A DNA stretch of 64,000 nt from assembly GCF_001634365.1 (NCBI RefSeq), contig NZ_CP014578.1, positions 1,550,001 through 1,614,000 on the forward strand, read 5' to 3'. Shown in pieces: positions 1 to 64,000 of the stretch. Below the pieces are notes generated by a model. That model made no database searches and was not told where the DNA came from. It saw only the letters and a program-made list of their open reading frames with translations. Source of the DNA: Paraburkholderia phytofirmans OLGA172 (lineage in GTDB: Bacteria; Pseudomonadota; Gammaproteobacteria; Burkholderiales; Burkholderiaceae). Position numbers and translations under genes: made by a program. The stretch's first letter is position 1. Each line of letters starts with the position of its first letter.

Positions 1-551
1 TGCGCAGCAAAGAACGTCTCGATGGTCCGGGCGCCGGTCACACCGAGCCCCGGGATGCTGCGCCACCAGCGCCGCCGCCGCGGCACCCGCAGCGTCAGTT
101 CGGCGGGCGTGCGGATGTGCTGCGCGTGCAGCGCGCGGACGGCGCGCGGCGCCAGCCACCTCGAAATGTCATCGGTCAGTCGCGGCTGCGGGATGGGCGC
201 GGTACGCAGGATGTCGATCGCGTGGACGACCGCAGTCGCGTACCGGGTCCGGCTGGCCGTCTCATGGTCGAACAGCTGCGCAAGGTCGTCGCGCTGCCGG
301 GAACGTGCAAACGTGACCACCGTGCGGCGGATCCGGCCAATCAGGCTGCGGGACGACTGGCCGTCGATGCGGAGGTGGGGGAGGTAGTGCGTGACGGCGG
401 CGCGCGCGGTGAGACCCTCGTACCAGGCGCGCAGCGCAGCGAGTGACGCAAGGTCAGGGAAGGGAGGCGCAGCGGGGTCGGTGACATCGGCCCCGGCCGG
501 GATGCCGGGGGAGGGGCGGCCTCGCCCGGAGCGGGGCGGCGGCGTTTTCAT
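1..551 (-). CDS. Tyrosine-recombinase-like integrase, N-terminal part (runs off the left edge)
   Basis: An open frame of 183 codons starts at an ATG (549-551, complement) and runs without a stop to the window edge, so the C-terminal catalytic domain is outside. The visible part has a Pro/Arg-rich start (MKTPPPRSGRGRPS). It then has a helical SAM-like region (LAALRAWYEGL, AVTHYLP, GQSSRSLIGRIRR, RDDLAQLFDH) and a helix-hairpin-helix-like stretch (WWRSIPGLGVTGARTIETFF). I recognise this as the N-terminal region of the phage-integrase-like proteins common on Burkholderia replicons (DUF3701-type). The catalytic R-H-R-Y residues cannot be checked. A dif-like site lies 29 bp upstream of the start, which suits a dimer-resolution or integration role; that role is inferred. 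Confidence 0.72.
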   Translation of the reverse strand, partial: MKTPPPRSGRGRPSPGIPAGADVTDPAAPPFPDLASLAALRAWYEGLTARAAVTHYLPHLRIDGQSSRSLIGRIRRTVVTFARSRQRDDLAQLFDHETASRTRYATAVVHAIDILRTAPIPQPRLTDDISRWLAPRAVRALHAQHIRTPAELTLRVPRRRRWWRSIPGLGVTGARTIETFFAA

Positions 552-579
552 ATGGGGAAGTTTAGGTCAGCGATGATGC

Positions 580-607
580 TCTTGCGATAAAGCTATTTAT
601 CGCAAAC
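580..607. other. dif/Xer-like recombination site candidate
   Basis: Two 9-bp arms, TTGCGATAA (582-590) and TTATCGCAA (597-605), are perfect inverted repeats around a 6-bp centre, AGCTAT (591-596). The ATAA-N6-TTAT core with about 11-bp arms is the layout of XerC/XerD dif and cer-type sites. It sits directly upstream of the recombinase gene that starts at 551. It could instead be an operator for that gene. Confidence 0.5.
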
Positions 608-1082
608 GACCTATCGGGTCATGCACCCTGGCGGCGGGTCACGCGGCACCGCACGGGCCCAGGGCGACGGGGTCGGCGTGCCCGTCAGTGGGTTTCACGT
701 GGGTCTCAGGTGGGTCGTCAGGCGGGGCGTGCGGGTGCGCGGGGCCGGGGCCGGACCGCCGCCCGGTCGGCTGCCGCAGTCGTGAAAAAACTGGTTGGCA
801 GCCCGAACGGATTGGCGATGGCCCGACAGGGGCACCCCAAGGGCAACCGGGGGCGGGGGATGAAAGGGATGCCGGAACCGGGCGGCGGCCACGGGCCCAC
901 CCGCACGGCGCCTCCTCACCCGTGGACGACCTTTGGGGGACGGGCGCGGCCGCCCCCTGTCATGCAGGCTTCGTGGGTGCGCAGCGGCACCGGGGTGAGG
1001 CACCGCGGTGACCCGTTGGAGGCCGCCGCCTGAAGCGAGCCCGCCGCCGCCTGGCCGGGGCGGACAGGCCGGGGCGCCCGCG
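608..1082. other. GC-rich stretch without a supported gene
   Basis: Overlapping open frames exist on both strands (for example 710-1033 plus and 718-906 minus). None has a ribosome-binding site, a recognisable domain or natural-looking composition; all are Arg/Gly/Pro-rich, as expected from high GC. I see nothing else here. Confidence 0.4.
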
Positions 1083-1442
1083 TCAGGGTTTTTTGCCGAC
1101 AGTGTTTTCTGCCGATCCGCGCTGGGCCTGCTTCAGTTTGTTGGCCGCCAGGTCGCGCCGCCGGCGGGATTCCGCACGCGTCCCGGGCCGGTTCAGGAGG
1201 CGGTCGAACGCGTGGACCTGGATCCATCGGGCCGCGCCCCGTCGCGGGTGCTGCACCCTGCGGCTGAACACCCGGAAAGACGCGGCCGCGAAGCCAATGG
1301 CGAGAACCGGAATTGCCAGGACAACGGCTGCATGCACGGCATTGATGCTCATCACCGGCCCCCAGGCCTGAAGCACGCCAGGCTGGCTGCGACGCCACGG
1401 TAATTCGATGCTCTGTTGCGTCGTCCAGCCCCACGCGGCCAT
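1083..1442 (-). CDS. Hypothetical small protein with one membrane helix
   Basis: A 119-residue frame starts at ATG 1440-1442 (complement); an in-frame start at 1484 would add 14 residues. It begins MAAWGWTTQQS. A hydrophobic segment, AVVLAIPVLAIGFAAA (about residues 38-53), would span a membrane once. A strongly basic tail follows (FSRRVQHPRRGAARW, then RAESRRRRDLAANKLK). One helix followed by a basic cytoplasmic tail is a believable topology, but no Shine-Dalgarno is evident and I do not recognise the family. A 40-bp dyad lies about 110 bp upstream of this start. Confidence 0.42.
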   Translation of the reverse strand: MAAWGWTTQQSIELPWRRSQPGVLQAWGPVMSINAVHAAVVLAIPVLAIGFAAASFRVFSRRVQHPRRGAARWIQVHAFDRLLNRPGTRAESRRRRDLAANKLKQAQRGSAENTVGKKP

Positions 1443-1554
1443 GGTAGCACGCGCGGTGACGGCTGCCCCGGAGGCCGAGCACACCAGGAAGCCGACCGGG
1501 AGTGGGGTATGACGCGGCCTTCGCCGCGCAGATGCGTCTCAAAGCCAGCGCGGC

Positions 1555-1594
1555 AATGAAGGGGTCGATAGTTGGGGCTATCTACCCCTTCATT
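1555..1594. repeat. 17-bp near-perfect inverted repeat with 6-bp centre
   Basis: The left arm (1555-1571, starting AATGAAGGGGT) and right arm (1578-1594, ending ACCCCTTCATT) match at 16 of 17 positions around TTGGGG. No T-run follows on either strand, so a terminator is unlikely. An operator or recombinase-binding site is the better guess. Confidence 0.7.
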
Positions 1595-2007
1595 TGCGGA
1601 CACTGGCCGTTATATGGACCGGATGACGTCGCCGGATGGCATCCTGGCGTGATGACGCGGTGCGCCGACCGTGACCTGAGGACGCGGGACTGGATTTGTG
1701 ACCGCAGCCGCGAAGCGCGCGGCCACGCGCAATAGAAGACTTTGAAAACGCAGAGACGTGCCCGGCGGTCTGCGGCGGTCGACCCTCGGGGAAGACTGGC
1801 TCCGGCGCAGAACCCGGGCGTTGACGTTTCGCGGTCAGCGTCCTCGACCGTGCCCAGGACAGATTCCCCTGGCGACTTCACCCGGTGCGTGCCCGGCACG
1901 ACAGGACGACGGGCCTGTCGCGGACCACATGCCGCTGTGTGCCGATTGCGCGAAGGCGCGCCGATCGGGTAGGGTGACGAGATTTCAACCACAACGAGGA
2001 AGTCACA
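1595..2007. other. Intergenic region upstream of the HU gene
   Basis: No convincing gene. The open frames here are shadows with poor composition. The last 60 bp should hold the promoter of the HU gene, whose ribosome-binding site (GAGGAAG) is clear. Confidence 0.4.
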
Positions 2008-2286
2008 ATGAACAAGCAGGAACTGGTGGATGCGGTCGCCGCGAAGACCGGAGACAGCAAGGCCGCGACGGGCGAGACGATTGACGCGGTGATCGCAGCC
2101 ATCACCGGTGCGCTGACGAACGGAAAGACGGTGCAACTGATCGGCTTCGGCTCGTTTTCCACCGGTGCGCGTGCCGCGCGGGTCGGTCGCAACCCGGCCA
2201 CCGGCGCCGAGATCCAGATCCCTGCGGCGAAGACCGTCAAGTTCACGGCGGGCAAGGCATTCAAGGATGCGGTGAACGGCGGCTGA
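2008..2286 (+). CDS. HU-family DNA-binding protein
   Basis: A 92-residue protein of the usual HU length. It has the HU start [11 protein letters not shown], helices with the segment [15 protein letters not shown], the [20 protein letters not shown] beta-arm region (RNPATG signature) and the closing [14 protein letters not shown] helix. HU dimers bend and compact DNA and help replication, recombination and transposition. The start is fixed by GAGGAAGTCACA just ahead of ATG 2008. It is probably a replicon-borne paralogue of the chromosomal hupB. A GC-rich hairpin without a T-run follows the stop. The next clear gene downstream encodes a SET-domain methyltransferase. Confidence 0.95.
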
Positions 2287-2297
2287 GAGCGGGCGAA

Positions 2298-2322
2298 CCG
2301 TCGGCAGGCTTCCTGCCGGCGG
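2298..2322 (+). terminator. Stem-loop after the HU gene
   Basis: CCGTCGGCAGG (2298-2308) pairs with CCTGCCGGCGG (2312-2322), with one G-T pair and a 3-nt loop, 12 bp after the HU stop. There is no U-tract, so it may be an RNA-stabilising hairpin or a weak terminator. Confidence 0.45.
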
Positions 2323-2486
2323 TACTCAGCGGGGCACGTCGACCCCACCGTTGGCTGGCGTCAGGGAGCGGGCGTGATTGTGCAAAGAGCCTGGACCTGG
2401 GCAAGTCGGCCAGGTAGCATCGGTAGCGAGATGCTGCGACGTGCCGCGGCCCCTTCGATTCGCTGCACATCTATAAAGATAGCTGT

Positions 2487-2693
2487 ATGGAAAAGAAACG
2501 ATCGCCGAGCAGGCGGGAGCCGCTGTGTCCACCGATCGGTGCGCTGCTGCGCTACCGGACGCGCATCGTGCGCGTGATTGCAGAAGCGCTTGGGCAGCGC
2601 GCGATGATCGTATCTCTCGATACGACGGGCAGGACCTTCGTCAGCACCGTCAAGTGGATCAGTCTGCGCGATCTCGGCGCTCAGCTTTTCTGA
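2487..2693 (+). CDS. Hypothetical small protein (68 aa)
   Basis: The protein starts MEKKRSPSRREPLCPPIGAL and continues with an amphipathic region, RYRTRIVRVIAEALGQRAMI, then VSLDTTGRTFVSTVKWISL. Its composition looks like a real folded protein, unlike the Arg-rich shadow frames nearby. An A/T-rich tract (TCTATAAAGATAGC) precedes the start, but the Shine-Dalgarno is weak. I believe small proteins of this kind occur on Burkholderia replicons, but I cannot name a function. Confidence 0.55.
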   Translation: MEKKRSPSRREPLCPPIGALLRYRTRIVRVIAEALGQRAMIVSLDTTGRTFVSTVKWISLRDLGAQLF

Positions 2694-2877
2694 AGCTGGA
2701 TCTCTTCGCGGGCGATCGGTCGGTCATTCGGGCATGGCTGCGGATCAAATACTTCGACTCTCCAGCTTCGATATGCCCGCCGGTGCCCGAACGTAGCAAG
2801 TGCCTGCTTATTCCATCGCGCTGGATGCGGAAATTTGCTACTCGTATACTGGCGCTGACATCGGGAAAGGAAAGAGT

Positions 2878-3318
2878 ATGCAGCGCGTAGTTGTCCGGCG
2901 GTCTTCAGTTCACGGTAAAGGCGTGTTCGCCAAGTACGCGCTCGCGGCGGGCGAGCGCGTGCTTGAGTACAAGGGTGAAATCACCTCGTGGCGAAGTGCG
3001 GTGCGCCGTCATCGGCGCGAAGGCATCGCAGGCCATACGTTTCTTTTCGGCCTGTCGGATGGGCGGGTGATCGACGGCAGCCGTGGCGGCAACAGCGCGC
3101 GCTGGCTCAATCACGCGTGCGCGCCCAACTGCGAAACCATTGAAGACGGTGATCGCATCTTCATCCACACGCTCCGCTCGATCGGGGCCGGTGAAGAATT
3201 GTTCATTGAATATCTGCTTGCCACTGACGATCCGCTGGATGAGGACGTCCGGGCGCAGTACGCGTGCCGGTGCGCCGCGGCGGACTGTCGTCACTCGATG
3301 CTGGCGGACGCAGCGTGA
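2878..3318 (+). CDS. SET-domain protein lysine methyltransferase
   Basis: A 146-residue protein built almost entirely of a SET domain, which transfers methyl groups from S-adenosylmethionine to protein lysines. In order: the N-terminal SET strand with SSVHGKGVFAKYALAAGERV (about 9-28), GHTFLFGL, and SARWLNHACAPNCETIE (the R-x-x-N-H-x-C-x-P-N-C cofactor motif). Then GAGEELFIEYL (the G-E-E-L-x-x-Y motif) and a post-SET-like Cys cluster, YACRCAAADCR. The start at ATG 2878 is chosen because GGAAAGGAAAGAGT precedes it and the SET fold begins at once; an upstream in-frame start at 2800 would add non-homologous residues. Possible substrates include the HU protein encoded just upstream, by analogy with chlamydial SET proteins acting on histone-like proteins; that is inference. 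Confidence 0.9.
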   Translation: MQRVVVRRSSVHGKGVFAKYALAAGERVLEYKGEITSWRSAVRRHRREGIAGHTFLFGLSDGRVIDGSRGGNSARWLNHACAPNCETIEDGDRIFIHTLRSIGAGEELFIEYLLATDDPLDEDVRAQYACRCAAADCRHSMLADAA

Positions 3319-3533
3319 ACAGAGGGGCGGAGGAGCCAGTTGGCAGCATCGCTATCCCGAAAAGCGCCGGCAGCCCGACGCGGGAGAATGAGGGATTTGT
3401 CCGGATCGGCATGGATGTGGTTTTCCATCTCGATGTGCTGAAGTCACCGTTGCTAAAGGGCGATGCATCCGACCGTGCGCCTGGCGCAAATGCGAAGAAA
3501 CAGATGTCGCTGGAGCTTGACGATTGGTGGTGA
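3315..3533 (+). CDS. Possible small protein overlapping the SET gene stop
   Basis: A 72-residue frame could begin at GTG 3315, overlapping the SET stop as GTGA, an arrangement typical of translational coupling. It contains IGMDVVFHLDVLKSPLLKG and ends KKQMSLELDDWW. I do not recognise it. It could also be the remnant of a larger gene. Confidence 0.3.
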   Translation: MNRGAEEPVGSIAIPKSAGSPTRENEGFVRIGMDVVFHLDVLKSPLLKGDASDRAPGANAKKQMSLELDDWW

Positions 3534-3578
3534 GGTCGACGCCAGCGCGTATCTCGACAGCTATAGGGGAGCGGCCTT

Positions 3579-3818
3579 ATGCAGAAGCGGAAGTTCGCAG
3601 GAAAGATAGCAGGGAAGGTGAATCTGCCGGAACTGCTGGACCAGCTTGAACTGGCATTGGCGGCGACGCCGGCTCGCACGTCCGTTTGTCGGGCGCTATC
3701 GGATCTATACCAGCGGCTCGGTTCGGCTAGCGGGGAAACTGCTCCACGTGCAAGTCGATCTGCGTCGCTGCGGCGTCGGCTCCAATCCGGCCTCGAATCT
3801 TTGCCACTGTTTTCGTAA
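3579..3818 (+). CDS. Hypothetical small protein (79 aa)
   Basis: ATG 3579 is preceded by TAGGGGAGCGG. The first half, MQKRKFAGKIAGKVNLPELL then DQLELALAATPARTSVCRAL, looks like real helical protein. The second half is Ser/Arg-rich (APRASRSASLRRRLQ) and may be a frameshifted tail. Function unknown. Confidence 0.38.
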   Translation: MQKRKFAGKIAGKVNLPELLDQLELALAATPARTSVCRALSDLYQRLGSASGETAPRASRSASLRRRLQSGLESLPLFS

Positions 3819-4236
3819 TCGCCGCTGGATCGGGCGACCCTATGATCGTTGGGAATAACCCAAGAGCATTCAGCGGCCTCCGCGAATCGTACGCGGCAAG
3901 TCTCCCGCAGCGGACCGAGTTCGGCCAGTTTGAGACATTCAACCCGACCTTCACGCGGACGTTCGAACGTCGGCTCCGCCCAAACAACGGACCTACGCGC
4001 GCGATCACGTCAATCGACGCTCGCCTCCTTGTGCAGCCATCGCCATGTTGGTGGCGTCGGTGTCCGCCAACATCACGAGCAGCGTCGGGTTCCGTATCGC
4101 GATAGACCGGGGAATTGGCGGTCACCTGGCTGAAGGCGGCGGGCATTAAAGGGTGGCAAACCTGCCCGAGCACGGGCTCGGCGCCACCCCATGGAACGCA
4201 CCATAGAGAGAAAGCACAATTCAATGTGCGATTCGA
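3819..4236. other. Region with no supported gene
   Basis: Several open frames overlap on both strands, but none has a ribosome-binding site and a recognisable sequence. It separates the small backbone-like genes from the insertion stack. Confidence 0.35.
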
Positions 4237-4598
4237 CTAGCGGAAGCCGTAGACCAAGACCTTTTTACCCTCAAAGCTCACTTGCACACCTAACTGGCAA
4301 TTCGATGAGCACGTCGTGCCGTCGGCGGTCGGCCCGGCGGACGGTACGGTCTCCGTGGCGATAATCGCTTTGACGACCGTCCCGTCGTCAGCGACCACCA
4401 TTTCCAAGTCAAGCACGACGCCGGCCGGCACGGGGCCGCCAGTGTACGTGATTTGCATGGTACCGGTGCAATCGGCGTTCACCGCGTAGGAGCCGCTCTG
4501 ATTCGGATTGAATGCAGTCTGCCCGCCTTTCGGGACCCCGTTCATATTCCCCTGCCCCTTACTTAGCGTGTTGATGACGGGCAATTTATTTGACGAAG

Positions 4599-4636
4599 AG
4601 CCCCGCCGGTCTTGGATTGGCGGGGCTTTTACTTTT
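4599..4636 (+). terminator. Intrinsic terminator inside the MITE (plus strand)
   Basis: AGCCCCGCC (4599-4607) pairs with GGCGGGGCT (4619-4627) around an 11-nt loop and is followed by TTTTACTTTTT. It would stop transcripts entering from the left. Confidence 0.65.
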
Positions 4637-4870
4637 TCGAAAATATTTTCCACTTGCATAACGCGGCGAAGACCCCGTCCAGCGGGGCTATAGGGGCTGA
4701 CGTGGGAGCGGTGCTTGCACGGTGTTTGAAGCGAGTTTATGCCCAGTTTTGGCGGCCCTGCGACGAGTGCGCATGGGTTGCGCCAACGAGTTGCCGTGCG
4801 GAAAGGCGTCCCATTCGGGCGCTGAGGCGGAAATGCCGGCCTGTTTTTAAATTTTTGGGCCGGTAAGTAT

Positions 4871-4900
4871 AAAAAATGCCGAGGATTTTGGTCCTCGGCA
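4871..4900 (-). terminator. Intrinsic terminator inside the MITE (minus strand)
   Basis: TGCCGAGGA (4877-4885) pairs with TCCTCGGCA (4892-4900) around a 6-nt loop. On the minus strand the stem is followed by a run of six T. It would stop transcription of the interrupted host gene. Confidence 0.65.
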
Positions 4901-5169
4901 TCGAATCAGCCCCGCCAGGCAAGGCTCCCGTCAACACGCTAAGTAAGGGGCAGGTCATATTCCCGAAGTCGGTCCGTGCAAAATGACCTGCGCCATCGAA
5001 CGTCACGATGGCGACGTCATTCAGGATGGACGGGGTGGCGAACGGATGCAGAACGCTACCTGTTGTTGTTGCCTCCAGCAATCCAAGAACTTCCCCCTGG
5101 GCGCTAAACCCATACGGTCCCTTTAACGTTGCGTTCGAGCAAAGGCCGCCGTGGCCGTCGGCCTGCGCG

Positions 5170-6060
5170 GCACCTTCACTGATCCCGCGCAAGCCGGGCG
5201 AGCGCGTAAAGACCGACCGGCGTGATGCCATCAAGCTGGCGCGCTCGCTGCGCGCCGACGACCTGTCGGCCGTGTACGTGCCCGGCATTGAAGACGAGGC
5301 ATTCCGGGATCTCGCCCGCGCGTGGGCGGCTGCCCGCGAGGATCTGCGACGTGCACGGCATCGACTGAAGTCGTTCCTGCTCGCGCATGGCGTCCGTTAT
5401 ACCGGTAGCGCAAACTGGGGCGAGGCGCACCGTCGCTGGCTGGGCCGCTGTTCGTTTCCCAGCGCCTGGCAGCACCTTGCCTTTGACGAACACCGGCGCA
5501 CGATCGAGGACCGGCTTGCGCAGTGCGCCCGTCTCGAAACAGCCCTACGCGAAGCGGTGATCTCCTGGCGCTTCTATCCGGTAGTGCTGGCCCTGCAGGC
5601 CATGCGGGGCGTCCAGTTCGTTACCGCCGTCGGGATGATTTCAGAAGTGGGCGACCTGTCCCGCTTCGAACACCCGCGTCAGCTGATGGCCTGGCTCGGC
5701 GTAACGCCATCCGAGCATTCATCGGGAGGCAAACGCCGCCAGGGCAGCATTACCAAAACCGGCAACAGCTACGCCCGAAGACTGCTGGTCGAAGCGGCCT
5801 GGAGTTACCGCCATCCTGCCCGCGTCAGCCCGGAAATCCAGGCCCGTCTCGAAGGTCTGCCCAAGGCCATCATCGACCGCGCCTGGGACGCCCAGGTGCG
5901 GCTGTGCCGACGATTCCCCCGGCTGACCGCGCGAGGCAAGCCCATCAACATCACGATCGTGGCTATTGCCCGCGAACTGGCGGCGTTCATCTGGGACATC
6001 AGTCGACTGGCCATGGCGCTTGCAATACCTCGCAGCGAACCGCCCGCGGCCTGTGTGTGA
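5170..6060 (+). pseudogene. IS110-family transposase, N-terminally truncated
   Basis: It aligns from residue 84 onward with the intact 376-aa transposase at 55358-56488, sharing SLIP(R/K)KPGERVKTDRRDAI, AFRDLARAWAAA, FLLxHGVRYTGSANWG, HPRQLMAWLGVTPSEHSSG and QGSITKTGNSYARxLLVEAA. The lost N-terminus holds the first catalytic Asp of the RuvC-like DEDD domain (GLDVHKES in the intact copy), so this protein should be inactive. An in-frame ATG at 5008 only fuses it to antisense host-gene sequence and is not a real start. Confidence 0.88.
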
Positions 6061-6295
6061 TTTCCCGAACAACGGAAGGAGTTTCCTGAAGGCGGCGCAG
6101 CCCGGCATCCGAGCAACCCGCGATGGTATTACGCAACGGGCATCACCAACTTGCGGCGGAAGTTAGCGGCAGGCTCATGAGGCGGACCTCTGTAATGCGG
6201 TATCCAACCCGCGGATGTCAGATCCTATGAAGCGAGTCCCTCGCCAAGCTGACGCCTAAAATCAGCATGCTGAGGTTTGCTCACAGGAGAACATC

Positions 6296-7450
6296 ATGCT
6301 TACCGATCAGGCATACACAGGTAGTGGTGACGGACTGGTGCTGGCAGTGTCGCTGGAACTGGCGGCGGCCAAATGGAAAGTCGCGTTTCACGACGGCCGG
6401 CGCGAGAAGCCGGCCGTCCACACCGTTGGACAGCCGCAGGCTGCGGCGCGCCTGCAGGCAGTGCTGGACCTGATCGAGACCCACAAGGAAAGATGGTCAT
6501 TACCGACAGATGTACGGGTTGTCGTGAGCTATGAGGCCGGGCAGGACGCGTTCTGGATCTGGCGCGCGTTACGGGCTCGACACGTCGACTGCTACGTCAT
6601 TGATCCGGCCAGCATTCCGGTCGAACGCCACCAGCGGCGCGCCAAGACCGATCGGCTCGATGTCATCAAGCTGGTCATCAATTTGCGCGCGTGGCTGCGC
6701 GGCGAGCGCGATCGCATGCATGTGATTCGCGTACCGTTACCGGAGGACGAGGCATCGCGCCACTTGATGCGAGAGCGCGGGCAACTACAGAAGGAAATCC
6801 TGCAGCACCAAGATCGCATGCGCAAGCTGCTGGCCACCCTCGGCTGCTGGGATGCTGTCGATCACCGGGCATTCGCGGACCGACTCGAGCGCGACGAAGT
6901 ACGCTGCCACGACGGTGCGCCGTTACCGCGCGAGCTGTATGAGCGGTTACGGCGTGAGTGCGATCGGCTGGCCCTCGTCGAACAGCAACTTGCGGTGTTG
7001 GAGAGCACGCGAAAGACAAACGTACCAGCAGTCGCGCGCCAGCGTTGCGATGCGCTGGCGCGGCTGAAGGGTATAGGCGAAGTAGGCGCCTCGCGCCTTG
7101 CGCTCGAGCTCTTCTGGCGGAACTTCAACAATCGCCGCGAAGTCGGCTCGTGCGTCGGGCTGGTGCCTCAGCCATACGACAGCGGCGAAAGCCAGATCGA
7201 TCAAGGGATCAGCAAACAGTCAAACCGGCGGGTACGCGCGCTGCTGATCGAGATTGCATGGACGTGGCTGCGCTACCAGCCCGGCAGCGCACTAACAAAA
7301 TGGTTTGACCAACGCACACAGGGCACGGGGCCGAACCGACGTGCGCGACGTATCGCTATCGTCGCGGTGGCGAGACGTCTTGCCATTGCACTGTGGCGCT
7401 ATCTGAAAGACGGAGTCATTCCCGAAGGCGCGGATCTTAAGAACGTTTAG
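6296..7450 (+). CDS. IS110-family transposase of element B
   Basis: A 384-residue protein of usual IS110-family length. The N-terminal DEDD half has VSLELAAAKWKVAFHDGRRE, VVVSYEAGQDAFWIWRAL and RRAKTDRLDVIKLVINLRAW. The C-terminal transposase_20-type half has RLKGIGEVGASRLALELFW, REVGSCVGLVPQPYDSG, QGISKQSNRRVRALLIEIAW and a final ARRLAIALWRYLKDG. It is a different lineage from element A. ATG 6296 follows ACAGGAGAACATC, a good ribosome-binding site. It appears intact and potentially active. Confidence 0.92.
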   Translation: MLTDQAYTGSGDGLVLAVSLELAAAKWKVAFHDGRREKPAVHTVGQPQAAARLQAVLDLIETHKERWSLPTDVRVVVSYEAGQDAFWIWRALRARHVDCYVIDPASIPVERHQRRAKTDRLDVIKLVINLRAWLRGERDRMHVIRVPLPEDEASRHLMRERGQLQKEILQHQDRMRKLLATLGCWDAVDHRAFADRLERDEVRCHDGAPLPRELYERLRRECDRLALVEQQLAVLESTRKTNVPAVARQRCDALARLKGIGEVGASRLALELFWRNFNNRREVGSCVGLVPQPYDSGESQIDQGISKQSNRRVRALLIEIAWTWLRYQPGSALTKWFDQRTQGTGPNRRARRIAIVAVARRLAIALWRYLKDGVIPEGADLKNV

Positions 7451-8245
7451 GCATACTTATGTCTACCTGATAGGATGTAGAGGTTTTTCTTGGCATTTTA
7501 TTTGCGTAGCAAACACGGTTGGAGTGAACATGCCCGTGATCACGCTGGGTTGCTGAAGCAACCGAATATTTTCAGATGGGGCATGTTCCCGGAAGAGATT
7601 CCGGCGTAACGCGCATGCAGGATAAGGCTGGCGACACGCCAGCGGATAGAAGGTGGTGACTGCGACACGAAGTTGCTTGCAGGAGCTGTTCCCGCTTCAA
7701 CATGAGGGAACCGCCCGTGTCACCGGGCGAGTCTAGGAGTCTGAATAAAGAGCGACTCTGACAATGTAACGAAGCATCGCAAGATGCGGGGTATCAATCG
7801 CGAGAGGCGTACCCTTCTGGCAGCCACACGCCGGATGAGTGCTAGACAGTCGGCATGGCGAACACATGTGAATCTGCGATAAAGGTCGTTATTCTAAACA
7901 AGCGGAAGTGGCTACTGCGCTTGAGCCAAAATGGCAATGGAGGTGGGAAGAGCGTCTTCACTTATACGCTCTCGTGACCCATACGCCTCCCGGTCGACAG
8001 CAGGCGCCTAACCCGACATGCTTTCGCAAGCGGAACGTGGAAATCCCGTATCGCTCCCCTCGGGGACAGCAAGCCGCAAGGCTTGCCCATGGCGATGCGG
8101 GCGAAGGATTGAGGACAAAGCGAACGCCATCCTGTAATCGGATGGATAGGGGTTGCAACATCATCCCACGCGAAAGCGGGCAAACTTCCTCGTGGTCTCT
8201 CATCACAAGAGAGTAGGTAGAACCATCTTAACGGAAGGGAAGCAA

Positions 8246-9904
8246 ATGGACGCAGCAACACCAGCGTGTGCGCCTTCCGGCGTGGCATGGGACGGCATCA
8301 GTTGGGCCGATGTCCAGCGTCAGGTAAGACGGCTGCAAGCGCGTATTGTGAAGTGGACACAGGCCGGCAGGCACAACAAGGTGAAAGCCTTGCAATGGCT
8401 GCTGACCCACTCGTTCAGCGGCAAGGCATTAGCCGTCAAGCGGGTGACTGAAAACAAAGGCAAGAACACCCCTGGTGTCGACAAGGTCATCTGGAAAACA
8501 CCGGGGGCAAAGACCAACGCGATTGCGTCGTTGAAGAGACGGGGTTACTCGGCTCTTCCGCTTCGGAGGGTAATGATACCGAAGAAGAACGGGAAAATGA
8601 GGCCGCTCGGCATACCCGTGATGCGCTGCAGGGCGATGCAAGCATTGCATCTGCTTGCTCTGGAGCCGGTTGCGGAAACCACTGCCGACCCGAACTCGTA
8701 TGGGTTCAGGCCGGAGCGCTCAACAGCCGACGCGGGGGAACAATGCTTCATCGCCCTCGCGAGAAAGACAAGCGCGCAGTGGGTGCTGGAAGCCGACATC
8801 AAGGCCTGTTACGACGAAATCAGCCATCCATGGATGGTCGCTAACATCCCCACGGACAAGGTGATCCTGCAGAAGTGGCTCAAGGCGGGATATGTGTATC
8901 AGGACGAACTCTTCCCGACCGATGCCGGGGTCCCTCAAGGGGGAATTATTTCACCGGTAGTGGCCAACATGACGTTGGATGGTCTCGAAGCGATGCTGGC
9001 AGAGAAGTTTCCGAAGGCAAAGCGGACAGGCCTGAAAATGCACATGGTGCGGTACGCGGACGACTTCATCATCACTGGCCACTCGAAAGAGTGGCTGGAG
9101 CACGAGGTCAAACCCGCGGTGGTCGCATTTCTGGCGGAACGTGGGCTCGTCCTGTCGCCGGAAAAGACCAAGGTAACGCACATCGACGAAGGGTTTGACT
9201 TCCTCGGATGGAATATCCGCAAGTACAACGGCAAGCTGTTGATGAAACCGTCGAAAGCGAACGTCAAAGCGCATCTTGACAAGATCCGGGAAGTCATCAA
9301 AGGCAACAAGACGGCCAAACAAGCAAACTTGATACGCCTGCTCAACCCGATTTTGCGGGGCTGGGCGAACTATCACCGCCATGTGGTCGCCAAGGAAACC
9401 TTTGCTCGGGTTGATACATATGTCTGGTCAATGCTGTGGCAATGGGCGGTTCGACGGCATCCAGAGAAAGGCGCCCGCTGGGTCAAAGATAAATACTTCA
9501 AAACCCAAGGCACCCGCAACTGGGTATTTGCCACAACCGAAAAACAAGAGGATGGGGGGAAGAAGGAGCTTGTCCTGCTGAAAGCGGCGGACACGCCGAT
9601 ACAGCGGCATGTCAAGATCAAGGCCGGGGCTAACCCGCACGACCCACAGTGGGAACCATACTTCGAGACCCGATGGGGCAAGAGGATGATGAACCTGCCA
9701 AGGGGCCGCGCGAAGCTCTACCGGGTCTGGCTGAGGCAGGATGGCCTGTGTCCGACCTGTCAGGAACCGATCGCAATAGGAACCCCTTGGGTCACCCGCT
9801 TCATTGTGAAAAGAACCGACGGTGGGTCGATTGCAGCGGGCAACATTCAACTGCACCATCCCGGTTGTCATGGAATTCAAAAGTACGCCGGAAATAAGTT
9901 GTGA
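8246..9904 (+). CDS. ltrA: Group II intron reverse transcriptase/maturase with HNH endonuclease domain
   Basis: A 552-residue intron-encoded protein. The reverse-transcriptase part has NTPGVDKVIWKTPGAK, RRVMIPKKNGKMRPLGIP, NSYGFRPERSTADA, the block GVPQGGIISPVVANMTLDG and the catalytic MVRYADDFIITG. A maturase X domain follows with LNPILRGWANYHRHVV. The C-terminal HNH region has LCPTCQEPI, GNIQLHHPGCHGIQ and the zinc Cys pairs. It helps the intron RNA splice and copies it into new DNA sites. ATG 8246 is chosen because AACGGAAGGGAAGC precedes it; the open frame extends 31 codons upstream inside ribozyme sequence. No disabling change is visible. Confidence 0.95.
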   Translation: MDAATPACAPSGVAWDGISWADVQRQVRRLQARIVKWTQAGRHNKVKALQWLLTHSFSGKALAVKRVTENKGKNTPGVDKVIWKTPGAKTNAIASLKRRGYSALPLRRVMIPKKNGKMRPLGIPVMRCRAMQALHLLALEPVAETTADPNSYGFRPERSTADAGEQCFIALARKTSAQWVLEADIKACYDEISHPWMVANIPTDKVILQKWLKAGYVYQDELFPTDAGVPQGGIISPVVANMTLDGLEAMLAEKFPKAKRTGLKMHMVRYADDFIITGHSKEWLEHEVKPAVVAFLAERGLVLSPEKTKVTHIDEGFDFLGWNIRKYNGKLLMKPSKANVKAHLDKIREVIKGNKTAKQANLIRLLNPILRGWANYHRHVVAKETFARVDTYVWSMLWQWAVRRHPEKGARWVKDKYFKTQGTRNWVFATTEKQEDGGKKELVLLKAADTPIQRHVKIKAGANPHDPQWEPYFETRWGKRMMNLPRGRAKLYRVWLRQDGLCPTCQEPIAIGTPWVTRFIVKRTDGGSIAAGNIQLHHPGCHGIQKYAGNKL

Positions 9905-9938
9905 AAGCGGGTGTCGAAAGATGCCTTGGCAGAGGCTT

Positions 9939-9972
9939 GAGCTGTATGCAGGGAAACTTGCACGTACAGTTC
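9939..9972 (+). ncRNA. Group II intron domain V
   Basis: A 34-nt hairpin beginning GAGCTGTATGCAG, with a GGAAAC-type loop and the closing CACGTACAGTTC. It matches the conserved domain V pattern (catalytic AGC-type stem, GNRA-like loop), 35 nt after the maturase stop. It is followed by a domain VI-like hairpin at about 9976-10015. Confidence 0.8.
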
Positions 9973-10514
9973 TTAGGGGGCTAGGTGCGGGCAACCGCGC
10001 CTGGCTACCCGGCGATGCTGGTTCATCTCACGAGCGCAAGGGCGACTTCAGACGGAGGCTACGCCGGAGACACGGTATGAAGATACCGGCGAAAGCGATC
10101 TTGACAAAATCTCGCTCATAGAAGTGTGATCCACCGTCGAGACTTACTGCTGCGCCGCCCTCAGGAAATTCATGCGTCGATGCAACCTGGAAACCAACTT
10201 CGCGATTGACACCCAAAGTCATATCAATACCAGCCCACTGCGCAACTGATGACGCCGCCCGGGAAGCGATGGCGGTGATAGAGCGGCTTCGAGTTCTTCC
10301 TCGCCTCACTTTACCAGCACATCCAGCTACCGTGACAATGCCGAGCGCACTCATGCACGCATGGCGGGCCGGCTTCTGCAAGCTGTGTATCCGGCTCGAA
10401 TGAAGTCTCGATACTCATGTGGCCGTGCTCGCAACAGAGGCAATCCAATCTCCATAGCTCACAAGCTTGGGTGATCTGATCGTTTTGGTAAATATTGAAA
10501 GTCGAGGCAAACGC

Positions 10515-11555
10515 TCACCCTCGCTGGCGACGTACCTTCGCATGCTTGATTTTGCTTCGGCGTAGCGCAGCGGGTGATGTTCCGAACCAGCGGGAACAGG
10601 CCCTTGTCATTGCCGACTGTTCCGAGTAACCAAGAATCTCCGTCACGCGCCCCAAAGAAATTTCCGTCTCGACCAAATAGCGAAGCATCTCTTCACGACG
10701 CACTTCGTCCCGTACGACCTCGAAGCTCGTACCCTCATCCTCCAACCGGCGCTGCAGGGTTCGAGGGTGAATTGCGAGCATTTGTGCAACGTCCTCTTTG
10801 TTTCTATGGGCCGCTCCGAGTGTCCTCGACAACAGTTGGCGAACCTGATGGCTAACCGTATCGCCAGGCGTACCGTAACGATTTCTCAGGTACTCCTCGG
10901 CAATCTCCCGTATCGCGTGGTTGGTTGAACTCAAACGCTTGTTGAGCATACTGCGCTCAAGATGTAGCCCAGCTATCGGTTGTTCAAACGATACCTTGCA
11001 ACCAAAAAACTGCCTGTAAATTGACTCTGCGGCGTGCGGCTTGTGCGGCAGTGCCACCCCGAGAATCCCCTGCGAACCGTTGTTCAATAGAACCACCATC
11101 TGATAGAAATCCGCCAAAGCCAAATCGATGGTTTGCCGATGGGCGGTTGGACGTTCAAGCTGAATTTCCAAGGAGGCTTCAACTGCGTGATCGACTAAAC
11201 GACTTTTCTCGTTGATCGACAGGCGTATGCCCGGGCTATGAATGAAGAGGTACTGCTTGATCAGGTTCAGTGCCTCCCGGACAGTGGCTGCGCTTTGCAC
11301 AACTACCGCAACCTGCCCGAGAACGGTGATGTCCTGATTGTGTGAAAGCCTCAGCCCGAAGTCATCGCACTGCGTCGCTGTCGCACTCTCCTCGAGCAGC
11401 TGTACGACCGATCTCAGGCGAAGCAATGCGTCCTCATCCTCGAGCTGTTCGAGGGAAATGCGAAAGCGCCGGAGCAGGTTGGTAGGGTCTTCACCTAGGG
11501 AGCGCATCAGATCGACATATCCCCTGAGACCACTGGCACGAACGAAGGTAGGCAT
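10515..11555 (-). CDS. AraC-family transcriptional regulator (OruR/ArgR-like)
   Basis: A 346-residue protein. The N-terminal two thirds resemble the PF12625-type effector domain (SLGEDPTNLLRRFRISLEQL, QDITVLGQVAVVVQSAATVR, PTAHRQTIDLALADFYQMVV). The C-terminal AraC DNA-binding domain has two helix-turn-helix units: VAQMLAIHPRTLQRRLEDEG and then ISLGRVTEILGYSEQSAMTR followed by ACSRWFGTSPAALRRSK. It is divergent from the monooxygenase gene at 11741, with 185 bp between, so it most likely controls the catabolic genes that follow. The effector is unknown. Confidence 0.9.
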   Translation of the reverse strand: MPTFVRASGLRGYVDLMRSLGEDPTNLLRRFRISLEQLEDEDALLRLRSVVQLLEESATATQCDDFGLRLSHNQDITVLGQVAVVVQSAATVREALNLIKQYLFIHSPGIRLSINEKSRLVDHAVEASLEIQLERPTAHRQTIDLALADFYQMVVLLNNGSQGILGVALPHKPHAAESIYRQFFGCKVSFEQPIAGLHLERSMLNKRLSSTNHAIREIAEEYLRNRYGTPGDTVSHQVRQLLSRTLGAAHRNKEDVAQMLAIHPRTLQRRLEDEGTSFEVVRDEVRREEMLRYLVETEISLGRVTEILGYSEQSAMTRACSRWFGTSPAALRRSKIKHAKVRRQRG

Positions 11556-11740
11556 GTCTCAGAATGTCAAAGATATGTCTTTGTTTGTCAAGAATTTCCG
11601 GCTGTCACCTTGAGATACTAAATCAACATTTCGACGACGTGGAGAGCGTTCCAGTGGCGACGAAATCGGCGATCAAGCCGCCGCACCGTGCGTGATCTGA
11701 TACTGCAGTGGCATCAATCAAAATTGAAAGGAGACACATC

Positions 11741-13237
11741 ATGAGCGACACGCGTCTGCAATCGTTGCCGACCACTAATGAGCACGTTGACGTACTCATT
11801 ATCGGTGCGGGAATTTCTGGAATTGGGGCGGCGTACCACCTGCGTCAGCAGTTTCCCAATCGCAGTTTCAAGATACTCGAAGCGTTGGAGGGCTTCGGCG
11901 GCACGTGGTGGACACACCGTTATCCTGGCGCGCGTTCCGACAGTGACCTCCATACCTATGGCTATCGCTTCAAGCCGTGGCCGGGCCGGTCGATTGCCAC
12001 ATCAGATGAGATTCGGAACTATCTCAACGATATCATCAGCGAAAACAATCTCGACCAGCACATCTGCTATCAGCATAAGGTGACTTCAGCGAGCTGGTCT
12101 TCGCAAGAGAATCGTTGGGCCGTGGACGTGACTCGAGTGGACACTGGGGAAACGTTGCGTTTGACGACCAACTTCCTGTGGATATGCCAAGGCTATTACA
12201 ACCATCAGAAAGGCTATACACCCGAGTGGCCGACGTTGAATCGCTACAAGGGTATTGTGATCCATCCGCAGCATTGGCCTGAAGACCTCGATTACACCGG
12301 GAAAAAGATCGTCGTTATTGGTTCGGGTGCAACCGCTGCAACCCTGATTCCATCGCTCGCCGGGACTGCCGGGCACGTCACGATGCTTCAGCGTTCACCG
12401 ACCTTCTTCGCCACGCAACCGTGGGAGCATGAGCTAGCAGCACCCCTGCGTGCACTGAAGGTTCCAGAAGAGTGGACCCACGATATTCTTCGGCGTGCTC
12501 ATATCGCCAAGATTGAAGACCTTGCCAAAATGTCGTTCGAGCAGCCAGATGAGCTTCGCAAACTTCTCATCGACGGTGTGCGCGCCCATCTTCCCGAAGA
12601 CTTCGACGTCGACACTCATTTCAATCCCAGCTATCGCCCGTGGCAACAGCGAGTCGCATCGGTTCCGGATGGCGATTTGTTCGCGGCTATCCGCGGTGGT
12701 CAAGCGTCGGTGGTAACGGATTCGATCGAGTGCTTCACGGAGACGGGCATCACGCTTTCGTCAGGGAAGGCCATCGAAGCGGACATCATCGTTACTGCGA
12801 CTGGCCTTGAACTCAGTCTATTTGGTGGCGTCAATTTCAGCGTCGACGGCGAGCCGGTGGACTTTACCAAACGAGTCACGTATCGCGGTTTGATGATCAG
12901 TGGCGTGCCGAACATGTCGTATATGTTTGGTTATCTACGATTCAGCTGGACCCTGCGGGTCGACATGGTCAGCGACTTCGTGTGCCGACTGCTCGCCCAT
13001 ATGGACACGCGGGAGGCCACAACAGTGGTGCCGACACTCCGTCCAGAAGACGAGGATATGCCGCTGCTGCCGTGGGCCAATCCGGAGAATTTCAACGCAG
13101 GCTATTTCATGCGCGCCCAGGAGATGATGTTCAGGCAGGGGGATCGTGAACCGTGGGTCCATATGCGCGAGTACTACGAGGAGCGTGACACCCTTCCGGT
13201 CACCAGCGTTGATGACGGGGTTCTCATTTATGACTGA
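11741..13237 (+). CDS. Flavin-containing Baeyer-Villiger-type monooxygenase
   Basis: A 498-residue FAD/NADPH enzyme. The FAD site is DVLIIGAGISGIGAAYHLRQ, followed by GGTWWTHRYPGARSDSDLHT, the pattern of class B monooxygenases. The NADPH Rossmann motif is KKIVVIGSGATAATLIPSLA. The FxGxxxHxxxW-type fingerprint is present as YKGIVIHPQHWPEDLDYTGK, with I in place of the usual F-x-G-x-x-x-H context. DIIVTATGLELSLFGG is the ATG motif before the C-terminal domain. Such enzymes insert oxygen next to a carbonyl, making esters or lactones. ATG 11741 is chosen because AAAGGAGACACATC precedes it. The next gene, an esterase, would cleave the product. Substrate unknown. Confidence 0.93.
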   Translation: MSDTRLQSLPTTNEHVDVLIIGAGISGIGAAYHLRQQFPNRSFKILEALEGFGGTWWTHRYPGARSDSDLHTYGYRFKPWPGRSIATSDEIRNYLNDIISENNLDQHICYQHKVTSASWSSQENRWAVDVTRVDTGETLRLTTNFLWICQGYYNHQKGYTPEWPTLNRYKGIVIHPQHWPEDLDYTGKKIVVIGSGATAATLIPSLAGTAGHVTMLQRSPTFFATQPWEHELAAPLRALKVPEEWTHDILRRAHIAKIEDLAKMSFEQPDELRKLLIDGVRAHLPEDFDVDTHFNPSYRPWQQRVASVPDGDLFAAIRGGQASVVTDSIECFTETGITLSSGKAIEADIIVTATGLELSLFGGVNFSVDGEPVDFTKRVTYRGLMISGVPNMSYMFGYLRFSWTLRVDMVSDFVCRLLAHMDTREATTVVPTLRPEDEDMPLLPWANPENFNAGYFMRAQEMMFRQGDREPWVHMREYYEERDTLPVTSVDDGVLIYD

Positions 13238-13268
13238 ATCAAGGTGTCGCGATATCTCGGAGAATCCT

Positions 13269-14210
13269 ATGTCAGTTGATCAAAATATAGCCGCTGTTCT
13301 CGCGTCAGTCGTCGAAGCTGGCGGCAAGAAAATTCACGAAAGCACCCCTATTGAGGCTCGTTCAGGCTATCGTGCCTTGACCTTCGACTCGAGGACTCAG
13401 GAGCAGGTGGTTCCGGTGGGGAGCGTCCAAGACATCTCGGTTCCTGGTGCGGTCGGCCAGTTACGAGCACGTGTCTATCGCCCGGAAGGCGAAGGACCGT
13501 TTCCCACGATCGCTTTCTTCCACGGAGGAGGCTTTGTCATCGGTGACCTCGACACCCACGACAACATGAGCCGTGACGTCTGTCGCGGAAGCCGGGCGGT
13601 GGTCGTCGCCGTCGACTACCGGCTTGCGCCCGAGCACAGATTCCCGGCCGCCGTTGATGACGCCGTGGCAGCTACGAAGTGGGTGGCCGAGAATGCGCAG
13701 CGCCTTGGCGGCAATGATACCGTCGCTGTCGCTGGAGATAGTGCAGGTGGCAACCTGTCAGCTGTTGTTGCGCAGCAGCTCAAAGCGGATGGCATTCCAC
13801 TGGCGGGTCAATTCCTTATTTATCCGGCGGTTGCTCAGCCGGACGCAGTTTATCCATCGCGGGCGGAGAATGGCGCTGGCTACTTTCTCGAGACGGAGTC
13901 GATTGAGTGGTTCTACAGCCACTATATCGGCGAACAGTGCAATGCAAAGGATTCGCGGCTCGCACCGCTGCACGCATCGCAACTCTCTGGGCTGCCACCG
14001 GCGGTCATCGTGACCGCGGAATTCGATCCCCTGAGGGACGAGGGCGAGGCCTACGGACATGCATTGCGCGATGCCGGCGTATGGGCGGAAGTCAAAAGAT
14101 GCGAGGGGATGATACACGGATTCTTTGACATGGGGAGATGGTCGCCGGCTGCGCAAGAGGCCATTGAGGAGAACTGCAAACGCTTCGGAGATGTGCTTCG
14201 AGAGAGCTGA
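13269..14210 (+). CDS. Alpha/beta-hydrolase, hormone-sensitive-lipase family esterase
   Basis: A 313-residue esterase. The oxyanion motif is FHGGGFVIGDLDTHDN and the nucleophile elbow is VAGDSAGGNLSAVVA (Ser of GDSAG). The catalytic Asp lies in TAEFDPLRDEG and the catalytic His in EGMIHGFFDMG. This is a complete HSL/family IV serine hydrolase of normal length, likely cytoplasmic. ATG 13269 follows GGAGAATCCT, 31 bp after the monooxygenase stop, so the two are probably one transcript. It should hydrolyse the ester or lactone made by the monooxygenase; that pairing is inferred from order and chemistry. Confidence 0.93.
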   Translation: MSVDQNIAAVLASVVEAGGKKIHESTPIEARSGYRALTFDSRTQEQVVPVGSVQDISVPGAVGQLRARVYRPEGEGPFPTIAFFHGGGFVIGDLDTHDNMSRDVCRGSRAVVVAVDYRLAPEHRFPAAVDDAVAATKWVAENAQRLGGNDTVAVAGDSAGGNLSAVVAQQLKADGIPLAGQFLIYPAVAQPDAVYPSRAENGAGYFLETESIEWFYSHYIGEQCNAKDSRLAPLHASQLSGLPPAVIVTAEFDPLRDEGEAYGHALRDAGVWAEVKRCEGMIHGFFDMGRWSPAAQEAIEENCKRFGDVLRES

Positions 14211-14507
14211 CTGTGCGGCGGTAATAGAGTGAAAACGGCAGAATGTTTTGTACGTACATTCTGTTCCGGTTTCTCGCCCGGAGGACGGTCAAATTTCTCA
14301 GGGTTTGAGCATTGGTCCAGCGCCATGGGTAGACAAGTCAGTAACCAGTTGCGTTGAGTTGAAGAATCGTAGAGGTTTGCTGCTTGCTGCTGCTTGAACC
14401 GGAAGCCGACCGTCGGTGTGTCCGCGCGATTTAACGCGATGTGCATTGCCGGATTTACACAATACGACTATCAAGAGTCGATTGACCGAACATACAAGGA
14501 GACATAG

Positions 14508-16175
14508 ATGCAAAGCGATCTGACCGAGCTGACGCCTTCGGCGTACACGTATCCTTTGCTGATAAAGCGCCTTTTGCACACACCGTTGATGCATGCGCCA
14601 AATCAAGAGGTCGTGTATCGTGACCGGGTACGTATGACGTATTCGAAGGTGTATGAGAGGATCGCGCAGCTTGCCAACGGTCTGACGAAGCTCGGTGTCG
14701 AGATGGGGACGACCGTAGCCGTGATGGATTGGGACAGCCATCGATACCTTGAGTGCTACTTCGCGGTCCCTATGATGGGGGCGGTTCTGCAAACGGTGAA
14801 CGTGCGGCTGTCTCAGGCAGAAATAGCTTACACGCTCAACCACGCTGGCGCCGAAATTCTTCTTGTCCACACCGACTTCTTGCCGGTCGTGGAAGCAATC
14901 AAGGACAAACTGGAGTCGGTGCGTCAGTTTGTTTGGATATCCGACGAAGGTGATGAACGATCTCCGCATACCATTCCGTTTTCCGGGGAATATGAGGGCC
15001 TACTCGCGTCAAGTTCCAGTAGCTACGACTTCCCTGATTTCGACGAGAACACGCGAGCGACCACGTTCTATACTACCGGCACCACTGGCATGCCCAAAGG
15101 CGTCTATTTTTCACATCGGCAGTTGGTGCTACACACGATCTCCGTGATGGCGGCGCTATCCAGTCCTGAGTCCGAACAGCGGTTCCACCGCGGTGATGTC
15201 TACATGCCGCTCACTCCGATGTTTCATGTCCACGCGTGGGGTATGCCATATATCGCTACGGTGCTAGGCGTCAAACAGGTCTATCCCGGACGATATATCC
15301 CGGACCAGATCGTGAAACTCGTGCGAGACGAGGGCGTTACGTTTTCGCATTGTGTGGGCACTATCTTGCACATGTTGCTAAATTGCGCCGAGGGAAAAGA
15401 GGCCGACTTCAGCGAGTGGAAGGTCGTCATTGGAGGCGGCGCATTGACGCAGGGATTGGCACGCGCCGCACTTGACCGAGGAATTGATGTCTTTACTGGG
15501 TATGGGATGTCTGAGACTTGTCCCATCCTGACCCTCGCTCAATCGAAGCCTGGGTACGCGTCTCTCGAAATCGAGGACCAAGTGGCGATACGATGTAAGA
15601 CAGGATTGCCTGTTCCACTCGTCGAGTTGCGTATCGTCGACGAGAATATGCAGGATGTTGCTCAGGACGGCAGCGCGAGTGGGGAGGTGGTCGTGCGTGC
15701 ACCTTGGTTGACTCAGGGTTATCTGAAGAATCCGGACGCTTCCGAGCAATTGTGGGAAGGTGGCTATCTCCATACTCAGGACATCGCCCGTATCGACCGA
15801 GCCGGTTATTTGCAGGTAACAGATCGTATTAAGGACGTGATTAAGTCGGGCGGCGAGTGGGTTTCGTCGCTGGAAGTCGAAGGTCTGATTTCTCAACATC
15901 CGGGCGTGGCCGAAGTGGCTGTGATCGGGGTCAAGGACGAAAAGTGGGGAGAGCGGCCTGCGGCCTTAGTGGTTCGGAAGATGGATGGCACAGTGTTCGT
16001 CTCTGAGGAAGAGATTCGGCAACACGTTCTCACGTTTAGCGAGAAGGGGACTATTTCGAAATATGCGGTGCCACAGACCATCAAGTTTGTTGATGCGCTC
16101 GAGAAGACCAGTGTTGGGAAATTGAACAAGAAGTGGCTGCGAGAAAAGTTCGCTGAAACAGATTCAGGTGGTTGA
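14508..16175 (+). CDS. Acyl-CoA synthetase (fatty-acid/AMP ligase)
   Basis: A 555-residue ANL-superfamily ligase that activates a carboxylic acid to its CoA thioester through an acyl-AMP. Motifs in order: TTFYTTGTTGMPKGVYFSH (ATP-binding P-loop) and FTGYGMSETCPILTLA (A5). Next are GYLHTQDIARIDRAGYLQ (A7) and DRIKDVIKSGGEWVSSLEVE (A8 hinge). KTSVGKLNKKWLREK carries the A10 catalytic Lys. The length and the N-terminal region (YTYPLLIKRLL) fit medium/long-chain ligases of the AlkK type. AAGGAGACATAG precedes ATG 14508. It likely activates the acid released by the esterase for beta-oxidation by the crotonases downstream. Confidence 0.94.
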   Translation: MQSDLTELTPSAYTYPLLIKRLLHTPLMHAPNQEVVYRDRVRMTYSKVYERIAQLANGLTKLGVEMGTTVAVMDWDSHRYLECYFAVPMMGAVLQTVNVRLSQAEIAYTLNHAGAEILLVHTDFLPVVEAIKDKLESVRQFVWISDEGDERSPHTIPFSGEYEGLLASSSSSYDFPDFDENTRATTFYTTGTTGMPKGVYFSHRQLVLHTISVMAALSSPESEQRFHRGDVYMPLTPMFHVHAWGMPYIATVLGVKQVYPGRYIPDQIVKLVRDEGVTFSHCVGTILHMLLNCAEGKEADFSEWKVVIGGGALTQGLARAALDRGIDVFTGYGMSETCPILTLAQSKPGYASLEIEDQVAIRCKTGLPVPLVELRIVDENMQDVAQDGSASGEVVVRAPWLTQGYLKNPDASEQLWEGGYLHTQDIARIDRAGYLQVTDRIKDVIKSGGEWVSSLEVEGLISQHPGVAEVAVIGVKDEKWGERPAALVVRKMDGTVFVSEEEIRQHVLTFSEKGTISKYAVPQTIKFVDALEKTSVGKLNKKWLREKFAETDSGG

Positions 16176-16792
16176 ATGTTCTGCAAAAAGATTGGCAGCT
16201 GGCGAACCAAAGAAAGGATACCTCTTGGCGTCGGGAGCGACGCCACAAGTTAGCTCTGTTTAGCTTTGCAGAAGTTGAATGCGGTCCGCCTGCGTTACGC
16301 GGATGTTTTTTCTTCTTCGGCCGAACCAGTTGTCGATGCGACACCACTTTAAACATCGTTGATAACGGGCTGATTCAACTGAGCGAGCCACCGCCATCTT
16401 GACGTAAAGCTCCTCGTTGGGCGAACCGTGTTCCCTCAAGTCAACACCGGCCAGACCGCAGAGAATGTCGGGCGGCATCCGTCCTGCCGGAGAACGGCTG
16501 GTTGGCAGTGGTCAGAAGACTGCGTCGCTCGTATCGCTCCGCAATCAATTCGAACAGTACTCTCGTCTCAGGCTACCGCCGGGCATTTGCGCCGCGTGCA
16601 ACGGGAGCCCGAGCGGAACCGAGAATATTTCCAGCACGAGCCCGTTCGATATGCCGCATGAGTCCATTGGTTTCATGCCCACTCAATAGCTGTTCGGTCG
16701 GGCGATCTCGCGCTATTCTACAGTGGTCCAACTTTACAGTTCGCTGTGAACATCTCCACGAACGAAGCACTAAATGCCTCAGGAGACAACGT
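16176..16792. other. Intergenic region with no supported gene
   Basis: 617 bp between the CoA ligase and the second AraC gene. The AraC open frame extends back to 16502, but that part is Arg/Ser-rich and unlike AraC proteins. No gene, RNA or clear repeat was seen. Confidence 0.4.
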
Positions 16793-17767
16793 ATGAGACC
16801 CAAACCAACAATGGAGTGGAGCACTTTGGGCGTGGCCCCCGCCGACAAGACGGATGCGTGGGAGTCGGTCTTAAGCAATAGCTATCGAGACTGGCACGTG
16901 CCTTGCCGGCTACCCGCGACGTTTTACGCGAATGTAAAAAGGCACGACTTCGGCGGTGCTGAACTTGTCGAAACAGTCTGCGACCCGTGCTCGGGACAGC
17001 GGCTGCGTGCCCAGATGCGACGTGACGACGAGCTCTTCGTCGGTATTCAACTGACCACTGAGGGCAGGGAACGATTCAAGATCGGCGACACCGGTGCGGA
17101 GGCGGTCTCCGGGGACTTATTGGTGTGGAGGACGGATCTGGCAGTGCAGTTCGAAGTTTTGGAACGCCTGCACAAGATGACGCTGATGGTACCTTGGTCG
17201 TTGCTGCGCGAACGTATGCCTGAACGAAAGTCTCCACCCGTCGGTGGCAAAATTGAGAGCCGAACAGGCGTCGGCTGTTTGCTGGCGGTTCACCTGCTGG
17301 CTCTGTCCAATCAAATCACGACGCTAGATTCGAGGCTCAAAGGTTCGGTGAGCCGTTCAACGCTTGAATTTATAGGCATTGCGTTATCGGACCTGCAGCC
17401 ATCCGCGTCATTTGACGCAAGCGCGTCTATGCTCAGTCGCGTCCACGACTATGTCCTCGATCACTTGCAGGATGAGGACCTGACGCCAGCGAGGATTGCT
17501 GAAGCAAACCGAATCTCGTTGCGATATCTGCATATGCTGTTTCATCACAGCGGTGCAACTGTCAGCGGCTGGATACAGGATAAGCGGCTATCCAAATGCA
17601 GGGACGCGCTGACCGACAGTGCGTACAGCCGCCAGCGCATAGCGGACATAGCCTACCGGTGGGGATTCAGCTCGACGAGTCACTTCAGCCGGGCGTTCAA
17701 AGAAAAGTTTGGCATGTCGCCAGGTGACGTCCGAAAAATGGCCGGAATCGTGAAGCATTCCGATTGA
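16793..17767 (+). CDS. AraC-family transcriptional regulator
   Basis: A 324-residue protein. The N-terminal half resembles the AraC-binding-like cupin domain of XylS/FeaR-type regulators (SYRDWHVPCRLPATFYANVK, DDELFVGIQLTTEGRERFKI). The C-terminal half has the two-helix-turn-helix domain: LTPARIAEANRISLRYLHML, then RQRIADIAYRWGFSSTSHFS followed by RAFKEKFGMSPGDVRK. ATG 16793 follows CAGGAGACAACGT. It lies between the CoA ligase and the second hydrolase on the same strand and probably activates part of this catabolic cluster. Inducer unknown. Confidence 0.9.
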   Translation: MRPKPTMEWSTLGVAPADKTDAWESVLSNSYRDWHVPCRLPATFYANVKRHDFGGAELVETVCDPCSGQRLRAQMRRDDELFVGIQLTTEGRERFKIGDTGAEAVSGDLLVWRTDLAVQFEVLERLHKMTLMVPWSLLRERMPERKSPPVGGKIESRTGVGCLLAVHLLALSNQITTLDSRLKGSVSRSTLEFIGIALSDLQPSASFDASASMLSRVHDYVLDHLQDEDLTPARIAEANRISLRYLHMLFHHSGATVSGWIQDKRLSKCRDALTDSAYSRQRIADIAYRWGFSSTSHFSRAFKEKFGMSPGDVRKMAGIVKHSD

Positions 17768-18605
17768 GCAAACGGGGGCCACATCTGCCCGCTTCGACCA
17801 GTCCTCTAAGCGTGACTATGGCGGCTCCCTCATCACACTGATGACGGGACGCCGAAGAGGGACGCCTACAAGTGGAAAAGCGCGTCTGGCCGTCCGCGCA
17901 GTTTGCGTTGCCTGTGAGTCCACTTTCGCGTGGTGTCGGACCGCTGCCCTATGCGGACCGCTGAACCGTCAGTGTCGGTGTACGCGGGACGACCGCCCTC
18001 TTGGGGAAGCCTTTTAAGCGATCCTGAAAATCTCCAAGGCATCGAGATAGAAAGCGGAATACTGTATCGACTGGTCCTGGAACGAAAAAATAGGCTGAAG
18101 CGTCATCACGCTAGATACATTAGCCGCTTCCCGGCACCTCTTGGAGTGCACTGCCAGTCAACTCGGTTTGCACTGACAGGCAACCGCCTTCATCGGCTTC
18201 TAAGCTATCGTTGTCTCCACCGACAAACCCCGCTGAACTCGAGACCGAGCGTACGGAAACAGGAGACGACAGTGGAAAGCGAACCGAAAGTCCACGGGGA
18301 GGCATTGCAACTCGATGACACCCTTGGAAGTCATGCCCCGACGCACTCGCAAAGCGGCATCCGCTGAAAAATGCTCCACGGATCCCCGGCATACGCGTCG
18401 CGTGGCGCGAAGCTCGTGGGAAGCGGAATCCACCAGGAATCCAATCGCGGCAGACTCGAAGACACCCCCCCAGTTGCCTATGGTCGGGGCAACCAGACAC
18501 GACCGTGCCGGGGTGTCGCGTCACCAGCGAGCCCCCGAGCACTTACGTGCTCGAAGACGTCATGCCGGACAGTGTGGCCTGCGTTCATTTTCGAAGGAGA
18601 CGAAT
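17768..18605. other. Intergenic region, possible gene remnant
   Basis: 838 bp without a convincing gene. The hydrolase frame is open back to 18315, but that part is low-complexity and has no ribosome-binding site. Open frames on the other strand (18120-18542) look like shadows. It should contain the promoter of the 18606 gene. Confidence 0.4.
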
Positions 18606-19508
18606 GTGCAAACCGACATAGAGTTCAAGACCCAGGACGGTACCACTTTGAGGGGGTGGCATTACGTACCGACCCAGAGCAAGGAAAGATTTCCGACCAT
18701 CGTGATGGCCCACGGCTTCTCGGCGGTGAAGGAGATGTATCTCGATCAATACGCCGAGGCCTTCGCCCGCGCCGGCTTCGCCTCGCTGGTCTATGACCAT
18801 CGCAACCTCGGCGCGAGTGACGGCACGCCCAGACAGGAGGTCGATCCACTGCAGCAGGTTCGCGACTACCGGGATGCCATCACGTTCACGGAGTCGCTGA
18901 GCCAGACCGACCCGGCGAGGATAGGGGTCTTCGGCTCGAGCTATAGCGGCGGCCACGTGCTGGTCGTGTCGGCGGTCGACCGCCGGGTGAAGTGTGTGGT
19001 CTCGCAGGTACCGTTGGTCACGGGCTACAGCAATGTGCGGCGGTTGGTTCGTGCCGACCTTCTCGCCGGCATGCAGGCAATGTTCGACCAAGACCGGCGC
19101 GCCCGCTACCTCGGCGAGCCTCCAGCCATGATGCCGGTTGTCTCCGAGGACCTGAGCGGCCCCGCCGTCATGCCGATGGCCGACGCTTGGGAATGGTTCA
19201 CCGAGACGCACAAACTGCGTGCACCGTCGTGGAAGAACGAAGTCACGCTGCGCTCGGTCGAGATGTTGGCGGAGTACGAGCCGGGCGCGCAGATTGCGTT
19301 CATCAGCCCGACGCCGCTGCTGATGATCGTTGCCCTGCGCGACAATTGCGCGGTAGCCGACGAAGCGCTGGTCGCTTATGAGAGGGCGTTGCAGCCGAAG
19401 AAGCTGGTGACGTTGGCCGGCGGACACTTCGATCCGTACGTGGGTGATTTCGCTGCGGCAAGCGGGGCCGCCTGCGACTGGTTCAAGCAACACCTTACGC
19501 CAGCTTGA
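18606..19508 (+). CDS. Alpha/beta-hydrolase (dienelactone-hydrolase-like)
   Basis: A 300-residue alpha/beta-hydrolase. It has RFPTIVMAHGFSAVKEMYLD (oxyanion strand), SLVYDHRNLGASDGTPRQEV and the nucleophile elbow IGVFGSSYSGGHVLVVSAVD (G-x-S-x-S-G). A late Asp lies in LLMIVALRDNCAVADEA and the catalytic His in LVTLAGGHFDPYVG. Related proteins include DLH-like hydrolases and peptidase S15-like esterases. The start is taken as GTG 18606 because GAAGGAGACGAAT precedes it at good spacing; the overlapping ATG at 18604 is out of frame. A crotonase follows 61 bp downstream. Confidence 0.85.
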   Translation: MQTDIEFKTQDGTTLRGWHYVPTQSKERFPTIVMAHGFSAVKEMYLDQYAEAFARAGFASLVYDHRNLGASDGTPRQEVDPLQQVRDYRDAITFTESLSQTDPARIGVFGSSYSGGHVLVVSAVDRRVKCVVSQVPLVTGYSNVRRLVRADLLAGMQAMFDQDRRARYLGEPPAMMPVVSEDLSGPAVMPMADAWEWFTETHKLRAPSWKNEVTLRSVEMLAEYEPGAQIAFISPTPLLMIVALRDNCAVADEALVAYERALQPKKLVTLAGGHFDPYVGDFAAASGAACDWFKQHLTPA

Positions 19509-19569
19509 CGGTCTGAGTTTGGGGTTACACGGTCGCGTAATCCCCGATTGGAGCAAGGAGAGGAGAAGC

Positions 19570-20412
19570 ATGGCTTACGACATTTACAAGCTAATCAAGG
19601 TAGAGATACGAGGGAAGGTCGCCTACGCGACAATCGACAACCCTCCGGTCAATTTAATAACCGCGGAGCTAATGGGTGAACTCACTCGGCTCTCCGCCCA
19701 ACTGGAAGCCGACGAAGATCTTCTGGTGGTTGTGCTCAGGAGCGCAAATCCGGATTTTTTCCTCTCCCACTTCGACGTCAATGCGATTCTCCAGTTCCCG
19801 GTTGATGCTCCTGCGCGCCGCGAGGATTACTTCAATGCGTTCTTTCACGACGTGTGCGAACGCTTTCGCCTGATGAACAAGGTCACGATTGCACAACTCG
19901 AGGGACGCGTAGGTGGCGGCGGGAGCGAGCTGTCGATGTCGTGTGATATGTGTTTCGGTGTGCGTGGCAAGACATTCGTGAACCAGATGGAGGTCGCGCT
20001 CGGTATCCTGCCTGGCGGCACGGGCACTCAGCGCCTTCCGCGCCTCATTGGTCGCAACCGCGCGGTCGAAGTGATCTTGGGCGGCGCCGATCTGGACGCC
20101 GACACCGCTGAACGCTGGGGCTACCTCAACCGCACCTTCGGACCAGGGCAGATCGGGCCCTATGTCGAATGGCTGGCGCACCGCATCGCCTCGTTCCCGG
20201 CCGAAGCCGTTCGGCTGGCCAAGCAGGCGATCGACTCTGCCGACAAGCCGATAGCTGACGGCTTCAGAGACGAGAGCTATCTGTTTCAGCAACTGATCCG
20301 TACCGAAGGTGGGCGGCGCAATATGCGCAAGTTCCTGGAGATTGGTGGCCAGACCCGCGATGGCGAGCTGAGGATTCAGGAGTTGAACGGGCTTTTGGGA
20401 GGACTGGATTGA
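19570..20412 (+). CDS. Enoyl-CoA hydratase/isomerase (crotonase) family protein
   Basis: A 280-residue crotonase. Oxyanion-hole segments are visible as NPDFFLSHFDVNAI (first) and AQLEGRVGGGGSELSMSCDM (second). Next come FVNQMEVALGILPGGTGTQR, LPRLIGRNRAVEVILGG and the C-terminal helices. The usual hydratase Glu near the third position is represented by the E of MEVALGILPGG. It would hydrate or isomerise an enoyl-CoA in the beta-oxidation that follows CoA activation by the 14508 ligase. ATG 19570 follows GCAAGGAGAGGAGAAGC, a strong ribosome-binding site. Confidence 0.92.
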   Translation: MAYDIYKLIKVEIRGKVAYATIDNPPVNLITAELMGELTRLSAQLEADEDLLVVVLRSANPDFFLSHFDVNAILQFPVDAPARREDYFNAFFHDVCERFRLMNKVTIAQLEGRVGGGGSELSMSCDMCFGVRGKTFVNQMEVALGILPGGTGTQRLPRLIGRNRAVEVILGGADLDADTAERWGYLNRTFGPGQIGPYVEWLAHRIASFPAEAVRLAKQAIDSADKPIADGFRDESYLFQQLIRTEGGRRNMRKFLEIGGQTRDGELRIQELNGLLGGLD

Positions 20413-20786
20413 TCTCGATTCGTTGCTCCCGAATGTGTCGATCCGCCGGCGCTTGAGCTCAACCGAGGCCATGCGCGTTTTGCGATCGTAGGTCGAGAGG
20501 TGGTCTTATGCTGATGTTCGCTAATACTGCTAGCCGCGTTCATTGATTGCGCTAGCATAATCAATGGACGTTATTGAGCCCCCATGAATCCAGTGGGCTC
20601 AGGCGGCATATCGAACGGGTTCAAGATGGAAATATTTGTGGATCCGCTCGGGCTACCGTTGCACGCTGCGCAAATGCCGGGCGGTGGCCCTTACCAGTTG
20701 CAGTTTGGTGCTTGCCGGAGCCAGCCTCGTGACAGTCGGTTAAATCGCCAAATCAGGTATCGGAACCAAGTCAAAGGAAAAGCATT
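20413..20786. other. Intergenic region between the two crotonases
   Basis: 374 bp. A short open frame (20584-20790) runs into the next gene but has no family features. Probably promoter or leader sequence for the second crotonase. Confidence 0.35.
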
Positions 20787-21644
20787 ATGAGCACGGAGCA
20801 AAAAACACCGGAAGTCAGGATGACCATCGACGATCACGTGTGCCTGATTTCGCTGGACAACGCAGCAAAAAAAAACGCCATCACCCCTGAATTGCTCGAC
20901 CAGCTTTCAAAACATCTTACGACGTTTGATGACGACGACGACTTGTGGGTTGCTGTACTCGATCCGGCGGGGGAACATACCACCGCGGGTTTAGATATGC
21001 CCAAATTCTTTGGGCCAGAAGCCACGGCCAAGCCGATCCCCCCGGACCAAGTAGACCCGTTCGGGCTGGCGCGTCGATGCAAGAAGCCGGTTGTGTCCGT
21101 CGTGCACGGCATCACCTACACGATCGGCATCGAAATGATGCTCGCGAGCGACATCGTGATTGCGGCTGACACGGCAAAGTTCTGTCAACTCGAGTCCAAG
21201 CGGGGTATTGCGCCGCTTGGTGGTGCGCACTTCCGTTATGTGGAGCGTGCCGGTTGGGGTAATGCGATGTACCACCTGTTTCTGTGCGACGAATTCGGGG
21301 CGCAGGAGGCTCTACGGATTGGCTTTGTTCAAGAAGTATTGCCGTATGGACAACATCGCGAGCGGGCGATCGAGATCGCGCGACTCATCTGCAAATGTGC
21401 ACCAATCGGCTTGCGTACAACCAAAGGAGCGGCGTTGATCTACGCCCGTGACGGCGAGGAGAAGGCAATCGCCGCCATTCCCGCCATGCAGGAGACAGTG
21501 TTCGCCACTGAGGACTTTAAAGAAGGAATCCGATCATTTAGGGGTCGTCTCAGAATTCGGAAAAAATCGTACGCTAAGCCACTTGCAGGGGGCGTAGCTG
21601 TGATCTTCGGCGATAAATGGCGGGAAAACTCCAGCGCTATTTGA
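20787..21644 (+). CDS. Enoyl-CoA hydratase/isomerase, C-terminus replaced by transposon sequence
   Basis: A 285-codon frame. Residues 1-251 are a normal crotonase, with HVCLISLDNAAKKNAITPEL, EHTTAGLDMPKFFG (first oxyanion segment), VSVVHGITYTIGIEMMLASD (second) and QLESKRGIAPLGGAHFRYVE. It ends natively in FKEGIRSF at 21540. The remaining 34 residues (RGRLRIRKKSYAKPLAGG onward) are read from the terminal repeat of the Tn3-family transposon that begins at 21541. Only the last few native residues are probably lost, so activity is possible. AAAGGAAAAGCATT precedes ATG 20787. Confidence 0.88.
   Translation: MSTEQKTPEVRMTIDDHVCLISLDNAAKKNAITPELLDQLSKHLTTFDDDDDLWVAVLDPAGEHTTAGLDMPKFFGPEATAKPIPPDQVDPFGLARRCKKPVVSVVHGITYTIGIEMMLASDIVIAADTAKFCQLESKRGIAPLGGAHFRYVERAGWGNAMYHLFLCDEFGAQEALRIGFVQEVLPYGQHRERAIEIARLICKCAPIGLRTTKGAALIYARDGEEKAIAAIPAMQETVFATEDFKEGIRSFRGRLRIRKKSYAKPLAGGVAVIFGDKWRENSSAI
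21541..21578 (+). repeat. Left terminal inverted repeat of the Tn3-family transposon
   Basis: 38 bp beginning GGGGTCGTCTCAGAATTCGG and ending TCGTACGCTAAG, which is the classic Tn3-family GGGGTCGTCTCAGAA start. It pairs with 39393-39430. Confidence 0.92.
21600..21643 (+). repeat. Copy of the tnpA-upstream segment at the left end of the transposon
   Basis: About 44 bp nearly identical, in inverted orientation, to 36328-36371. It includes CTTCGGCGATA followed by an ATG and the codons for MAGK-L/F-QRYL, so it is the first nine codons of the small gene at 36097-36351 followed by unrelated sequence. It marks an internal duplication or an earlier recombination within the element. Confidence 0.75.
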
Positions 21645-21653
21645 CGCATAACG

Positions 21654-22238
21654 TCAGACCGGCTCTGCCTTTCGCCTTACTCGCATGATGGATTGCCGCG
21701 TTGTGGCGTAATCGCGCGCGAGCTGAGAGACGGATTCGCCCGCTGCCAAACGCTGCATGACTTCGGCCTGCTGCATAGCCGTCAACGCCGGAGGGCGTCC
21801 CATTACCGTTCCTTCTGCACGGGCGCGCACGATCCCGGCGTGAGTACGTTCGATCAGCAAGTCACGCTCGAACTCTGCAACTGCGATGAGAACGCCCATG
21901 GTCATCTTCCCGGCGGCACTTGTCAGGTCCACGCCTCCAAGAGCGAGACAATGGACGCGAATGTCATCAATCGCGAGGCGCTCTACCGTCGAGCGTACGT
22001 CCATCGCATTACGGCCGAGGCGATCAAGCTTCGTGACAATGAGCACATCGCCTGGTTCAAGTCGATCCAGCAGACGAGTGAATTGTGGACGCTCGCTGGC
22101 CGTGACGCTGCCGCTAATGTTTTCGGTGACAATGCGTCGCTTATCTACCGCAAAGCCAGCCGCCGCTATTTCGCGTACTTGGTTTTCGGTGTTTTGATCT
22201 GTGGTGCTGACGCGGGCATAAATGAAATTTCGCGACAT
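21654..22238 (-). CDS. tnpR: TnpR serine resolvase
   Basis: A 194-residue serine recombinase of normal resolvase length. The catalytic region is [20 protein letters not shown], with the nucleophile Ser in [27 protein letters not shown] and [20 protein letters not shown] are conserved resolvase segments. A C-terminal helix-turn-helix ends the protein ([20 protein letters not shown]). It resolves the cointegrates made by TnpA at the res site just upstream (22251-22357). It reads toward the left terminal repeat, with the cargo on the far side of res. Confidence 0.96.
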
Positions 22239-22250
22239 CCGGCTCTCTAA

Positions 22251-22357
22251 TATGTACGAAACCGACGTACGATTATTGAATACCGTACGGTACTACGAAA
22301 CACTTACTTTCGTACATATGTGACAGGGGATGTACCGAACCGATCGGTTTCGTACAT
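22251..22357. promoter_or_regulatory. res site of the Tn3-family transposon
   Basis: Three repeat-rich subsites lie upstream of tnpR. A region from TATGTACGAA contains paired GTACG motifs (22251-22272). ACCGTACGGTACTACGAAAC runs to TTTCGTACATA (22282-22319). A near-perfect 28-bp dyad sits at 22330-22357 (ATGTACCGAACC / GGTTTCGTACAT). This is the usual place and build of resolvase binding sites I, II and III. The tnpR promoter should lie within it. Confidence 0.75.
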
Positions 22358-22481
22358 GTTCATGGGACCGAATTCGGCCAAAAGCGGTCCCCCGCATCCC
22401 AATCTGGAACGTCAGCTTACAGATGTGGAAAAGCCGCTCAATATGGAAAACATTCTGGCGTTGTCGCTGGCTTCTCTTGCC

Positions 22482-23327
22482 TCAACGAGTCGACGGCACG
22501 GACGCCAGGATTCGCGCGGCACGTTCGGCTACCGGTCGATCAATCATCTCGCCCTCATGCGCGACCGCCGAGCCACCACTGGCACCAAATTTTGCGAGAA
22601 CATTACGCGCCCACTCTATTTCCGCGGTAGAAGGACAGAACGTTGCGTTCACTGCGAGAACCTGGGCCGGATGAATGCAAAGCTTCCCGCCGAATCCAAA
22701 GCGTTTCGCGCGTGCTGCATGCTCTGAGATGCGAGCTTGGTCCCTCAATTCCAGGCTTACGCCGTCCACCGGAGCAGGGAGCCCGGCGAGGCGCGATTCA
22801 AGGACAAACATGGTGCGCACCGCAGCCAGTTCCATTTCGTCGTCACTGACTGTGATGCTCGCATCGACGCCGAAATCTACGTTGCCGAAAGCAAAACGGT
22901 GAAGTCCCTTGACGGTTGCCATATCGCGCAGACCCAGCACCCCAGCGACCGTCTCGACTAACGCGTAGAGTGCGTGCCGACCATCGATGCGCCTGGCTAC
23001 ATCGCGCACCGTATCAGGCTCGGACTTTGGGCACATGATCGTGACCGAAGACGGTAACTCTGACACGAAGCTCAGATCCTCATCGTGCCACTGGGCTTCT
23101 GGCCCGTTGATACGAACGATGATCTCAGCACTTTCTGCGTGATCCGAAGAAAGCCAACGGAAGATTGCTTCGCGTGCGGCGGCTTTGTTTTGAGGCGCAA
23201 CGGCATCCTCCAGGTCGACGATGACGCCACTTGCGCCTGTGGCGACTGCCTTGTCGAAGCGATCGAAACGATCCCCGGGTACGAACAGCAAGCTGCTGAC
23301 TGATGGGCGAATGATTGTGGTATTCAC
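22482..23327 (-). CDS. CitE/HpcH-type CoA-ester lyase, probable citramalyl-CoA lyase
   Basis: A 281-residue HpcH/HpaI-CitE family lyase. It has RPSVSSLLFVPGDRFDRFDK, VIVDLEDAVAPQNKAAARE (the acidic metal-binding motif), EIIVRINGPEAQWHDEDL and YALVETVAGVLGLRDMATV. RFAFGNVDFGVDASITVSDD and GFGGKLCIHPAQVLAVNATF follow. The family cleaves malyl-, citramalyl- or citryl-CoA with Mg2+. The GTG start at 23327 overlaps the stop of the MaoC-type gene as GTGA, so the two are translationally coupled. Next to a mesaconyl-CoA hydratase-like gene, the most likely reaction is citramalyl-CoA to pyruvate plus acetyl-CoA. The exact substrate is inferred. Confidence 0.9.
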   Translation of the reverse strand: MNTTIIRPSVSSLLFVPGDRFDRFDKAVATGASGVIVDLEDAVAPQNKAAAREAIFRWLSSDHAESAEIIVRINGPEAQWHDEDLSFVSELPSSVTIMCPKSEPDTVRDVARRIDGRHALYALVETVAGVLGLRDMATVKGLHRFAFGNVDFGVDASITVSDDEMELAAVRTMFVLESRLAGLPAPVDGVSLELRDQARISEHAARAKRFGFGGKLCIHPAQVLAVNATFCPSTAEIEWARNVLAKFGASGGSAVAHEGEMIDRPVAERAARILASVPSTR

Positions 23328-24247
23328 ATGTCCTCCAGATGGGCGGTGGCCTGCATTGCGATCGCACCTCTGCTGTCAACGGCGCGCATGTTAAGGCGGC
23401 TGCCGTCATCTGGATCGCACCACGCCTGCAGTTCCAAAGTCTCGTTGACGAACAACGGACTCAGGCCCTTGAACTCGAACGCGCTCAATTTCGATTGAGG
23501 CTTACAGTCCTGGGCAAAGTTTTGCAGGAGGGTGGCCGTCAGCGGGCCGTGAACGACAAGATCTCTGTAGCCTTCGACGTCGCGGGCGTACGACTGATCG
23601 TAGTGAATGCGGTGTCCGTTGAATGTCAGCGCGGAGTAGCGAAAGAGCATTGTGTTGTCAGGCGTCAGGCGCTCGCGCCATTGCACGGGCGCATCGGGCG
23701 CTGCGACTACGTTTGCGGGCCGTGATATTGGCTGGACGGCCTCCCGATACACAATGTCCTGTTCCTCGACAATGTAATCCACCGGTTTTCCCTTGCAATT
23801 GATCGCGATGCGGTGCTCGACGGTCACGAAGCAAAGGCGGCCGGCTCGCCCCTCCTTGTTGGTGATGTGCAGAATGCGGCTGGAACGTGTGGCTTCTGCG
23901 CAGATCGGGAGCTCCGACAGGTAGCGAATCCGGCTCCCGGCCCACATACGGCGTGGCAGAGGTACTGGCGGCAAGAAGCTCGATGCTTCGCGGATCGGGT
24001 GCCCGTCCTCGCCCAGTGAACTACGTCGTGCAACCGGATTGAAAAATAACCAATGCCAACCCGGCGGCAACCGCTTGCCTTCGGCATGCTCGATCGTAAA
24101 ATCGAGGGTCGCGGCAAGCGCCGAGACTGCCGACGGATCGATGCGCTGTCGCAAGACTTCGGTCCGGTGGGTCCAGCCGGGAAAAAGGTTATCCATATCC
24201 ATTCTCGAGCTCTGGGTCGGGGCGTCACTGAAGAGAACTGTATTCAT
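23324..24247 (-). CDS. MaoC/FAS1-like dehydratase, probable mesaconyl-CoA hydratase
   Basis: A 307-residue double-hotdog hydratase. The N-terminal FAS1-type dehydratase domain includes LPPGWHWLFFNPVARRSSLG, HPIREASSFLPPVPLPRRMW and RILHITNKEGRAGRLCFVTV. The C-terminal MaoC-like domain has FRYSALTFNGHRIHYDQSYA and LVVHGPLTATLLQNFA. HRIHYD and VVHGPL are characteristic of mesaconyl-C4-CoA (3-methylfumaryl-CoA) hydratases. It would hydrate mesaconyl-C4-CoA to citramalyl-CoA for the lyase encoded next. ATGA overlaps link it to the MFS gene upstream. A second in-frame start, MDMDNLFPGW, is 15 codons in. Confidence 0.87.
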   Translation of the reverse strand: MNTVLFSDAPTQSSRMDMDNLFPGWTHRTEVLRQRIDPSAVSALAATLDFTIEHAEGKRLPPGWHWLFFNPVARRSSLGEDGHPIREASSFLPPVPLPRRMWAGSRIRYLSELPICAEATRSSRILHITNKEGRAGRLCFVTVEHRIAINCKGKPVDYIVEEQDIVYREAVQPISRPANVVAAPDAPVQWRERLTPDNTMLFRYSALTFNGHRIHYDQSYARDVEGYRDLVVHGPLTATLLQNFAQDCKPQSKLSAFEFKGLSPLFVNETLELQAWCDPDDGSRLNMRAVDSRGAIAMQATAHLEDM

Positions 24248-25557
24248 GATTTGGCCAACTTGGTCGGTGGGAGTGTCACCGCTTTCTTTGCTCGTGAGCG
24301 GGCCGCAAGAAGCACGACTCCTCCGAATACACCCGAGATTCCCAGCGCGATGAACGAAGGGCCGAAGCTCGTCGAAATGGATTTGGTGTAGCCCACCAGC
24401 AATGGCCCCAGAAACTGACCGAGAAAGCTGCCGCCGCCGACGACCACGCCGACCGCGGGAATCGCTTTCCGAAGCGGCAGGATTTCCGTCAGGTAAGAGG
24501 AGATAAGCGGTGTCGGCATTTTCAGCATGAATCCGATAGTCAGAATCAGGGCGATCTGGAGATACAGGAGGTGCGCGGGCGTCATTGCCAGTGCGATCAG
24601 CACGGCGCCGGAGATGATCATCGGGATCGCGGCGTGCCAGCGACGCTCCTGGCCATGCTTATCCGATCGACTCGTGATGTAGTAGATACCCAGCATCGAC
24701 ATGACGAACGGTGCGCCAGATAGCACGCCAACCATCATCCCGCTGATCCTGTTATCGGATTTGAAGATCGTCGGAAGCCACAGCGTCAGGCCGTACAGGA
24801 TGATCTGGCTACAGGCGAATCCGATCATCAGCATCCAGACCGATGGCTCCTTGAAGATCGTGAGCCATGAATCGACGTTTGTGTCTTTGTACGCGGCCTG
24901 CTCTTCGGCCAGGTGGGACTCGATCTTTTCGCGATCTGGCGTGGACAGCCAGCGCGCGGCATCGAGGCGTCGCGGAATCGCATAGAACCACGCGACGCAG
25001 AAGAGCCACGCGGGCAATCCCTCGACGATCATCATTACGCGCCAGTTGTAGTGCGCAAGCACGGCGGCCGATATCGGCCCGGCGAGGAACCCACCGGCAG
25101 CGACACTGAGGTTCCAGATTCCGAATGCACGGCCCCGCTCCGACTTGATGAACCACTGGGCCAGCAGCATCGACGAAGCGGCGTAGATCGGACCTTCGGC
25201 CAGACCAAGGAGAAACCGGATCGCGAGCAGCTCCTGGAAAGTCCGGGCGAGTCCAGTCAGGATCGCGATGCCGCCGAAGAGGATCAAACAGATCCCGATA
25301 AGGCGACGCGGCCCCACCCGAAGCGCGAGATAGCCGGCAAGCAACTGGGTCACGATATAGCCCCACGCGAAGGCGCCGCCGATCCAGCCTGCCTGCACCG
25401 AACTCAGATCCAGCTCTTTCGTGATGTACGGAAGAGCCATGCCGACGTTGACACGATCGAAGAAGGAAATCATGTACATCAGAAACACCGCCGGCATGAT
25501 GATCAACCAGCGCTTCTTCGCCGTATCCGTCTCAGGTATTGCAGTATTCGAGTCCAT
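24244..25557 (-). CDS. MFS transporter, ACS (anion:cation symporter) family
   Basis: A 437-residue carrier with about 12 membrane segments. The ACS signature appears early as MISFFDRVNVGMALPYITKE, followed by GWIGGAFAWGYIVTQLLAGY and FLLGLAEGPIYAASSMLLAQ. The C-half has MLGIYYITSRSDKHGQERRW and the final AVGVVVGGGSFLGQFLGPLL. Family members import carboxylates with protons or cations. Its place between the CoA transferase gene and the hydratase gene, with an ATGA overlap to the latter, suggests it imports the dicarboxylic acid this operon degrades, such as mesaconate or a relative. Confidence 0.9.
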   Translation of the reverse strand: MDSNTAIPETDTAKKRWLIIMPAVFLMYMISFFDRVNVGMALPYITKELDLSSVQAGWIGGAFAWGYIVTQLLAGYLALRVGPRRLIGICLILFGGIAILTGLARTFQELLAIRFLLGLAEGPIYAASSMLLAQWFIKSERGRAFGIWNLSVAAGGFLAGPISAAVLAHYNWRVMMIVEGLPAWLFCVAWFYAIPRRLDAARWLSTPDREKIESHLAEEQAAYKDTNVDSWLTIFKEPSVWMLMIGFACSQIILYGLTLWLPTIFKSDNRISGMMVGVLSGAPFVMSMLGIYYITSRSDKHGQERRWHAAIPMIISGAVLIALAMTPAHLLYLQIALILTIGFMLKMPTPLISSYLTEILPLRKAIPAVGVVVGGGSFLGQFLGPLLVGYTKSISTSFGPSFIALGISGVFGGVVLLAARSRAKKAVTLPPTKLAKS

Positions 25558-25613
25558 ATCGATATCTCCTCCAATGTGCGTCGTCAGTGCGTCGCTGGTA
25601 TGTAGTGGGGTTG

Positions 25614-26861
25614 TTAGCTTGCCGTCGGATCAAGCTCGGGACCGGCAACCACGCCGGCATCGTGCAGCCGCCCGATTTCCGCGCTGCCGAGGCTCAGCAC
25701 TTCGCTCAGCACTTCATCTGTGTGCGTGCCCAACCAGGGCGCGGGTTTCGTCGGCTTGCGCTCCATGGTCGAGGCCCGCACCGTCGCCCCCGCACTGAGG
25801 TGTTCGCCGATACCCGGCGTGACCATGCGCTCGAACACTGGATTGGTGAGGTTGACGCGTGGATCGTTGGCAAGCAGATCGGTCACCGTCCGGTATTGGC
25901 CCCAGCAGACCTTGTGCTCATCGAGCGCCATCGCTGCTTCCCGAAGGCTTCGCCTCGCGAACCACGGCTCGATCAGGTCCGCGATCGCGTTGCGGCCCTC
26001 GAAGCGCTGCGCTTCATCGGAGAAATCGAGGTCCATGCGCGCCTGCAAAGCGGCGACGGATTCGCCTAGGTCGCAGCAGCGGACAAGCGCCTTCCATTGA
26101 CCGCTGGAAATCGCCGCTACCATGATGCGAATACCGTCCACGGTTCCGAAGTCCCGTCCGAACGCGCCGTACAGGTGATTGCCGATCGATGGCCGGTCCT
26201 GTTGCAGCAATTCCGCTTCAGCCAAAAGGCCGAGATGAGACAGCGTGCTGAATGCCATATCTGATAGCGCGAGTTTCAACTCCGCGCCCGCGCCGAGGCG
26301 ACGGCGGTGGTCGACCGCTGCCGCCACGGCAAACGCCGCCTGATACGCGCACGCGATGTCCCAAGCCGGCAGGACGTGATTCACCGGCTTCTCCGGCGAT
26401 CCGCCGCCGGTGACCGCGGGATAGCCCGTCGCGCAGTTGACCGTGTAGTCCACCGCAGTGCTGCCATCGCCGTTGCCTTGAATCGTGCACGTGATTACGT
26501 CGGAACGACGGCTGGCGAGCAGGTCGTGCCGGAGCCACGGCGTGCCGATATTGGTAAGCAATACGCCTGCCTCGGGGCCGGGCGCGGTCACGAGCGCCTG
26601 GATCAGCTCGCGTCCTTCCGGTGTACGCAGGTCGATTGCCACCGAGCGCTTGCCCTTGTTCAGCGCGGTCCAGTACAGGCTCCGGCCCCGCCCCTCGTGA
26701 TGGGGCATGCGCGGCATCCGTCCATAATCAATGCCGCCGCCGATCATGTCGATACGGATGACGTCAGCGCCGAACTGGGCGAGCGCCAGGCCGGCCAGCG
26801 GCGCCGCGATAAACGCGGAACTCTCGATGATCCGCAACGGTTTAAAAAATGGATAAGTCAT
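25614..26861 (-). CDS. CaiB/BaiF-family CoA transferase, probable mesaconyl-CoA isomerase type
   Basis: A 415-residue class III CoA transferase. The N-terminus has FFKPLRIIESSAFIAAPLAG, LAQFGADVIRIDMIGGGIDY and ALNKGKRSVAIDLRTPEGRE. The position of the catalytic Asp is filled by HVLPAWDIACAYQAAFAVAA (D of AWDIA). The C-terminal AGATVRASTMERKPTKPAPW and LGTHTDEVLSEVL are typical. The GGGIDYGRMP stretch and the AWD arrangement recall mesaconyl-C1-CoA to C4-CoA transferases (2-methylfumaryl-CoA isomerase), which fits the hydratase and lyase in the same operon. That function is inferred. Confidence 0.86.
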   Translation of the reverse strand: MTYPFFKPLRIIESSAFIAAPLAGLALAQFGADVIRIDMIGGGIDYGRMPRMPHHEGRGRSLYWTALNKGKRSVAIDLRTPEGRELIQALVTAPGPEAGVLLTNIGTPWLRHDLLASRRSDVITCTIQGNGDGSTAVDYTVNCATGYPAVTGGGSPEKPVNHVLPAWDIACAYQAAFAVAAAVDHRRRLGAGAELKLALSDMAFSTLSHLGLLAEAELLQQDRPSIGNHLYGAFGRDFGTVDGIRIMVAAISSGQWKALVRCCDLGESVAALQARMDLDFSDEAQRFEGRNAIADLIEPWFARRSLREAAMALDEHKVCWGQYRTVTDLLANDPRVNLTNPVFERMVTPGIGEHLSAGATVRASTMERKPTKPAPWLGTHTDEVLSEVLSLGSAEIGRLHDAGVVAGPELDPTAS

Positions 26862-26927
26862 ATCGTTTCACCTGATTCGGAATGCGAACTATGTAGGAAT
26901 CGCACGTGCGACGCGGCGCATATTGAT

Positions 26928-27710
26928 TTATCGGAATGTCGGCGTGCGCTTCTCGAGGAAGGCTGTCACGCCTTCGTTTGCGTCCGAGGAGCAGAAGATC
27001 TGGTCGCTGGCGGTCAACGACTGGCCAACCAGCGCGGCCTCGGAAGTGTCGAAGCAGGCGTTGATCAGAAGTTTCGCTGCCCGCATCGCGCTTTCCGGCT
27101 GCTTCGCGAGCGAGGCAGCGAGCGCTTCGGCCGAAGTCAACGCTGTGCCTCGTTCCACGACTTCCGTCACGAGGCCCCAATCGAGCGCGGTACGGGCATC
27201 GATCGGTTCGCCCAGCAGAATCATCCTTTTCGCGCGCGCCTCGCCAATCTTGCGGGCGATACGGAACGTCCCGCCGCTGCTTGGGAACAGGCCGAGCTTG
27301 ATCTCAGGTAGACACAGGCGAACGTGATCCTCTGCGACGATCATGTCACAGCATGCGGCGATCTCGAGGCCACCCCCGTAGGTGTAGCCGTTGAGCGCGG
27401 CAATCGTGGGTTTGGGAAAGCAGCGGAGCAACTCGAACACCTTGTTCTGGAAAATCAGTTTCTTCTCCAGAACGGCGCCCGGCGTCAGCAGGTCCTTTAT
27501 CTCCGTGATGTCGGAGCCCGCGCAAAAGGCGCGGTCGCCGGCGCCCGTCAGTACGAGCGCGCGCACTTCGTTGTCGCGCTCCAGGTCACGCAGCGCTGCA
27601 TATAGTTCGCGCGTCAGCGGCGCCGACACGACGTTCATGGGAGGATTGGCGAGCGTGATGACCGCATGGCGTCCATGGCGGTCCACCCGGATTTTGGGAG
27701 ATGCGTTCAT
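26928..27710 (-). CDS. Enoyl-CoA hydratase/isomerase (crotonase)
   Basis: A 260-residue crotonase of standard length. It has AVITLANPPMNVVSAPLTRE, LTGAGDRAFCAGSDITEIKD (first oxyanion segment) and ALNGYTYGGGLEIAACCDMI (second). LPEIKLGLFPSSGGTFRIAR follows, with the catalytic-type Glu of PEIKLG, then TALDWGLVTEVVERG near the C-terminus. It looks fully functional. In this operon it could hydrate an unsaturated acyl-CoA formed by the second CoA transferase, or act on a side intermediate; I cannot fix its substrate. Confidence 0.93.
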   Translation of the reverse strand: MNASPKIRVDRHGRHAVITLANPPMNVVSAPLTRELYAALRDLERDNEVRALVLTGAGDRAFCAGSDITEIKDLLTPGAVLEKKLIFQNKVFELLRCFPKPTIAALNGYTYGGGLEIAACCDMIVAEDHVRLCLPEIKLGLFPSSGGTFRIARKIGEARAKRMILLGEPIDARTALDWGLVTEVVERGTALTSAEALAASLAKQPESAMRAAKLLINACFDTSEAALVGQSLTASDQIFCSSDANEGVTAFLEKRTPTFR

Positions 27711-27744
27711 CGTGCATCTCCCGAAAGGCTGACGTCTCGAAGCG

Positions 27745-28527
27745 TTACGCCTCGTCGTCCGCGACCCGGAAGCGTGCCGACTGTGTATAGCGGCTGCGCG
27801 GGTAATAGCTCACCGTGACCTGCACGAGCGACTGGTTCGCGTCGTAATAGAAGCGCGTGATCTGCAGCGCGGCTTCGCCCACTGGTGCCTGTAGCACCTC
27901 GGCCAGTTCTTCGTCCAGCACCGTTGCGGTCACGTCCTGACGGATTTCGCTCACCCGCAGATTGAACATTTTTTCGATGTTCTGATAGACAGGACTGTTC
28001 GACACGGCCGGCTTGACCTGCGCGGCCGCGAAGCGTGGCGGCACGTAGATCCGCACATAGCTCATCGGCAGATCCGAACCGGGCGTCTTCCGCAGGAAGG
28101 TCGCTTCCGACATCAGCAGACCCGGCTTGCACTCGATCTGCTCGGCAAGCGGTCCATCCACGACGACCTCTCGGATCGCGAGCGCATGCATCTCCGTGTT
28201 GCCGACGAACTGCAGCAGGTCTTCCGTCGAATTCACCGCGTTGAAGCGCCCCTGTTTCTGCATGGGCTCCCGCACGATAGTCCCGATGCCCGGATACGAG
28301 GAAATCAGTCCCTTGTCCCGCAGCATCCGCAAGGCAAAGCGTACCGTCTGCCGGCTGACGCCATAGCGCTCGGTCAGTTCCTTTTCCGACGGCAACGTGC
28401 TCGCCGGCAGGTATTTGCCCTCGTGGATCTCGCGGGAAAGAATGTCCGCGAGCGTAGAGTACAGAGGTTGTTGGCCCGCGCTGCGTGCCAGGCGCTCCGG
28501 TACTACTGCTGCTGTATTTATCGCCAT
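27745..28527 (-). CDS. GntR-family (HutC/UTRA type) transcriptional regulator
   Basis: A 260-residue regulator. The N-terminal winged helix has QPLYSTLADILSREIHEGKY, LPSEKELTERYGVSRQTVRF and ALRMLRDKGLISSYPGIGTI. The UTRA effector domain follows (LPMSYVRIYVPPRFAAA, QDVTATVLDEELAEVLQAPV, ALQITRFYYDANQSLVQVTV). I place the start at ATG 28527 (MAINTAAVVPERL) because the upstream 37 in-frame codons are Arg/Ser-rich and unlike the family. It sits in the middle of the operon and likely controls it through the TGTACGTACA palindrome ahead of the first gene. Confidence 0.92.
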   Translation of the reverse strand: MAINTAAVVPERLARSAGQQPLYSTLADILSREIHEGKYLPASTLPSEKELTERYGVSRQTVRFALRMLRDKGLISSYPGIGTIVREPMQKQGRFNAVNSTEDLLQFVGNTEMHALAIREVVVDGPLAEQIECKPGLLMSEATFLRKTPGSDLPMSYVRIYVPPRFAAAQVKPAVSNSPVYQNIEKMFNLRVSEIRQDVTATVLDEELAEVLQAPVGEAALQITRFYYDANQSLVQVTVSYYPRSRYTQSARFRVADDEA

Positions 28528-28649
28528 GAGATTCTGTCTGAGAGGCGCCGCGACGAACTGATCGACCGTCGATCGGCTCCGCGCGCACCGAATGACCGTA
28601 TATTCGCTCATTTTCGGTGTGCGGTTGCGAGAACGCAACCAGTGGCTGT

Positions 28650-29888
28650 TTATAGGGAGTCATCTGTTGCTCCTGAGAAGGTGATGCCATATCGCTGCAA
28701 TTCAGCCTCGGAATAACCCAGGTGATCGATCAGAACCTCGCGGTTGTGCGCGCCCAAAGCTGGCCCCGCGGAGTCGATGCGGCCGGGGGTGGCCGACAGC
28801 CGGCCCACCACGTTCTGCATCCCGATCGCCTGTCCGAGTTCGATATCCGGCACGTGGCAGATGTTTTCTCGCGCCTTTATCTGAGCATCCTCGAAGATCA
28901 TGGAGACATCGTTGACCGGCGCGATGGTCGCCCCAAGTTTCTCTGAGCGGTCCATGATGACGGTCAGATCCATGCGTCCGATAGCGGCTTGAATTTCTGC
29001 GTCGAGCGCCTTGTCGTGGTCGAGTCGCGCCCGGTTATTGGAGAAGCGCAGGTCTGCAACGAGGTCCGGCCGTTCAATCAGGTCACAGATACGTTCGAAC
29101 GCAGCCTGGGAACTGCCGGCGATCGCGATCCACTTGTGATCCTGCGTCTGATACGTGTTCCGGGGCGCCGTGAAGGGGAGCCGACTGCCGTTGCGTTCCT
29201 GGATCTGACCGAGTTGGTCGTAGTTCACGACGTGCGGTCCGAGCAGGGTTAGCAAGGTTTCGTAAATGGCGAGATCGACGACCTGACCTTGCCCCGTGCG
29301 GCGCTTTTCGTTTAGCGCGACCATCGTCAGAAAGGCCGCCATCATCCCGGTGCTGGCGTCGCCCAGTGCAAATCCGGGCAGCAGTGGCGGCTGGTCGGGA
29401 TTGCCGCTGATGTAGGCGTAGCCCGCGTACGCTTCGGCCAATGTTCCAAACCCCGGTCGAAACCGGTAGGGACCCGTCTGACCAAAACCCGTAATGCGCA
29501 CCATGATCAATCCGGGATTGATCTCCTTGAGAACGTCATAGCCAAGCCCCCACTTCTCGAGCGTACCCGTCCGGTAATTCTCGATGATGATGTCGACGTC
29601 CTTGACGAGCCGCTTGACGGCTTCCACACCAATTTCCGTCTTCAGGTCCAGTGTGACCGAACGCTTACCGCGATTGATGACCTTGTAGTACAGGCCGACC
29701 CCGTCCTTGCTCTCGCCCCAGCGCCGGATCTCGTCGCCGACCCCGGGCCGTTCCACCTTGAGTACGTCTGCGCCGTGATCGGCTAGAAACATCGAGCACA
29801 TCGGCGCCGCCAGGAAATTGGAAATGTCGAGAACGCGTACACCTTCGAGTGCTCGGGAGGTCTTCGGAGAGAGATCGTCAGTTTTCAC
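28650..29888 (-). CDS. CaiB/BaiF-family CoA transferase
   Basis: A 412-residue class III CoA transferase. It has LEGVRVLDISNFLAAPMCSM, DHGADVLKVERPGVGDEIRR and NRGKRSVTLDLKTEIGVEAV. DIIIENYRTGTLEKWGLGYD and MVRITGFGQTGPYRFRPGFG follow, and the catalytic Asp lies in LLPGFALGDASTGMMAAFLT. It is much closer to the classic CaiB/Frc pattern than the second transferase of the operon. It is therefore the likely acid-activating enzyme, moving CoA from succinyl-CoA or acetyl-CoA onto the imported acid. The start is GTG 29888 preceded by AGGCGGAC. First gene of the operon. Confidence 0.93.
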   Translation of the reverse strand: MKTDDLSPKTSRALEGVRVLDISNFLAAPMCSMFLADHGADVLKVERPGVGDEIRRWGESKDGVGLYYKVINRGKRSVTLDLKTEIGVEAVKRLVKDVDIIIENYRTGTLEKWGLGYDVLKEINPGLIMVRITGFGQTGPYRFRPGFGTLAEAYAGYAYISGNPDQPPLLPGFALGDASTGMMAAFLTMVALNEKRRTGQGQVVDLAIYETLLTLLGPHVVNYDQLGQIQERNGSRLPFTAPRNTYQTQDHKWIAIAGSSQAAFERICDLIERPDLVADLRFSNNRARLDHDKALDAEIQAAIGRMDLTVIMDRSEKLGATIAPVNDVSMIFEDAQIKARENICHVPDIELGQAIGMQNVVGRLSATPGRIDSAGPALGAHNREVLIDHLGYSEAELQRYGITFSGATDDSL

Positions 29889-29910
29889 GTTAAATGTCCG
29901 CCTGTTAGAA

Positions 29911-29920
29911 TGTACGTACA
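29911..29920. promoter_or_regulatory. Candidate GntR operator
   Basis: The perfect palindrome TGTACGTACA lies 23 bp upstream of the operon's first start codon. The outer CCTGT and ACAGG around it extend the symmetry. HutC-type GntR proteins often bind similar short palindromes. Assignment to the 27745-28527 regulator is inferred. Confidence 0.45.
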
Positions 29921-30959
29921 GGTTAGGCTTCGCGACGCCCGCTCGAAAGTAGTGAAAACCCGAGGCGGGTTTACCTGCGACATCCCGCCATCGAGGCAGG
30001 GAGCAGAATCGCGTTCTCGGTGAAAACTTGTGGGTTTACAGTGTCGGGCGAGTTGGAACTTTCGATCCCACAGCCCTAGATTGATATAGACCTGGACGTC
30101 ACGGCTGCATCCATTAGTTTTTTACGACGCCAGATGCGGACACCGTCATGCCGGCTGCTCAGGACATCAAAATTGGCGAAATTAAGATCGCTCGGGCGGG
30201 ATAGGGGCGTTCGGACACGTTTTGTTTGCTGTTGATAATCGGTCCGACAGTCGGGGCTCGGCAGATTGGATTCTCCTTGCCGCGAATGACCGTTATCGAG
30301 TGAACTTCGGCTTTGCCCCTCGCGTGGTCGAAGGACAGAAACGGGTCGGCTACGGTCAACCGTGTCGGCCATTTCTGACGTTGGAGAGCTGTCAGCGCGG
30401 TGTGGGCAGGTTGCTCCCGCCTACGGCCCCCGGTCTCACGATTTCTGTTTTCCCAGTCTCACCAAAAGCGCCCCAGTCTCACTAAATCCGTTTCCCTGCA
30501 GAGATGCAGGGAAACGGATTTAGTGAGACCTGCGCTGCCGCCTAATCAACGACTTGCTCACAAATTCGCTCGCACGTCAGTCGACACGGGAAGCGAAGTC
30601 GTTGGATCGGCCGGATTTGCGACGCGAATTAGTTGGACTGGCCGGACGGTAGGATCCGTTCGTTGTGCGCCGGTTGCGAAGGGCTGAGTACGGCCCACAA
30701 GTTGACACTCGCCAGCCGCCGTAACGAGACGTCTGGATGGCCGGTACATCCACGTAGGAGTCGCCCGAGGATCGGGGTGAACCACGCCCGTCATAATGCG
30801 ATTATCAACGGTGCGGTTTCTGGTGACGGGGCATCGCGCCTTTTCACTTGTGAAAAGGCCAACGGTCATTGCCCGTTGCTTGCGGCCGTTGCCCTCGTTG
30901 ATCACGGCGCGGTGCGATCCTTTCAACGTCGACGCCTTTCGCCGTTGCGCTTCAACCCT
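29921..30959. other. About 1 kb non-coding spacer between the two cargo blocks
   Basis: No gene could be supported. The notable features are a 25-bp perfect inverted repeat (30476-30529) and three GTCTCAC direct repeats just before it. Open frames on both strands at 30558-31010 lack ribosome-binding sites and family signatures. The spacer may be a scar of an element that once joined the two blocks. Confidence 0.4.
30476..30529. repeat. 25-bp perfect inverted repeat with 4-nt loop
   Basis: The left arm (30476-30500) begins GTCTCACTAAATCCG and the right arm (30505-30529) is its exact complement, around GAGA. Two further GTCTCAC copies lie at about 30433 and 30456. No T-run follows on either strand. 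It could be two abutted ends of a lost insertion sequence, or a very strong RNA hairpin. Confidence 0.85.
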
Positions 30960-31904
30960 TCAAATCGATCGCAGGAAGGCTGCGGACACGCCCTGTTGGA
31001 GGTCGGATGAGAGGTTCCGCGAACGCGCTATCTCCTTGGTGAGCTGCATGACCGTGCGGCAAGCAAGCGTCATTTCGCCGTGGGGAGACATAGCAAGCGC
31101 AATGAAGCGAGGCACTGGAGGGTCGACCACCATCGACGACTGCAACCGACATTCCTTTTCAAGATTGGCAATCGCGTAAGGTCCGAGCAACGCATAGATT
31201 CCGCCATCTGCCACGATATGCGCCTGTAGACTCAAAGAGTCGGCTTCTGCCGCGAAGTTAAGGGAGACCCGTTGTTCACCAGCAATTTGTTCGAGCCGGT
31301 CGCGCCAGCTGTTGGGGCGGCAGAAAGAGACCAATGGAATCCCGTCGAGCTTTGAAAAAGCAATTTCGGATTGCTTTGTCAAAGGATCGCCTTCTGCGCT
31401 GACCAGGTAGGTCGCCGCCTCAACCAGATACTCGTCACCGTTTCTCGGCGTCGGGCTGTTTCGGAAAAGGATTGCGAGATCAACATTGCCGTTTTCCAGC
31501 CACGTTTCCAGCAACGCACCTTGACCTTCGCGCACCTGTAGTTGCACCAGGGGATAACGCTCTCGAAGGCGGTGGTAAAGCGTGCTGACAAGCGGATGGG
31601 CGGTTGAGGGCAAGATTCCAATTCTGACAACGCCGATCGGCTCTCCCGCAGTACTGCGGATGTCGTTCGACAATTGCTCCGTACTCGCAAGCCACGCCCT
31701 TACGCGCGGGGCGATACGCGCCCCCAGCTCGGTCAATACCACTCCTCGCCCGGTCCGCTGAAACAAACGGCCGCCGCAGTATTGCTCAAGCTCAACAATC
31801 TGGCGGCTGATGTGAGGCTGACTTGTCCCGTAAGCAACGGCAGCCTTGCTCAAACTCCCGAGCTCCGCGGCATCGATGAATAACTTCCAGGCAGCGTAAT
31901 CCAC
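30960..31904 (-). CDS. LysR-family transcriptional regulator
   Basis: A 314-residue LysR protein. The N-terminal helix-turn-helix has LFIDAAELGSLSKAAVAYGT, SQPHISRQIVELEQYCGGRL and FQRTGRGVVLTELGARIA. The effector domain includes GVVRIGILPSTAHPLVSTLY and NVDLAILFRNSPTPRNGDEY. I choose GTG 31904 as the start because GGGGACCTTGCG precedes it and the protein then begins VDYAAWKLF, as LysR proteins do; the frame is open further upstream. It is divergent from the DapA-family gene at 32090, the standard arrangement for a LysR regulator and its target. Confidence 0.9.
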   Translation of the reverse strand: MDYAAWKLFIDAAELGSLSKAAVAYGTSQPHISRQIVELEQYCGGRLFQRTGRGVVLTELGARIAPRVRAWLASTEQLSNDIRSTAGEPIGVVRIGILPSTAHPLVSTLYHRLRERYPLVQLQVREGQGALLETWLENGNVDLAILFRNSPTPRNGDEYLVEAATYLVSAEGDPLTKQSEIAFSKLDGIPLVSFCRPNSWRDRLEQIAGEQRVSLNFAAEADSLSLQAHIVADGGIYALLGPYAIANLEKECRLQSSMVVDPPVPRFIALAMSPHGEMTLACRTVMQLTKEIARSRNLSSDLQQGVSAAFLRSI

Positions 31905-32089
31905 CGCAAGGTCCCCAACGAGATATATCAGATCAGTATAGCTGAAATGTCCGATTTGGCAGTTCTCGCATGGGTTGTCCCTCCCTACACTGCAACGCAT
32001 GCACCGTTGTTCCAGCTTTAAGCGTAACGAGCAGCGGGCTCTCCTCTTCGGAAAGAGGAGCCAAAAGCTCACATTTGGATGGAGACGTT
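31905..32089. promoter_or_regulatory. Divergent LysR/aldolase control region with leader hairpin
   Basis: 185 bp between the divergent starts. An A/T-rich dyad-like stretch (GATATATCAGATCAGTATAGC, 31920-31940) is a likely LysR-binding and promoter area. A bulged hairpin at 32037-32062 (GGCTCTCCTCTT / AAAGAGGAGCC) lies in the leader just before the ribosome-binding site of the aldolase gene. Confidence 0.45.
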
Positions 32090-33013
32090 ATGAAAGCGAT
32101 CGATTTGCGCGGCCTGGTCCCGGCACCCATTACCCCCTTCACCCGCGACGGAGCGGTGGACCACGCAGCAATTCAAAGGCTGGGCTCCTGGCTCGGCAGC
32201 ATCGACGGCGTTAAAGGTCTGACGGTACTCGGCCACGCAGGCGAAGGCACGTTCCTCACGCAGAAAGAACAGGCTGAGGTCATCCAAAGCTTCGTGAAGT
32301 CCGTTCACGGCAAGATTCCAGTCATCGCCGGCATCACACTGGAAGGCACTGAAGTGGCTGTCGAAGAAGCGAAGCGTGCCGTGGAAGCCGGCGCGTCGGC
32401 CGGTCTGGTGTACCCGTCGCACGGCTGGCTGCGCTTCGGTTACCAGAAGGGCGCACCGCAAGACCGCTACCGCGCCATCTACGAAGGCAGCGGCCTGCCC
32501 CTGATTCTTTTCCAGTATCCGGATGCCACCAAGGCGACCTACAACCTTGAAACGCAACTGGAAATCGCCGCACAGCCGGGCGTCTTCGCGATGAAGAACG
32601 GCGTGCGCAACATGCGTCGCTGGGACGTTGAGATTCCCATCATCCGTCGCGAGCGTCCGGAACTGCAAATCCTGACCTGCCACGACGAGTATCTGCTCCA
32701 TACGATGTTTGACGTCGACGGTGCGCTCGTCGGCTACGGCGGCCTGGCTCCCGAGCCGCTCATCGAACTGATCAAAGCGGGCAAGGCGAAAGACTACCAG
32801 GCCGCTCGCGCGATCCATGATCGCCTGCTGCCCGTGACACGCAATGTGTACCACCGTGGCTCGCACATGGAAGGCACCGTTGCACTCAAGCACGGCCTCG
32901 TGGCCCGCGGCATCCTCGAGCACGCCACGGTGCGCTCGCCGTTGCTGCCGCTCGCGGAAGGCGCGGACGTTGAGATCGCAGACGCGCTTCGTTCGGCCGG
33001 CCTCGTCGACTGA
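32090..33013 (+). CDS. DapA-family (dihydrodipicolinate synthase/N-acetylneuraminate lyase) aldolase
   Basis: A 307-residue class I aldolase. It has LVPAPITPFTRDGAVDHAAI, TVLGHAGEGTFLTQKEQAEV (equivalent to the G-T/S-T-GE loop) and KIPVIAGITLEGTEVAVEEA. LPLILFQYPDATKATYNLET carries the active-site Tyr, and PGVFAMKNGVRNMRRWD carries the Schiff-base Lys. Family members make or cleave C-C bonds to pyruvate or dehydrate sugar acids. ATG 32090 is set by GGATGGAGACGTT. With an MFS carrier, a porin and a LysR regulator around it, it is most likely catabolic rather than lysine biosynthetic. Substrate unknown. Confidence 0.9.
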   Translation: MKAIDLRGLVPAPITPFTRDGAVDHAAIQRLGSWLGSIDGVKGLTVLGHAGEGTFLTQKEQAEVIQSFVKSVHGKIPVIAGITLEGTEVAVEEAKRAVEAGASAGLVYPSHGWLRFGYQKGAPQDRYRAIYEGSGLPLILFQYPDATKATYNLETQLEIAAQPGVFAMKNGVRNMRRWDVEIPIIRRERPELQILTCHDEYLLHTMFDVDGALVGYGGLAPEPLIELIKAGKAKDYQAARAIHDRLLPVTRNVYHRGSHMEGTVALKHGLVARGILEHATVRSPLLPLAEGADVEIADALRSAGLVD

Positions 33014-33251
33014 CGCGGCAGCGGCGAACCCAAAGCCGGATGACGATAGTGAAGCGATGCCCCCGCTTCGCTATCAGCGTTGAGCAGTAACGGCGACGCG
33101 CGAAACCTCGTGCCGCGCGTCGTCCATAACAGGATCGGGAAACGACCAAAAAAGCTTCGACGTCGCGACACAATAAGAAAGAAACGCGATCGGTGCTTGA
33201 AAACAAGAAGAAAACCGAGGGCCCATAAAATGCAGCTTTTCAGGAGACAGC

Positions 33252-34694
33252 ATGAACACCCCTTCGACCGCCTACGGCGTCGGCCTTGGTCGATCCCCGA
33301 GCGAAGCGCGCCCCGTGAGCGAGCAATTGCGTGCGGCGAACCTGCTGTTCCGCATCGAGAACGTGCCGTTCTGCAAGTGGCACACCAAGGCACGTATCGT
33401 CATGGGCAGCGCGACCCTCTTTGACGCATTCGACGCACTTTCGCTTGCTTTTGTACTGCCTGTGCTAGTGGGTCTCTGGCATCTTTCTCCCGGGAAGATC
33501 GGCGTGCTGATCGCCGCCGGCTATCTCGGCCAGGTCGTAGGCGCGTTGGTCTTCGGTTGGCTTGCCGAGCGCCTTGGGCGGGTGCCGAGCGCCACAATAA
33601 CTGTCGGTGTCATGTCGGCAATGAGCGTCGTATGCGCCTTCACCGGCAGCCTCCATATGCTGTTTTTGATGCGCTTCCTGCAAGGCATCGGCGTGGGGGG
33701 AGAAGTGCCCGTGGCGGCCACGTACATCAACGAGCTGTCTCAAGCGCATGGCCGAGGACGTTTCTTCATCCTGTACGAACTCATTTTCCCGCTGGGTCTC
33801 CTCGCGGCCGCGCAGCTCGGTGCTTTCATCGTCCCCCGCTTCGGTTGGGAATATATGTTTCTGATCGGCGGCATTCCCGGCATCGCCGTAACGATCCTGA
33901 TCGCACGCCTTCCAGAATCGCCGCGCTGGCTCATTTCACGTGGGCGTTTCGATAAAGCTGAACGCATCATCGAGCGGCTGGAGGCAAGCACGACGAAGCG
34001 CACCCTTGATACTCAGACGCAAAAGACCGAGGTTGACGAGCGCGTGGTGGGCCTTCTGAACGGACTCCAGTCGAAGCAGAAGGGAACGTGGAAGGAGCTT
34101 TTCTCGCCGTTCTACAGAGGACGCACCGTTGTCGTGTGGTTGCTTTGGGCGAGCTCTTATTTCGTGGCCAATGGCATCAACAACTGGCTGCCGAGTCTCT
34201 ACAAGACTGTCTACCATCTACCTCTGCAAGAGTCGCTTCACATGGCGTCCATCTCGAACGTCCTGAGTACGTGCGGGGTGCTGGCTTGCGCGTTGCTGAT
34301 TGATCGAGTCGGGCGCCGCCGCTGGGCAATGGCTTGCTTCATCATCAGTGGAATCCTGCTCGCCGTTCTGGGCATTAATGGCGCTGGCAGCGCATGGTCT
34401 GTGATGTTCCTGGGATCGTCGGCCTATGCTGTGATGGCAACCGCAACGGTCCTTCTGTATCTTTACACCCCTGAAATCTATCCGACCCGGATGCGCGCCA
34501 TCGGTACTGGTCTTGCGACTTCCTGGTTGCGCGCAGCGTCTGCTGCTGCGCCAGCGATCGTCGGCGTCGTATTAACAGGGAAAGGCATCGCTGCGGTATT
34601 CATCATGTTTGCCGTGGTCAGCGGGGTGGGCTTCTTCGTCGCCGGGAGAATGGTGGAGACGACCAATCGCGCTCTCGAAGAGATCTCCCCGTAG
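33252..34694 (+). CDS. MFS transporter (sugar/aromatic-acid type)
   Basis: A 480-residue carrier with about 12 membrane helices and a cytoplasmic loop in the middle. It has LFDAFDALSLAFVLPVLVGL, the loop-2 motif GWLAERLGRVP, and FLQGIGVGGEVPVAATYINE followed by GRGRFFILYELIFPLG. LPESPRWLISRGRFDKAERI is the central SP/SHS-type loop, and LYTPEIYPTRMRAIGTGLAT is the matching C-terminal motif. It likely imports the substrate of the DapA-family aldolase. CAGGAGACAGC precedes ATG 33252. Confidence 0.92.
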   Translation: MNTPSTAYGVGLGRSPSEARPVSEQLRAANLLFRIENVPFCKWHTKARIVMGSATLFDAFDALSLAFVLPVLVGLWHLSPGKIGVLIAAGYLGQVVGALVFGWLAERLGRVPSATITVGVMSAMSVVCAFTGSLHMLFLMRFLQGIGVGGEVPVAATYINELSQAHGRGRFFILYELIFPLGLLAAAQLGAFIVPRFGWEYMFLIGGIPGIAVTILIARLPESPRWLISRGRFDKAERIIERLEASTTKRTLDTQTQKTEVDERVVGLLNGLQSKQKGTWKELFSPFYRGRTVVVWLLWASSYFVANGINNWLPSLYKTVYHLPLQESLHMASISNVLSTCGVLACALLIDRVGRRRWAMACFIISGILLAVLGINGAGSAWSVMFLGSSAYAVMATATVLLYLYTPEIYPTRMRAIGTGLATSWLRAASAAAPAIVGVVLTGKGIAAVFIMFAVVSGVGFFVAGRMVETTNRALEEISP

Positions 34695-34711
34695 TCACTG
34701 GATTCGCTATG

Positions 34712-34745
34712 GCTCCTTGCCCTGATATGACTCAAGGGAAGGAGC
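34712..34745 (+). terminator. Stem-loop between the carrier and the porin
   Basis: GCTCCTTGCCCT pairs with AGGGAAGGAGC (one bulged G) around a 13-nt loop. There is no clear T-run, so it may be a weak terminator or a 3'-end stabiliser that separates carrier and porin expression. Confidence 0.42.
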
Positions 34746-34872
34746 TTCCAGCTCGTAACACCTTCGATTTCAACGCGACAGCTCGCGATTAGCGACAGCT
34801 TCTCCAAGGCAGTCTATTAGTAGTCCTGACTCGATGAATGTCGTTTCAACAAAATTAATGGAGACAACCGAA

Positions 34873-35946
34873 ATGAAAAAGGCACAAGGGGTAACGGGGC
34901 GCCGTTCTGTGGGGAAAGTCGTTGGCACGCTCGGAGTTACGACGATTTTCTGTTCCGCTTTAGCATTGACTTCTGTCGCCGCACACGCAGATAGCGGCTC
35001 GCAGGTCCAACTTTATGGGCTTATCGGCACCTATGTCGGCAGTGTCAAACGTAGTGACACGCCGCAAGCTACGGCACTGATGGGAAGCGGCGGACTTACC
35101 ACTTCGTTCTGGGGAATCGGCGGCAAGGAAGATCTTGGCGGCGGCGTCAGCGCCATCTTCGCCCTCGAGAGCTTCTTTCAACCCCAAAACGGGGCGCAGG
35201 GTCGCAGCTCGGCGGACCCTTTCTGGTCACGCAACGCGTACGTCGGCTTCACTAGCGACTTCGGCCGATTGACCTTCGGGCGGCAAAGGAATCCGACCTA
35301 TACGGAAGAGTCCCTCGTCAATCCGTTCGGATCATCGACCGTCTTTTCTCCGCTCGTCCTCCAGACGTTCGTCACCAATTATGGAGGCACGATCATCGGA
35401 GATACGGTGTGGAATAACACCGCCGAGTACACGACCCCGAACTTTAAGGGTTTCGGCGCAACGGTAATCTATGGCCTTGGCGGCGTCGCGGGTTCGCCCG
35501 GCATCGGTAATCTTGGCGTTCACTTGAATTATCAGGGTCACGGTCTCACGGCAGTGCTGTCCGGCCAGCGCGTGCGCTACACCGCAGCAGGGCCGGTGGG
35601 CGCGCAGTACGCCTACCTCGCGGGCGCAGCATACGATTTCAAGGTCGTGACGCTCTACGGGGCGTGGGCGATGACAAGTGACGTCAGTACCCCTACAGGC
35701 AGCCACACCTACGAGGCGGGTTTGTCGATCCCCTTCTCACCTGCCGACTTCCTGCTTGCAGAGTGGGCGCGTACGCAACGGTCCGGGCCTACCCCTGCGA
35801 CCAACAGCCTTCGCAACACTGCCTCTCTCGGTTACGACCATCTTCTGTCCAAGCGGACGGACATTTACGCGATTTACTCTTTCGACAAGCTGAGCGCCCA
35901 CCCCACCGGCAACACATTTGCCGTCGGCATTCGGCACACGTTCTAG
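34873..35946 (+). CDS. Gram-negative porin (Burkholderia OpcP/OmpC type)
   Basis: A 357-residue outer-membrane porin. ATG 34873 gives a typical signal peptide: basic start MKKAQGVTGRRSVGK, hydrophobic core TLGVTTIFCSALALTSVAA, cleavage near AHA-DSG. The mature chain begins SGSQVQLYGLIGTYVGSVKR. It has the usual strands SFWGIGGKEDLGGGVSAIFA, FWSRNAYVGFTSDFGRLTFG and FGRQRNPTYTEESLVNPFG, and ends AVGIRHTF with the C-terminal Phe needed for membrane insertion. It should let the substrate of the neighbouring carrier cross the outer membrane. Confidence 0.94.
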   Translation: MKKAQGVTGRRSVGKVVGTLGVTTIFCSALALTSVAAHADSGSQVQLYGLIGTYVGSVKRSDTPQATALMGSGGLTTSFWGIGGKEDLGGGVSAIFALESFFQPQNGAQGRSSADPFWSRNAYVGFTSDFGRLTFGRQRNPTYTEESLVNPFGSSTVFSPLVLQTFVTNYGGTIIGDTVWNNTAEYTTPNFKGFGATVIYGLGGVAGSPGIGNLGVHLNYQGHGLTAVLSGQRVRYTAAGPVGAQYAYLAGAAYDFKVVTLYGAWAMTSDVSTPTGSHTYEAGLSIPFSPADFLLAEWARTQRSGPTPATNSLRNTASLGYDHLLSKRTDIYAIYSFDKLSAHPTGNTFAVGIRHTF

Positions 35947-35983
35947 GAAGCGTTAGCCCTTTTGTCGTCGCTTCCTTTCTTTG
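35945..35983 (+). terminator. Intrinsic terminator after the porin gene
   Basis: AGGAAGCG (35945-35952) and CGCTTCCT (35969-35976) form a stem around a 16-nt loop and are followed by TTTCTTT. It starts right at the porin stop. Confidence 0.65.
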
Positions 35984-36096
35984 AAAAGCTCGGCGGCAGA
36001 CCGGTTACGGGCCGGTCATATACCTGGCGAGCCACCGATTTTGATACCCACTATTGACGAGGCCTGGCGGGAGGCCACCCGCGATAGCTCCCGTTA

Positions 36097-36351
36097 TCAA
36101 GGGAGCAGTTTCTTAGGCATTGGTAGCGTCAAAGAAGGCGAGTCGATCAACTGTACCATCGCCGTGTCGTCGCGATCCGTCCTTGCCTTTCCGCGACCGT
36201 TGTACCTGGCAAGCAGCCGCAGACCGTCGTCCGGATCGTACGGCCGAGAAGGGTCGATCGCGGTCCTTGGGGACGTCACCCCGAGAACGCATCGCGCAAA
36301 GCCGTCAGCACCGTCCATTCGCACCAGATAGCGCTGAAATTTTCCCGCCAT
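36097..36351 (-). CDS. Conserved small protein of the transposon (84 aa, unknown)
   Basis: The protein is MAGKFQRYLVRMDGADGFAR, then CVLGVTSPRTAIDPSRPYDP, ending LPMPKKLLP. Its composition is natural, unlike nearby shadow frames. Its first nine codons and upstream sequence recur at the left end of the transposon (21600-21643), so it is part of the element rather than the cargo. It runs opposite to tnpA, which starts 80 bp away, so they share a divergent promoter region. Function unknown; an accessory or regulatory role in transposition is a guess. Confidence 0.55.
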   Translation of the reverse strand: MAGKFQRYLVRMDGADGFARCVLGVTSPRTAIDPSRPYDPDDGLRLLARYNGRGKARTDRDDTAMVQLIDSPSLTLPMPKKLLP

Positions 36352-36430
36352 CTATCGCCGAAGATAACACGCCCGGATGAGACCGGTGGATCTTCTCGAA
36401 AACCTAAGTTTTCAAGAAAAAGGAGACTTC

Positions 36431-39397
36431 ATGCCACGCCGTTCGATCCTGTCCGCCGCCGAGCGGGAAAGCCTGCTGACATTGCCCGATACCGAAGACG
36501 AATTGATCCGGCATTACACGTTCAGCGAGACTGACCTGTCGTTGATTCGCCTGCGGCGCGGCGATGCGAACCGGCTGGGGGTTGCTGTGCAATTGTGCTT
36601 GCTGCGCTTTCCAGGCCAAGGGCTGCTGCCCGATACCACGGTGCCGGCGTCCCTGCTGCAATGGATTGGTCGGCAACTGCGTACCGATCCGGCGTGCTGG
36701 TCAAAGTATGCCGGGCGCGAGGAAACCCGGCGTGAGCATCTGCTTGAGTTGCGCGCATACCTTGGCATGGAACCGTTCGGCTTGACACACTACCGGCAGA
36801 CCGTCCATGCCGCCACCGAACAGGCCTTGCAGACGGACAAGGGTATCGTGCTGGCTACCCGTGTCCTCGACTCGCTTCGCCACCGGCACATCATGATCCC
36901 GGCGCTGGATGTCATCGAGCGCATTTGCTCCGAAGCCATCACCCGTGCCAATCGGCGCATCTATGCGTCGTTGTCCGAGCCTTTGTTGGACGCGCACCGC
37001 CGTCGCCTCGACGACCTGCTGAAACGTCGCGAAAACGGCAAGACGACCTGGCTGGCCTGGCTGCGTCAGTCGCCCGTCAAACCGAATTCGCGCCACATGC
37101 TCGAACACATCGAACGCCTCAAAGCTTGGCAGGCACTCGAACTGCCCGCCGGCATCGAGCGGCTGGTTCACCAGAACCGGCTGCTCAAGATCGCCCGAGA
37201 GGGCGGCCAGATGACGCCTGCCGACCTAGCTAAGTTCGAACCGCAGCGACGCTACGCGACTCTCGTGGCGCTGACCATCGAGGGCATGGCTACCGTAACC
37301 GACGAAATCATCGACCTGCACGACCGCATCCTGGGCAAGCTGTTCAACGCCGCCAAGAACAAGCATCAGCAGCAATTCCAGGCGTCCGGCAAAGCCATCA
37401 ACGCCAAGGTGCGCCTGTATGGGCGCATCGGCCAGGCGCTGATAGATGCCAAGCAATCTGGCCGTGACCCGTTCGCCGCCATCGAGGCTGTCATGTCCTG
37501 GGATGCCTTCGCCGAGAGCGTCACAGAGGCACAGAAGCTCGCTCAGCCCGAGGACTTCGATTTTCTGCACCGTATCGGCGAGAGCTATGCCACGTTGCAC
37601 CGCTATGCGCCGGAATTCCTCGACGTGCTCAAGCTGCGGGCCGCGGCCGCCGCCAAAGGCGTGCTCGATGGCATTGAGGTGCTCCGCAGCATGAATGCCG
37701 ACAACGCCCGCAAGGTGCCCGCCGATGCAACGACCGGCTTCATCAAGAAGCGCTGGGAAAAGTTGGTGAAGACCGATACCGGCATCGACCGGCGCTACTA
37801 CGAGCTGTGTGCCCTGTCTGAGTTGAAAAACTCGCTGCGCTCAGGTGACATCTGGGTGCAAGGGTCGCGCCAGTTCAAGGACTTCGAGGACTACCTGCTG
37901 CCAACCGTGAAGTTCGCCAGCCTCAAGCAGTCCAGCGAATTGCCGCTGGCCGTTGCCACCGACGGCGACCAGTACCTGCATGACCGGCTGGCGCTGCTGA
38001 AAGCGCAGCTTGCCACGGTCAACCGCATGGCACTCGCCAACGAACTGCCGGACGCCATCGTCACCGAGTCCGGCTTGAAGATCACGCCGCTGGATGCCGC
38101 GGTGCCCGACAACGCACAGGCGCTGATCGACCAGACGGCCATGATCCTGCCGCACGTCAAGATCACCGAATTGTTGCTCGAAGTCGATGAGTGGACGTGC
38201 TTCACCCGTCACTTTCCGCACCTGAAATCGGGCGACCTGGCCAAGGACAAGAATCTCTTGCTGACCACCATTCTGGCCGATGCGATCAATCTGGGCCTGA
38301 CTAAAATGGCTGAATCGTGCCCCGGCACGACCTACGCCAAGCTCGCGTGGCTGCAAGGTTGGCACATCCGCGACGAAACCTATTCAACGGCGCTGGCGGA
38401 GCTGGTGAATGCCCAATTCCGGCACCCGTTCGCCGGGCACTGGGGTGACGGCACTGCGTCCTCATCGGACGGCCAGAACTTCAGAGCAGGTGGCAAAGCA
38501 GAAAGCACTGGTCATATCAACCCGAAGTACGGAAGCAGCCCAGGACGGACTTTCTACACCCACATCTCCGACCAGTACGCGCCGTTTCACACCAAGGTGG
38601 TCAATGTCGGCGTGCGCGACTCGACCTATGTGCTCGACGGCCTGCTGTACCACGAGTCCGACTTGCGCATTGAGGAACACTACACCGACACGGCTGGCTT
38701 CACCGATCATGTCTTCGGCTTGATGCATCTGCTGGGCTTCCGCTTCGCACCGCGCATCCGTGATCTGGGCGACACCAAGCTCTACATCCCCAAGGGCGAA
38801 GCCACCTATGACGCCCTCAAGCCGATGATCGGCGGCACGTTCAACATCAAGCACGTCCGCGCCCATTGGGACGAAATCCTGCGGCTGGCCACCTCGATCA
38901 AGCAGGGCACGGTGACGGCCTCGCTGATGCTGCGCAAGCTCGGCAGCTACCCACGCCAGAACGGCCTGGCTGTCGCCTTGCGCGAGCTGGGCCGCATCGA
39001 GCGCACGCTGTTCATCTTGGACTGGCTACAAAGCGTGGAACTGCGCCGCCGCGTCCATGGCGGGCTGAACAAGGGCGAGGCCCGCAACGCGCTAGCCCGC
39101 GCCGTGTTCTTCAACCGCCTAGGCGAAATCCGTGATCGCAGTTTCGAGCAGCAGCGCTACCGGGCGAGCGGCCTCAATCTGGTGACGGCGGCCATCGTGT
39201 TGTGGAACACGGTCTACTTGGAGCGGGCGGCGAATGCGTTGCGTGGTAACGGCAACGGCGTCGATGACGGACTGTTGCAATACCTGTCACCGCTGGGTTG
39301 GGAGCACATCAACCTGACCGGCGATTACCTCTGGCGCGGAAGCACCAGGATCGGAGCGGGCAAGTTCACGCCGCTACGCCCCCTGCAAGCAGCTTAG
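36431..39397 (+). CDS. tnpA: TnpA, Tn3-family transposase
   Basis: A 988-residue transposase, the classic Tn3-family length. The N-terminal domain starts [20 protein letters not shown] and [20 protein letters not shown]. The DDE catalytic half contains [20 protein letters not shown] (first Asp region), [20 protein letters not shown] and [20 protein letters not shown] (second Asp region). [20 protein letters not shown] and [20 protein letters not shown] follow near the end. The ATG at 36431 is chosen because AAAAGGAGACTTC precedes it; the frame opens 18 codons earlier. The stop codon lies inside the right terminal repeat. It appears intact and probably functional. Confidence 0.97.
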
Positions 39398-39430
39398 CGT
39401 ACGATTTTTCCCGAATTCTGAGCCGCCCCC
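39393..39430 (-). repeat. Right terminal inverted repeat of the Tn3-family transposon
   Basis: 38 bp; the complement begins GGGGGCGGCTCAGAATTCGG and ends TCGTACGCTAAG. It differs from the left repeat at three positions and overlaps the last two codons and stop of tnpA. Confidence 0.92.
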
Positions 39431-40959
39431 AATCAGAAGGCCCTGGCATAGAGGTAGTCCATTTGCACGGGTATTGGCATGGCGCCGATACGCTGCACGT
39501 GCCAGCACAAATCGGGCAAGATAGACCTCAGCTGAAGCGTTCGCTTGAGAGGCTATTACAGAATCGGACGTTGGTCGTAATGGGCTGCGGAGGATGGGAC
39601 GATATTTTCATGTCAAGCCTCGCCGGTTTGGTGACGGACCCGGGACTGAACCCGGACGTGCTTTGGGCCTTCTACGAATCCGATCCAGGGCGAATCGCTG
39701 AGAAATACGACCACGTGTTAGCCAAGCTTGCTCCAGCCGTCGCGCGCTCACGCGTTCAATTCTACACAGGTGTCGATCTTCATACGTTCTTTCCTGGCTT
39801 GTGGGATCGCTTAAAGGCTTCAACTGACGCCGATAACCAGCAACACGTTAACGATTTGATGGAGCGACTTCAGGACTTGGATCCTGAGCTGCGAAAGAAA
39901 GTATTGGAACAGACGGATCCCTCATTGCTGCAGCGGGTGGAGGAGATCAGGGCGGAGCACGACGCGCTTGAGATGCAACTCCAAGGCGCGCGCGATGCGT
40001 CACGAGGCCGGGTTGCGGAACTCGAAGCGCAGGCAGCGCATCTCGCGTCCAACCTGGAGCAAGCGCAATCAGCGCTGACATCGACGCGGCTCGCTCTCAT
40101 GAGTGCCGCTGTGAAGGATGTGTCGTGGCTGACCGCGATTCGGACTCGCATGATGCCGGCACAACCTGGTCGAGTGCCGTTCCATCACTCGAAGGAAGTT
40201 GCCCTGCGCGGTTACAAGGCGGCAGCTGGCGGCCAGCGCGTCGTCCCGGTGTTGCGAGAAGTTACGTGGTCCCTCGTGCCCGATACCGAGAACGGGCTTC
40301 ATCGCGGCTACAAAGCGGCAACCATATTGAGAGGTGAACACTTCGTACCGGGGGTTGTCGTCACGTACCGTCGCCACAACGAAGATGGGGTTACTTCTGA
40401 GAGTGACCATCTTCATTGGCAGCTACCATCTATTTACTTCGGCGACTACCTGGAGCTCGCATCGAGCGACAATGAACCGGAAGCGCAACTGAACTGGCGT
40501 GGATATGAGTTTCAGGTCAGGAACCCAGAGGGACACGTTTCGGAATGGATTCGCTTCGCGTACGCTTTTGACGATGTTTCTCTCGAGAAGATAAGAGCCG
40601 AGTCCTTTCAGCAGGGTGTCACTTTGCTGAATGCGGGAAAGCCATCTGACGCAGTAGAGCCTCTTCGAAAGGCGTACGTGTTCTCTGATCGAATGCTCGG
40701 AATGCACGCGGACGAAACATTTAGCAAAATGTTGGTGTGGCAGCAAGCGCTAGACGACGCTTCACTGTCGAAACTACGTTTTCGCGTCGGCGATGCGCTT
40801 AAAGTCACGTCGGGCCCTCATGCCGGAGTCACAGGTTCCGTCGAAAAGCTTATGCTTCGACATCTTCATGCCTATGTCGTCAGGCCGGGAACCGGAGGAG
40901 AGTTGATTCAGGTCTCCGATGCGCAGGTCGACAGGGGCGTTACTGTTGATGCTCGATAA
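39431..40959 (+). pseudogene. SIR2-like domain protein, N-terminal half removed by the transposon
   Basis: The frame enters from the transposon end and encodes about 509 native residues. It starts inside a SIR2_2-type NAD-binding domain with IEVVHLHGYWHGADTLHVPA and NRTLVVMGCGGWDDIFMSSL; the preceding G-A-G-x-S NAD loop and catalytic Asn/Asp are absent. A long coiled coil follows (HDALEMQLQGARDASRGRVA, AHLASNLEQAQSALTSTR). Then comes an unrecognised beta-rich domain (WSLVPDTENGLHRGYKAATI). A C-terminal KOW-like segment reads FRVGDALKVTSGPHAGVTGS. Full-length SIR2 proteins of this kind are often phage-defence NADases; this one should be inactive. Confidence 0.8.
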
Positions 40960-40991
40960 TTCTGGGAGTGGGTGAAAGTTGGGGGAGCGCG

Positions 40992-42535
40992 GGTGTAGCT
41001 GGAAGCCGTTAAAAAGTCTGGGAGACGAGCGCGCAGCGGGGTATCGTATCCCTAACGACGAGACCAGGAGCCACCATGCGATGCACGATCGTTCTTGAGT
41101 TCGATAACGGCGATGGGAGTGTGGTAAAGCGGGTTGAGGTCATGCGGTTGCACAGGCCCATCGAAGACCAGACGCCCGGAGACGTGGGACTGTCACTCAG
41201 TGAAGGCAAGTCTTTGCTCAATTGTGTGCAGCAGGAGTTCGTTGTCGAGCAGATCGAACGTTTTTTTGCCTCGCGTAGATCCTGTGTGGATTGCGGCGTC
41301 CAGCGTCGCCTGCATGATAATCATTGCTCGGAGATGAAGACCGCGCTAGGAAAGGTTTACTATTGCCGCGAACGATGGAAGGCCTGCAATTGCGGTGCTG
41401 ACGGCGCAAGATATGTTTCTCCGCTCAAGAACTACCTGACGGAGGCAAGTACCGGTGAACTGAGATGGCTGCACGTGGAGCTTGGCGCCACGATGCCCTA
41501 CCGGCAAGCCAAGGCCGTCATGGACCTTCTGCTACCCACCTCAGGTCGCGACAATCATGTAACCATTCGCAACCACACCGTGGCCATCGGAAAATCGATA
41601 CAGCACGCACGGCCGGTGCGTCGGTGGTGCGAGACGGAAAAACCGATTGCGGAGCTTGGCATTGACGTCGGCTATGTCCGTCGCGCACGTTGCAATCGCA
41701 AGGGTTCGGGCAAGGAAAATCGCGCAGAAGCCGGGAACCGGTCGTCGTCGATCGCAGTCGTCGTTGCTGCTTTGGGCCAAGCCGGTAAGCAGCCACGAGT
41801 GTGGGCTTCCGCGATGCCGCGCACCAGGCGACTGAATCAAGAAATGACACGATTCCTCGAGGACAGCGGATACGGGGATCCTAATGAAGTCGTTGTCCTG
41901 ACTGACGGAGCTTGGGACCTGGCCGGCGTCGCTAATGATCTCCCATACGATAACGAGTGGATTCTCGATTGGGCACACATCGGGCGGATGTTGCGACGCG
42001 TTGAGCAGGCTATCGCGCCTCTGGCATATGGGCGACTCACGGACAGTGGATCAGCGTTTGAACTGTGGGATCTGTTTGTCCGCTTCCGCCACTACGTTTG
42101 GGTCGGACGCATAGCGGCCTGGCAGCAGTTTGAAGCTAGACTCGCTCACTTGCTTGATCTACGTGAGACACGAGATCCGGCAGTGAGCAGCCAAGTCAGG
42201 AAAGCGAGCTATAGCCTCTCGAATGTGGTCACGTATCTCGACAGCAACGCTGAGTCGCTGATCGACTATCGCACATGGCAATGTGCGGGAGGGCGGATCT
42301 CCACCGGCTTCGTCGAATCGTCAATTAACCGAATCGTTGGCCGTCGAATGTGCAAGAGCCAGCATATGCGCTGGAGTCGCGTGGGGGCACACAGTGTCGT
42401 GCAATTGCGCGTCGCGTTGTTGAACCAGGAATTCCACGAACTCGCACGACGACAGTTTCCGTGGATTGGACAGCGACGTGTTACGTGGCCTTGGCAACGA
42501 ACATCCCAGCCTTTTTAACGGCTTCCGCCAACACC
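40992..42535 (+). mobile_element. ISKra4-family insertion sequence
   Basis: Inverted repeats flank the transposase: GGAAGCCGTTAAAAAG at 41001-41016, continuing to CTGGG at 41022, and its mirror CTTTTTAACGGCTTCC at 42511-42526. Weaker outward similarity (GGTGTAG / GGTGTTG) sets the tips near 40992 and 42535. No target duplication was resolved. Confidence 0.75.
41076..42518 (+). CDS. ISKra4-family transposase
   Basis: A 480-residue transposase. The N-terminal region has paired Cys (SRRSCVDCGVQRRLHDNHC) and a Cys-containing zinc-like segment (YYCRERWKACNCGADGARYV). The catalytic core has IAELGIDVGYVRRARCNRKG (first Asp), VVVLTDGAWDLAGVANDLPY and WILDWAHIGRMLRRVEQAIA (second Asp). GRISTGFVESSINRIVGRRM carries the Glu, and CKSQHMRWSRVGAHSVVQLR is the ISKra4 C-terminal signature. 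ATG 41076 is preceded by CCAGGAGCCACC. It appears intact. Confidence 0.9.
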   Translation: MRCTIVLEFDNGDGSVVKRVEVMRLHRPIEDQTPGDVGLSLSEGKSLLNCVQQEFVVEQIERFFASRRSCVDCGVQRRLHDNHCSEMKTALGKVYYCRERWKACNCGADGARYVSPLKNYLTEASTGELRWLHVELGATMPYRQAKAVMDLLLPTSGRDNHVTIRNHTVAIGKSIQHARPVRRWCETEKPIAELGIDVGYVRRARCNRKGSGKENRAEAGNRSSSIAVVVAALGQAGKQPRVWASAMPRTRRLNQEMTRFLEDSGYGDPNEVVVLTDGAWDLAGVANDLPYDNEWILDWAHIGRMLRRVEQAIAPLAYGRLTDSGSAFELWDLFVRFRHYVWVGRIAAWQQFEARLAHLLDLRETRDPAVSSQVRKASYSLSNVVTYLDSNAESLIDYRTWQCAGGRISTGFVESSINRIVGRRMCKSQHMRWSRVGAHSVVQLRVALLNQEFHELARRQFPWIGQRRVTWPWQRTSQPF

Positions 42536-42751
42536 ATCGAAGATCAGGGTTGCAAAAATGGGGTGGACCATAGATTTTGCACGCTCTCTTTGACAGCTGA
42601 GATCCGTTCACCGAACATGACCACGAGCCCGAGGAGAAGTCAGTTTTTTTGAATTAAATCGCATACAAATCGAATTGAGCGTCAACTGGGCCGCATATAG
42701 AATGCCTCGAATCAGCTCAGCGGAGCCACCCACCGGTCGAGAGAGGTCAAC

Positions 42752-43142
42752 ATGGAAGTCGCTCAAACGTTGGAAATCAGAACGCCGAACAATCCTACAC
42801 GGATAACCCCCGATTCAAGGTCGGTTAGAATCCCCATCACGCTCGCATTCGGCACATCGACATTGACAGGGGCGTCCTGGAGCAGTTCTTCGGTGAGACG
42901 AAGGACGTGAGCATCCAGCACCTCGAGTACGTTCCCTATATGCGCCTCATATTGGCAAAAGAGCTCAATCAATTGCTTGGCGACCAGTTCCCGGATGCTG
43001 TGCGCGAGATTCTTCGCTACCGCAAGTCGGGCGCCTGACCGTCAGCGTCAAGGGTGTGACCAACCGCGACGAGGATTACGTGAAGTTCGGCACTGCAATG
43101 GGGCACCTTGTCGGTCCGACAAACCATGATGCGATGTCCGGC
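42752..43142 (+). pseudogene. glaH: Glutarate 2-hydroxylase (CsiD/GlaH) remnant
   Basis: A broken copy of the Fe(II)/2-oxoglutarate-dependent glutarate hydroxylase, which turns glutarate to 2-hydroxyglutarate in lysine breakdown. Three successive reading frames give TPDSRSVRIPITLAF, then HIDIDRGVLEQFFGETKDVS and IQHLEYVPYMRLILAKELNQ, then LTVSVKGVTNRDEDYVKFGT and AMGHLVGPTNHDAMSG. LEYxPxxR and GxxNxDAMSG are family features I know from E. coli CsiD. A one-base loss near 42855 and another near 43036 shift the frame. The gene then stops matching at 43142, before the iron-binding His/Asp, so most of the enzyme is missing. Confidence 0.8.
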
Positions 43143-43346
43143 ATCCGCTCCTCGTCTGTCAACTGCAGATCGATAAGCAAAGGGCACCGAAGCCGCTGAT
43201 TTGTGCTCCGTTCGCATTCCGAACTCCGCAAAGTACGATGTCGGGCTAATATTGCGGTGCTGGCTGCACGCCCACAAACGACTCAGTTGCTTGTCTGTGC
43301 AAGAACCTCACTTAGTGATTTGGAGTGTTCGCGGGAGAACGTCGTC

Positions 43347-44315
43347 ATGCATCGTAAAGTCCCATCCACAGCGGCGCTGTCCGCATTCGAGTCGGCGGCG
43401 CGCCATCAAAGCTTTACCAAGGCCGCGGACGAACTGGCCGTCACACAAAGTGCCATCTGCCGCCAGATAGGCGGCCTGGAGGATTTCCTCGGACTGAAAC
43501 TTTTTCGACGCACCCGACGTGGCGTTGTCCTCACGGAGGCGGGCCTGGCCTACAGCCTGAAGGTCGGCGCCCACCTCAACGAGATCGAGCGTGACACGCT
43601 CGACCTGATGGCCACGGGCGGGCAGGGCGCGACGCTTGAACTGGCGGTGGTGCCGACGTTTGCAACCAAGTGGCTTTTGCCGCGCATACCGTCATTCACG
43701 GTGGAGCACCCTGATATCACCATCAACATGACTGCACGGACCGGGCCGTTTCTGTTCGACGATACGGTATTCGATGCGGCGATTCATGCCGGCACCACAG
43801 CGTGGGCCGGAACGGAAGTCCAGTTTTTCATGCACGAAACACTGATTGCCGTATCAAGCCCGAAACTTATCGCACCGCGAACCGCGCTTCGTCGTTCGGA
43901 TTGGGGACGCTACCCCTTGCTTCAGCAGCGCACTCGCCCCTACGCATGGCGAGACTGGTTCGCCTCGCAAGGTATGGAGGTGAAGGGGGAGATGTCTGGC
44001 CCACGTCTTGAATTGTTTTCGATGCTTGCCGAAGCCGCAGCCTCCTGCATGGGAATTGCCTTGATACCGCGCCTGCTTATCGAGGATGAATTGCGGCGCG
44101 GTGTGCTGACGCAGGTTTGCTCTTACGAATACCAGAGTGACCGCTCTTACTACCTCATTTACCCGGAGTCGAAAGTGCACAACCGGGGATTGGCTGCTTT
44201 TCGGGAGTGGATCGGTGCGCAGGCACAGCCGTGCAACACGCAGGTAAAGCATCTGGCAAGCATCGTCGAAGCAGAGCCGCTTGCCGCAGGAAAGAGTCCT
44301 CGCAGATCACCATGA
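43347..44315 (+). CDS. LysR-family transcriptional regulator (GcvA-like)
   Basis: A 322-residue LysR protein. The DNA-binding domain has ALSAFESAARHQSFTKAADE, LAVTQSAICRQIGGLEDFLG and LKLFRRTRRGVVLTEAGLAY, the GcvA-type pattern. The effector domain includes LAVVPTFATKWLLPRIPSFT and AEAAASCMGIALIPRLLIED. ATG 43347 follows GCGGGAGAACGTCGTC. It lies just downstream of the broken glutarate hydroxylase gene on the same strand. GcvA/GcdR-type regulators often control glutarate genes, so it may be the orphaned regulator of that lost pathway; that is inference. Confidence 0.92.
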   Translation: MHRKVPSTAALSAFESAARHQSFTKAADELAVTQSAICRQIGGLEDFLGLKLFRRTRRGVVLTEAGLAYSLKVGAHLNEIERDTLDLMATGGQGATLELAVVPTFATKWLLPRIPSFTVEHPDITINMTARTGPFLFDDTVFDAAIHAGTTAWAGTEVQFFMHETLIAVSSPKLIAPRTALRRSDWGRYPLLQQRTRPYAWRDWFASQGMEVKGEMSGPRLELFSMLAEAAASCMGIALIPRLLIEDELRRGVLTQVCSYEYQSDRSYYLIYPESKVHNRGLAAFREWIGAQAQPCNTQVKHLASIVEAEPLAAGKSPRRSP

Positions 44316-44523
44316 CAGGCGCCAAAGAAAATTGACGACGCGACGAGCATCCAAACCCGAGAGGGCTGTGGAATCCAGCTGAACGTTGCAGGCCCAAGCA
44401 GCATGTTCGGACCGCAGCAGCGAACCAGTACGGAGGTACGTTGGTTCGGCGAGTGATGACTCAAAATTTGAGCCGCAGACGTTGCTGCACAAGTCGGCTC
44501 CTGGAGCCGATTTTCCGTCTCCT

Positions 44524-45409
44524 TCAATCCACTTTCTCACCACCCGCCTCGAGTGCGATCGCACGCAGACTTGACACGGCCGGCGACGAATCGTTGCGTC
44601 TTAGCACCAGATACAGGTCGGAGACGTCCACGACTTCGTAAAGCTCGCGAAATGCGAGCCCCGGCAACTTAATAGTCCTGATGCTGTCCGGAACAACGGC
44701 AACGCCGTGCCCAGAAGCAACGTGGACCAGCGCGGTGAGAAAGTCCTTCGTATGAAATTCGGTGTTACGAGTAAATCCTGCCTGCTGACCAATCGTCAGG
44801 AGGTGGCGTGTCCTTATCAAAATGAGGCGCAGTACAGAAGTCTGTAGCCAGTTCACGCGTGCGAATTTCCCCTTTGGCAGCAAGGACGTGCTTCTCTGGT
44901 AACGCTACAACGAGCTTCTCTCGCAGCAGCAAGATTCTGTCCACTTCGCCAACATTTCCGGCTACCGTTCTCACAATGCAGGCGTCGAGTTCACGGTGCC
45001 GTAACAACTGAACCTGCGCGGGACTCTCGAGCGAGTGTAGTGTTGTACGCACCTACGGATACCGTTCGCCGTGTTTCGAGAGCAGTTGCTGAACGACCCC
45101 TGCGCATGCGGCCGATATAACGTATCCGACCTCAAGCGCCGACTTGCCCTCGTCCGGCCATCGTTGCGATGCGCCTTGCGTTTTCGGCTGCCGCAAGCGT
45201 ATTCCTCGCTTCATTAAGAAAAAGGACGCCTGCAGCGGAGAGGGTCACCGATCTCTTCGTTCGGTTAACCAGCTTACGCCGAGTTCGCGTTCCAGCGTCT
45301 GGATTTGCATGCTCAAGGCAGACGGAGCAATGTCGAGCATCTCTGCCGCCTTGCCGAAATGCAATTTCTCCGCGAGCGTCACGAAATATCGAAGCTGCCT
45401 CAGTTCCAT
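44524..45409 (-). pseudogene. LysR-family regulator, broken by several frameshifts
   Basis: Reading three frames in turn restores a LysR protein. It starts [20 protein letters not shown] (45409) and [15 protein letters not shown], then in a new frame [20 protein letters not shown]. It continues ALEVGYVISAACAGVVQQLL and, after an in-frame stop, VRTTLHSLESPAQVQLLRHR. The last frame gives LTALVHVASGHGVAVVPDSI and the end ALEAGGEKVD. At least three frame changes and one nonsense codon make it non-functional. It lies downstream of the MFS gene at 45478-46737 on the same strand and probably once regulated it. Confidence 0.85.
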
Positions 45410-45477
45410 TACAGTGGTTCTGTATCTTTCGGCTTGCCCCGCGTGTGCCCGCTCACGCAGTGCGCGGCCAGATCAGA

Positions 45478-46737
45478 TTACCGGGAGGCGGTGGCGACCG
45501 TGCCGTCGCTTGCCACCGGCCGCCATTCAGCAAGTTCGGCCGTATCGCTGCCTAGCTGCGTGCCGCGTCGCTCGCGGCCGAGGAGGATCAACGCCGAGAT
45601 AACCAAGGATACGGTGCCGGCCACGATCGCCATCCCCATGCCGTAGTCGTCGCCGTGGCGATGGGCAATGTCTGCCTGAATAGTCGCGTTCGCCGAGGCG
45701 AGGAGATTGCCCAGCTGATACACGAGCCCTGGGAACGTCGCGCGCACGTCAGGCGGCGACATCTCGTTCAGGTACGCCGGAATCACGCCCCACGCCCCTT
45801 GCACGGAAATCTGCATCAGGAAGGCCCCGATTGCCAGCGCGACGCTGCCGCTTGCGAAGGCCCACAGCGGCAGCACCGGCAGCGCGAGTAGCGCCGCAGC
45901 GGCGATCGCCTTGCGACGGCCGATCTTCTCCGAGAGCGAGCCGAAAACAATGCCTCCTACGATAGCGCCGATGTTGTAGACGACCGCAATCACGCTAACC
46001 GTGTGCGTCGACAACTTGTGCTGCATTAGCAGGAAGGTCGGATAAAGATCTTGCGTGCCGTGACTGAAAAAATTGAAAGCCGTCATCAGCACGATCATGT
46101 AGATAGCGAGCTTCCAGTCACGCACCAGCACAGCGAGGATGCCAGGTCGCGCCGTGGTGCGGCCGCGTTCCCACGCCGGCGATTCGGGCACATTGCGGCG
46201 GATGAAAAGCACCAGCAGAGCGGGCAGCACGCCGACCATGAACATTCCGCGCCAGCCGATCAAGTCGTGCAGCAGTCCGAACACAAGGGCGGCGAGCAAA
46301 TAGCCTGAAGGATAGCCGGCCTGCAGAATTCCCGACATCACGCCACGCGATTTCGGCGGAATCGACTCCATCGTGAGCGCCGAGCCAACGCCCCATTCGC
46401 CGCCCATCGCCACGCCGAACACGCTGCGCAGAATGAGTAGCATCGTCAGGCTCGAGGCAAATCCCGAAGCGAGGTTTATTAGCGAGAACAGCACGATGTT
46501 GCCCACCAACACGGGCCGACGTCCGAAGCGGTCCGCCAAGCGGCCGAAGATCAAAGCGCCGATCGGACGCAAAGCAAGCGTTAGTGCAATCGCAATTGTG
46601 ACGCTTGAGATTTCGGTATTAAAGGTTTTGGCGATGTCTTTCAGGACAAAAACCATCAGGAAGAAGTCGAAGGCGTCGAGTGTCCAGCCGAGATAACTGG
46701 CGAGCGCGACGCTGCGTTGTTGCTTGGTCCATGCCAT
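45478..46737 (-). CDS. MFS transporter (SHS, lactate/sialate-type)
   Basis: A 419-residue carrier with about 12 membrane helices. It starts MAWTKQQRSVALASYLGWTL, then DAFDFFLMVFVLKDIAKTF (the W-T-L-D-A-F-D-F signature of SHS carboxylate carriers). IFGRLADRFGRRPVLVGNIV is the MFS loop motif. SVFGVAMGGEWGVGSALTME and QAGYPSGYLLAALVFGLLHD follow, and GSLSEKIGRRKAIAAAALLA is the second loop motif. I place the start at 46737 because AGGAGACACTC precedes that ATG; the frame is open 29 codons further. It likely takes up a monocarboxylate. Its LysR neighbour is broken. Confidence 0.92.
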   Translation of the reverse strand: MAWTKQQRSVALASYLGWTLDAFDFFLMVFVLKDIAKTFNTEISSVTIAIALTLALRPIGALIFGRLADRFGRRPVLVGNIVLFSLINLASGFASSLTMLLILRSVFGVAMGGEWGVGSALTMESIPPKSRGVMSGILQAGYPSGYLLAALVFGLLHDLIGWRGMFMVGVLPALLVLFIRRNVPESPAWERGRTTARPGILAVLVRDWKLAIYMIVLMTAFNFFSHGTQDLYPTFLLMQHKLSTHTVSVIAVVYNIGAIVGGIVFGSLSEKIGRRKAIAAAALLALPVLPLWAFASGSVALAIGAFLMQISVQGAWGVIPAYLNEMSPPDVRATFPGLVYQLGNLLASANATIQADIAHRHGDDYGMGMAIVAGTVSLVISALILLGRERRGTQLGSDTAELAEWRPVASDGTVATASR

Positions 46738-47456
46738 GTGAGTGTCTCCTGCATAATGGATTAATTGGTATTCAACGCGGCATAGTGTGTCGCGGCGCAC
46801 GGGCGCGATTGTCAGGCGCGACATGCTGCGCCAGTCGATTCAGGCCACGCGCCGAACAGCCAGGCCCTGCCGTCAGACTGGGCACTAGTCCGTGACGCGG
46901 AGTGCCGATGCTCAAGGGCCCTGTTGATCGCAACGTTCATAGGTACGGGCTGCTCGTCGGATCGCGCCCGCGATATCGTCGTCCTGCCGATCTAATCTAG
47001 CGGTCCCAGCTGAACGCCACAAACGATTTGTTTGCACGTACCTGTGCAAAAAGCTCACTTCGTCATTTGGAGATCTTCGGGAAAGATCCTCGAGCATTGG
47101 TTGAAAGAAAACGGGCGCCTCTTGCCCGACGCGTTGGCGTTGCTGGCCGCCATACACATTGACGAGGAGAGGACAACCGTACACGTTTCGACAGCGGACC
47201 ACGTAACGCCCGGGGGAAGGGCATCGTAAGAATGCGCACTGGTACGCCCTACGCGAGCGGTACCGAGTTGAATACGGGGTCGACGTTGGCGACGAGCTCG
47301 CGGCTCTCGAGGTTATCGCGGTCGTATATGCCGCATGAGTTCCGCTCCATGTGCACTTGCAGCTGTTCGCCGCTCTTCGGCCGGATTTGCGCGCGAGCGC
47401 CAACCTTCGCGCACGGCGGTTTGGTCTCCTCGAAGTACCCGTACACTTAGAACCCG
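46738..47456. other. Intergenic region with no supported gene
   Basis: About 720 bp between the MFS gene and a degraded IS5-family element. A minus-strand frame at 47249-47446 (MYGYFEETKPPCAKVGARAQ, ending PVFNSVPLA) has fair composition, but I do not recognise it and no ribosome-binding site is clear. It may be a gene fragment. Confidence 0.35.
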
Positions 47457-48345
47457 TAACAAAATGAATAAGGGGGTTGTTTACTCTCGATGAATGCTGT
47501 TAACCTTTTCATTGTTTCGACGACGAAAAGGACATGGCTAAACCCATACTCGACGACGAACTTTGGGCACTCATCGAACCGTTGCTGCCCCCTCCCAAAC
47601 CAAGGCGAAGCCGTTATCCAGGGCGCAAACCGCTCGATGATCGTGCGTTGCTCACGGGCATCCTGTTCATCCTGCAGACGGGCCTGCGCTGGGACCTGCT
47701 GCCGCGTGAGATGGGCTGCGGCAGCGGCATGAGTTGCTGGCGCCGTCTGCGGGACTGGCAGGCTGCCGGCGTCTGGGACCGACTGCATGAAGTCCTGCTC
47801 GCAAAGCTGCGCGCGGCTGACCAGATTTGACTGGTCCCGTGTCGTCGTCGATTCCTCCTCGATCCGCGCAGTGGGCGCAGGTCAAAAACGGGACCGAATC
47901 CCACGGACCGCGCGCGACCCGGTTCAAAGCACCACCTCATCACTGAAGCGCAGGGCATCCCGCTCGCGGTAATCCTCACGGGCGCCAACCGTAACGACGT
48001 TACCCAGCTTCACCCACTGGTTGACGCCATCCCGCCCATTGCTGGCAAGCGCGGCCGGCCGCTCTCGAAGCCCCGCATTGTTCAGGGCGACCGGGGCTAC
48101 GATCACGACAAATATTGCCGTCCGCTACACGCAGCCGGCATCGTGACTGAAATCGCCCGACGCGGCGAGCCACACGGCAGCGGACTGGGCAAAACACGCT
48201 GGGTTGTCGAGCGGACCATTTCATGGCTCCATAACTTTCGACGACTGCGCATCCGCTTCGAACGTCTTGCATTCATCCATGAAGCCTTCATGAAAATCGC
48301 CTGCTGCATCATCTGCTGGCGAAAACTGAAGAACTCATTTTGTTA
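47457..48345 (+). mobile_element. IS5-family (IS427-like) element, copy 1
   Basis: Ends are marked by TAACAAAATGA (47457-47467) and TCATTTTGTTA (48335-48345) as inverted repeats. It carries a broken transposase. A second, different IS5-family element begins 10 bp further on. Confidence 0.75.
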
Positions 48346-48346
48346 A
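47534..48346 (+). pseudogene. IS5-family transposase (IS427-like), frameshifted
   Basis: The first part runs MAKPILDDELWALIEPLLPP, GRKPLDDRALLTGILFILQT and VWDRLHEVLLAKLRAADQI, then stops at 47830. An extra T near 47826 explains this, since one base earlier DWSRVVVDSSSIRAVGAGQK continues. After the slippery CAAAAAC stretch the second frame gives GSKHHLITEAQGIPLAVILT, RIVQGDRGYDHDKYCRP and ERTISWLHNFRRLRIRFERL. The second change is the normal programmed -1 shift of this IS group; the first disables the gene. Confidence 0.85.
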
Positions 48347-48355
48347 CGCTTGTTA

Positions 48356-49268
48356 GAGGCCAGTTCAAAAACCCCTGAGGGGGCTGTTTACTTTCTCGGA
48401 AAGCTGTTAACCTTGGATGTCTGAACAACGGAACCAAAGGGATGGAAGCGCCGATCATTGATGACGAATTGTGGACACTGATCGAACCGTTACTGCCGCC
48501 GCCCAAGCCCCGGCGCAAAGAGCATCCTGGTCGCCCACGCGTATTGGATCGGGCGGCGTTGAATGGCATCCTGTTCGTGTTGAAAACCGGTCTGCGATGG
48601 AACCACCTGCCGACCGTATTGGGCTTTGGCTCCGGCGCGACCTGCTGGCGACGACTGAACGACTGGCGCAAAGCAGGAGTATGGGATCGGCTGCACGAAC
48701 TGCTGCTCGACAAGTTGCGCGAGGCCGGGCAGATCGATCTTTCATACGCTGCCGTCGATTCCTCGTCGGTACGAGCCGTTGGGGCGGGCGAAAAACTGGC
48801 CCGAACCCCACGGATCGCTCGCGACCCGGTTCCAAGCACCACATCCTCGTAGACGCCAATTGCGTTCCCATCAGCGCCATCCTGACCGGCGCGAACCGCA
48901 ACGACGTCACCCAGTTGCTGCCGCTCGTCGACGCGATTCCCCCGATTCGCGGCGCGCGCGGCCGACCACTTCAGAGACCCAAGGTCATCTATGCCGATCG
49001 TGGTTACGATTCCGATCCGCATCGTCAACGATTGCGCGAACGCGGCATCAAACCGGTAATCGCAAGGCGCCGCACTGAACATGGCAGTGGTCTGGGCAAA
49101 TTCCGTTGGGTCGTTGAACGGACTCACTCGTGGCTCCACAACTTCCGTCGTCTTCGCATACGCTTCGATCGTCGAGCTGACATTCACGAAGCATTCTTGA
49201 AATTCGGCTGCGCCCTCGTTTGCTGGAATATCTTCAGGCGTACGGAGCAGCCTTTTTGAACTGGCCTC
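48356..49268 (+). mobile_element. IS5-family (IS427-like) element, copy 2, intact
   Basis: Perfect inverted repeats GAGGCCAGTTCAAAAA (48356-48371) and TTTTTGAACTGGCCTC (49253-49268) enclose the transposase. TA flanks both ends, as expected for the 2-bp target duplication of this group. Length 913 bp. Confidence 0.88.
48442..49259 (+). CDS. IS5-family transposase (IS427-like) made by -1 programmed frameshift
   Basis: The first frame (48442-48852) encodes MEAPIIDDELWTLIEPLLPP, RAALNGILFVLKTGLRWNHL and YAAVDSSSVRAVGAGEKL with the first Asp. A GCGAAAAAC slippery sequence at 48788-48796 lets ribosomes move to the -1 frame. That frame continues TGPNPTDRSRPGSKHHILVD, KVIYADRGYDSDPHRQRL (second Asp) and GKFRWVVERTHSWLHNFRRL (Glu of VERTHSW), ending at 49259. 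The fused DDE protein is about 270 residues. No other break is seen, so the element may be active. Confidence 0.88.
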
Positions 49269-49598
49269 TAAGGCTGGTTGCTGTCACGACGTCGCGAGAA
49301 TTTTGCCCCCCCGCTTCGAATCGCGTACCGACATTATTCCCGATGGCAACCATCATGAACATCGAACTCAACACGATCGAGCAGCAGATTCGCCCCTGGA
49401 TACGTGCTGAACCTGCTGTCGCTCGTCAAGGGTGGGCATACCGTTCCAGCGATTTACGGTGCATTGCATTCGCTGACTTGGATTTTCTGCTTTCCTACTC
49501 AGATCTGATGTATCCCAACAACGCCGTGTTACTGAGTACAGCCGGGAATCACGCGCGCTGGCTCAGGAAAGCATAGACCGGCACTACGACACGATCCC
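49269..49598. other. Short region with possible gene fragments
   Basis: 330 bp. A plus-strand frame starts MATIMNIELNTIEQQIRPW (from 49342), and a neighbouring frame gives LLSLVKGGHTVPAIYGALHS then LTWIFCFPTQI. Together they look like a broken small gene that I cannot name. Confidence 0.35.
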
Positions 49599-49793
49599 AT
49601 GACCACACTCAAAAAAATGCCGCTGATCGAACTCAGTGCCAAAGATCTGCCTGCTTTCTGCCCGACCCCGCAGATGCCGCGCTGGAGCGACCATCCGCGT
49701 GTATTTCTCGACGTCACTCACGGCGAGACGCGCTGCCCTTACTGCGGCACGCGTTACAAGTTGCTCGGAGGAGAGGTGGTCAGAGGCCACTAG
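49599..49793 (+). CDS. CHCC-type zinc-finger protein (zf-CHCC)
   Basis: A 64-residue protein with MPLIELSAKDLPAFCPTPQM and PRWSDHPRVFLDVTHGETRC then PYCGTRYKLLGGE. The Cys, His and Cys-x-x-Cys spacing (FCP, DVTHG, RCPYCG) is the NDUFS6-like CHCC zinc finger of a conserved proteobacterial family. In Burkholderia such genes normally sit beside ilvE and LPS heptosyltransferase genes; here both neighbours are missing and an IS5 element lies upstream. It looks like a displaced or captured copy. No strong ribosome-binding site is visible. Confidence 0.75.
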   Translation: MTTLKKMPLIELSAKDLPAFCPTPQMPRWSDHPRVFLDVTHGETRCPYCGTRYKLLGGEVVRGH

Positions 49794-49833
49794 CTTTTCG
49801 GCCCTGAACAATTCGCTTCTCGTTGCGCCGACG

Positions 49834-50190
49834 TCATACCATAACGTTGGTGGCGATGTTGCGGGCGAACAAAACCGCGAGAACGGAGACCCAAAGAAGC
49901 CGCGGATTCCTCACGATTATCCGGAGGTTGTGGCCGGCGCTGAACGGCACCAAGTGCAGCGGATCGCCGAGCGTGCCTTTGAGCCAGCTTCGATTTAGTT
50001 GTCCGTTTGTTTTCATGTGGCCGATGGCCGGCTCGATTGCGCTGCGCCGTCTGTTCCAGCGCTTCAGTCAGCGTGTGACCGTCGTGCGGATTGCCCGGCA
50101 TTGAGCGCATGCCAACTACCCGTCCTTCCTTTTGGCTCGTCATGGTCGACACCTTCACGCCATATAAGGTCGCCCCCGGTTTGCCAGGTC
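49834..50190 (-). pseudogene. IS5-family transposase C-terminal remnant
   Basis: Fragments in two frames: LYGVKVSTMTSQKEG, VVGMRSMPGNPHDGHTLTEA then LEQ, and after an internal deletion RRSAIEPAIGHMKTNGQLNR and PFSAGHNLRIIVRNPRLLWV. The missing stretch between LEQ and RRSAIEP would carry a catalytic acidic residue. It is a decayed copy of a different IS5-family lineage from the two elements just upstream. Confidence 0.75.
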
Positions 50191-50350
50191 ACCTCTGATT
50201 TCCGGATCTTGACGTGACGCCTACCTGAGTGGACTTCTGTTAGCCGTTCACGGGCGGGCACGAGTGCACCACCAACACACGATCGATCACCTTGTGCCTT
50301 GAAACGTCGCTACAGATAGCGAAAAATAGAACCATCGAGCCGAGACTAAT

Positions 50351-50611
50351 ATGCGCAACGTAACGGAGAAAAAAACTGCCAAGCCGGTCACTGAGCCCGC
50401 CAAGCGCAGTCGCGGGCGGCCGCGAAAGCCGGATGCCTTGACCGCGGCGCAGCGGCAGGCCGCGTACCGGCAGCGAAAGCGCGAGGCCTCAATTAACGTG
50501 ATAGTAACGGAAAATTGCGATCTCGGGCATCAGGTGCAGAGCTCGGGCGCCGAGCTGGATCAGACTTCGGCCGCCGCAGAATCGCATGAGCGTCAGCTTT
50601 CGGTGCGGTGA
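50351..50611 (+). CDS. Hypothetical AT-hook-like small protein
   Basis: An 86-residue frame. KRSRGRPRKPDALTAAQRQA then AYRQRKREASINVIVTENCD resembles small Burkholderia proteins that begin with an RGRPRK AT-hook and continue as a coiled coil. The tail after DLGHQ (VQSSGAELDQTSAAAESHER) may be frameshifted or foreign. It could bind A/T-rich DNA. Function unknown. Confidence 0.5.
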   Translation: MRNVTEKKTAKPVTEPAKRSRGRPRKPDALTAAQRQAAYRQRKREASINVIVTENCDLGHQVQSSGAELDQTSAAAESHERQLSVR

Positions 50612-51548
50612 CCAGCTCGAACAGGCCGAGGCCGAAATTGAGCACCCTGAAGGCCGCGATAGCCGGTAACGAAAGTGCATTGGGCCTCGAGGTGATGCTC
50701 AAACTGCTTGCAACGGCGTCCGCGCGCAAGCCTCTCATGGCCGACCACTAGCCATTCGCGAATCTGACGTCGGGAACAACTGCGTGGCCAGTGCATCGGG
50801 CGTCTCGGATGAACAGGGTGGCCGCCGCGCTTGCAGGCAATCTGACCTAGGATCCAGTTAAGCCGAGAGCCGGCTTTGGGGCCGGGCAGGAGGTAGATTT
50901 CCGTCGACGAGCGGTTCGACTCGTCGCGCTGAACTTCTTTCGATCGGACTGGCTCAGCGGCGGCTTCGTCCTCCGCCAGGTGCATCGTCTTGCTGGTAGC
51001 GACTGCCCGGAGCGCCCGGCATTCTCGGGCACGCTTGATATCGGACAGCAACCGTACGAGATGTCGCGTTTTGGCTTTCATCTCTTCCCTCCTGCCGCCG
51101 TGCACAACAAGCGGACGAAACTATATGAACCTTAGTCCGTCGAGGCTGGCCATTCAAGGAAACACACCGTTTCGCCGCACGCGTTCATGTAAATAGCAAC
51201 GGCACGGCAACGCCCACGCGTGGGCGTTGGCGATCCGGTCGCGGGATCATTTTTTGGTTTCAGCAGTCACTGTCACGTTGACGGTTTGAGGACACAGTAG
51301 GCGTGTGGAACACTCTCCTTTCTCAGAAAGCAGACGGATCTTGGGTGAGCCGGGTGAAACGCTGCCACGCAGAAGAGCGTTCGGCGAGCTGTTTGCGGTT
51401 AAACCTTGTCAATTGCTACGTCACCCGGCCTGAAACGCGATCGCATGGGCGAATGAGCGAACTACTCAACGAGTCAGACTGTGATCGACCGGCATAGTGG
51501 TACGTCAGGCCCTCTTACGTGGTCGAGATGGTCGCGTAAGATTGTGCG
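50612..51548. other. About 0.9 kb without a well-supported gene
   Basis: A minus-strand frame (51072-50593, starting MKAKTRHLVRLLSDIKRARE) is the only candidate. Its first 50 residues are plausible, but the rest turns Arg/His-rich and no family is recognised. A perfect 22-bp palindrome lies at 51208-51229. Confidence 0.35.
51208..51229. repeat. 22-bp perfect palindrome
   Basis: CAACGCCCACG followed directly by CGTGGGCGTTG, with no loop. It may be an operator or a protein-binding site. No flanking T-run. Confidence 0.75.
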
Positions 51549-52035
51549 ATGAAGAAGACAAAATCGCTCTATCACGCTCATCGCCTTCCCGACGCAGTCA
51601 ATAGCTGCGTCGTGCGCCAGTAGTTCCGGCTCCAGCCTCGACTTCGTGACATCGAACAGTTACTGTTCAAGCGTGGAGTGGCTAACAGTTAAGAAACGGC
51701 TCGGCGCTGGCGTGATAAATCCGGTGGGGGTCCGCGCATCGCGTAAGTCGGTGCGTCGCAAGCCCGGCTCGACTTGGTATCGCGACGAGATATTTGTGAG
51801 GTTGCGCGGCGAGCCTTACCTGCTGTGGCGATCAGTTGATCAGCACGGTGCCGAACTCGGTACCCCGCTGCATAAGCGTCACGACAAGGCTGCAACCCGG
51901 CGGTTTTCCAAGCCCGTGTTCGCCTCTTGTCCCGAAGTGCCGCGGAAGGTTGTGACTGAACAGCGGCACAGCTACTCGGCGGCAAAGGCAGAGATCCCTT
52001 GTGTTGATTTGCAGCGAATTCTCGCCCGGTGGGGG
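51549..52035 (+). pseudogene. IS6-family transposase remnant, cut by an IS3-family element
   Basis: Starts MKKTKSLYHAHRLPDAVNSC and continues, through stops and frame changes, as LRDIEQLLFKRGV and RKPGSTWYRDEIFVRLRGEP. YLLWRSVDQHGAELGTPLHK follows, then RHDKAATRRFSKPVFASCPE and KVVTEQRHSYSAAKAEIP. The D of DEIF and D of VDQHG place it in the IS6 (IS26-like) family. The last third, with the catalytic Glu, is missing where the IS3 element begins at 52036. Confidence 0.82.
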
Positions 52036-53634
52036 TGCGGCTAAATACTTGGACTGGTTTATGCTGCCATTCCCAGGCTCTCCCGGTATTCGAGCGGGCT
52101 GAGAGCGCCTAGCGAGACCTTGATCCGCTTTGCGTTATACCAGCGGATGTAAGAGTCAAGTACCTCAATGAATTGGTCAACGGTCGTAGCCCGCCAGTCC
52201 CGGGGATGGAACCACTCCGTTTTGAGCCGACCGAAGAAGCCTTCGCAGGCCGCGTTATCGGGTGAGCATCCTTTGCGTGACATCGAGCGAACCAGCCCGG
52301 CATCGCGCATCCGTGAGAGCCATCCGGGCCAGCGATAGTGCGCCCCGCGATCAGAGTGGACCACAGGCCGTTTATTGCTGTTGGCTACCGTCTTGATGCC
52401 CTCATCAAGCATGGTATTCACGAGTTCGGCATCCGGCCGCGTGCCGATTGTCCAGCTCACCACGAGACCATCGAAGCAGTCGATCAACGGAGACAGATAC
52501 ACCTTGCCGGCTGGGATCTGGAATTCGGTAATGTCGGTGAGCCACTTCTCGTTCGGGGCTCCTGCACGGAAGTCACGATTGATGACGTTCTCCGGCGCTG
52601 GGCTTATTTCTCCGCCGTAGGAGCGGTAGCGACGTCGTGTGGCCGTGGCAGCGGCCAGCCCTCCCTGCCTCATCAAACGTCGCACCACTTTCTCCGAAAT
52701 AATGACTTTCTGCCTGCCCAGTGCCGCGCGTATCCGACGATAGCCATAACAGCGGTGATTGACTTCAAAGATGTCTGCGATGACTCGACGAGCGCCAGCA
52801 TACTTGTCGGCCACGAGCAGACGCGCACGATGATAGAAGTAGGAACTACGAGCTAGCCCCAATACGGCTAACAGCTCTGACAACGTGTAGGTGTTTTTCA
52901 GGGCATCAACCAGCATCGTTTTCTCCCGGTTGCTCAGGAGTTGCGGGACGATGCCCATTCCTTTTTTTATCAGTTCGTTCGCCTTCTTCAGGATGTCGTG
53001 CTCGAGCTGCAGTTGCCGGACGTCGCGTCGAAGCGATTCGACCTGCTGTTCCAGTTTCGCACGCTCACTGTCCGGTGCTGGCTTCTTCTGGCGTTTCATG
53101 GATGCTGGGGCTTCACGACCGAGTAGCTGGTTCTTCCAATTGTAAAGCGTCGGCCTGCTCACGCCTGTTTTCTGGGCAAGCAGGCGCGCGCTTTCCTCTC
53201 TGGTGCACAGCTCGATGACTGCCGCCTGCTTCACCGCCGGCGATTTCGGAATGCTGCCAGTTGCTCTGCCGACAATGCGTTTTCCAATTTCGGGATGCAG
53301 CTCTTCGATCCAGGCGGCGAGCGTCCCGCGACTCGGATATCCCAACGCCCTCAAGGTCGCAGCGGCACAACGGTCATGATCTAAGTAATGATCGACGGCC
53401 ACCTTCTTCCGTTGGGCCGAATATATCGGCCTGGAACGAACATAGCCGATCCGTAAATCATGACATCGTTCGTATTCAAGATGCCACGATTTCAGAGAAT
53501 TTTTTGTCGGATAACCCAGCTGTCGGATGGTCGCCCCAACGCGCTTTCCCAACTTCAAATAGAGCCGAACCGCTCGCATGCGGTCTTCGTACGAGTACAT
53601 GAACTACCTCCAGGTAGTCCAAGTTTTCGTCCGC
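52036..53634 (-). mobile_element. IS3-family insertion sequence
   Basis: Left end TGCGGCTAAATACTTGGACT (52036-52055); right end, complemented, TGCGGACGAAAACTTGGACT (53615-53634). These imperfect repeats (16 of 20) enclose one full-length transposase. It inserted into the IS6 remnant on its left and abuts an IS21 remnant on its right. Confidence 0.82.
52059..53600 (-). CDS. IS3-family transposase, single fused frame
   Basis: A 513-residue protein in one frame. The N-terminal part has helix-turn-helix segments (MYSYEDRMRAVRLYLKLGKR, EESARLLAQKTGVSRPTLYN). A leucine-zipper-like coil follows (AKLEQQVESLRRDVRQLQLE). The DDE core has EKWLTDITEFQIPAGKVYLS (first Asp), RPVVHSDRGAHYRWPGWLSR (second Asp) and CEGFFGRLKTEWFHPRDWRA (Glu), ending YNAKRIKVSLGALSPLEYRE. 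Many IS3 elements need a frameshift between orfA and orfB; here both are in one frame. It looks intact. Confidence 0.93.
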   Translation of the reverse strand: MYSYEDRMRAVRLYLKLGKRVGATIRQLGYPTKNSLKSWHLEYERCHDLRIGYVRSRPIYSAQRKKVAVDHYLDHDRCAAATLRALGYPSRGTLAAWIEELHPEIGKRIVGRATGSIPKSPAVKQAAVIELCTREESARLLAQKTGVSRPTLYNWKNQLLGREAPASMKRQKKPAPDSERAKLEQQVESLRRDVRQLQLEHDILKKANELIKKGMGIVPQLLSNREKTMLVDALKNTYTLSELLAVLGLARSSYFYHRARLLVADKYAGARRVIADIFEVNHRCYGYRRIRAALGRQKVIISEKVVRRLMRQGGLAAATATRRRYRSYGGEISPAPENVINRDFRAGAPNEKWLTDITEFQIPAGKVYLSPLIDCFDGLVVSWTIGTRPDAELVNTMLDEGIKTVANSNKRPVVHSDRGAHYRWPGWLSRMRDAGLVRSMSRKGCSPDNAACEGFFGRLKTEWFHPRDWRATTVDQFIEVLDSYIRWYNAKRIKVSLGALSPLEYRESLGMAA

Positions 53635-53644
53635 ACCTCCGGTA

Positions 53645-53838
53645 TGTGCACTGAATTCTGACCCACCCGTTGGACCGAGTTTCGGGTCATTCGAGGGGTA
53701 TCTGGGATTTTTTTTTTACTTCTTCCGCTGACTCGTGTCGTTTCTGAAGCGATAGCGATCTTTACCTGTTTCTACAACGTGGCAGTGGTTCGTGAGCCGC
53801 TCGGACAGCGCTGTAGGAGCAGCGTGCTGTTGTGGCAA
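53645..53838 (-). pseudogene. IS21-family istB 3' remnant and element end
   Basis: The minus strand encodes the last residues of IstB: PTALSERLTNHCHVVETGKD then RYRFRNDTSQRKK, stop at 53716. LTxHCHxxETG is the usual C-terminal end of the IstB ATPase. Outside it lies TGTGCACTGAATTCTGACCC (53645-53664), a typical IS21-type tip. The rest of istB and all of istA are gone. Confidence 0.7.
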
Positions 53839-53937
53839 CGGGCGACGCATAACCGCTATTTAACACACGTCTGCGCAAGATTTTGATAGCCTTAATCGCG
53901 GCAGAGGACGAGGATCTAACGACAGGAGGACGTCGCC

Positions 53938-54210
53938 ATGCTGAGGTGGATCGCAAACTGGGCTGTGAATCGCGCACTCACCCCGGAGAAACAGGCCGAA
54001 AAAGCGTTGCGAGAATTGCGTCTGGAGCTTTTCCAAGCGGAGCAGCGAATACTCGATGCGCAGATGCATGCGGAGTACTACCGTACCCGCTTAGATTTTT
54101 GCGAGGAGGTCATAAAAAACGGTATCGAGCAGGTGGCCGACAAGCGAAAAGGTCAACAGGATGCGTCACAAGCGCTGCGGTCAGCGCTCAAGCTCACGGC
54201 GGCTCAATAG
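53938..54210 (+). CDS. Hypothetical coiled-coil protein (90 aa)
   Basis: The protein starts MLRWIANWAVNRALTPEKQA, with helical repeats EKALRELRLELFQAEQRIL and DAQMHAEYYRTRLDFCEEVI, and ends ASQALRSALKLTAAQ. The heptad-like pattern suggests one long coiled coil. ACAGGAGGACGTCGCC before ATG 53938 is a strong ribosome-binding site. I have seen proteins of this build in Burkholderia accessory regions, but the function is unknown. Confidence 0.65.
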   Translation: MLRWIANWAVNRALTPEKQAEKALRELRLELFQAEQRILDAQMHAEYYRTRLDFCEEVIKNGIEQVADKRKGQQDASQALRSALKLTAAQ

Positions 54211-54922
54211 TGATGCGGTCAGAGGGGTTCGATCCGTACAACGTGCGCAGGACGTGATGAGGGGCACCCATAGACGGCGACGTTGCCGCATGTGTTCGGT
54301 CTGCCTACGCCGAACGACCGCGTGGAACACGCTATGTACCCGCATTGTCTCTGTGCCGATACAGACCGCGTGGAAGTCCAAATTGTACTATTAAATCGCG
54401 CGCGAGCAGTACTTCGTCGGCGGGAAAGCTGCCTCAAGCTACATCCGAGAGCGCCAAGTCGCATCCGGAACGGGTGGCTGGTAGCTGTCGGCCAGATTCG
54501 GTCATTCGAAGAAGCATCGTGATGGTCTGCTTGCGTGACAACGTGAGATGGTCGCGATGCCACTATGAGCTATCGTGTTGATTTGCAAGGATTGCCAACG
54601 CGTCGCGCTCCCGCACTCTGGCATGTTGTCATACCTGGGTTGAAGGAATGTTCGGGATCGGTAATGTAGTACTTTCGATTTCGGGCTTTGGAAAAGGAGA
54701 GGCCGGAAAATCTGTTTGCTTCATGACATGGATAATTTTGCCAAGGACGATGTTCGCACCCGGATCCAGCCGTACTATACGATTGCCGAGTTTGCCAGAG
54801 ATCCAGAACAGCTTTGCATTGGGAATTGCGGCCAGCGCGCCAGATGTCACCGGTCCGACGTCGAGCTCTGAATTTCTTCGGGCAATAAAGTGTTGAGTGT
54901 GTGGATAGTTTCAGGAGGCGCT
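54211..54922. other. Intergenic region with a possible gene fragment
   Basis: About 700 bp. A minus-strand frame at 54850-54629 reads TSGALAAIPNAKLFWISGKL, then GNRIVRLDPGANIVLGKIIH. It has natural composition but no family I can name, and may be the end of a lost gene. Nothing else was recognised. Confidence 0.35.
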
Positions 54923-55236
54923 ATGGCAGCCCACCTCGGTTATGGAGCAGCGATTCCTTCCACTGAGTTTCGATTTGCCTCCACAGACGGATTGCGCATC
55001 GCGTGCGTCCGGTGGGATAGCCGCGGCCCTGTGCACGGAGTGGTCCAGATTGCCCACGGTATGGGTGAGCATATCGGGCGGAATACTGGCGTTATCGAAG
55101 CGCTGGTTTCAGCAGGCTTGAAGGTCTATGGCAACGATCACCGCGGACACGGCCGCACTGCGCCCTCCAGCGCGCATTTCGGAAATTTCGGTGACGGCGG
55201 CTTTGATTTACTAGTGGATGACATGATTAAGGCAGT

Positions 55237-56770
55237 ATGACTTTCCGTGAGGCAGTGGCTGGCCCGCCGTGAGAAACCCAACGCGGGTTAGCATTTCTGC
55301 CAGAGCCGCACGGTGTGGACAGCGCCACACCCGGCGATTTCCGGCACGGAGGCCAGCATGGAACACGATAGCACGGTGTACGTTGGACTGGATGTTCACA
55401 AGGAGTCGATCACGCTCGCCTACGCGATCGGCATGGGCGAGGTGGAACTACTGGGCAAGACCGGTACGACGAAGGCCGATATCGATCACCTGTGCAAACG
55501 CGTGCAGTCAAAGGGGCGACATGTGCGCGTTGTCTACGAGGCCGGTCCATGCGGTTACGGCCTTTACCGACAGCTTGTCCAGAAGGGGTTCGACTGCATG
55601 GTGTGCGCACCGTCGCTGATTCCGAAGAAGCCTGGAGAGCGGGTGAAGACGGACCGGCGTGACGCGATCAAACTGGTGCGCGCGCTACGCGCGGGTGACC
55701 TGTCGGCCGTGTACGTGCCGGGTGTCGAAGACGAGGCGTTCAGGGATCTGGCCCGTGCGTGGGCCGCGGCCAAAGACGATCTGAAGCAGGCGCGCCAGCG
55801 GCTGAAGTCGTTCCTGCTCCTGCACGGCGTGCGCTATACCGGCAGCGCTAATTGGGGTCCCGCACACCGACACTGGCTGAGCCAGTACTCGTTTGGAAAC
55901 GGGTGGCAGCAACTGGCGTTTGAGGAGCATCGACGCACCATCGAGGACCGGCTCGCGCAATGTGATCGTCTTGAAGCGGCGTTGCGCGAAGCCGTGGTCA
56001 ACTGGCGGTTCTATCCGGCTGTACTGGCGCTGCAGACGATGCGCGGCGTGCAGTTCACCACCGCGGTGGGCATACTCGCCGAGCTGGGAGACCTGAGCCG
56101 CTTCGAGCATCCACGCCAGTTGATGGCCTGGCTGGGCGTGACACCGTCAGAACACTCCTCGGGTGACCGGCGTCGTCAGGGCAGCATTACCAAAACGGGC
56201 AATAGCTACGCCCGAAAGCTGCTGGTCGAGGCTGCCTGGAGCTACCGGTACCCGGCACGCGTGAGCCCGCAGATCCAGCGCCGGCACGAACGCATCCCCA
56301 AACCCATCATTGATCGCGCCTGGGATGCCCAGGTTCGACTGTGCCGGCGATTTCGCAAACTGGCAGCACGCGGCAAGAGCGTGAACATCGCGGTGGTCGC
56401 GGTTGCCCGGGAACTGGCCGGTTTCATATGGGACATCAACCGGCTGGCCATGTCGCTCGCCATACCGCGGACTCCACAGGCAGCGTAAGCGCACGAACAT
56501 TGAACGTCTAACGAACATCTGGATGAGTTTCCTGAAGGCGGCGTAGCCCGGTACCCGAGCAACCCGCGGCTCAACTTCGCAACGGGCCCCACCCGATTTG
56601 CGGCTTAAGAAAGCGGCAGGCTCATGAGACGGACCTCTGTAATGCGGTAACCAACCCGCGGATATCAGTGTGATCCACCGTCGAGACTTACTGCTACGTC
56701 GCCCTCAGGAAATTCACGCATCCTATGGATGCAAAATGAAAACCGATCCCGATTGACACGGAAAGTCATA
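55237..56770 (+). mobile_element. IS110-family element, complete copy
   Basis: Inverted repeats ATGACTTTCCGTG (55237-55249) and CACGGAAAGTCAT (56757-56769) mark the ends. The 3' region (GATCCACCGTCGAGACTTAC onward) matches the right end of element A at 10124-10226. It interrupts the hydrolase gene. No clear target duplication, as usual for this family. Confidence 0.85.
55358..56488 (+). CDS. IS110-family transposase, intact
   Basis: A 376-residue transposase. The DEDD/RuvC-like N-terminus has TVYVGLDVHKESITLAYAIG (first Asp), VRVVYEAGPCGYGLYRQLVQ (Glu) and ERVKTDRRDAIKLVRALRAG (the two late Asp). The C-terminal transposase_20 region has ALQTMRGVQFTTAVGILAEL and RQLMAWLGVTPSEHSSGDRR, with the putative catalytic Ser near GNSYARKLLVEAAWSYRYPA. 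ATG 55358 follows CACGGAGGCCAGC. It is the reference for the truncated copy at 5170-6060. Confidence 0.93.
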   Translation: MEHDSTVYVGLDVHKESITLAYAIGMGEVELLGKTGTTKADIDHLCKRVQSKGRHVRVVYEAGPCGYGLYRQLVQKGFDCMVCAPSLIPKKPGERVKTDRRDAIKLVRALRAGDLSAVYVPGVEDEAFRDLARAWAAAKDDLKQARQRLKSFLLLHGVRYTGSANWGPAHRHWLSQYSFGNGWQQLAFEEHRRTIEDRLAQCDRLEAALREAVVNWRFYPAVLALQTMRGVQFTTAVGILAELGDLSRFEHPRQLMAWLGVTPSEHSSGDRRRQGSITKTGNSYARKLLVEAAWSYRYPARVSPQIQRRHERIPKPIIDRAWDAQVRLCRRFRKLAARGKSVNIAVVAVARELAGFIWDINRLAMSLAIPRTPQAA

Positions 56771-57389
56771 TCAGTTGAGTCATATCGCCAAGGAAGAAAA
56801 CCCCGATCTGCCATTCATCCTGCTGGGGCACAGTATGGGTTCCTTTGCGGCGCAACAGTATGCAATCTCTCACAGCCGGGAGATTGACGGACTCGCCCTT
56901 TCTGGGTCAGGCGCTCTTGATGGACTTGCACGTCTGGCGAGTCTGGCGCCAGCAGGAACCAACATTCTGAACACACCCTTCGAGCCGGCGCGCACCCCCT
57001 TCGATTGGCTGAGCCGTGATAGCGCTGTTGTCGACGCATTCATCAACGACCAACTTTGCTTTGCGGAACTTCAGCCGATGGCGCATGCATCTTTTTTGGC
57101 GAATGCACCACTACTGTCTGATCCGGACAGCCTGCGCACAATACGCGACGACTTGCCGATCTATCTGTCTTCGGGCAGCGAAGATCCAGTAGGCCAGCAA
57201 CTCAAAGGGGTCCGACTGCTGATTGACCGCTATCACAAAGCGGGTGTATGCGGAATCACCTACGACTTCTACCCCGGTGGACGACACGAAATGCTCAATG
57301 AGATCAACTTCGATGAAGTCCGGGCATGCCTGCTTGGGTGGATCTCTCATATCGCGAAGTAATAGCTTAGAGTCACTAACAAAACTGTT

Positions 57390-57975
57390 CTACGAAGCGC
57401 GAGCAGATAACGCCGCAAGCAAGTGTGAGCAACGCGAAATGAGTATCGAGACCCCGTTCGAGCGGATAGGCAGTTTGCCGAAGCCGGCAAGCCATGCATG
57501 GCTGCGTTCGACAACCCAGCGATGACGGCCGAGCTTTTCGCTGCTTTCGATACCACAGCGAGCGATACGTGCCGTAATGCAGCGTCGGTTCAACGACTCG
57601 CGGCAATGCGCGTAGTCGTACCCCTTGTCAGCATGCACCCTGTCCGGGCGCTGTCGTGGCCGTCCGGGTATGCCCGGCACCGGTGGTATCGCGTCAAGCA
57701 CCGCATCGAGTACTTTGGAGTCCTGCCAATTGGCGCCCGTATTCACGAGCGCCAGCGGGATGCCCTGACGGTCTTCCGCGATATGCCGCTTGCTGTCGAG
57801 CTTGCCCCGGTCGTTTGGGTTCGGCCCTGTCTGCTCGCCCCCCGGGGACCGGGTACGCTCGCACCATCGATGCTCAGGCGGCTCCAGTCAATCGTGTCGT
57901 ATCCGCGCAGTCGCGCAAGTAACGCGAGATGCAGGCGCTTCCACACGCCGTCGTTCTGCCAGTCGCGAAGCTGCC
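57390..57975 (-). pseudogene. IS5-family (IS427-like) transposase, N-terminally truncated
   Basis: Frame one encodes [20 protein letters not shown] and LRGYDTIDWSRLSIDGASVP (first Asp). Frame two continues LDSKRHIAEDRQGIPLALVN, RPDRVHADKGYDYAHCRESL (second Asp) and GRHRWVVERSHAWLAGFGKL (Glu). The change of frame is at the normal programmed -1 site of the group. The start of the gene is replaced at about 57975 by a piece of citrate synthase. Confidence 0.82.
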
Positions 57976-58315
57976 AACGCTGGTCGCGATGGCCTACAAG
58001 TACAGCGTCGGCCAGCCGTTCGTGTATCCGCAGAACAACCTTTCGTACAGCGCGAACTTCATGCACATGATGTTCTCCAATCCGTGCGAAGAGTACAAGG
58101 TCAACGACGTGCTGGTGCGCGCGCTCGACCGTATCCTGATCCTGCACGCAGACCACGAACAGAATGCCTCGACCTCGACGGTTCGTCTGGCGGGTTCGTC
58201 GGGCGCTAACCCGTTCGCATGTATCGCGGCCGGTATCGCTTGCTTGTGGGGCCCGGCGCACGGTGGTGCGAACGAAGCCGCACTGAACATGCTGGAAGAA
58301 ATTGGCTCGGTCGTG
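57968..58315 (+). pseudogene. gltA: Citrate synthase internal fragment
   Basis: About 116 codons from the middle of a type II citrate synthase: [40 protein letters not shown] and [40 protein letters not shown] follows, then [19 protein letters not shown]. The first catalytic His region ([10 protein letters not shown]) is kept, but the later His and Asp and both ends of the roughly 430-residue protein are missing. It sits exactly between two IS5-family remnants, so it is a captured piece of a chromosomal gene. Reading beyond 58315 is unrelated. Confidence 0.88.
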
Positions 58316-58371
58316 GGCCGCCGCGATGGCGTAAAGCGTCTGAGACACGATACGCTCCGCGAAGTCAGGGT

Positions 58372-58857
58372 CAGGGTCTGCCCCTCCGCAGCCGCACCCG
58401 TTTGGAGGCGGTAATCTTGAATAGGAGTTCGGAGAGTCGGTGCAAGCGGCGTGGTTTGCCGGAGCGCTTTGGTCGGTGGCACACGATCTATACGCGGATG
58501 AACCGTTGGTCCAAAAGCTGTGTGCTGGATCGTGTATTTACCGAACTGCAGCGTACGCAGATCCTTCGTATCAGGATCGAAGCAGTTCCGCTGGATAGCA
58601 CGATCGTAAAGGTGCATCCAGATGGTACCGGCGCATTAAAAAAACGGACCCCAGTCTAACGGCAAGTACCGAACCGAATGGACCACCAGGATTCATATCG
58701 TTGCCGCGGATGCTCGAACAGCCATAACGTTTGCGCTCTCGCCCGGACAAGCAGGGGGCGGTCCCGAGGGCAGAGCCTTGTTCCAAAGCCTCGGACCGCC
58801 CAATCGGCCACTGCACCTGCTGATGGACAAGGCGTACGAATGTCCCTTGCTTTAGGA
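58372..58857 (+). pseudogene. IS5-family transposase remnant
   Basis: RRGLPERFGRWHTIYTRMNR then WSKSCVLDRVFTELQ, IRIEAVPLDSTIVKVHPDGT (first Asp), then after a frame change NGPQSNGKYRTEWTTRIHIV. It continues AADARTAITFALSPGQAGGG and HLLMDKAYECPLL with a stop. This is the N-terminal and central part of an IS5-family transposase with at least one frameshift and no C-terminus. Confidence 0.8.
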
Positions 58858-59296
58858 TGACAGGTTTTGCGAGCAAGTCTTAAGAACGCTTTTGGATGTG
58901 CTCCGGAGAAGGTGGCGTTTTCTTGCGAGACCGAGTCAGTCGATACCGCTGGAAAAGAAAAGAGCTCCCGTGCAGCTAAGGGGGCAAGGCGGGGTCGGGA
59001 AGACCTCCGAGGAGACGACGATGCCTGACGAACTCGCCATGAATCGGATCGGATCATCGGCATAAGTTAATCGTAGCGCTTTCCGAATATCGGTATTGTA
59101 GAGCATTGCTTACCTATCATGTTCGTGCGGAAGATTGTTCAGTGAATCTGAAGAGTACTCGATGATGTGCATTTTCAATAGGCATCGGCTCTGGCAACAC
59201 TTATCCACCATGCACGGTGTACGTCAATGGCCCGCCGTGGGAAGAATGTAGTCGGGGAGTGGATTCGCCCCTGCGTAACCGGACACTCGGTCACGC
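58858..59296. other. Region with no supported gene
   Basis: 440 bp between an IS5 remnant and an IS3 remnant. Probably decayed insertion-sequence DNA. No gene or repeat recognised. Confidence 0.35.
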
Positions 59297-60103
59297 TTAG
59301 GCTGGTGAATTTGCTAGCCGGCGAAACTCGCGTGGTGAGCGGTATTTCAGGGCGCTGTGCGGATACAACGCGTTGTAGCGGTCAAATGCGATGGCCAGGT
59401 TGTGCGATGCCGTTCCCGCGTCCGGCTTGGGCATCCACGGGACGTAGTCTCTCTTTATTGTTTCGACGAAGCTTTCGGCCATACCGTTGGTCGGCGGACT
59501 TCTGACGGGCGTCGCGATGGGTTTCGACCTCGCTTTTTTCGACAACGTCAGCGTCTCATAGGCAATGTAGCAGCAACGGCTGTCGCTGAGCACGGCCACT
59601 CGATTACGTTGTCGGCGCTTCAGCGCACCAGCGAAACGGTTTTCCAGAGCCTGAAGCAGGACATCACGCGCCATGTCATCAGTATAACCTCCCGCCGTCG
59701 CCGCCCAGCTTATGGCCTCCCGGTCGCGGCAGTCCAGTGCAAAGATGACGCGCAACGGCGAGCCGTCACAAAACGGAATTCGAAGCCGTCGGAGCACCAG
59801 CGCGCATTGCGGCGCTCCACTGCGGCCTCGCCGTCATGCCGGCACGTTGACTCGGCATGGCGAGGGCAGCGTCGAGCAGCAGACCGTGGATATGCATGAT
59901 CAAATAAGACCGTTTTTGCATTAATGCGAGGTTGTCCCTGTGCGTTCCGAGTCCTGGTCAGACTTTACCCAGTTGTACAGCGTCTGCACGACCACGCCCA
60001 GAGTGGCTGCCACTGCCGCGATGCTTTGCCCGGCCTTGACGAGTCGCAACGCTTCCAGCTTGACTTCAGGCGTGTACAGTCCCCGCGTTGCCTTGCCTGT
60101 CAT
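59297..60103 (-). pseudogene. IS3-family (IS2-like) orfA/orfB remnant
   Basis: orfA starts at 60103 (MTGKATRGLYTPEVKLEALR, LVKAGQSIAAVAATLGVVVQ, TLYNWVKSDQD) and is truncated near 59925. Decayed orfB pieces follow; the longest (59797-59297) has FALDCRDREAISWAATAGGY and NGMAESFVETIKRDYVPWMP (Glu of ESFVETIK), ending HSALKYRSPREFRRL. The middle of orfB is missing and its start is frameshifted. Orientation is minus throughout. Confidence 0.82.
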
Positions 60104-60268
60104 CGTTTCTTCTCCTTGCTTGAGTTTACCTGCACAGCAAGGGATTCGTTTTTCGGGGGGCAAGCTCAGTTGCAAAGCCTCTCGGCAAATTCGACGCAGT
60201 TTCAGCGCGCGTGTAGATTGGACATTGAGTTCACCGGATTCTGAGAGCATCTCCGTGAGTACCTGCCG

Positions 60269-60718
60269 TTAGTCGACTTCGCTTCCGGCGCGGAGCAGGT
60301 TTTCCGCAAGACGAAGGGATAGGTACGCAAGTTGAACGCGGCTAAGCCAATGAATTTCGTCTGATTGGGTGCGTTGCCAAACTTCGAATAGTTTGACGAT
60401 ATCGTCAATTGAAAGCCACTGTTTGGTTTGAATGTTTCTCGCAAGATGGGCCGCAGTGAACACCGTTATCAATTCGACGTGTAGATCAAGAGCTGTATAT
60501 CCACCACAGGGATCGATGCCCCAATTGGATAACGAAGATGGCAATGCCACCCGACGACCGAGGTGTGCTTTGCATTTGTCGCACAAATAGTTCTCTGTCT
60601 CAGAGGCCGGCTTGCCCTGCTCCCCATGCGTCTCATTTTTCACATGTCGCAGGTCTCTTTGCAGTGTTGGAGGCAGCACATGATTGACCATTAGACAGCA
60701 TGCGTCGCAAAGATTCAT
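60269..60718 (-). CDS. Hypothetical zinc-ribbon-like protein (149 aa)
   Basis: The N-terminus has two Cys pairs, MNLCDACCLMVNHVLPP and YLCDKCKAHLGRRVALP, about 40 residues apart, the pattern of a zinc ribbon. It continues with helices GGYTALDLHVELITVFTAAH and LSRVQLAYLSLRLAENLLRA. Composition and length look real. I do not recognise the family. CGAGATG context and GAGCCGAG upstream give a modest ribosome-binding site. Confidence 0.62.
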   Translation of the reverse strand: MNLCDACCLMVNHVLPPTLQRDLRHVKNETHGEQGKPASETENYLCDKCKAHLGRRVALPSSLSNWGIDPCGGYTALDLHVELITVFTAAHLARNIQTKQWLSIDDIVKLFEVWQRTQSDEIHWLSRVQLAYLSLRLAENLLRAGSEVD

Positions 60719-61161
60719 CTCGGCTCCTTCTGGCGCTCAGTCTTAGAAGGGACATGCTGTGCGCAGCATGCATCGACATTTTGGCGCTCGCGGGCAGCGA
60801 CAATGATGCGTCGTGGAGGGTAGCGTGTGGTATGTGACATTTAAAGAGAAAGTAGTAGAGTTTAATGGTTTTGTTACTGAGGCGTTTTAACGACCAAATA
60901 TCGCCCTTGCTAACGATCTAGATTGCCTTCCAATTGAAGAGTGCGCGATAATAGTTTGTCTTGCTATTCGGTTGTTGCGCTTGAAGCGAAAAGTAGGCGG
61001 GAGTCCGACAGCGCCGATGACAGTCGAAAACAGGAGAAGATGATCTCCTTGATTGAAGAATAAAATGGAGCAAACTAAGGGCGGATGGTGACTTGACCGG
61101 CACCACGGGAGCTGAGGGGCGCGGTGGCCATCTTCAATATTGCCGCCCTTGGCCATTGGCG
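60719..61161. other. Region downstream of the sigma-factor gene
   Basis: 440 bp with no supported gene; several short frames only. A/T-rich patches around 60840-61070 differ from the high GC elsewhere. No clear terminator. Confidence 0.35.
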
Positions 61162-63120
61162 TCACCGTTCATCAAGCGTTGCCCTCAGGCCGTCTGCTGA
61201 GGTGGGTTCCATGAGTTTTTTCATTGCGCTTTGTTCAATCTGACGGATGCGTTCTCGAGAAAGCTCGAACTGTTGGCCTAACTCGTCAAGCGAATAGCTT
61301 TTAGGCACGTCAATGCCAAAGCGCAGGCGGATGACTTTTGCTTCGCGATATGTAAGGGTATCAAGGGCATTTCGTACTACTGCACGCATGTTCTCATACT
61401 GCACAATGTCGACTGGAGAGTGACCCTCTGGCTGTGCGAGTACGTCGCCCAAAATGGTCCCGCCTTCTTCGCCAATCGGAGTCTCCATCGAGAGTGGCTC
61501 CTTTACGGTGTCAATCATTTTGCGTACCTTGTCTTCGGCCATGCCCGTATGTTCTGCCAATGTCGCTGCATCGGCATGTCTACCGGTGTGGTGCAATATC
61601 TCTACGGAAGTGCGGTGGAGCTTTGCTATTGAGTCAACCATATGAACTGGCACGCGAATCGTGCGACCCTGATCTGCGAGTGCTCGAGTTATTCCTTGGC
61701 GTATCCACCACGTGGCGTAGGTCGAGAATTTCCAACCGCGACGATACTCAAACTTGTCGACAGCTTTCATAAGTCCAATATTGCCCTCTTGAATGATGTC
61801 TGAAATTGGCAGTCCGCGATTTGCGTACTTTTTAGCAATTGATATCACCAGACGTAGATTAGCCACGGTCATTTCGTGCTTTGCCCGTTGCATCTGACGA
61901 TCGGCCGTCGTCATTGCGCGATGTGCTGCTTTTAGATCAGGCAGGGGTGAGGCGACGCGGGAGCATATTGCAATCAGCTGTTTTTGTTGAGATTGTAGCT
62001 CGGGGAGCACGCTGGCGACGGCGTTGCTGTATGGGAGTGACGCGTTGGCAAGGTTACCCCCCCACGCGAGGTTGGTCGCATTATCCGGAAACTGAGCGAT
62101 GAATTCACTGCGAGGCATCTTGGACAGGTCGACGAGCAATCGGAATATATTGCGCTCGGAGTTCCGCGTTTCAGCGACTATTGAACTCATGTTGGCGCAT
62201 AGGCGTTCAATGGTCTTCACGGTTAGCCGCAATCTCCCCAGTTCGTTGCGCACGGCGTTCCTTGCACAGCGGTACGCGTCGGAATCGACGCCTTGCGTTG
62301 TATAAGCTAGGTCCATGGCGTCGAAGTGTCGAGCGAGGCACCTGAAGATCGGCAGGCAGCGTTCTTTCAGTTTGGTGAGCCGAGACTCGTCATCCGGCAT
62401 CAACTGAGCGTCGGGATCTTCGTTGTCGGTTTCTGCGACGTAGGCACGGGCCTCTTCGGTGGCGGAGAAATCGTGTTGCACTAGACCATCCACCAACTCG
62501 TCTATGCCCAGTTCGTTGCGAGCCACGGCGCTTGAGAGTTCGAGAATGATCGCAATGGTTGCGGGGCACACTGAAATTGCGTCAACCATACTACACAAGG
62601 AGTTTTCGATACGCTTGCCTATCTCAATCTCTCCCTCGCGGGTCAGCAGCGCGGTCGCCGCCATTTCCCGCAAATAGATCCGCATTGGATCCGTAGTTCG
62701 ACCGAACTCGGAATCGACAGTTGAGAGGACACTTTCGGCATCCTCATCCACTTCATCGTCCGAGGAGGTTGTCGTCGCGCCGACGCCGAGCAAGATCAGG
62801 GTTTCGGGATCTGGGTCCTGTTCAAACACCTGAATTCCAAGTTCCTCGAACGTACTGACGATGTTGAGCATCGCCGCTGTGCTTAATAGGTCTTCATTCA
62901 AGTGATCGTTGATGTCCCGATGCGTTAAATACTTGCGATTTCTTCCCAGTTGGATTAGGGCGTGAAATTGCAAACGACGCTCCGTGGTTTCGCGCGCTGA
63001 ATCGGGACAACCCAGCGTTACGCGATTTTGCCCGGGTTGAACGTCTTGAGTTGATCGGTCCTTTTCATCCGATGAGATGGGTGGCTCTGTTGCCAACGAA
63101 TTTCGTGTGCCGCCTGCCAT
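61162..63120 (-). CDS. rpoD: RpoD-like primary-type sigma-70 factor, divergent paralogue
   Basis: A 652-residue group 1-type sigma factor. Region 1.1 remains (LQFHALIQLGRNRKYLTHRD, NDHLNEDLLSTAAMLNIVST). Region 1.2 has TDPMRIYLREMAATALLTRE. A roughly 220-residue non-conserved insert follows, as in betaproteobacterial RpoD. Region 2 has HEMTVANLRLVISIAKKYAN, GLPISDIIQEGNIGLMKAVD and FEYRRGWKFSTYATWWIRQG, then ITRALADQGRTIRVPVHMVD (-10 recognition). Region 4.2 has SYSLDELGQQFELSRERIRQ then IEQSAMKKLMEPTS (-35 recognition). I choose ATG 63120 because AGAGGTGAAAGCT precedes it. Its long divergence and IS-rich setting mark it as an accessory second housekeeping-like sigma. Confidence 0.92.
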   Translation of the reverse strand: MAGGTRNSLATEPPISSDEKDRSTQDVQPGQNRVTLGCPDSARETTERRLQFHALIQLGRNRKYLTHRDINDHLNEDLLSTAAMLNIVSTFEELGIQVFEQDPDPETLILLGVGATTTSSDDEVDEDAESVLSTVDSEFGRTTDPMRIYLREMAATALLTREGEIEIGKRIENSLCSMVDAISVCPATIAIILELSSAVARNELGIDELVDGLVQHDFSATEEARAYVAETDNEDPDAQLMPDDESRLTKLKERCLPIFRCLARHFDAMDLAYTTQGVDSDAYRCARNAVRNELGRLRLTVKTIERLCANMSSIVAETRNSERNIFRLLVDLSKMPRSEFIAQFPDNATNLAWGGNLANASLPYSNAVASVLPELQSQQKQLIAICSRVASPLPDLKAAHRAMTTADRQMQRAKHEMTVANLRLVISIAKKYANRGLPISDIIQEGNIGLMKAVDKFEYRRGWKFSTYATWWIRQGITRALADQGRTIRVPVHMVDSIAKLHRTSVEILHHTGRHADAATLAEHTGMAEDKVRKMIDTVKEPLSMETPIGEEGGTILGDVLAQPEGHSPVDIVQYENMRAVVRNALDTLTYREAKVIRLRFGIDVPKSYSLDELGQQFELSRERIRQIEQSAMKKLMEPTSADGLRATLDER

Positions 63121-64000
63121 AGCTTTCACCTCTGCTGGTCGTGGTCTGCTCTGCGCTCGCCTTAAACTCGCCTCGGTACATGTCGGTCGCTCTGCGTTGT
63201 CTACCCGCTATATCTCCTAATGTCGATGAATATCACCCTGGCTCAGACGATTAAGCGATAATATGGCGCCTGCACATCCGGCCGCGTCGTTTGTTCTTAG
63301 AGGCCGCCGCGTGTTCCACTAGCGACGCGTTACTGATCACTTCAAGTCACGCCGGAATCTGCATTATTCCCCAAGGGGAATGCTCGTCAACGTTCGTCGC
63401 CTATAAAGCGCACACTTTCTGTGATTCAGCAATTTTTCGCGAAAGAGGTGGGCTTGCGATCTGAGAGACGGCGCGATCATTCGGTCTCAATGTGTGGGGC
63501 TCGCCAAGCAACGTCGGGCGCCCGCATCAATGTGTGACTGCTGAGGGCCAATCGTGCTCGGCGGAGAACTTCTCGGACTGTGTGCAGGCTAGCGGGACCG
63601 GCCCGAGTGTATGCAAGCAGAAGTGGCGTTACGGGTAAAGAACGGGCAATGACGGGCTGTCTTCGAACACAATCCGACTATGTACTTCATCGTAAATGTA
63701 GTCGGGAACATTGTGTCGGCCTATCAGCTTGGCGCCAAGCAACCCGGCTGCACAGTCAACGAATTTGGTAATTTTTTGCGGGGGCTCTCTGATGGAGGTG
63801 GTAGTCGAGGCAGTCAAGTTCACCGACCGTGGTGGCATAAGCCTGCAGGTGTGCTTCTCCCGACCAGTTGAAGATAATCTTCATCCGCTTCGAGCACGAG
63901 GGTGACCCGCACCACCGGCTAGGAGGTGCAGGTCTAGGATTGACTATCAGCCAATAGTTTGTGCTGCAGATGGGAGGTCGATTCGCTATCACTAGCCAGT
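63121..64000. other. Right-end region without a supported gene
   Basis: 880 bp. The first 150 bp should include the sigma-factor promoter. Beyond it, fragments in several frames near 63629-63992 (for example MKIIFNWSGEAHLQAYATTV on the minus strand) suggest a decayed gene I cannot name. No repeat or RNA gene seen. Confidence 0.35.

Follow-up and report, generated by a model that had tools for sequence, protein, structure and literature searches.

A probable nested hybrid of Tn21-type and TniAB-type transposons around two catabolic modules in Paraburkholderia phytofirmans OLGA172

We analyzed 64,000 nt of the Paraburkholderia phytofirmans OLGA172 genome (contig NZ_CP014578.1, positions 1,550,001 to 1,614,000; hereafter the window) and interpret segment 21541-39430 as a nested hybrid: a cargo-bearing TniAB-type transposon, now without a transposase of its own, enclosed in a Tn21-type shell, the assembly having been rearranged later. 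We put the probability of this reading at about 0.7. The separate parts of the element are all of known kinds (Table 1). Two sets of ends, an intact transposase and an intact resolvase are present; tniA, tniB and the target duplication are absent, and the genes on both flanks are broken.

An earlier note on this DNA had described a self-contained Tn3-family transposon with two catabolic modules. Its inventory proved accurate: the outer inverted repeats lie at 21541 and 39430, the transposase is intact, a serine resolvase is accompanied by a res-like site (judged by eye), and there are two modules, one of CoA enzymes (22482-29888) and one with LysR, DapA-like, MFS and porin genes (30960-35946). 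The Tn3-type ends and transposase thus stand; a simple, self-contained unit is not supported, as there is no duplication and two different truncated genes flank the element. Furthermore, transposase 3′ sequence at the left end is fused to the terminus of another transposon, inside which lie the resolvase and all cargo, and the right repeat carries three deviations. The second inverted pair, the missing 5-bp duplication and the broken genes on both sides are additions to that first reading.

Table 1. Features of the element and its flanks (window coordinates)
Feature	Coordinates	Strand	Basis or remark
Enoyl-CoA hydratase gene, left flank, cut near 3′ end by transposon end	20787..21540	+	Pfam ECH_1
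Left 38-nt Tn3/Tn21-type terminal inverted repeat	21541..21578	+	repeat comparison
20-nt scrap of transposase 3′ end	21579..21598	-	18/20 identical to inner side of right repeat
TniAB-type terminus, resolvase side (TGTGATC...)	21599..21643	+	sequence comparison
Serine resolvase	21654..22238	-	Pfam Resolvase 122 bits, HTH_7
res-like site with TGTACGAAA / TTTCGTACA repeats	22249..22357	.	by eye
(S)-citramalyl-CoA lyase-like (RipC/Ccl-like)	22482..23327	-	Pfam, NCBIfam
MaoC-type hydratase	23324..24247	-	Pfam; no NCBIfam hit; 1/2 solved relatives named itaconyl-CoA hydratase
MFS transporter	24244..25557	-	Pfam, NCBIfam
Mesaconyl-CoA C1-C4 isomerase-like family III CoA transferase	25614..26861	-	Pfam, NCBIfam, solved relatives
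Enoyl-CoA hydratase (crotonase)	26928..27710	-	Pfam, NCBIfam
GntR/UTRA regulator	27745..28638	-	
Family III CoA transferase, dicarboxylate type	28650..29888	-	Pfam, NCBIfam
Perfect 25-nt palindrome in spacer between modules	30476..30529	.	
Cargo cassette 2 as block	30691..36257	+	93% to G055
LysR regulator (true start probably inside)	30960..32072	-	Pfam
DapA-superfamily lyase/dehydratase	32090..33013	+	Pfam, NCBIfam
MFS transporter	33252..34694	+	Pfam
Porin	34834..35946	+	Pfam
TniB-side end of inner transposon; terminus 36325-36369 (...GATAACA)	36258..36369	-	79% to L025 over 94 nt
tnpA, Tn3-family transposase, 988 aa from likely ATG	36431..39397	+	Pfam, NCBIfam, alignment, dN/dS
Right 38-nt terminal inverted repeat	39393..39430	-	three substitutions at positions 5, 8, 21
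SIR2-like gene without 5′ part, right flank	39431..40959	+	SIR2_2 below curated cut-off

Outer ends, transposase and flanks

The outer inverted arms (21541-21598 and 39373-39430) are 91% identical over 58 nt; the 38-nt repeats within them differ at 3 positions, and are related to each other and of the length (38-40 bp or more) of Tn3-family terminal repeats. The left repeat equals the tnpA-side repeat of relative L027 (0 mismatches). The three substitutions in the right repeat fall at positions that are constant, or T/C, in 16 relatives (rows L037 and L043 of this tally, one base out of register, were re-read by eye). By its repeat sequences, the outer element presumably belongs to the Tn21/Tn501 subgroup.

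The tnpA product is a full-length DDE Tn3 transposase (Pfam DDE_Tnp_Tn3, 518 bits; NCBIfam Tn3 transposase, 1275 bits at a cut-off of 500), to which the Tn4430 transposase aligns near full-length. At the DNA level the gene is 87% identical to plasmid-borne relatives, with dN/dS of 0.09-0.14 in six of seven comparisons (L004, L005, L035, L036, L038, L048; the figures for L004, L035 and L036 are identical, and the seventh, L027, was dropped, a different ORF having been picked). Judged by these ratios, tnpA is under purifying constraint. The relatives L005 and L027 have the layout resolvase(-)...cargo...tnpA(+), with the resolvase far from tnpA as in the window; in L004, unlike the window, tnpR abuts tnpA.

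We read the left end as a second tnpA-side end because its scrap agrees with the right end at 18 of 20 positions, compared with 8 of 20 for the non-tnpA ends of both L027 and L005 against their own tnpA ends, and because in G385, G417 and G249 the end beside tnpA matches over 58-68 nt and the other end over 38-39 nt (G385 and G417, with the same matches, may represent a single element; the two ends of G249 show no duplication and may not belong together). Gene conversion between the ends of one Tn3 element, or just a long repeat, would also account for 58 nt of repeat instead of 38, and the available part of PMC7157771 describes Tn3-family repeats that sometimes exceed 38-40 bp. We consider this very unlikely: the 38-nt repeats differ at three positions, so that recent conversion is improbable, and the TniAB terminus directly after the scrap, like the same joint of scrap and terminus in G018, would be left unexplained.

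Just outside the outer ends are ATTTA (left) and AATCA (right), hence no 5-bp target duplication; in L027, ATGAA stands on both sides. As a duplication could be lost later, the missing 5 bp speak to the history of the element, not to the kinship of its ends and tnpA. A 98% paralogue of the left-flank gene in the same genome (G000:C1:1676157-1676959) runs past the junction; the displaced 3′ end was not found elsewhere in this genome. The right-flank gene has a homologue in G004 with a longer N-terminal part. By comparison with these homologues, the flanks are two different genes, each of them broken. An IS-like gene is situated at 41076-42518.

The inner element and its resolvase

The second inverted pair (21599-21643 and 36325-36369; 89% identical over 45 nt) delimits an element, 21599-36369, with TG...CA ends of the TniA/TniB (Mu-type) kind; we take it to be similar to Tn552. 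The two termini are of the family type and in inverted orientation, and homology of cassette 2 ends at 36257, where the TniB-side end begins. Aligned copies of the 45-nt motif start sharply at TG. A 29-nt motif pattern was found in 8 of 144 genomes of the genus (a reversed control pattern in none); in the OLGA172 genome it occurs once forward and once reverse, at the two inner ends. In L022 the motif adjoins a tniB-like gene, and a coding stretch for the TniB C-terminus survives in L031 and L030 (0/200 shuffles as good; 2/200 for L023, 3/200 for L025). Among 15 listed plasmid records similar to the L022 end, the match begins no more than 8 nt from the terminus in five, at the terminus itself in two of these, and only at about the tniB stop in the other ten.

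In three TniAB elements for which both ends are known (L167, L168, L169), the ends are identical to those of the window at 30-36 of 45 positions, with at most 23 in a shuffle control against the left window end; from resolvase stop to terminus there are 80 nt in L167 and L169 and 55 nt in the window. A direct duplication is absent around the inner pair (GTAGC versus CGCCC), and of the three TniAB elements only L169 has one (7 bp). The 62-nt inner end had no match in the plasmid collection, and neither the L022 element nor the surroundings of solo motif copies yielded a partner end. An IS21-type end was rejected because the surroundings of the motif in L022, L030, L031 and the plasmids indicate TniAB; ten proteins encoded near solo copies showed no IstA or IstB in Pfam scans. 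Rejected too was the 3′ end of tnpR, since the stretch lies outside the resolvase ORF and recurs without a resolvase.

A tblastn comparison at 1e-3 detected neither tniA nor tniB in the window; what persists is a short remnant on the TniB side (36258-36324), which is visible as DNA and not as protein (152/200 shuffles as good). Because both genes are absent, we file the inner element as a TniAB derivative, not a complete member of the family.

The position of the serine resolvase and res, near one end, is that of TniAB elements. The resolvase, the only one in the element, is intact and, judged from sequence, constrained. Its identity is 62-63% with the counterparts in TniAB elements L167 and L169, 36% with those in TniAB elements L022 and L168 and 33-38% with those in the Tn3 elements L004, L005 and L027; since Tn3-context resolvases are only 37-47% alike among themselves, the last figure says little. 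Its 32 relatives in genome contigs (31 at 59-83%, one at 32%) have no tnpA or TniAB within the flanks seen. These relatives, together with the 36% for L022 and L168, indicate a lineage without a fixed tie to TniAB; among the transposon-borne relatives found, those of L167 and L169 come nearest.

One could propose instead that an ordinary Tn3-family transposon of the Tn21 subgroup, with a resolvase of its own and two modules as passengers, inserted a single time and later lost its duplication, the 45-nt pair being an internal Tn3 feature. The outer ends, the transposase, the layout shared with L027 and L005, the left repeat identical to an L027 repeat and the diversity of Tn3-context resolvases all agree with it. 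It is nevertheless improbable in our judgment: different genes are broken at either end, tnpA 3′ sequence sits on the left end, the 45-nt motif is elsewhere a TniAB terminus, and TniAB elements hold the nearest resolvases with transposon context found here.

Cargo and the left module in G018

The operon of the first module has, by homology, all four of CoA transferase, C1-C4 isomerase, hydratase and citramalyl-CoA lyase, with NCBIfam scores below cut-offs (isomerase 437/725, lyase 157/375, succinyl-CoA:mesaconate transferase 250/700); solved relatives include 2-methylfumaryl-CoA isomerase and itaconyl-CoA hydratase. We speak of a predicted mesaconate/C5-dicarboxylate pathway, in which mesaconate (or a related C5 dicarboxylate) would be converted through mesaconyl-C1-CoA, mesaconyl-C4-CoA and citramalyl-CoA to acetyl-CoA and pyruvate. 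Of three plasmid clusters compared, one on a Paraburkholderia plasmid resembles the module most. The second cassette, which recurs in nine further genomes of the genus, is predicted to serve the uptake and processing of an acid. The cargo genes probably let the bacterium use unusual acids. The spacer palindrome is surrounded by short partial matches in Cupriavidus replicons, whose records carry no annotation there to indicate a source.

In G018 the same left module occurs at 93% identity with other neighbours beyond res, and no second outer end was seen within about 29 kb downstream. Homology with the window spans the whole of res, including the palindromic subsite at 22330-22357 (27/28 positions the same), and weakens beyond about 22380, so that a sharp break at the res crossover was rejected. 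A resolvase-driven swap of cargo between the two is possible. The earlier note had named related transposons with other cargo, and insertion scars beside the cargo, as observations that would count against it; both are largely what we see, the related elements viewed (L005, L027 and the left module of G018) carrying other cargo and the ends of another insertion bounding the cargo inside the element.

History and comparison with known systems

In the nested hybrid, a Tn21-subgroup Tn3-family transposon would have supplied both outer 38-bp ends and the transposase, and an inner TniA/TniB (Mu-type, Tn552/Tn5053-like) transposon would have lost tniA and tniB and kept its termini, resolvase and res, with the two catabolic modules. 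We infer that the TniAB element brought the resolvase, which now serves the outer transposase, and that the present flanks arose by later rearrangement, e.g. adjacent deletion by intramolecular transposition. Any mobility would take the form of copy-type transposition, as expected for Tn3-family transposons (PMC7157771, available part), with TnpA working on the outer repeats; resolution of the cointegrate would then fall to the inner resolvase, the only one in the element, at its own res.

No transfer of the unit as a whole was observed; it may still be mobile, as the earlier note had suggested. Relics could have piled up in an insertion hot spot into a dead composite that never moved whole, an explanation compatible with the nested anatomy and, we think, not far below even odds. 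There is no duplication; the left end (all 21 candidates scored) and tnpA (40 of 78 scored) were each found in one copy in the genome; the combination did not turn up in any further genome or plasmid (up to two places scored in each genome); the right repeat is altered at conserved positions, the neighbours are truncated and an IS-like gene is close by. On the other hand, tnpA and the resolvase are intact and constrained, both end pairs are nested and properly inverted with the inner pair enclosing all cargo, and the left module is common to G018.

More doubtful is a working hybrid, which we entertain tentatively. Here metabolic cassettes would have replaced the transposase genes of a TniAB-type transposon, which would have come under the control of a Tn21-type transposase, with its resolvase now acting on cointegrates of the Tn21 type. 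The left-end module (repeat, tnpA scrap, TniAB terminus, resolvase, res) would circulate as a ready-made end taking different cargo just beyond res, as G018 suggests. Such a hybrid, if it works, would open to experiment whether cointegrates of one family can be served by a resolvase from a different one, and by what route catabolic cassettes are inserted next to res in these transposons.

The element shows that two transposon families at once may package metabolic pathways. It is also a warning that matching terminal repeats and an intact transposase do not make a self-contained transposon; the reading was changed here by the duplication check, the intact paralogue of a flanking gene and the second pair of ends. 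A literature search met no description of the element, which is not proof of absence.

Tn4651 and Tn4655 are catabolic Tn3-family transposons; the element resembles such transposons as a Tn3-type transposon with degradation genes and differs by its pathway and nested TniAB-type core. Degradation of organic catabolites is a named Tn3 passenger function in the available part of PMC7157771. The Pseudomonas/Cupriavidus itaconate/methylsuccinate cluster, as partly available in PMC12290011, shares the CoA transferase, MaoC-type hydratase and citramalyl-CoA lyase; the window adds the mesaconyl-CoA isomerase-like gene and the crotonase; neither an acyl-CoA dehydrogenase nor an MmgE/PrpD gene was recognised in it. 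With TIME, TIME-COMP and TIME-RES mosaics (PMC4133298, PMC13367494, available parts) it has in common a non-standard Tn3 unit built from ends (plus a resolvase module in TIME-RES), but it has a full transposase and termini of a second family on its inner part. It resembles the Tn21/Tn501 subgroup (relatives L004, L005, L027) in its 38-nt repeats and 988-aa transposase, and differs by the tnpA 3′ sequence and TniAB terminus at the left end, the absent 5-bp duplication and the three deviations in the right repeat. Like the TniAB-type transposons L167 and L169, its core has TG...CA ends, with a resolvase close to one of them and the TniB side opposite; it differs by the absent tniA/tniB and its catabolic cargo, and its 45-nt terminal motif contrasts with the 25-bp repeats given for Tn5053/Tn402 in the available part of PMC7765201. 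The same source describes TniAB-type elements (the res-site hunters Tn5053/Tn402) nested in Tn21/Tn501-type carriers.

Outer ends and transposase

The limits that an earlier note on this DNA had set for the element (21541-39430) are exact. The left and right 38-nt Tn3-type repeats in its arms differ at three positions. The same note's intact transposase and resolvase with res were borne out: TnpA is full length and under constraint, and an intact resolvase gene has before it a res-like region in which TGTACGAAA/TTTCGTACA halves recur (judged by eye). TnpA residues 4-983 align with the Tn4430 transposase, whose structure has been solved, and the sequence surrounding the catalytic D, D and E residues is conserved. 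The tnpA DNA is 87% identical to transposases of many plasmids, and constraint is clear from dN/dS of 0.09-0.14 in six of seven comparisons (identical figures in three of these six); the seventh, where a different ORF was taken, was left out. Searches with the left end (all 21 candidates scored) and with tnpA (40 of 78 candidates scored) found one copy of the element in its own genome. The right outer repeat departs at positions 5, 8 and 21 from those of 16 relatives (two rows brought into register by eye), all of which have T, T or C, and A there; these substitutions may weaken that end.

Features of the element and its surroundings (window positions)
Feature	Position	Strand	Description
803-bp stretch	20738-21540		with enoyl-CoA hydratase gene
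Outer arms	21541-21598; 39373-39430		58 nt each, 91% complementary
Resolvase	21654-22238		intact
Palindromic res subsite	22330-22357		28 nt, by eye
Module 1	22482-29888	minus	family III CoA transferase, GntR/UTRA regulator, enoyl-CoA hydratase, second family III CoA transferase (25614-26861), MFS carrier, MaoC-type hydratase, CitE-like lyase
Palindrome in spacer between modules	30476-30529		perfect, 25 nt
Module 2	30691-36257		LysR/DapA-like/MFS/porin
TniB-side end of putative inner transposon	36258-36369		112 nt, right side
tnpA ORF	36377-39397, likely start 36431		full-length Tn3-family protein
480-aa gene	41076-42518		no Pfam match

The 20 nt behind the left 38-nt repeat match the last tnpA codons of the opposite end at 18 of 20 positions; the equivalent comparison within each of the Tn3-type relatives L027 and L005 gives 8 of 20. 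In our interpretation a second, inverted tnpA-side end forms the left end. In three compared genomes the tnpA-side end agrees with the window's left end over 58-68 nt, the opposite end over 38-39 nt; these are weaker witnesses, since two of them (G385 and G417) gave identical matches and the two ends in the third (G249) share no flank. According to a passage in PMC7157771, Tn3-family repeats sometimes exceed 38-40 bp. Among 144 genus and 398 family genomes (up to two places scored per genome) the left end was common to G018 only, which is 93% identical to the window over 21539-22359 and differs beyond ∼22380; no second outer end was found there within ∼29 kb downstream.

A putative inner transposon

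A 45-nt sequence (TGTGATCTTCGGCGATAAATGG...) starts at 21599, directly behind these 20 nt, and has an inverted copy at 36369 (40 of 45 positions); aligned copies of the motif have a sharp start at TG. Its 29-nt pattern (at most two mismatches) was present in eight of 144 genomes of the genus, this one among them, and the reversed control in 0 of 144; the own genome has one forward and one reverse copy only, both at the element. Our reading is that a second, TniAB-type transposon probably lies inside the Tn3-type element, with cargo where tniA and tniB would be.

At locus L022 the motif adjoins a TniB-like AAA gene, after which come a TniA-like gene (rve plus Mu-transpos_C) and one for a resolvase. 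With L022 as reference, 11 motif copies were compared with 200 shuffles each: the TniB C-terminus is still encoded at L031 and L030 (0/200 shuffles as good), nearly so at L023 (2/200) and L025 (3/200), and not in six other copies, both window ends included. Among 15 listed plasmid records resembling the L022 end, five match from at most 8 nt off the terminus, two of these (from Methylobacterium) exactly from it, and 10 only from about the tniB stop onward. Plasmid elements L167, L168 and L169 have both ends of this motif type, L169 with a 7-bp duplication, L167 and L168 with none. Both L167 and L169 run terminus, tniB, tniA, resolvase, 80 nt, terminus; the window's left side reads terminus, 55 nt, resolvase, res, and cargo occupies the place expected for tniA and tniB. 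Identity to the window resolvase is 62-63% for the L167 and L169 proteins and 36% for their counterparts in L022 and L168; the Tn3-type elements L004, L005 and L027 give 33-38%, and their resolvases share 37-47% with one another.

Against the TniAB reading, 32 further resolvase relatives had neither TniAB nor tnpA nearby in the flanks examined; the resolvases of L005 and L027 also lie at the end away from tnpA; the right-hand tniB remnant is seen as DNA only (79% to L025 over 94 nt); and the inner pair of ends has no duplication.

The L168 transposon (L168 12002-16636, on a Granulicella plasmid, in another phylum) carries an annotated epoxide hydrolase gene between its resolvase and far end.

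Cargo

Both catabolic modules named in the earlier note are present, one for a CoA pathway and one with LysR, DapA-like, MFS and porin genes. In module 1, two solved proteins are by far nearest to the second CoA transferase: 8apq (414 bits), named 2-methylfumaryl-CoA isomerase, and the acyl-CoA transferase-like 7xkg (423 bits), presumably the Roseiflexus enzyme of PMC9196870; the next scores 77. Of the two solved relatives of the MaoC-type hydratase, one is named itaconyl-CoA hydratase, and nearest to the lyase are acyl-CoA lyase beta chains and the RipC/Ccl model. From these enzyme families we infer that module 1 would convert mesaconate to acetyl-CoA and pyruvate (PMC5592240, PMC12290011 and PMC9196870 cover the chemistry); the NCBIfam scores lie below their cut-offs, which leaves the exact substrates provisional. 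A Paraburkholderia plasmid carries a similar group of genes (CoA transferase, MaoC, CoA ester lyase, MaoC, CoA transferase, MFS). Among the 144 genus genomes, eight besides the own genome match module 1 at E ≤ 1e-50 (up to two places scored in each) over ∼0.8-1.25 kb of its 7.5 kb.

Module 2 was found in nine others of the 144 genus genomes (∼4.5-5.6 kb at 85-93%) and in Burkholderia cepacia and B. arboris records (86%). We compared the flanks in eight of the nine (L159-L166) and the two Burkholderia records, counting pieces >400 nt. Long flanks are common to the two Burkholderia records only; similarity among the other loci is confined to the cassette plus at most a few hundred bases, except for a separate 835-nt piece common to L159 and L160. 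As flanks differ among the loci compared, module 2 seems to travel as a cassette of its own. The spacer palindrome, perhaps an insertion sequence end, follows GTCTCAC repeats and matches Cupriavidus megaplasmids in part.

Insertion history, mobility and known relatives

Tn3-type insertion results in 5-bp direct repeats (as stated in a passage of PMC4133298). L027 in the same genus has ATGAA on either side; at the window element no such duplication is present (ATTTA left, AATCA right). On the left an enoyl-CoA hydratase gene is broken at the repeat; a 98% identical stretch with the whole gene (G000:C1:1676157-1676959) diverges from the window exactly there, and a search of the own genome did not turn up the lost 3′-end. 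On the right the element adjoins a SIR2-like gene that lacks its 5′ part; a homologue in G004 extends further at the N-terminus (gapless alignment by eye up to the repeat). The left paralogue parting at the repeat and the longer homologue thus indicate that a different gene is broken on each side. Intramolecular replicative transposition could delete DNA adjoining the element and leave such flanks, a step suggested by what is known of the reaction in this family.

The 803-bp stretch is duplicated at 98% ∼105 kb away (L094 8158-8960), near a paralogous acyl-CoA ligase; as the ligases are only ∼73% alike, it was probably copied or converted recently. DNA of the 480-aa gene, which looks like an insertion sequence, occurs in 13 others of the 144 genus genomes (at least 450 nt at 81-99%), full copies forming a ∼1.5-kb block.

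Searches of the own genome, genus and plasmids found no second copy of the whole unit. None of the best-scoring 5000 plasmid records spans 80% of 20000-41000 at a single place, and no other genus genome was found to combine the left end with modules 1 and 2 (144 genomes, up to two places scored in each). No empty site was found for the whole unit, an intact paralogue of the left flank being nearest.

The related 11.7-kb Tn3-type element at L027 3715-15448 (G092:C19), which has a 5-bp duplication, seemingly carries a two-component system, an MFS carrier and a ferredoxin-reductase-like protein; an isoprenyl-transferase-like gene adjoining tnpA seems to be cargo too (names read from sequences).

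In a functional element TnpA would pair the outer repeats to give a cointegrate, which the resolvase and res, inside the duplicated unit, could resolve; in our judgement the chance that the element is mobile today is roughly one in three. The proposal of a self-contained Tn3 transposon is partly supported: ends, tnpA, a resolvase and both modules are there, a clean insertion and a simple left end are not supported, and an origin from a single family is unlikely.

The kinds of component are already known; the variant combination itself is new, not a new kind. TniAB-type res-site hunters nest in Tn21/Tn501-type carriers, according to PMC7765201, so nesting of the inner transposon would be ordinary.
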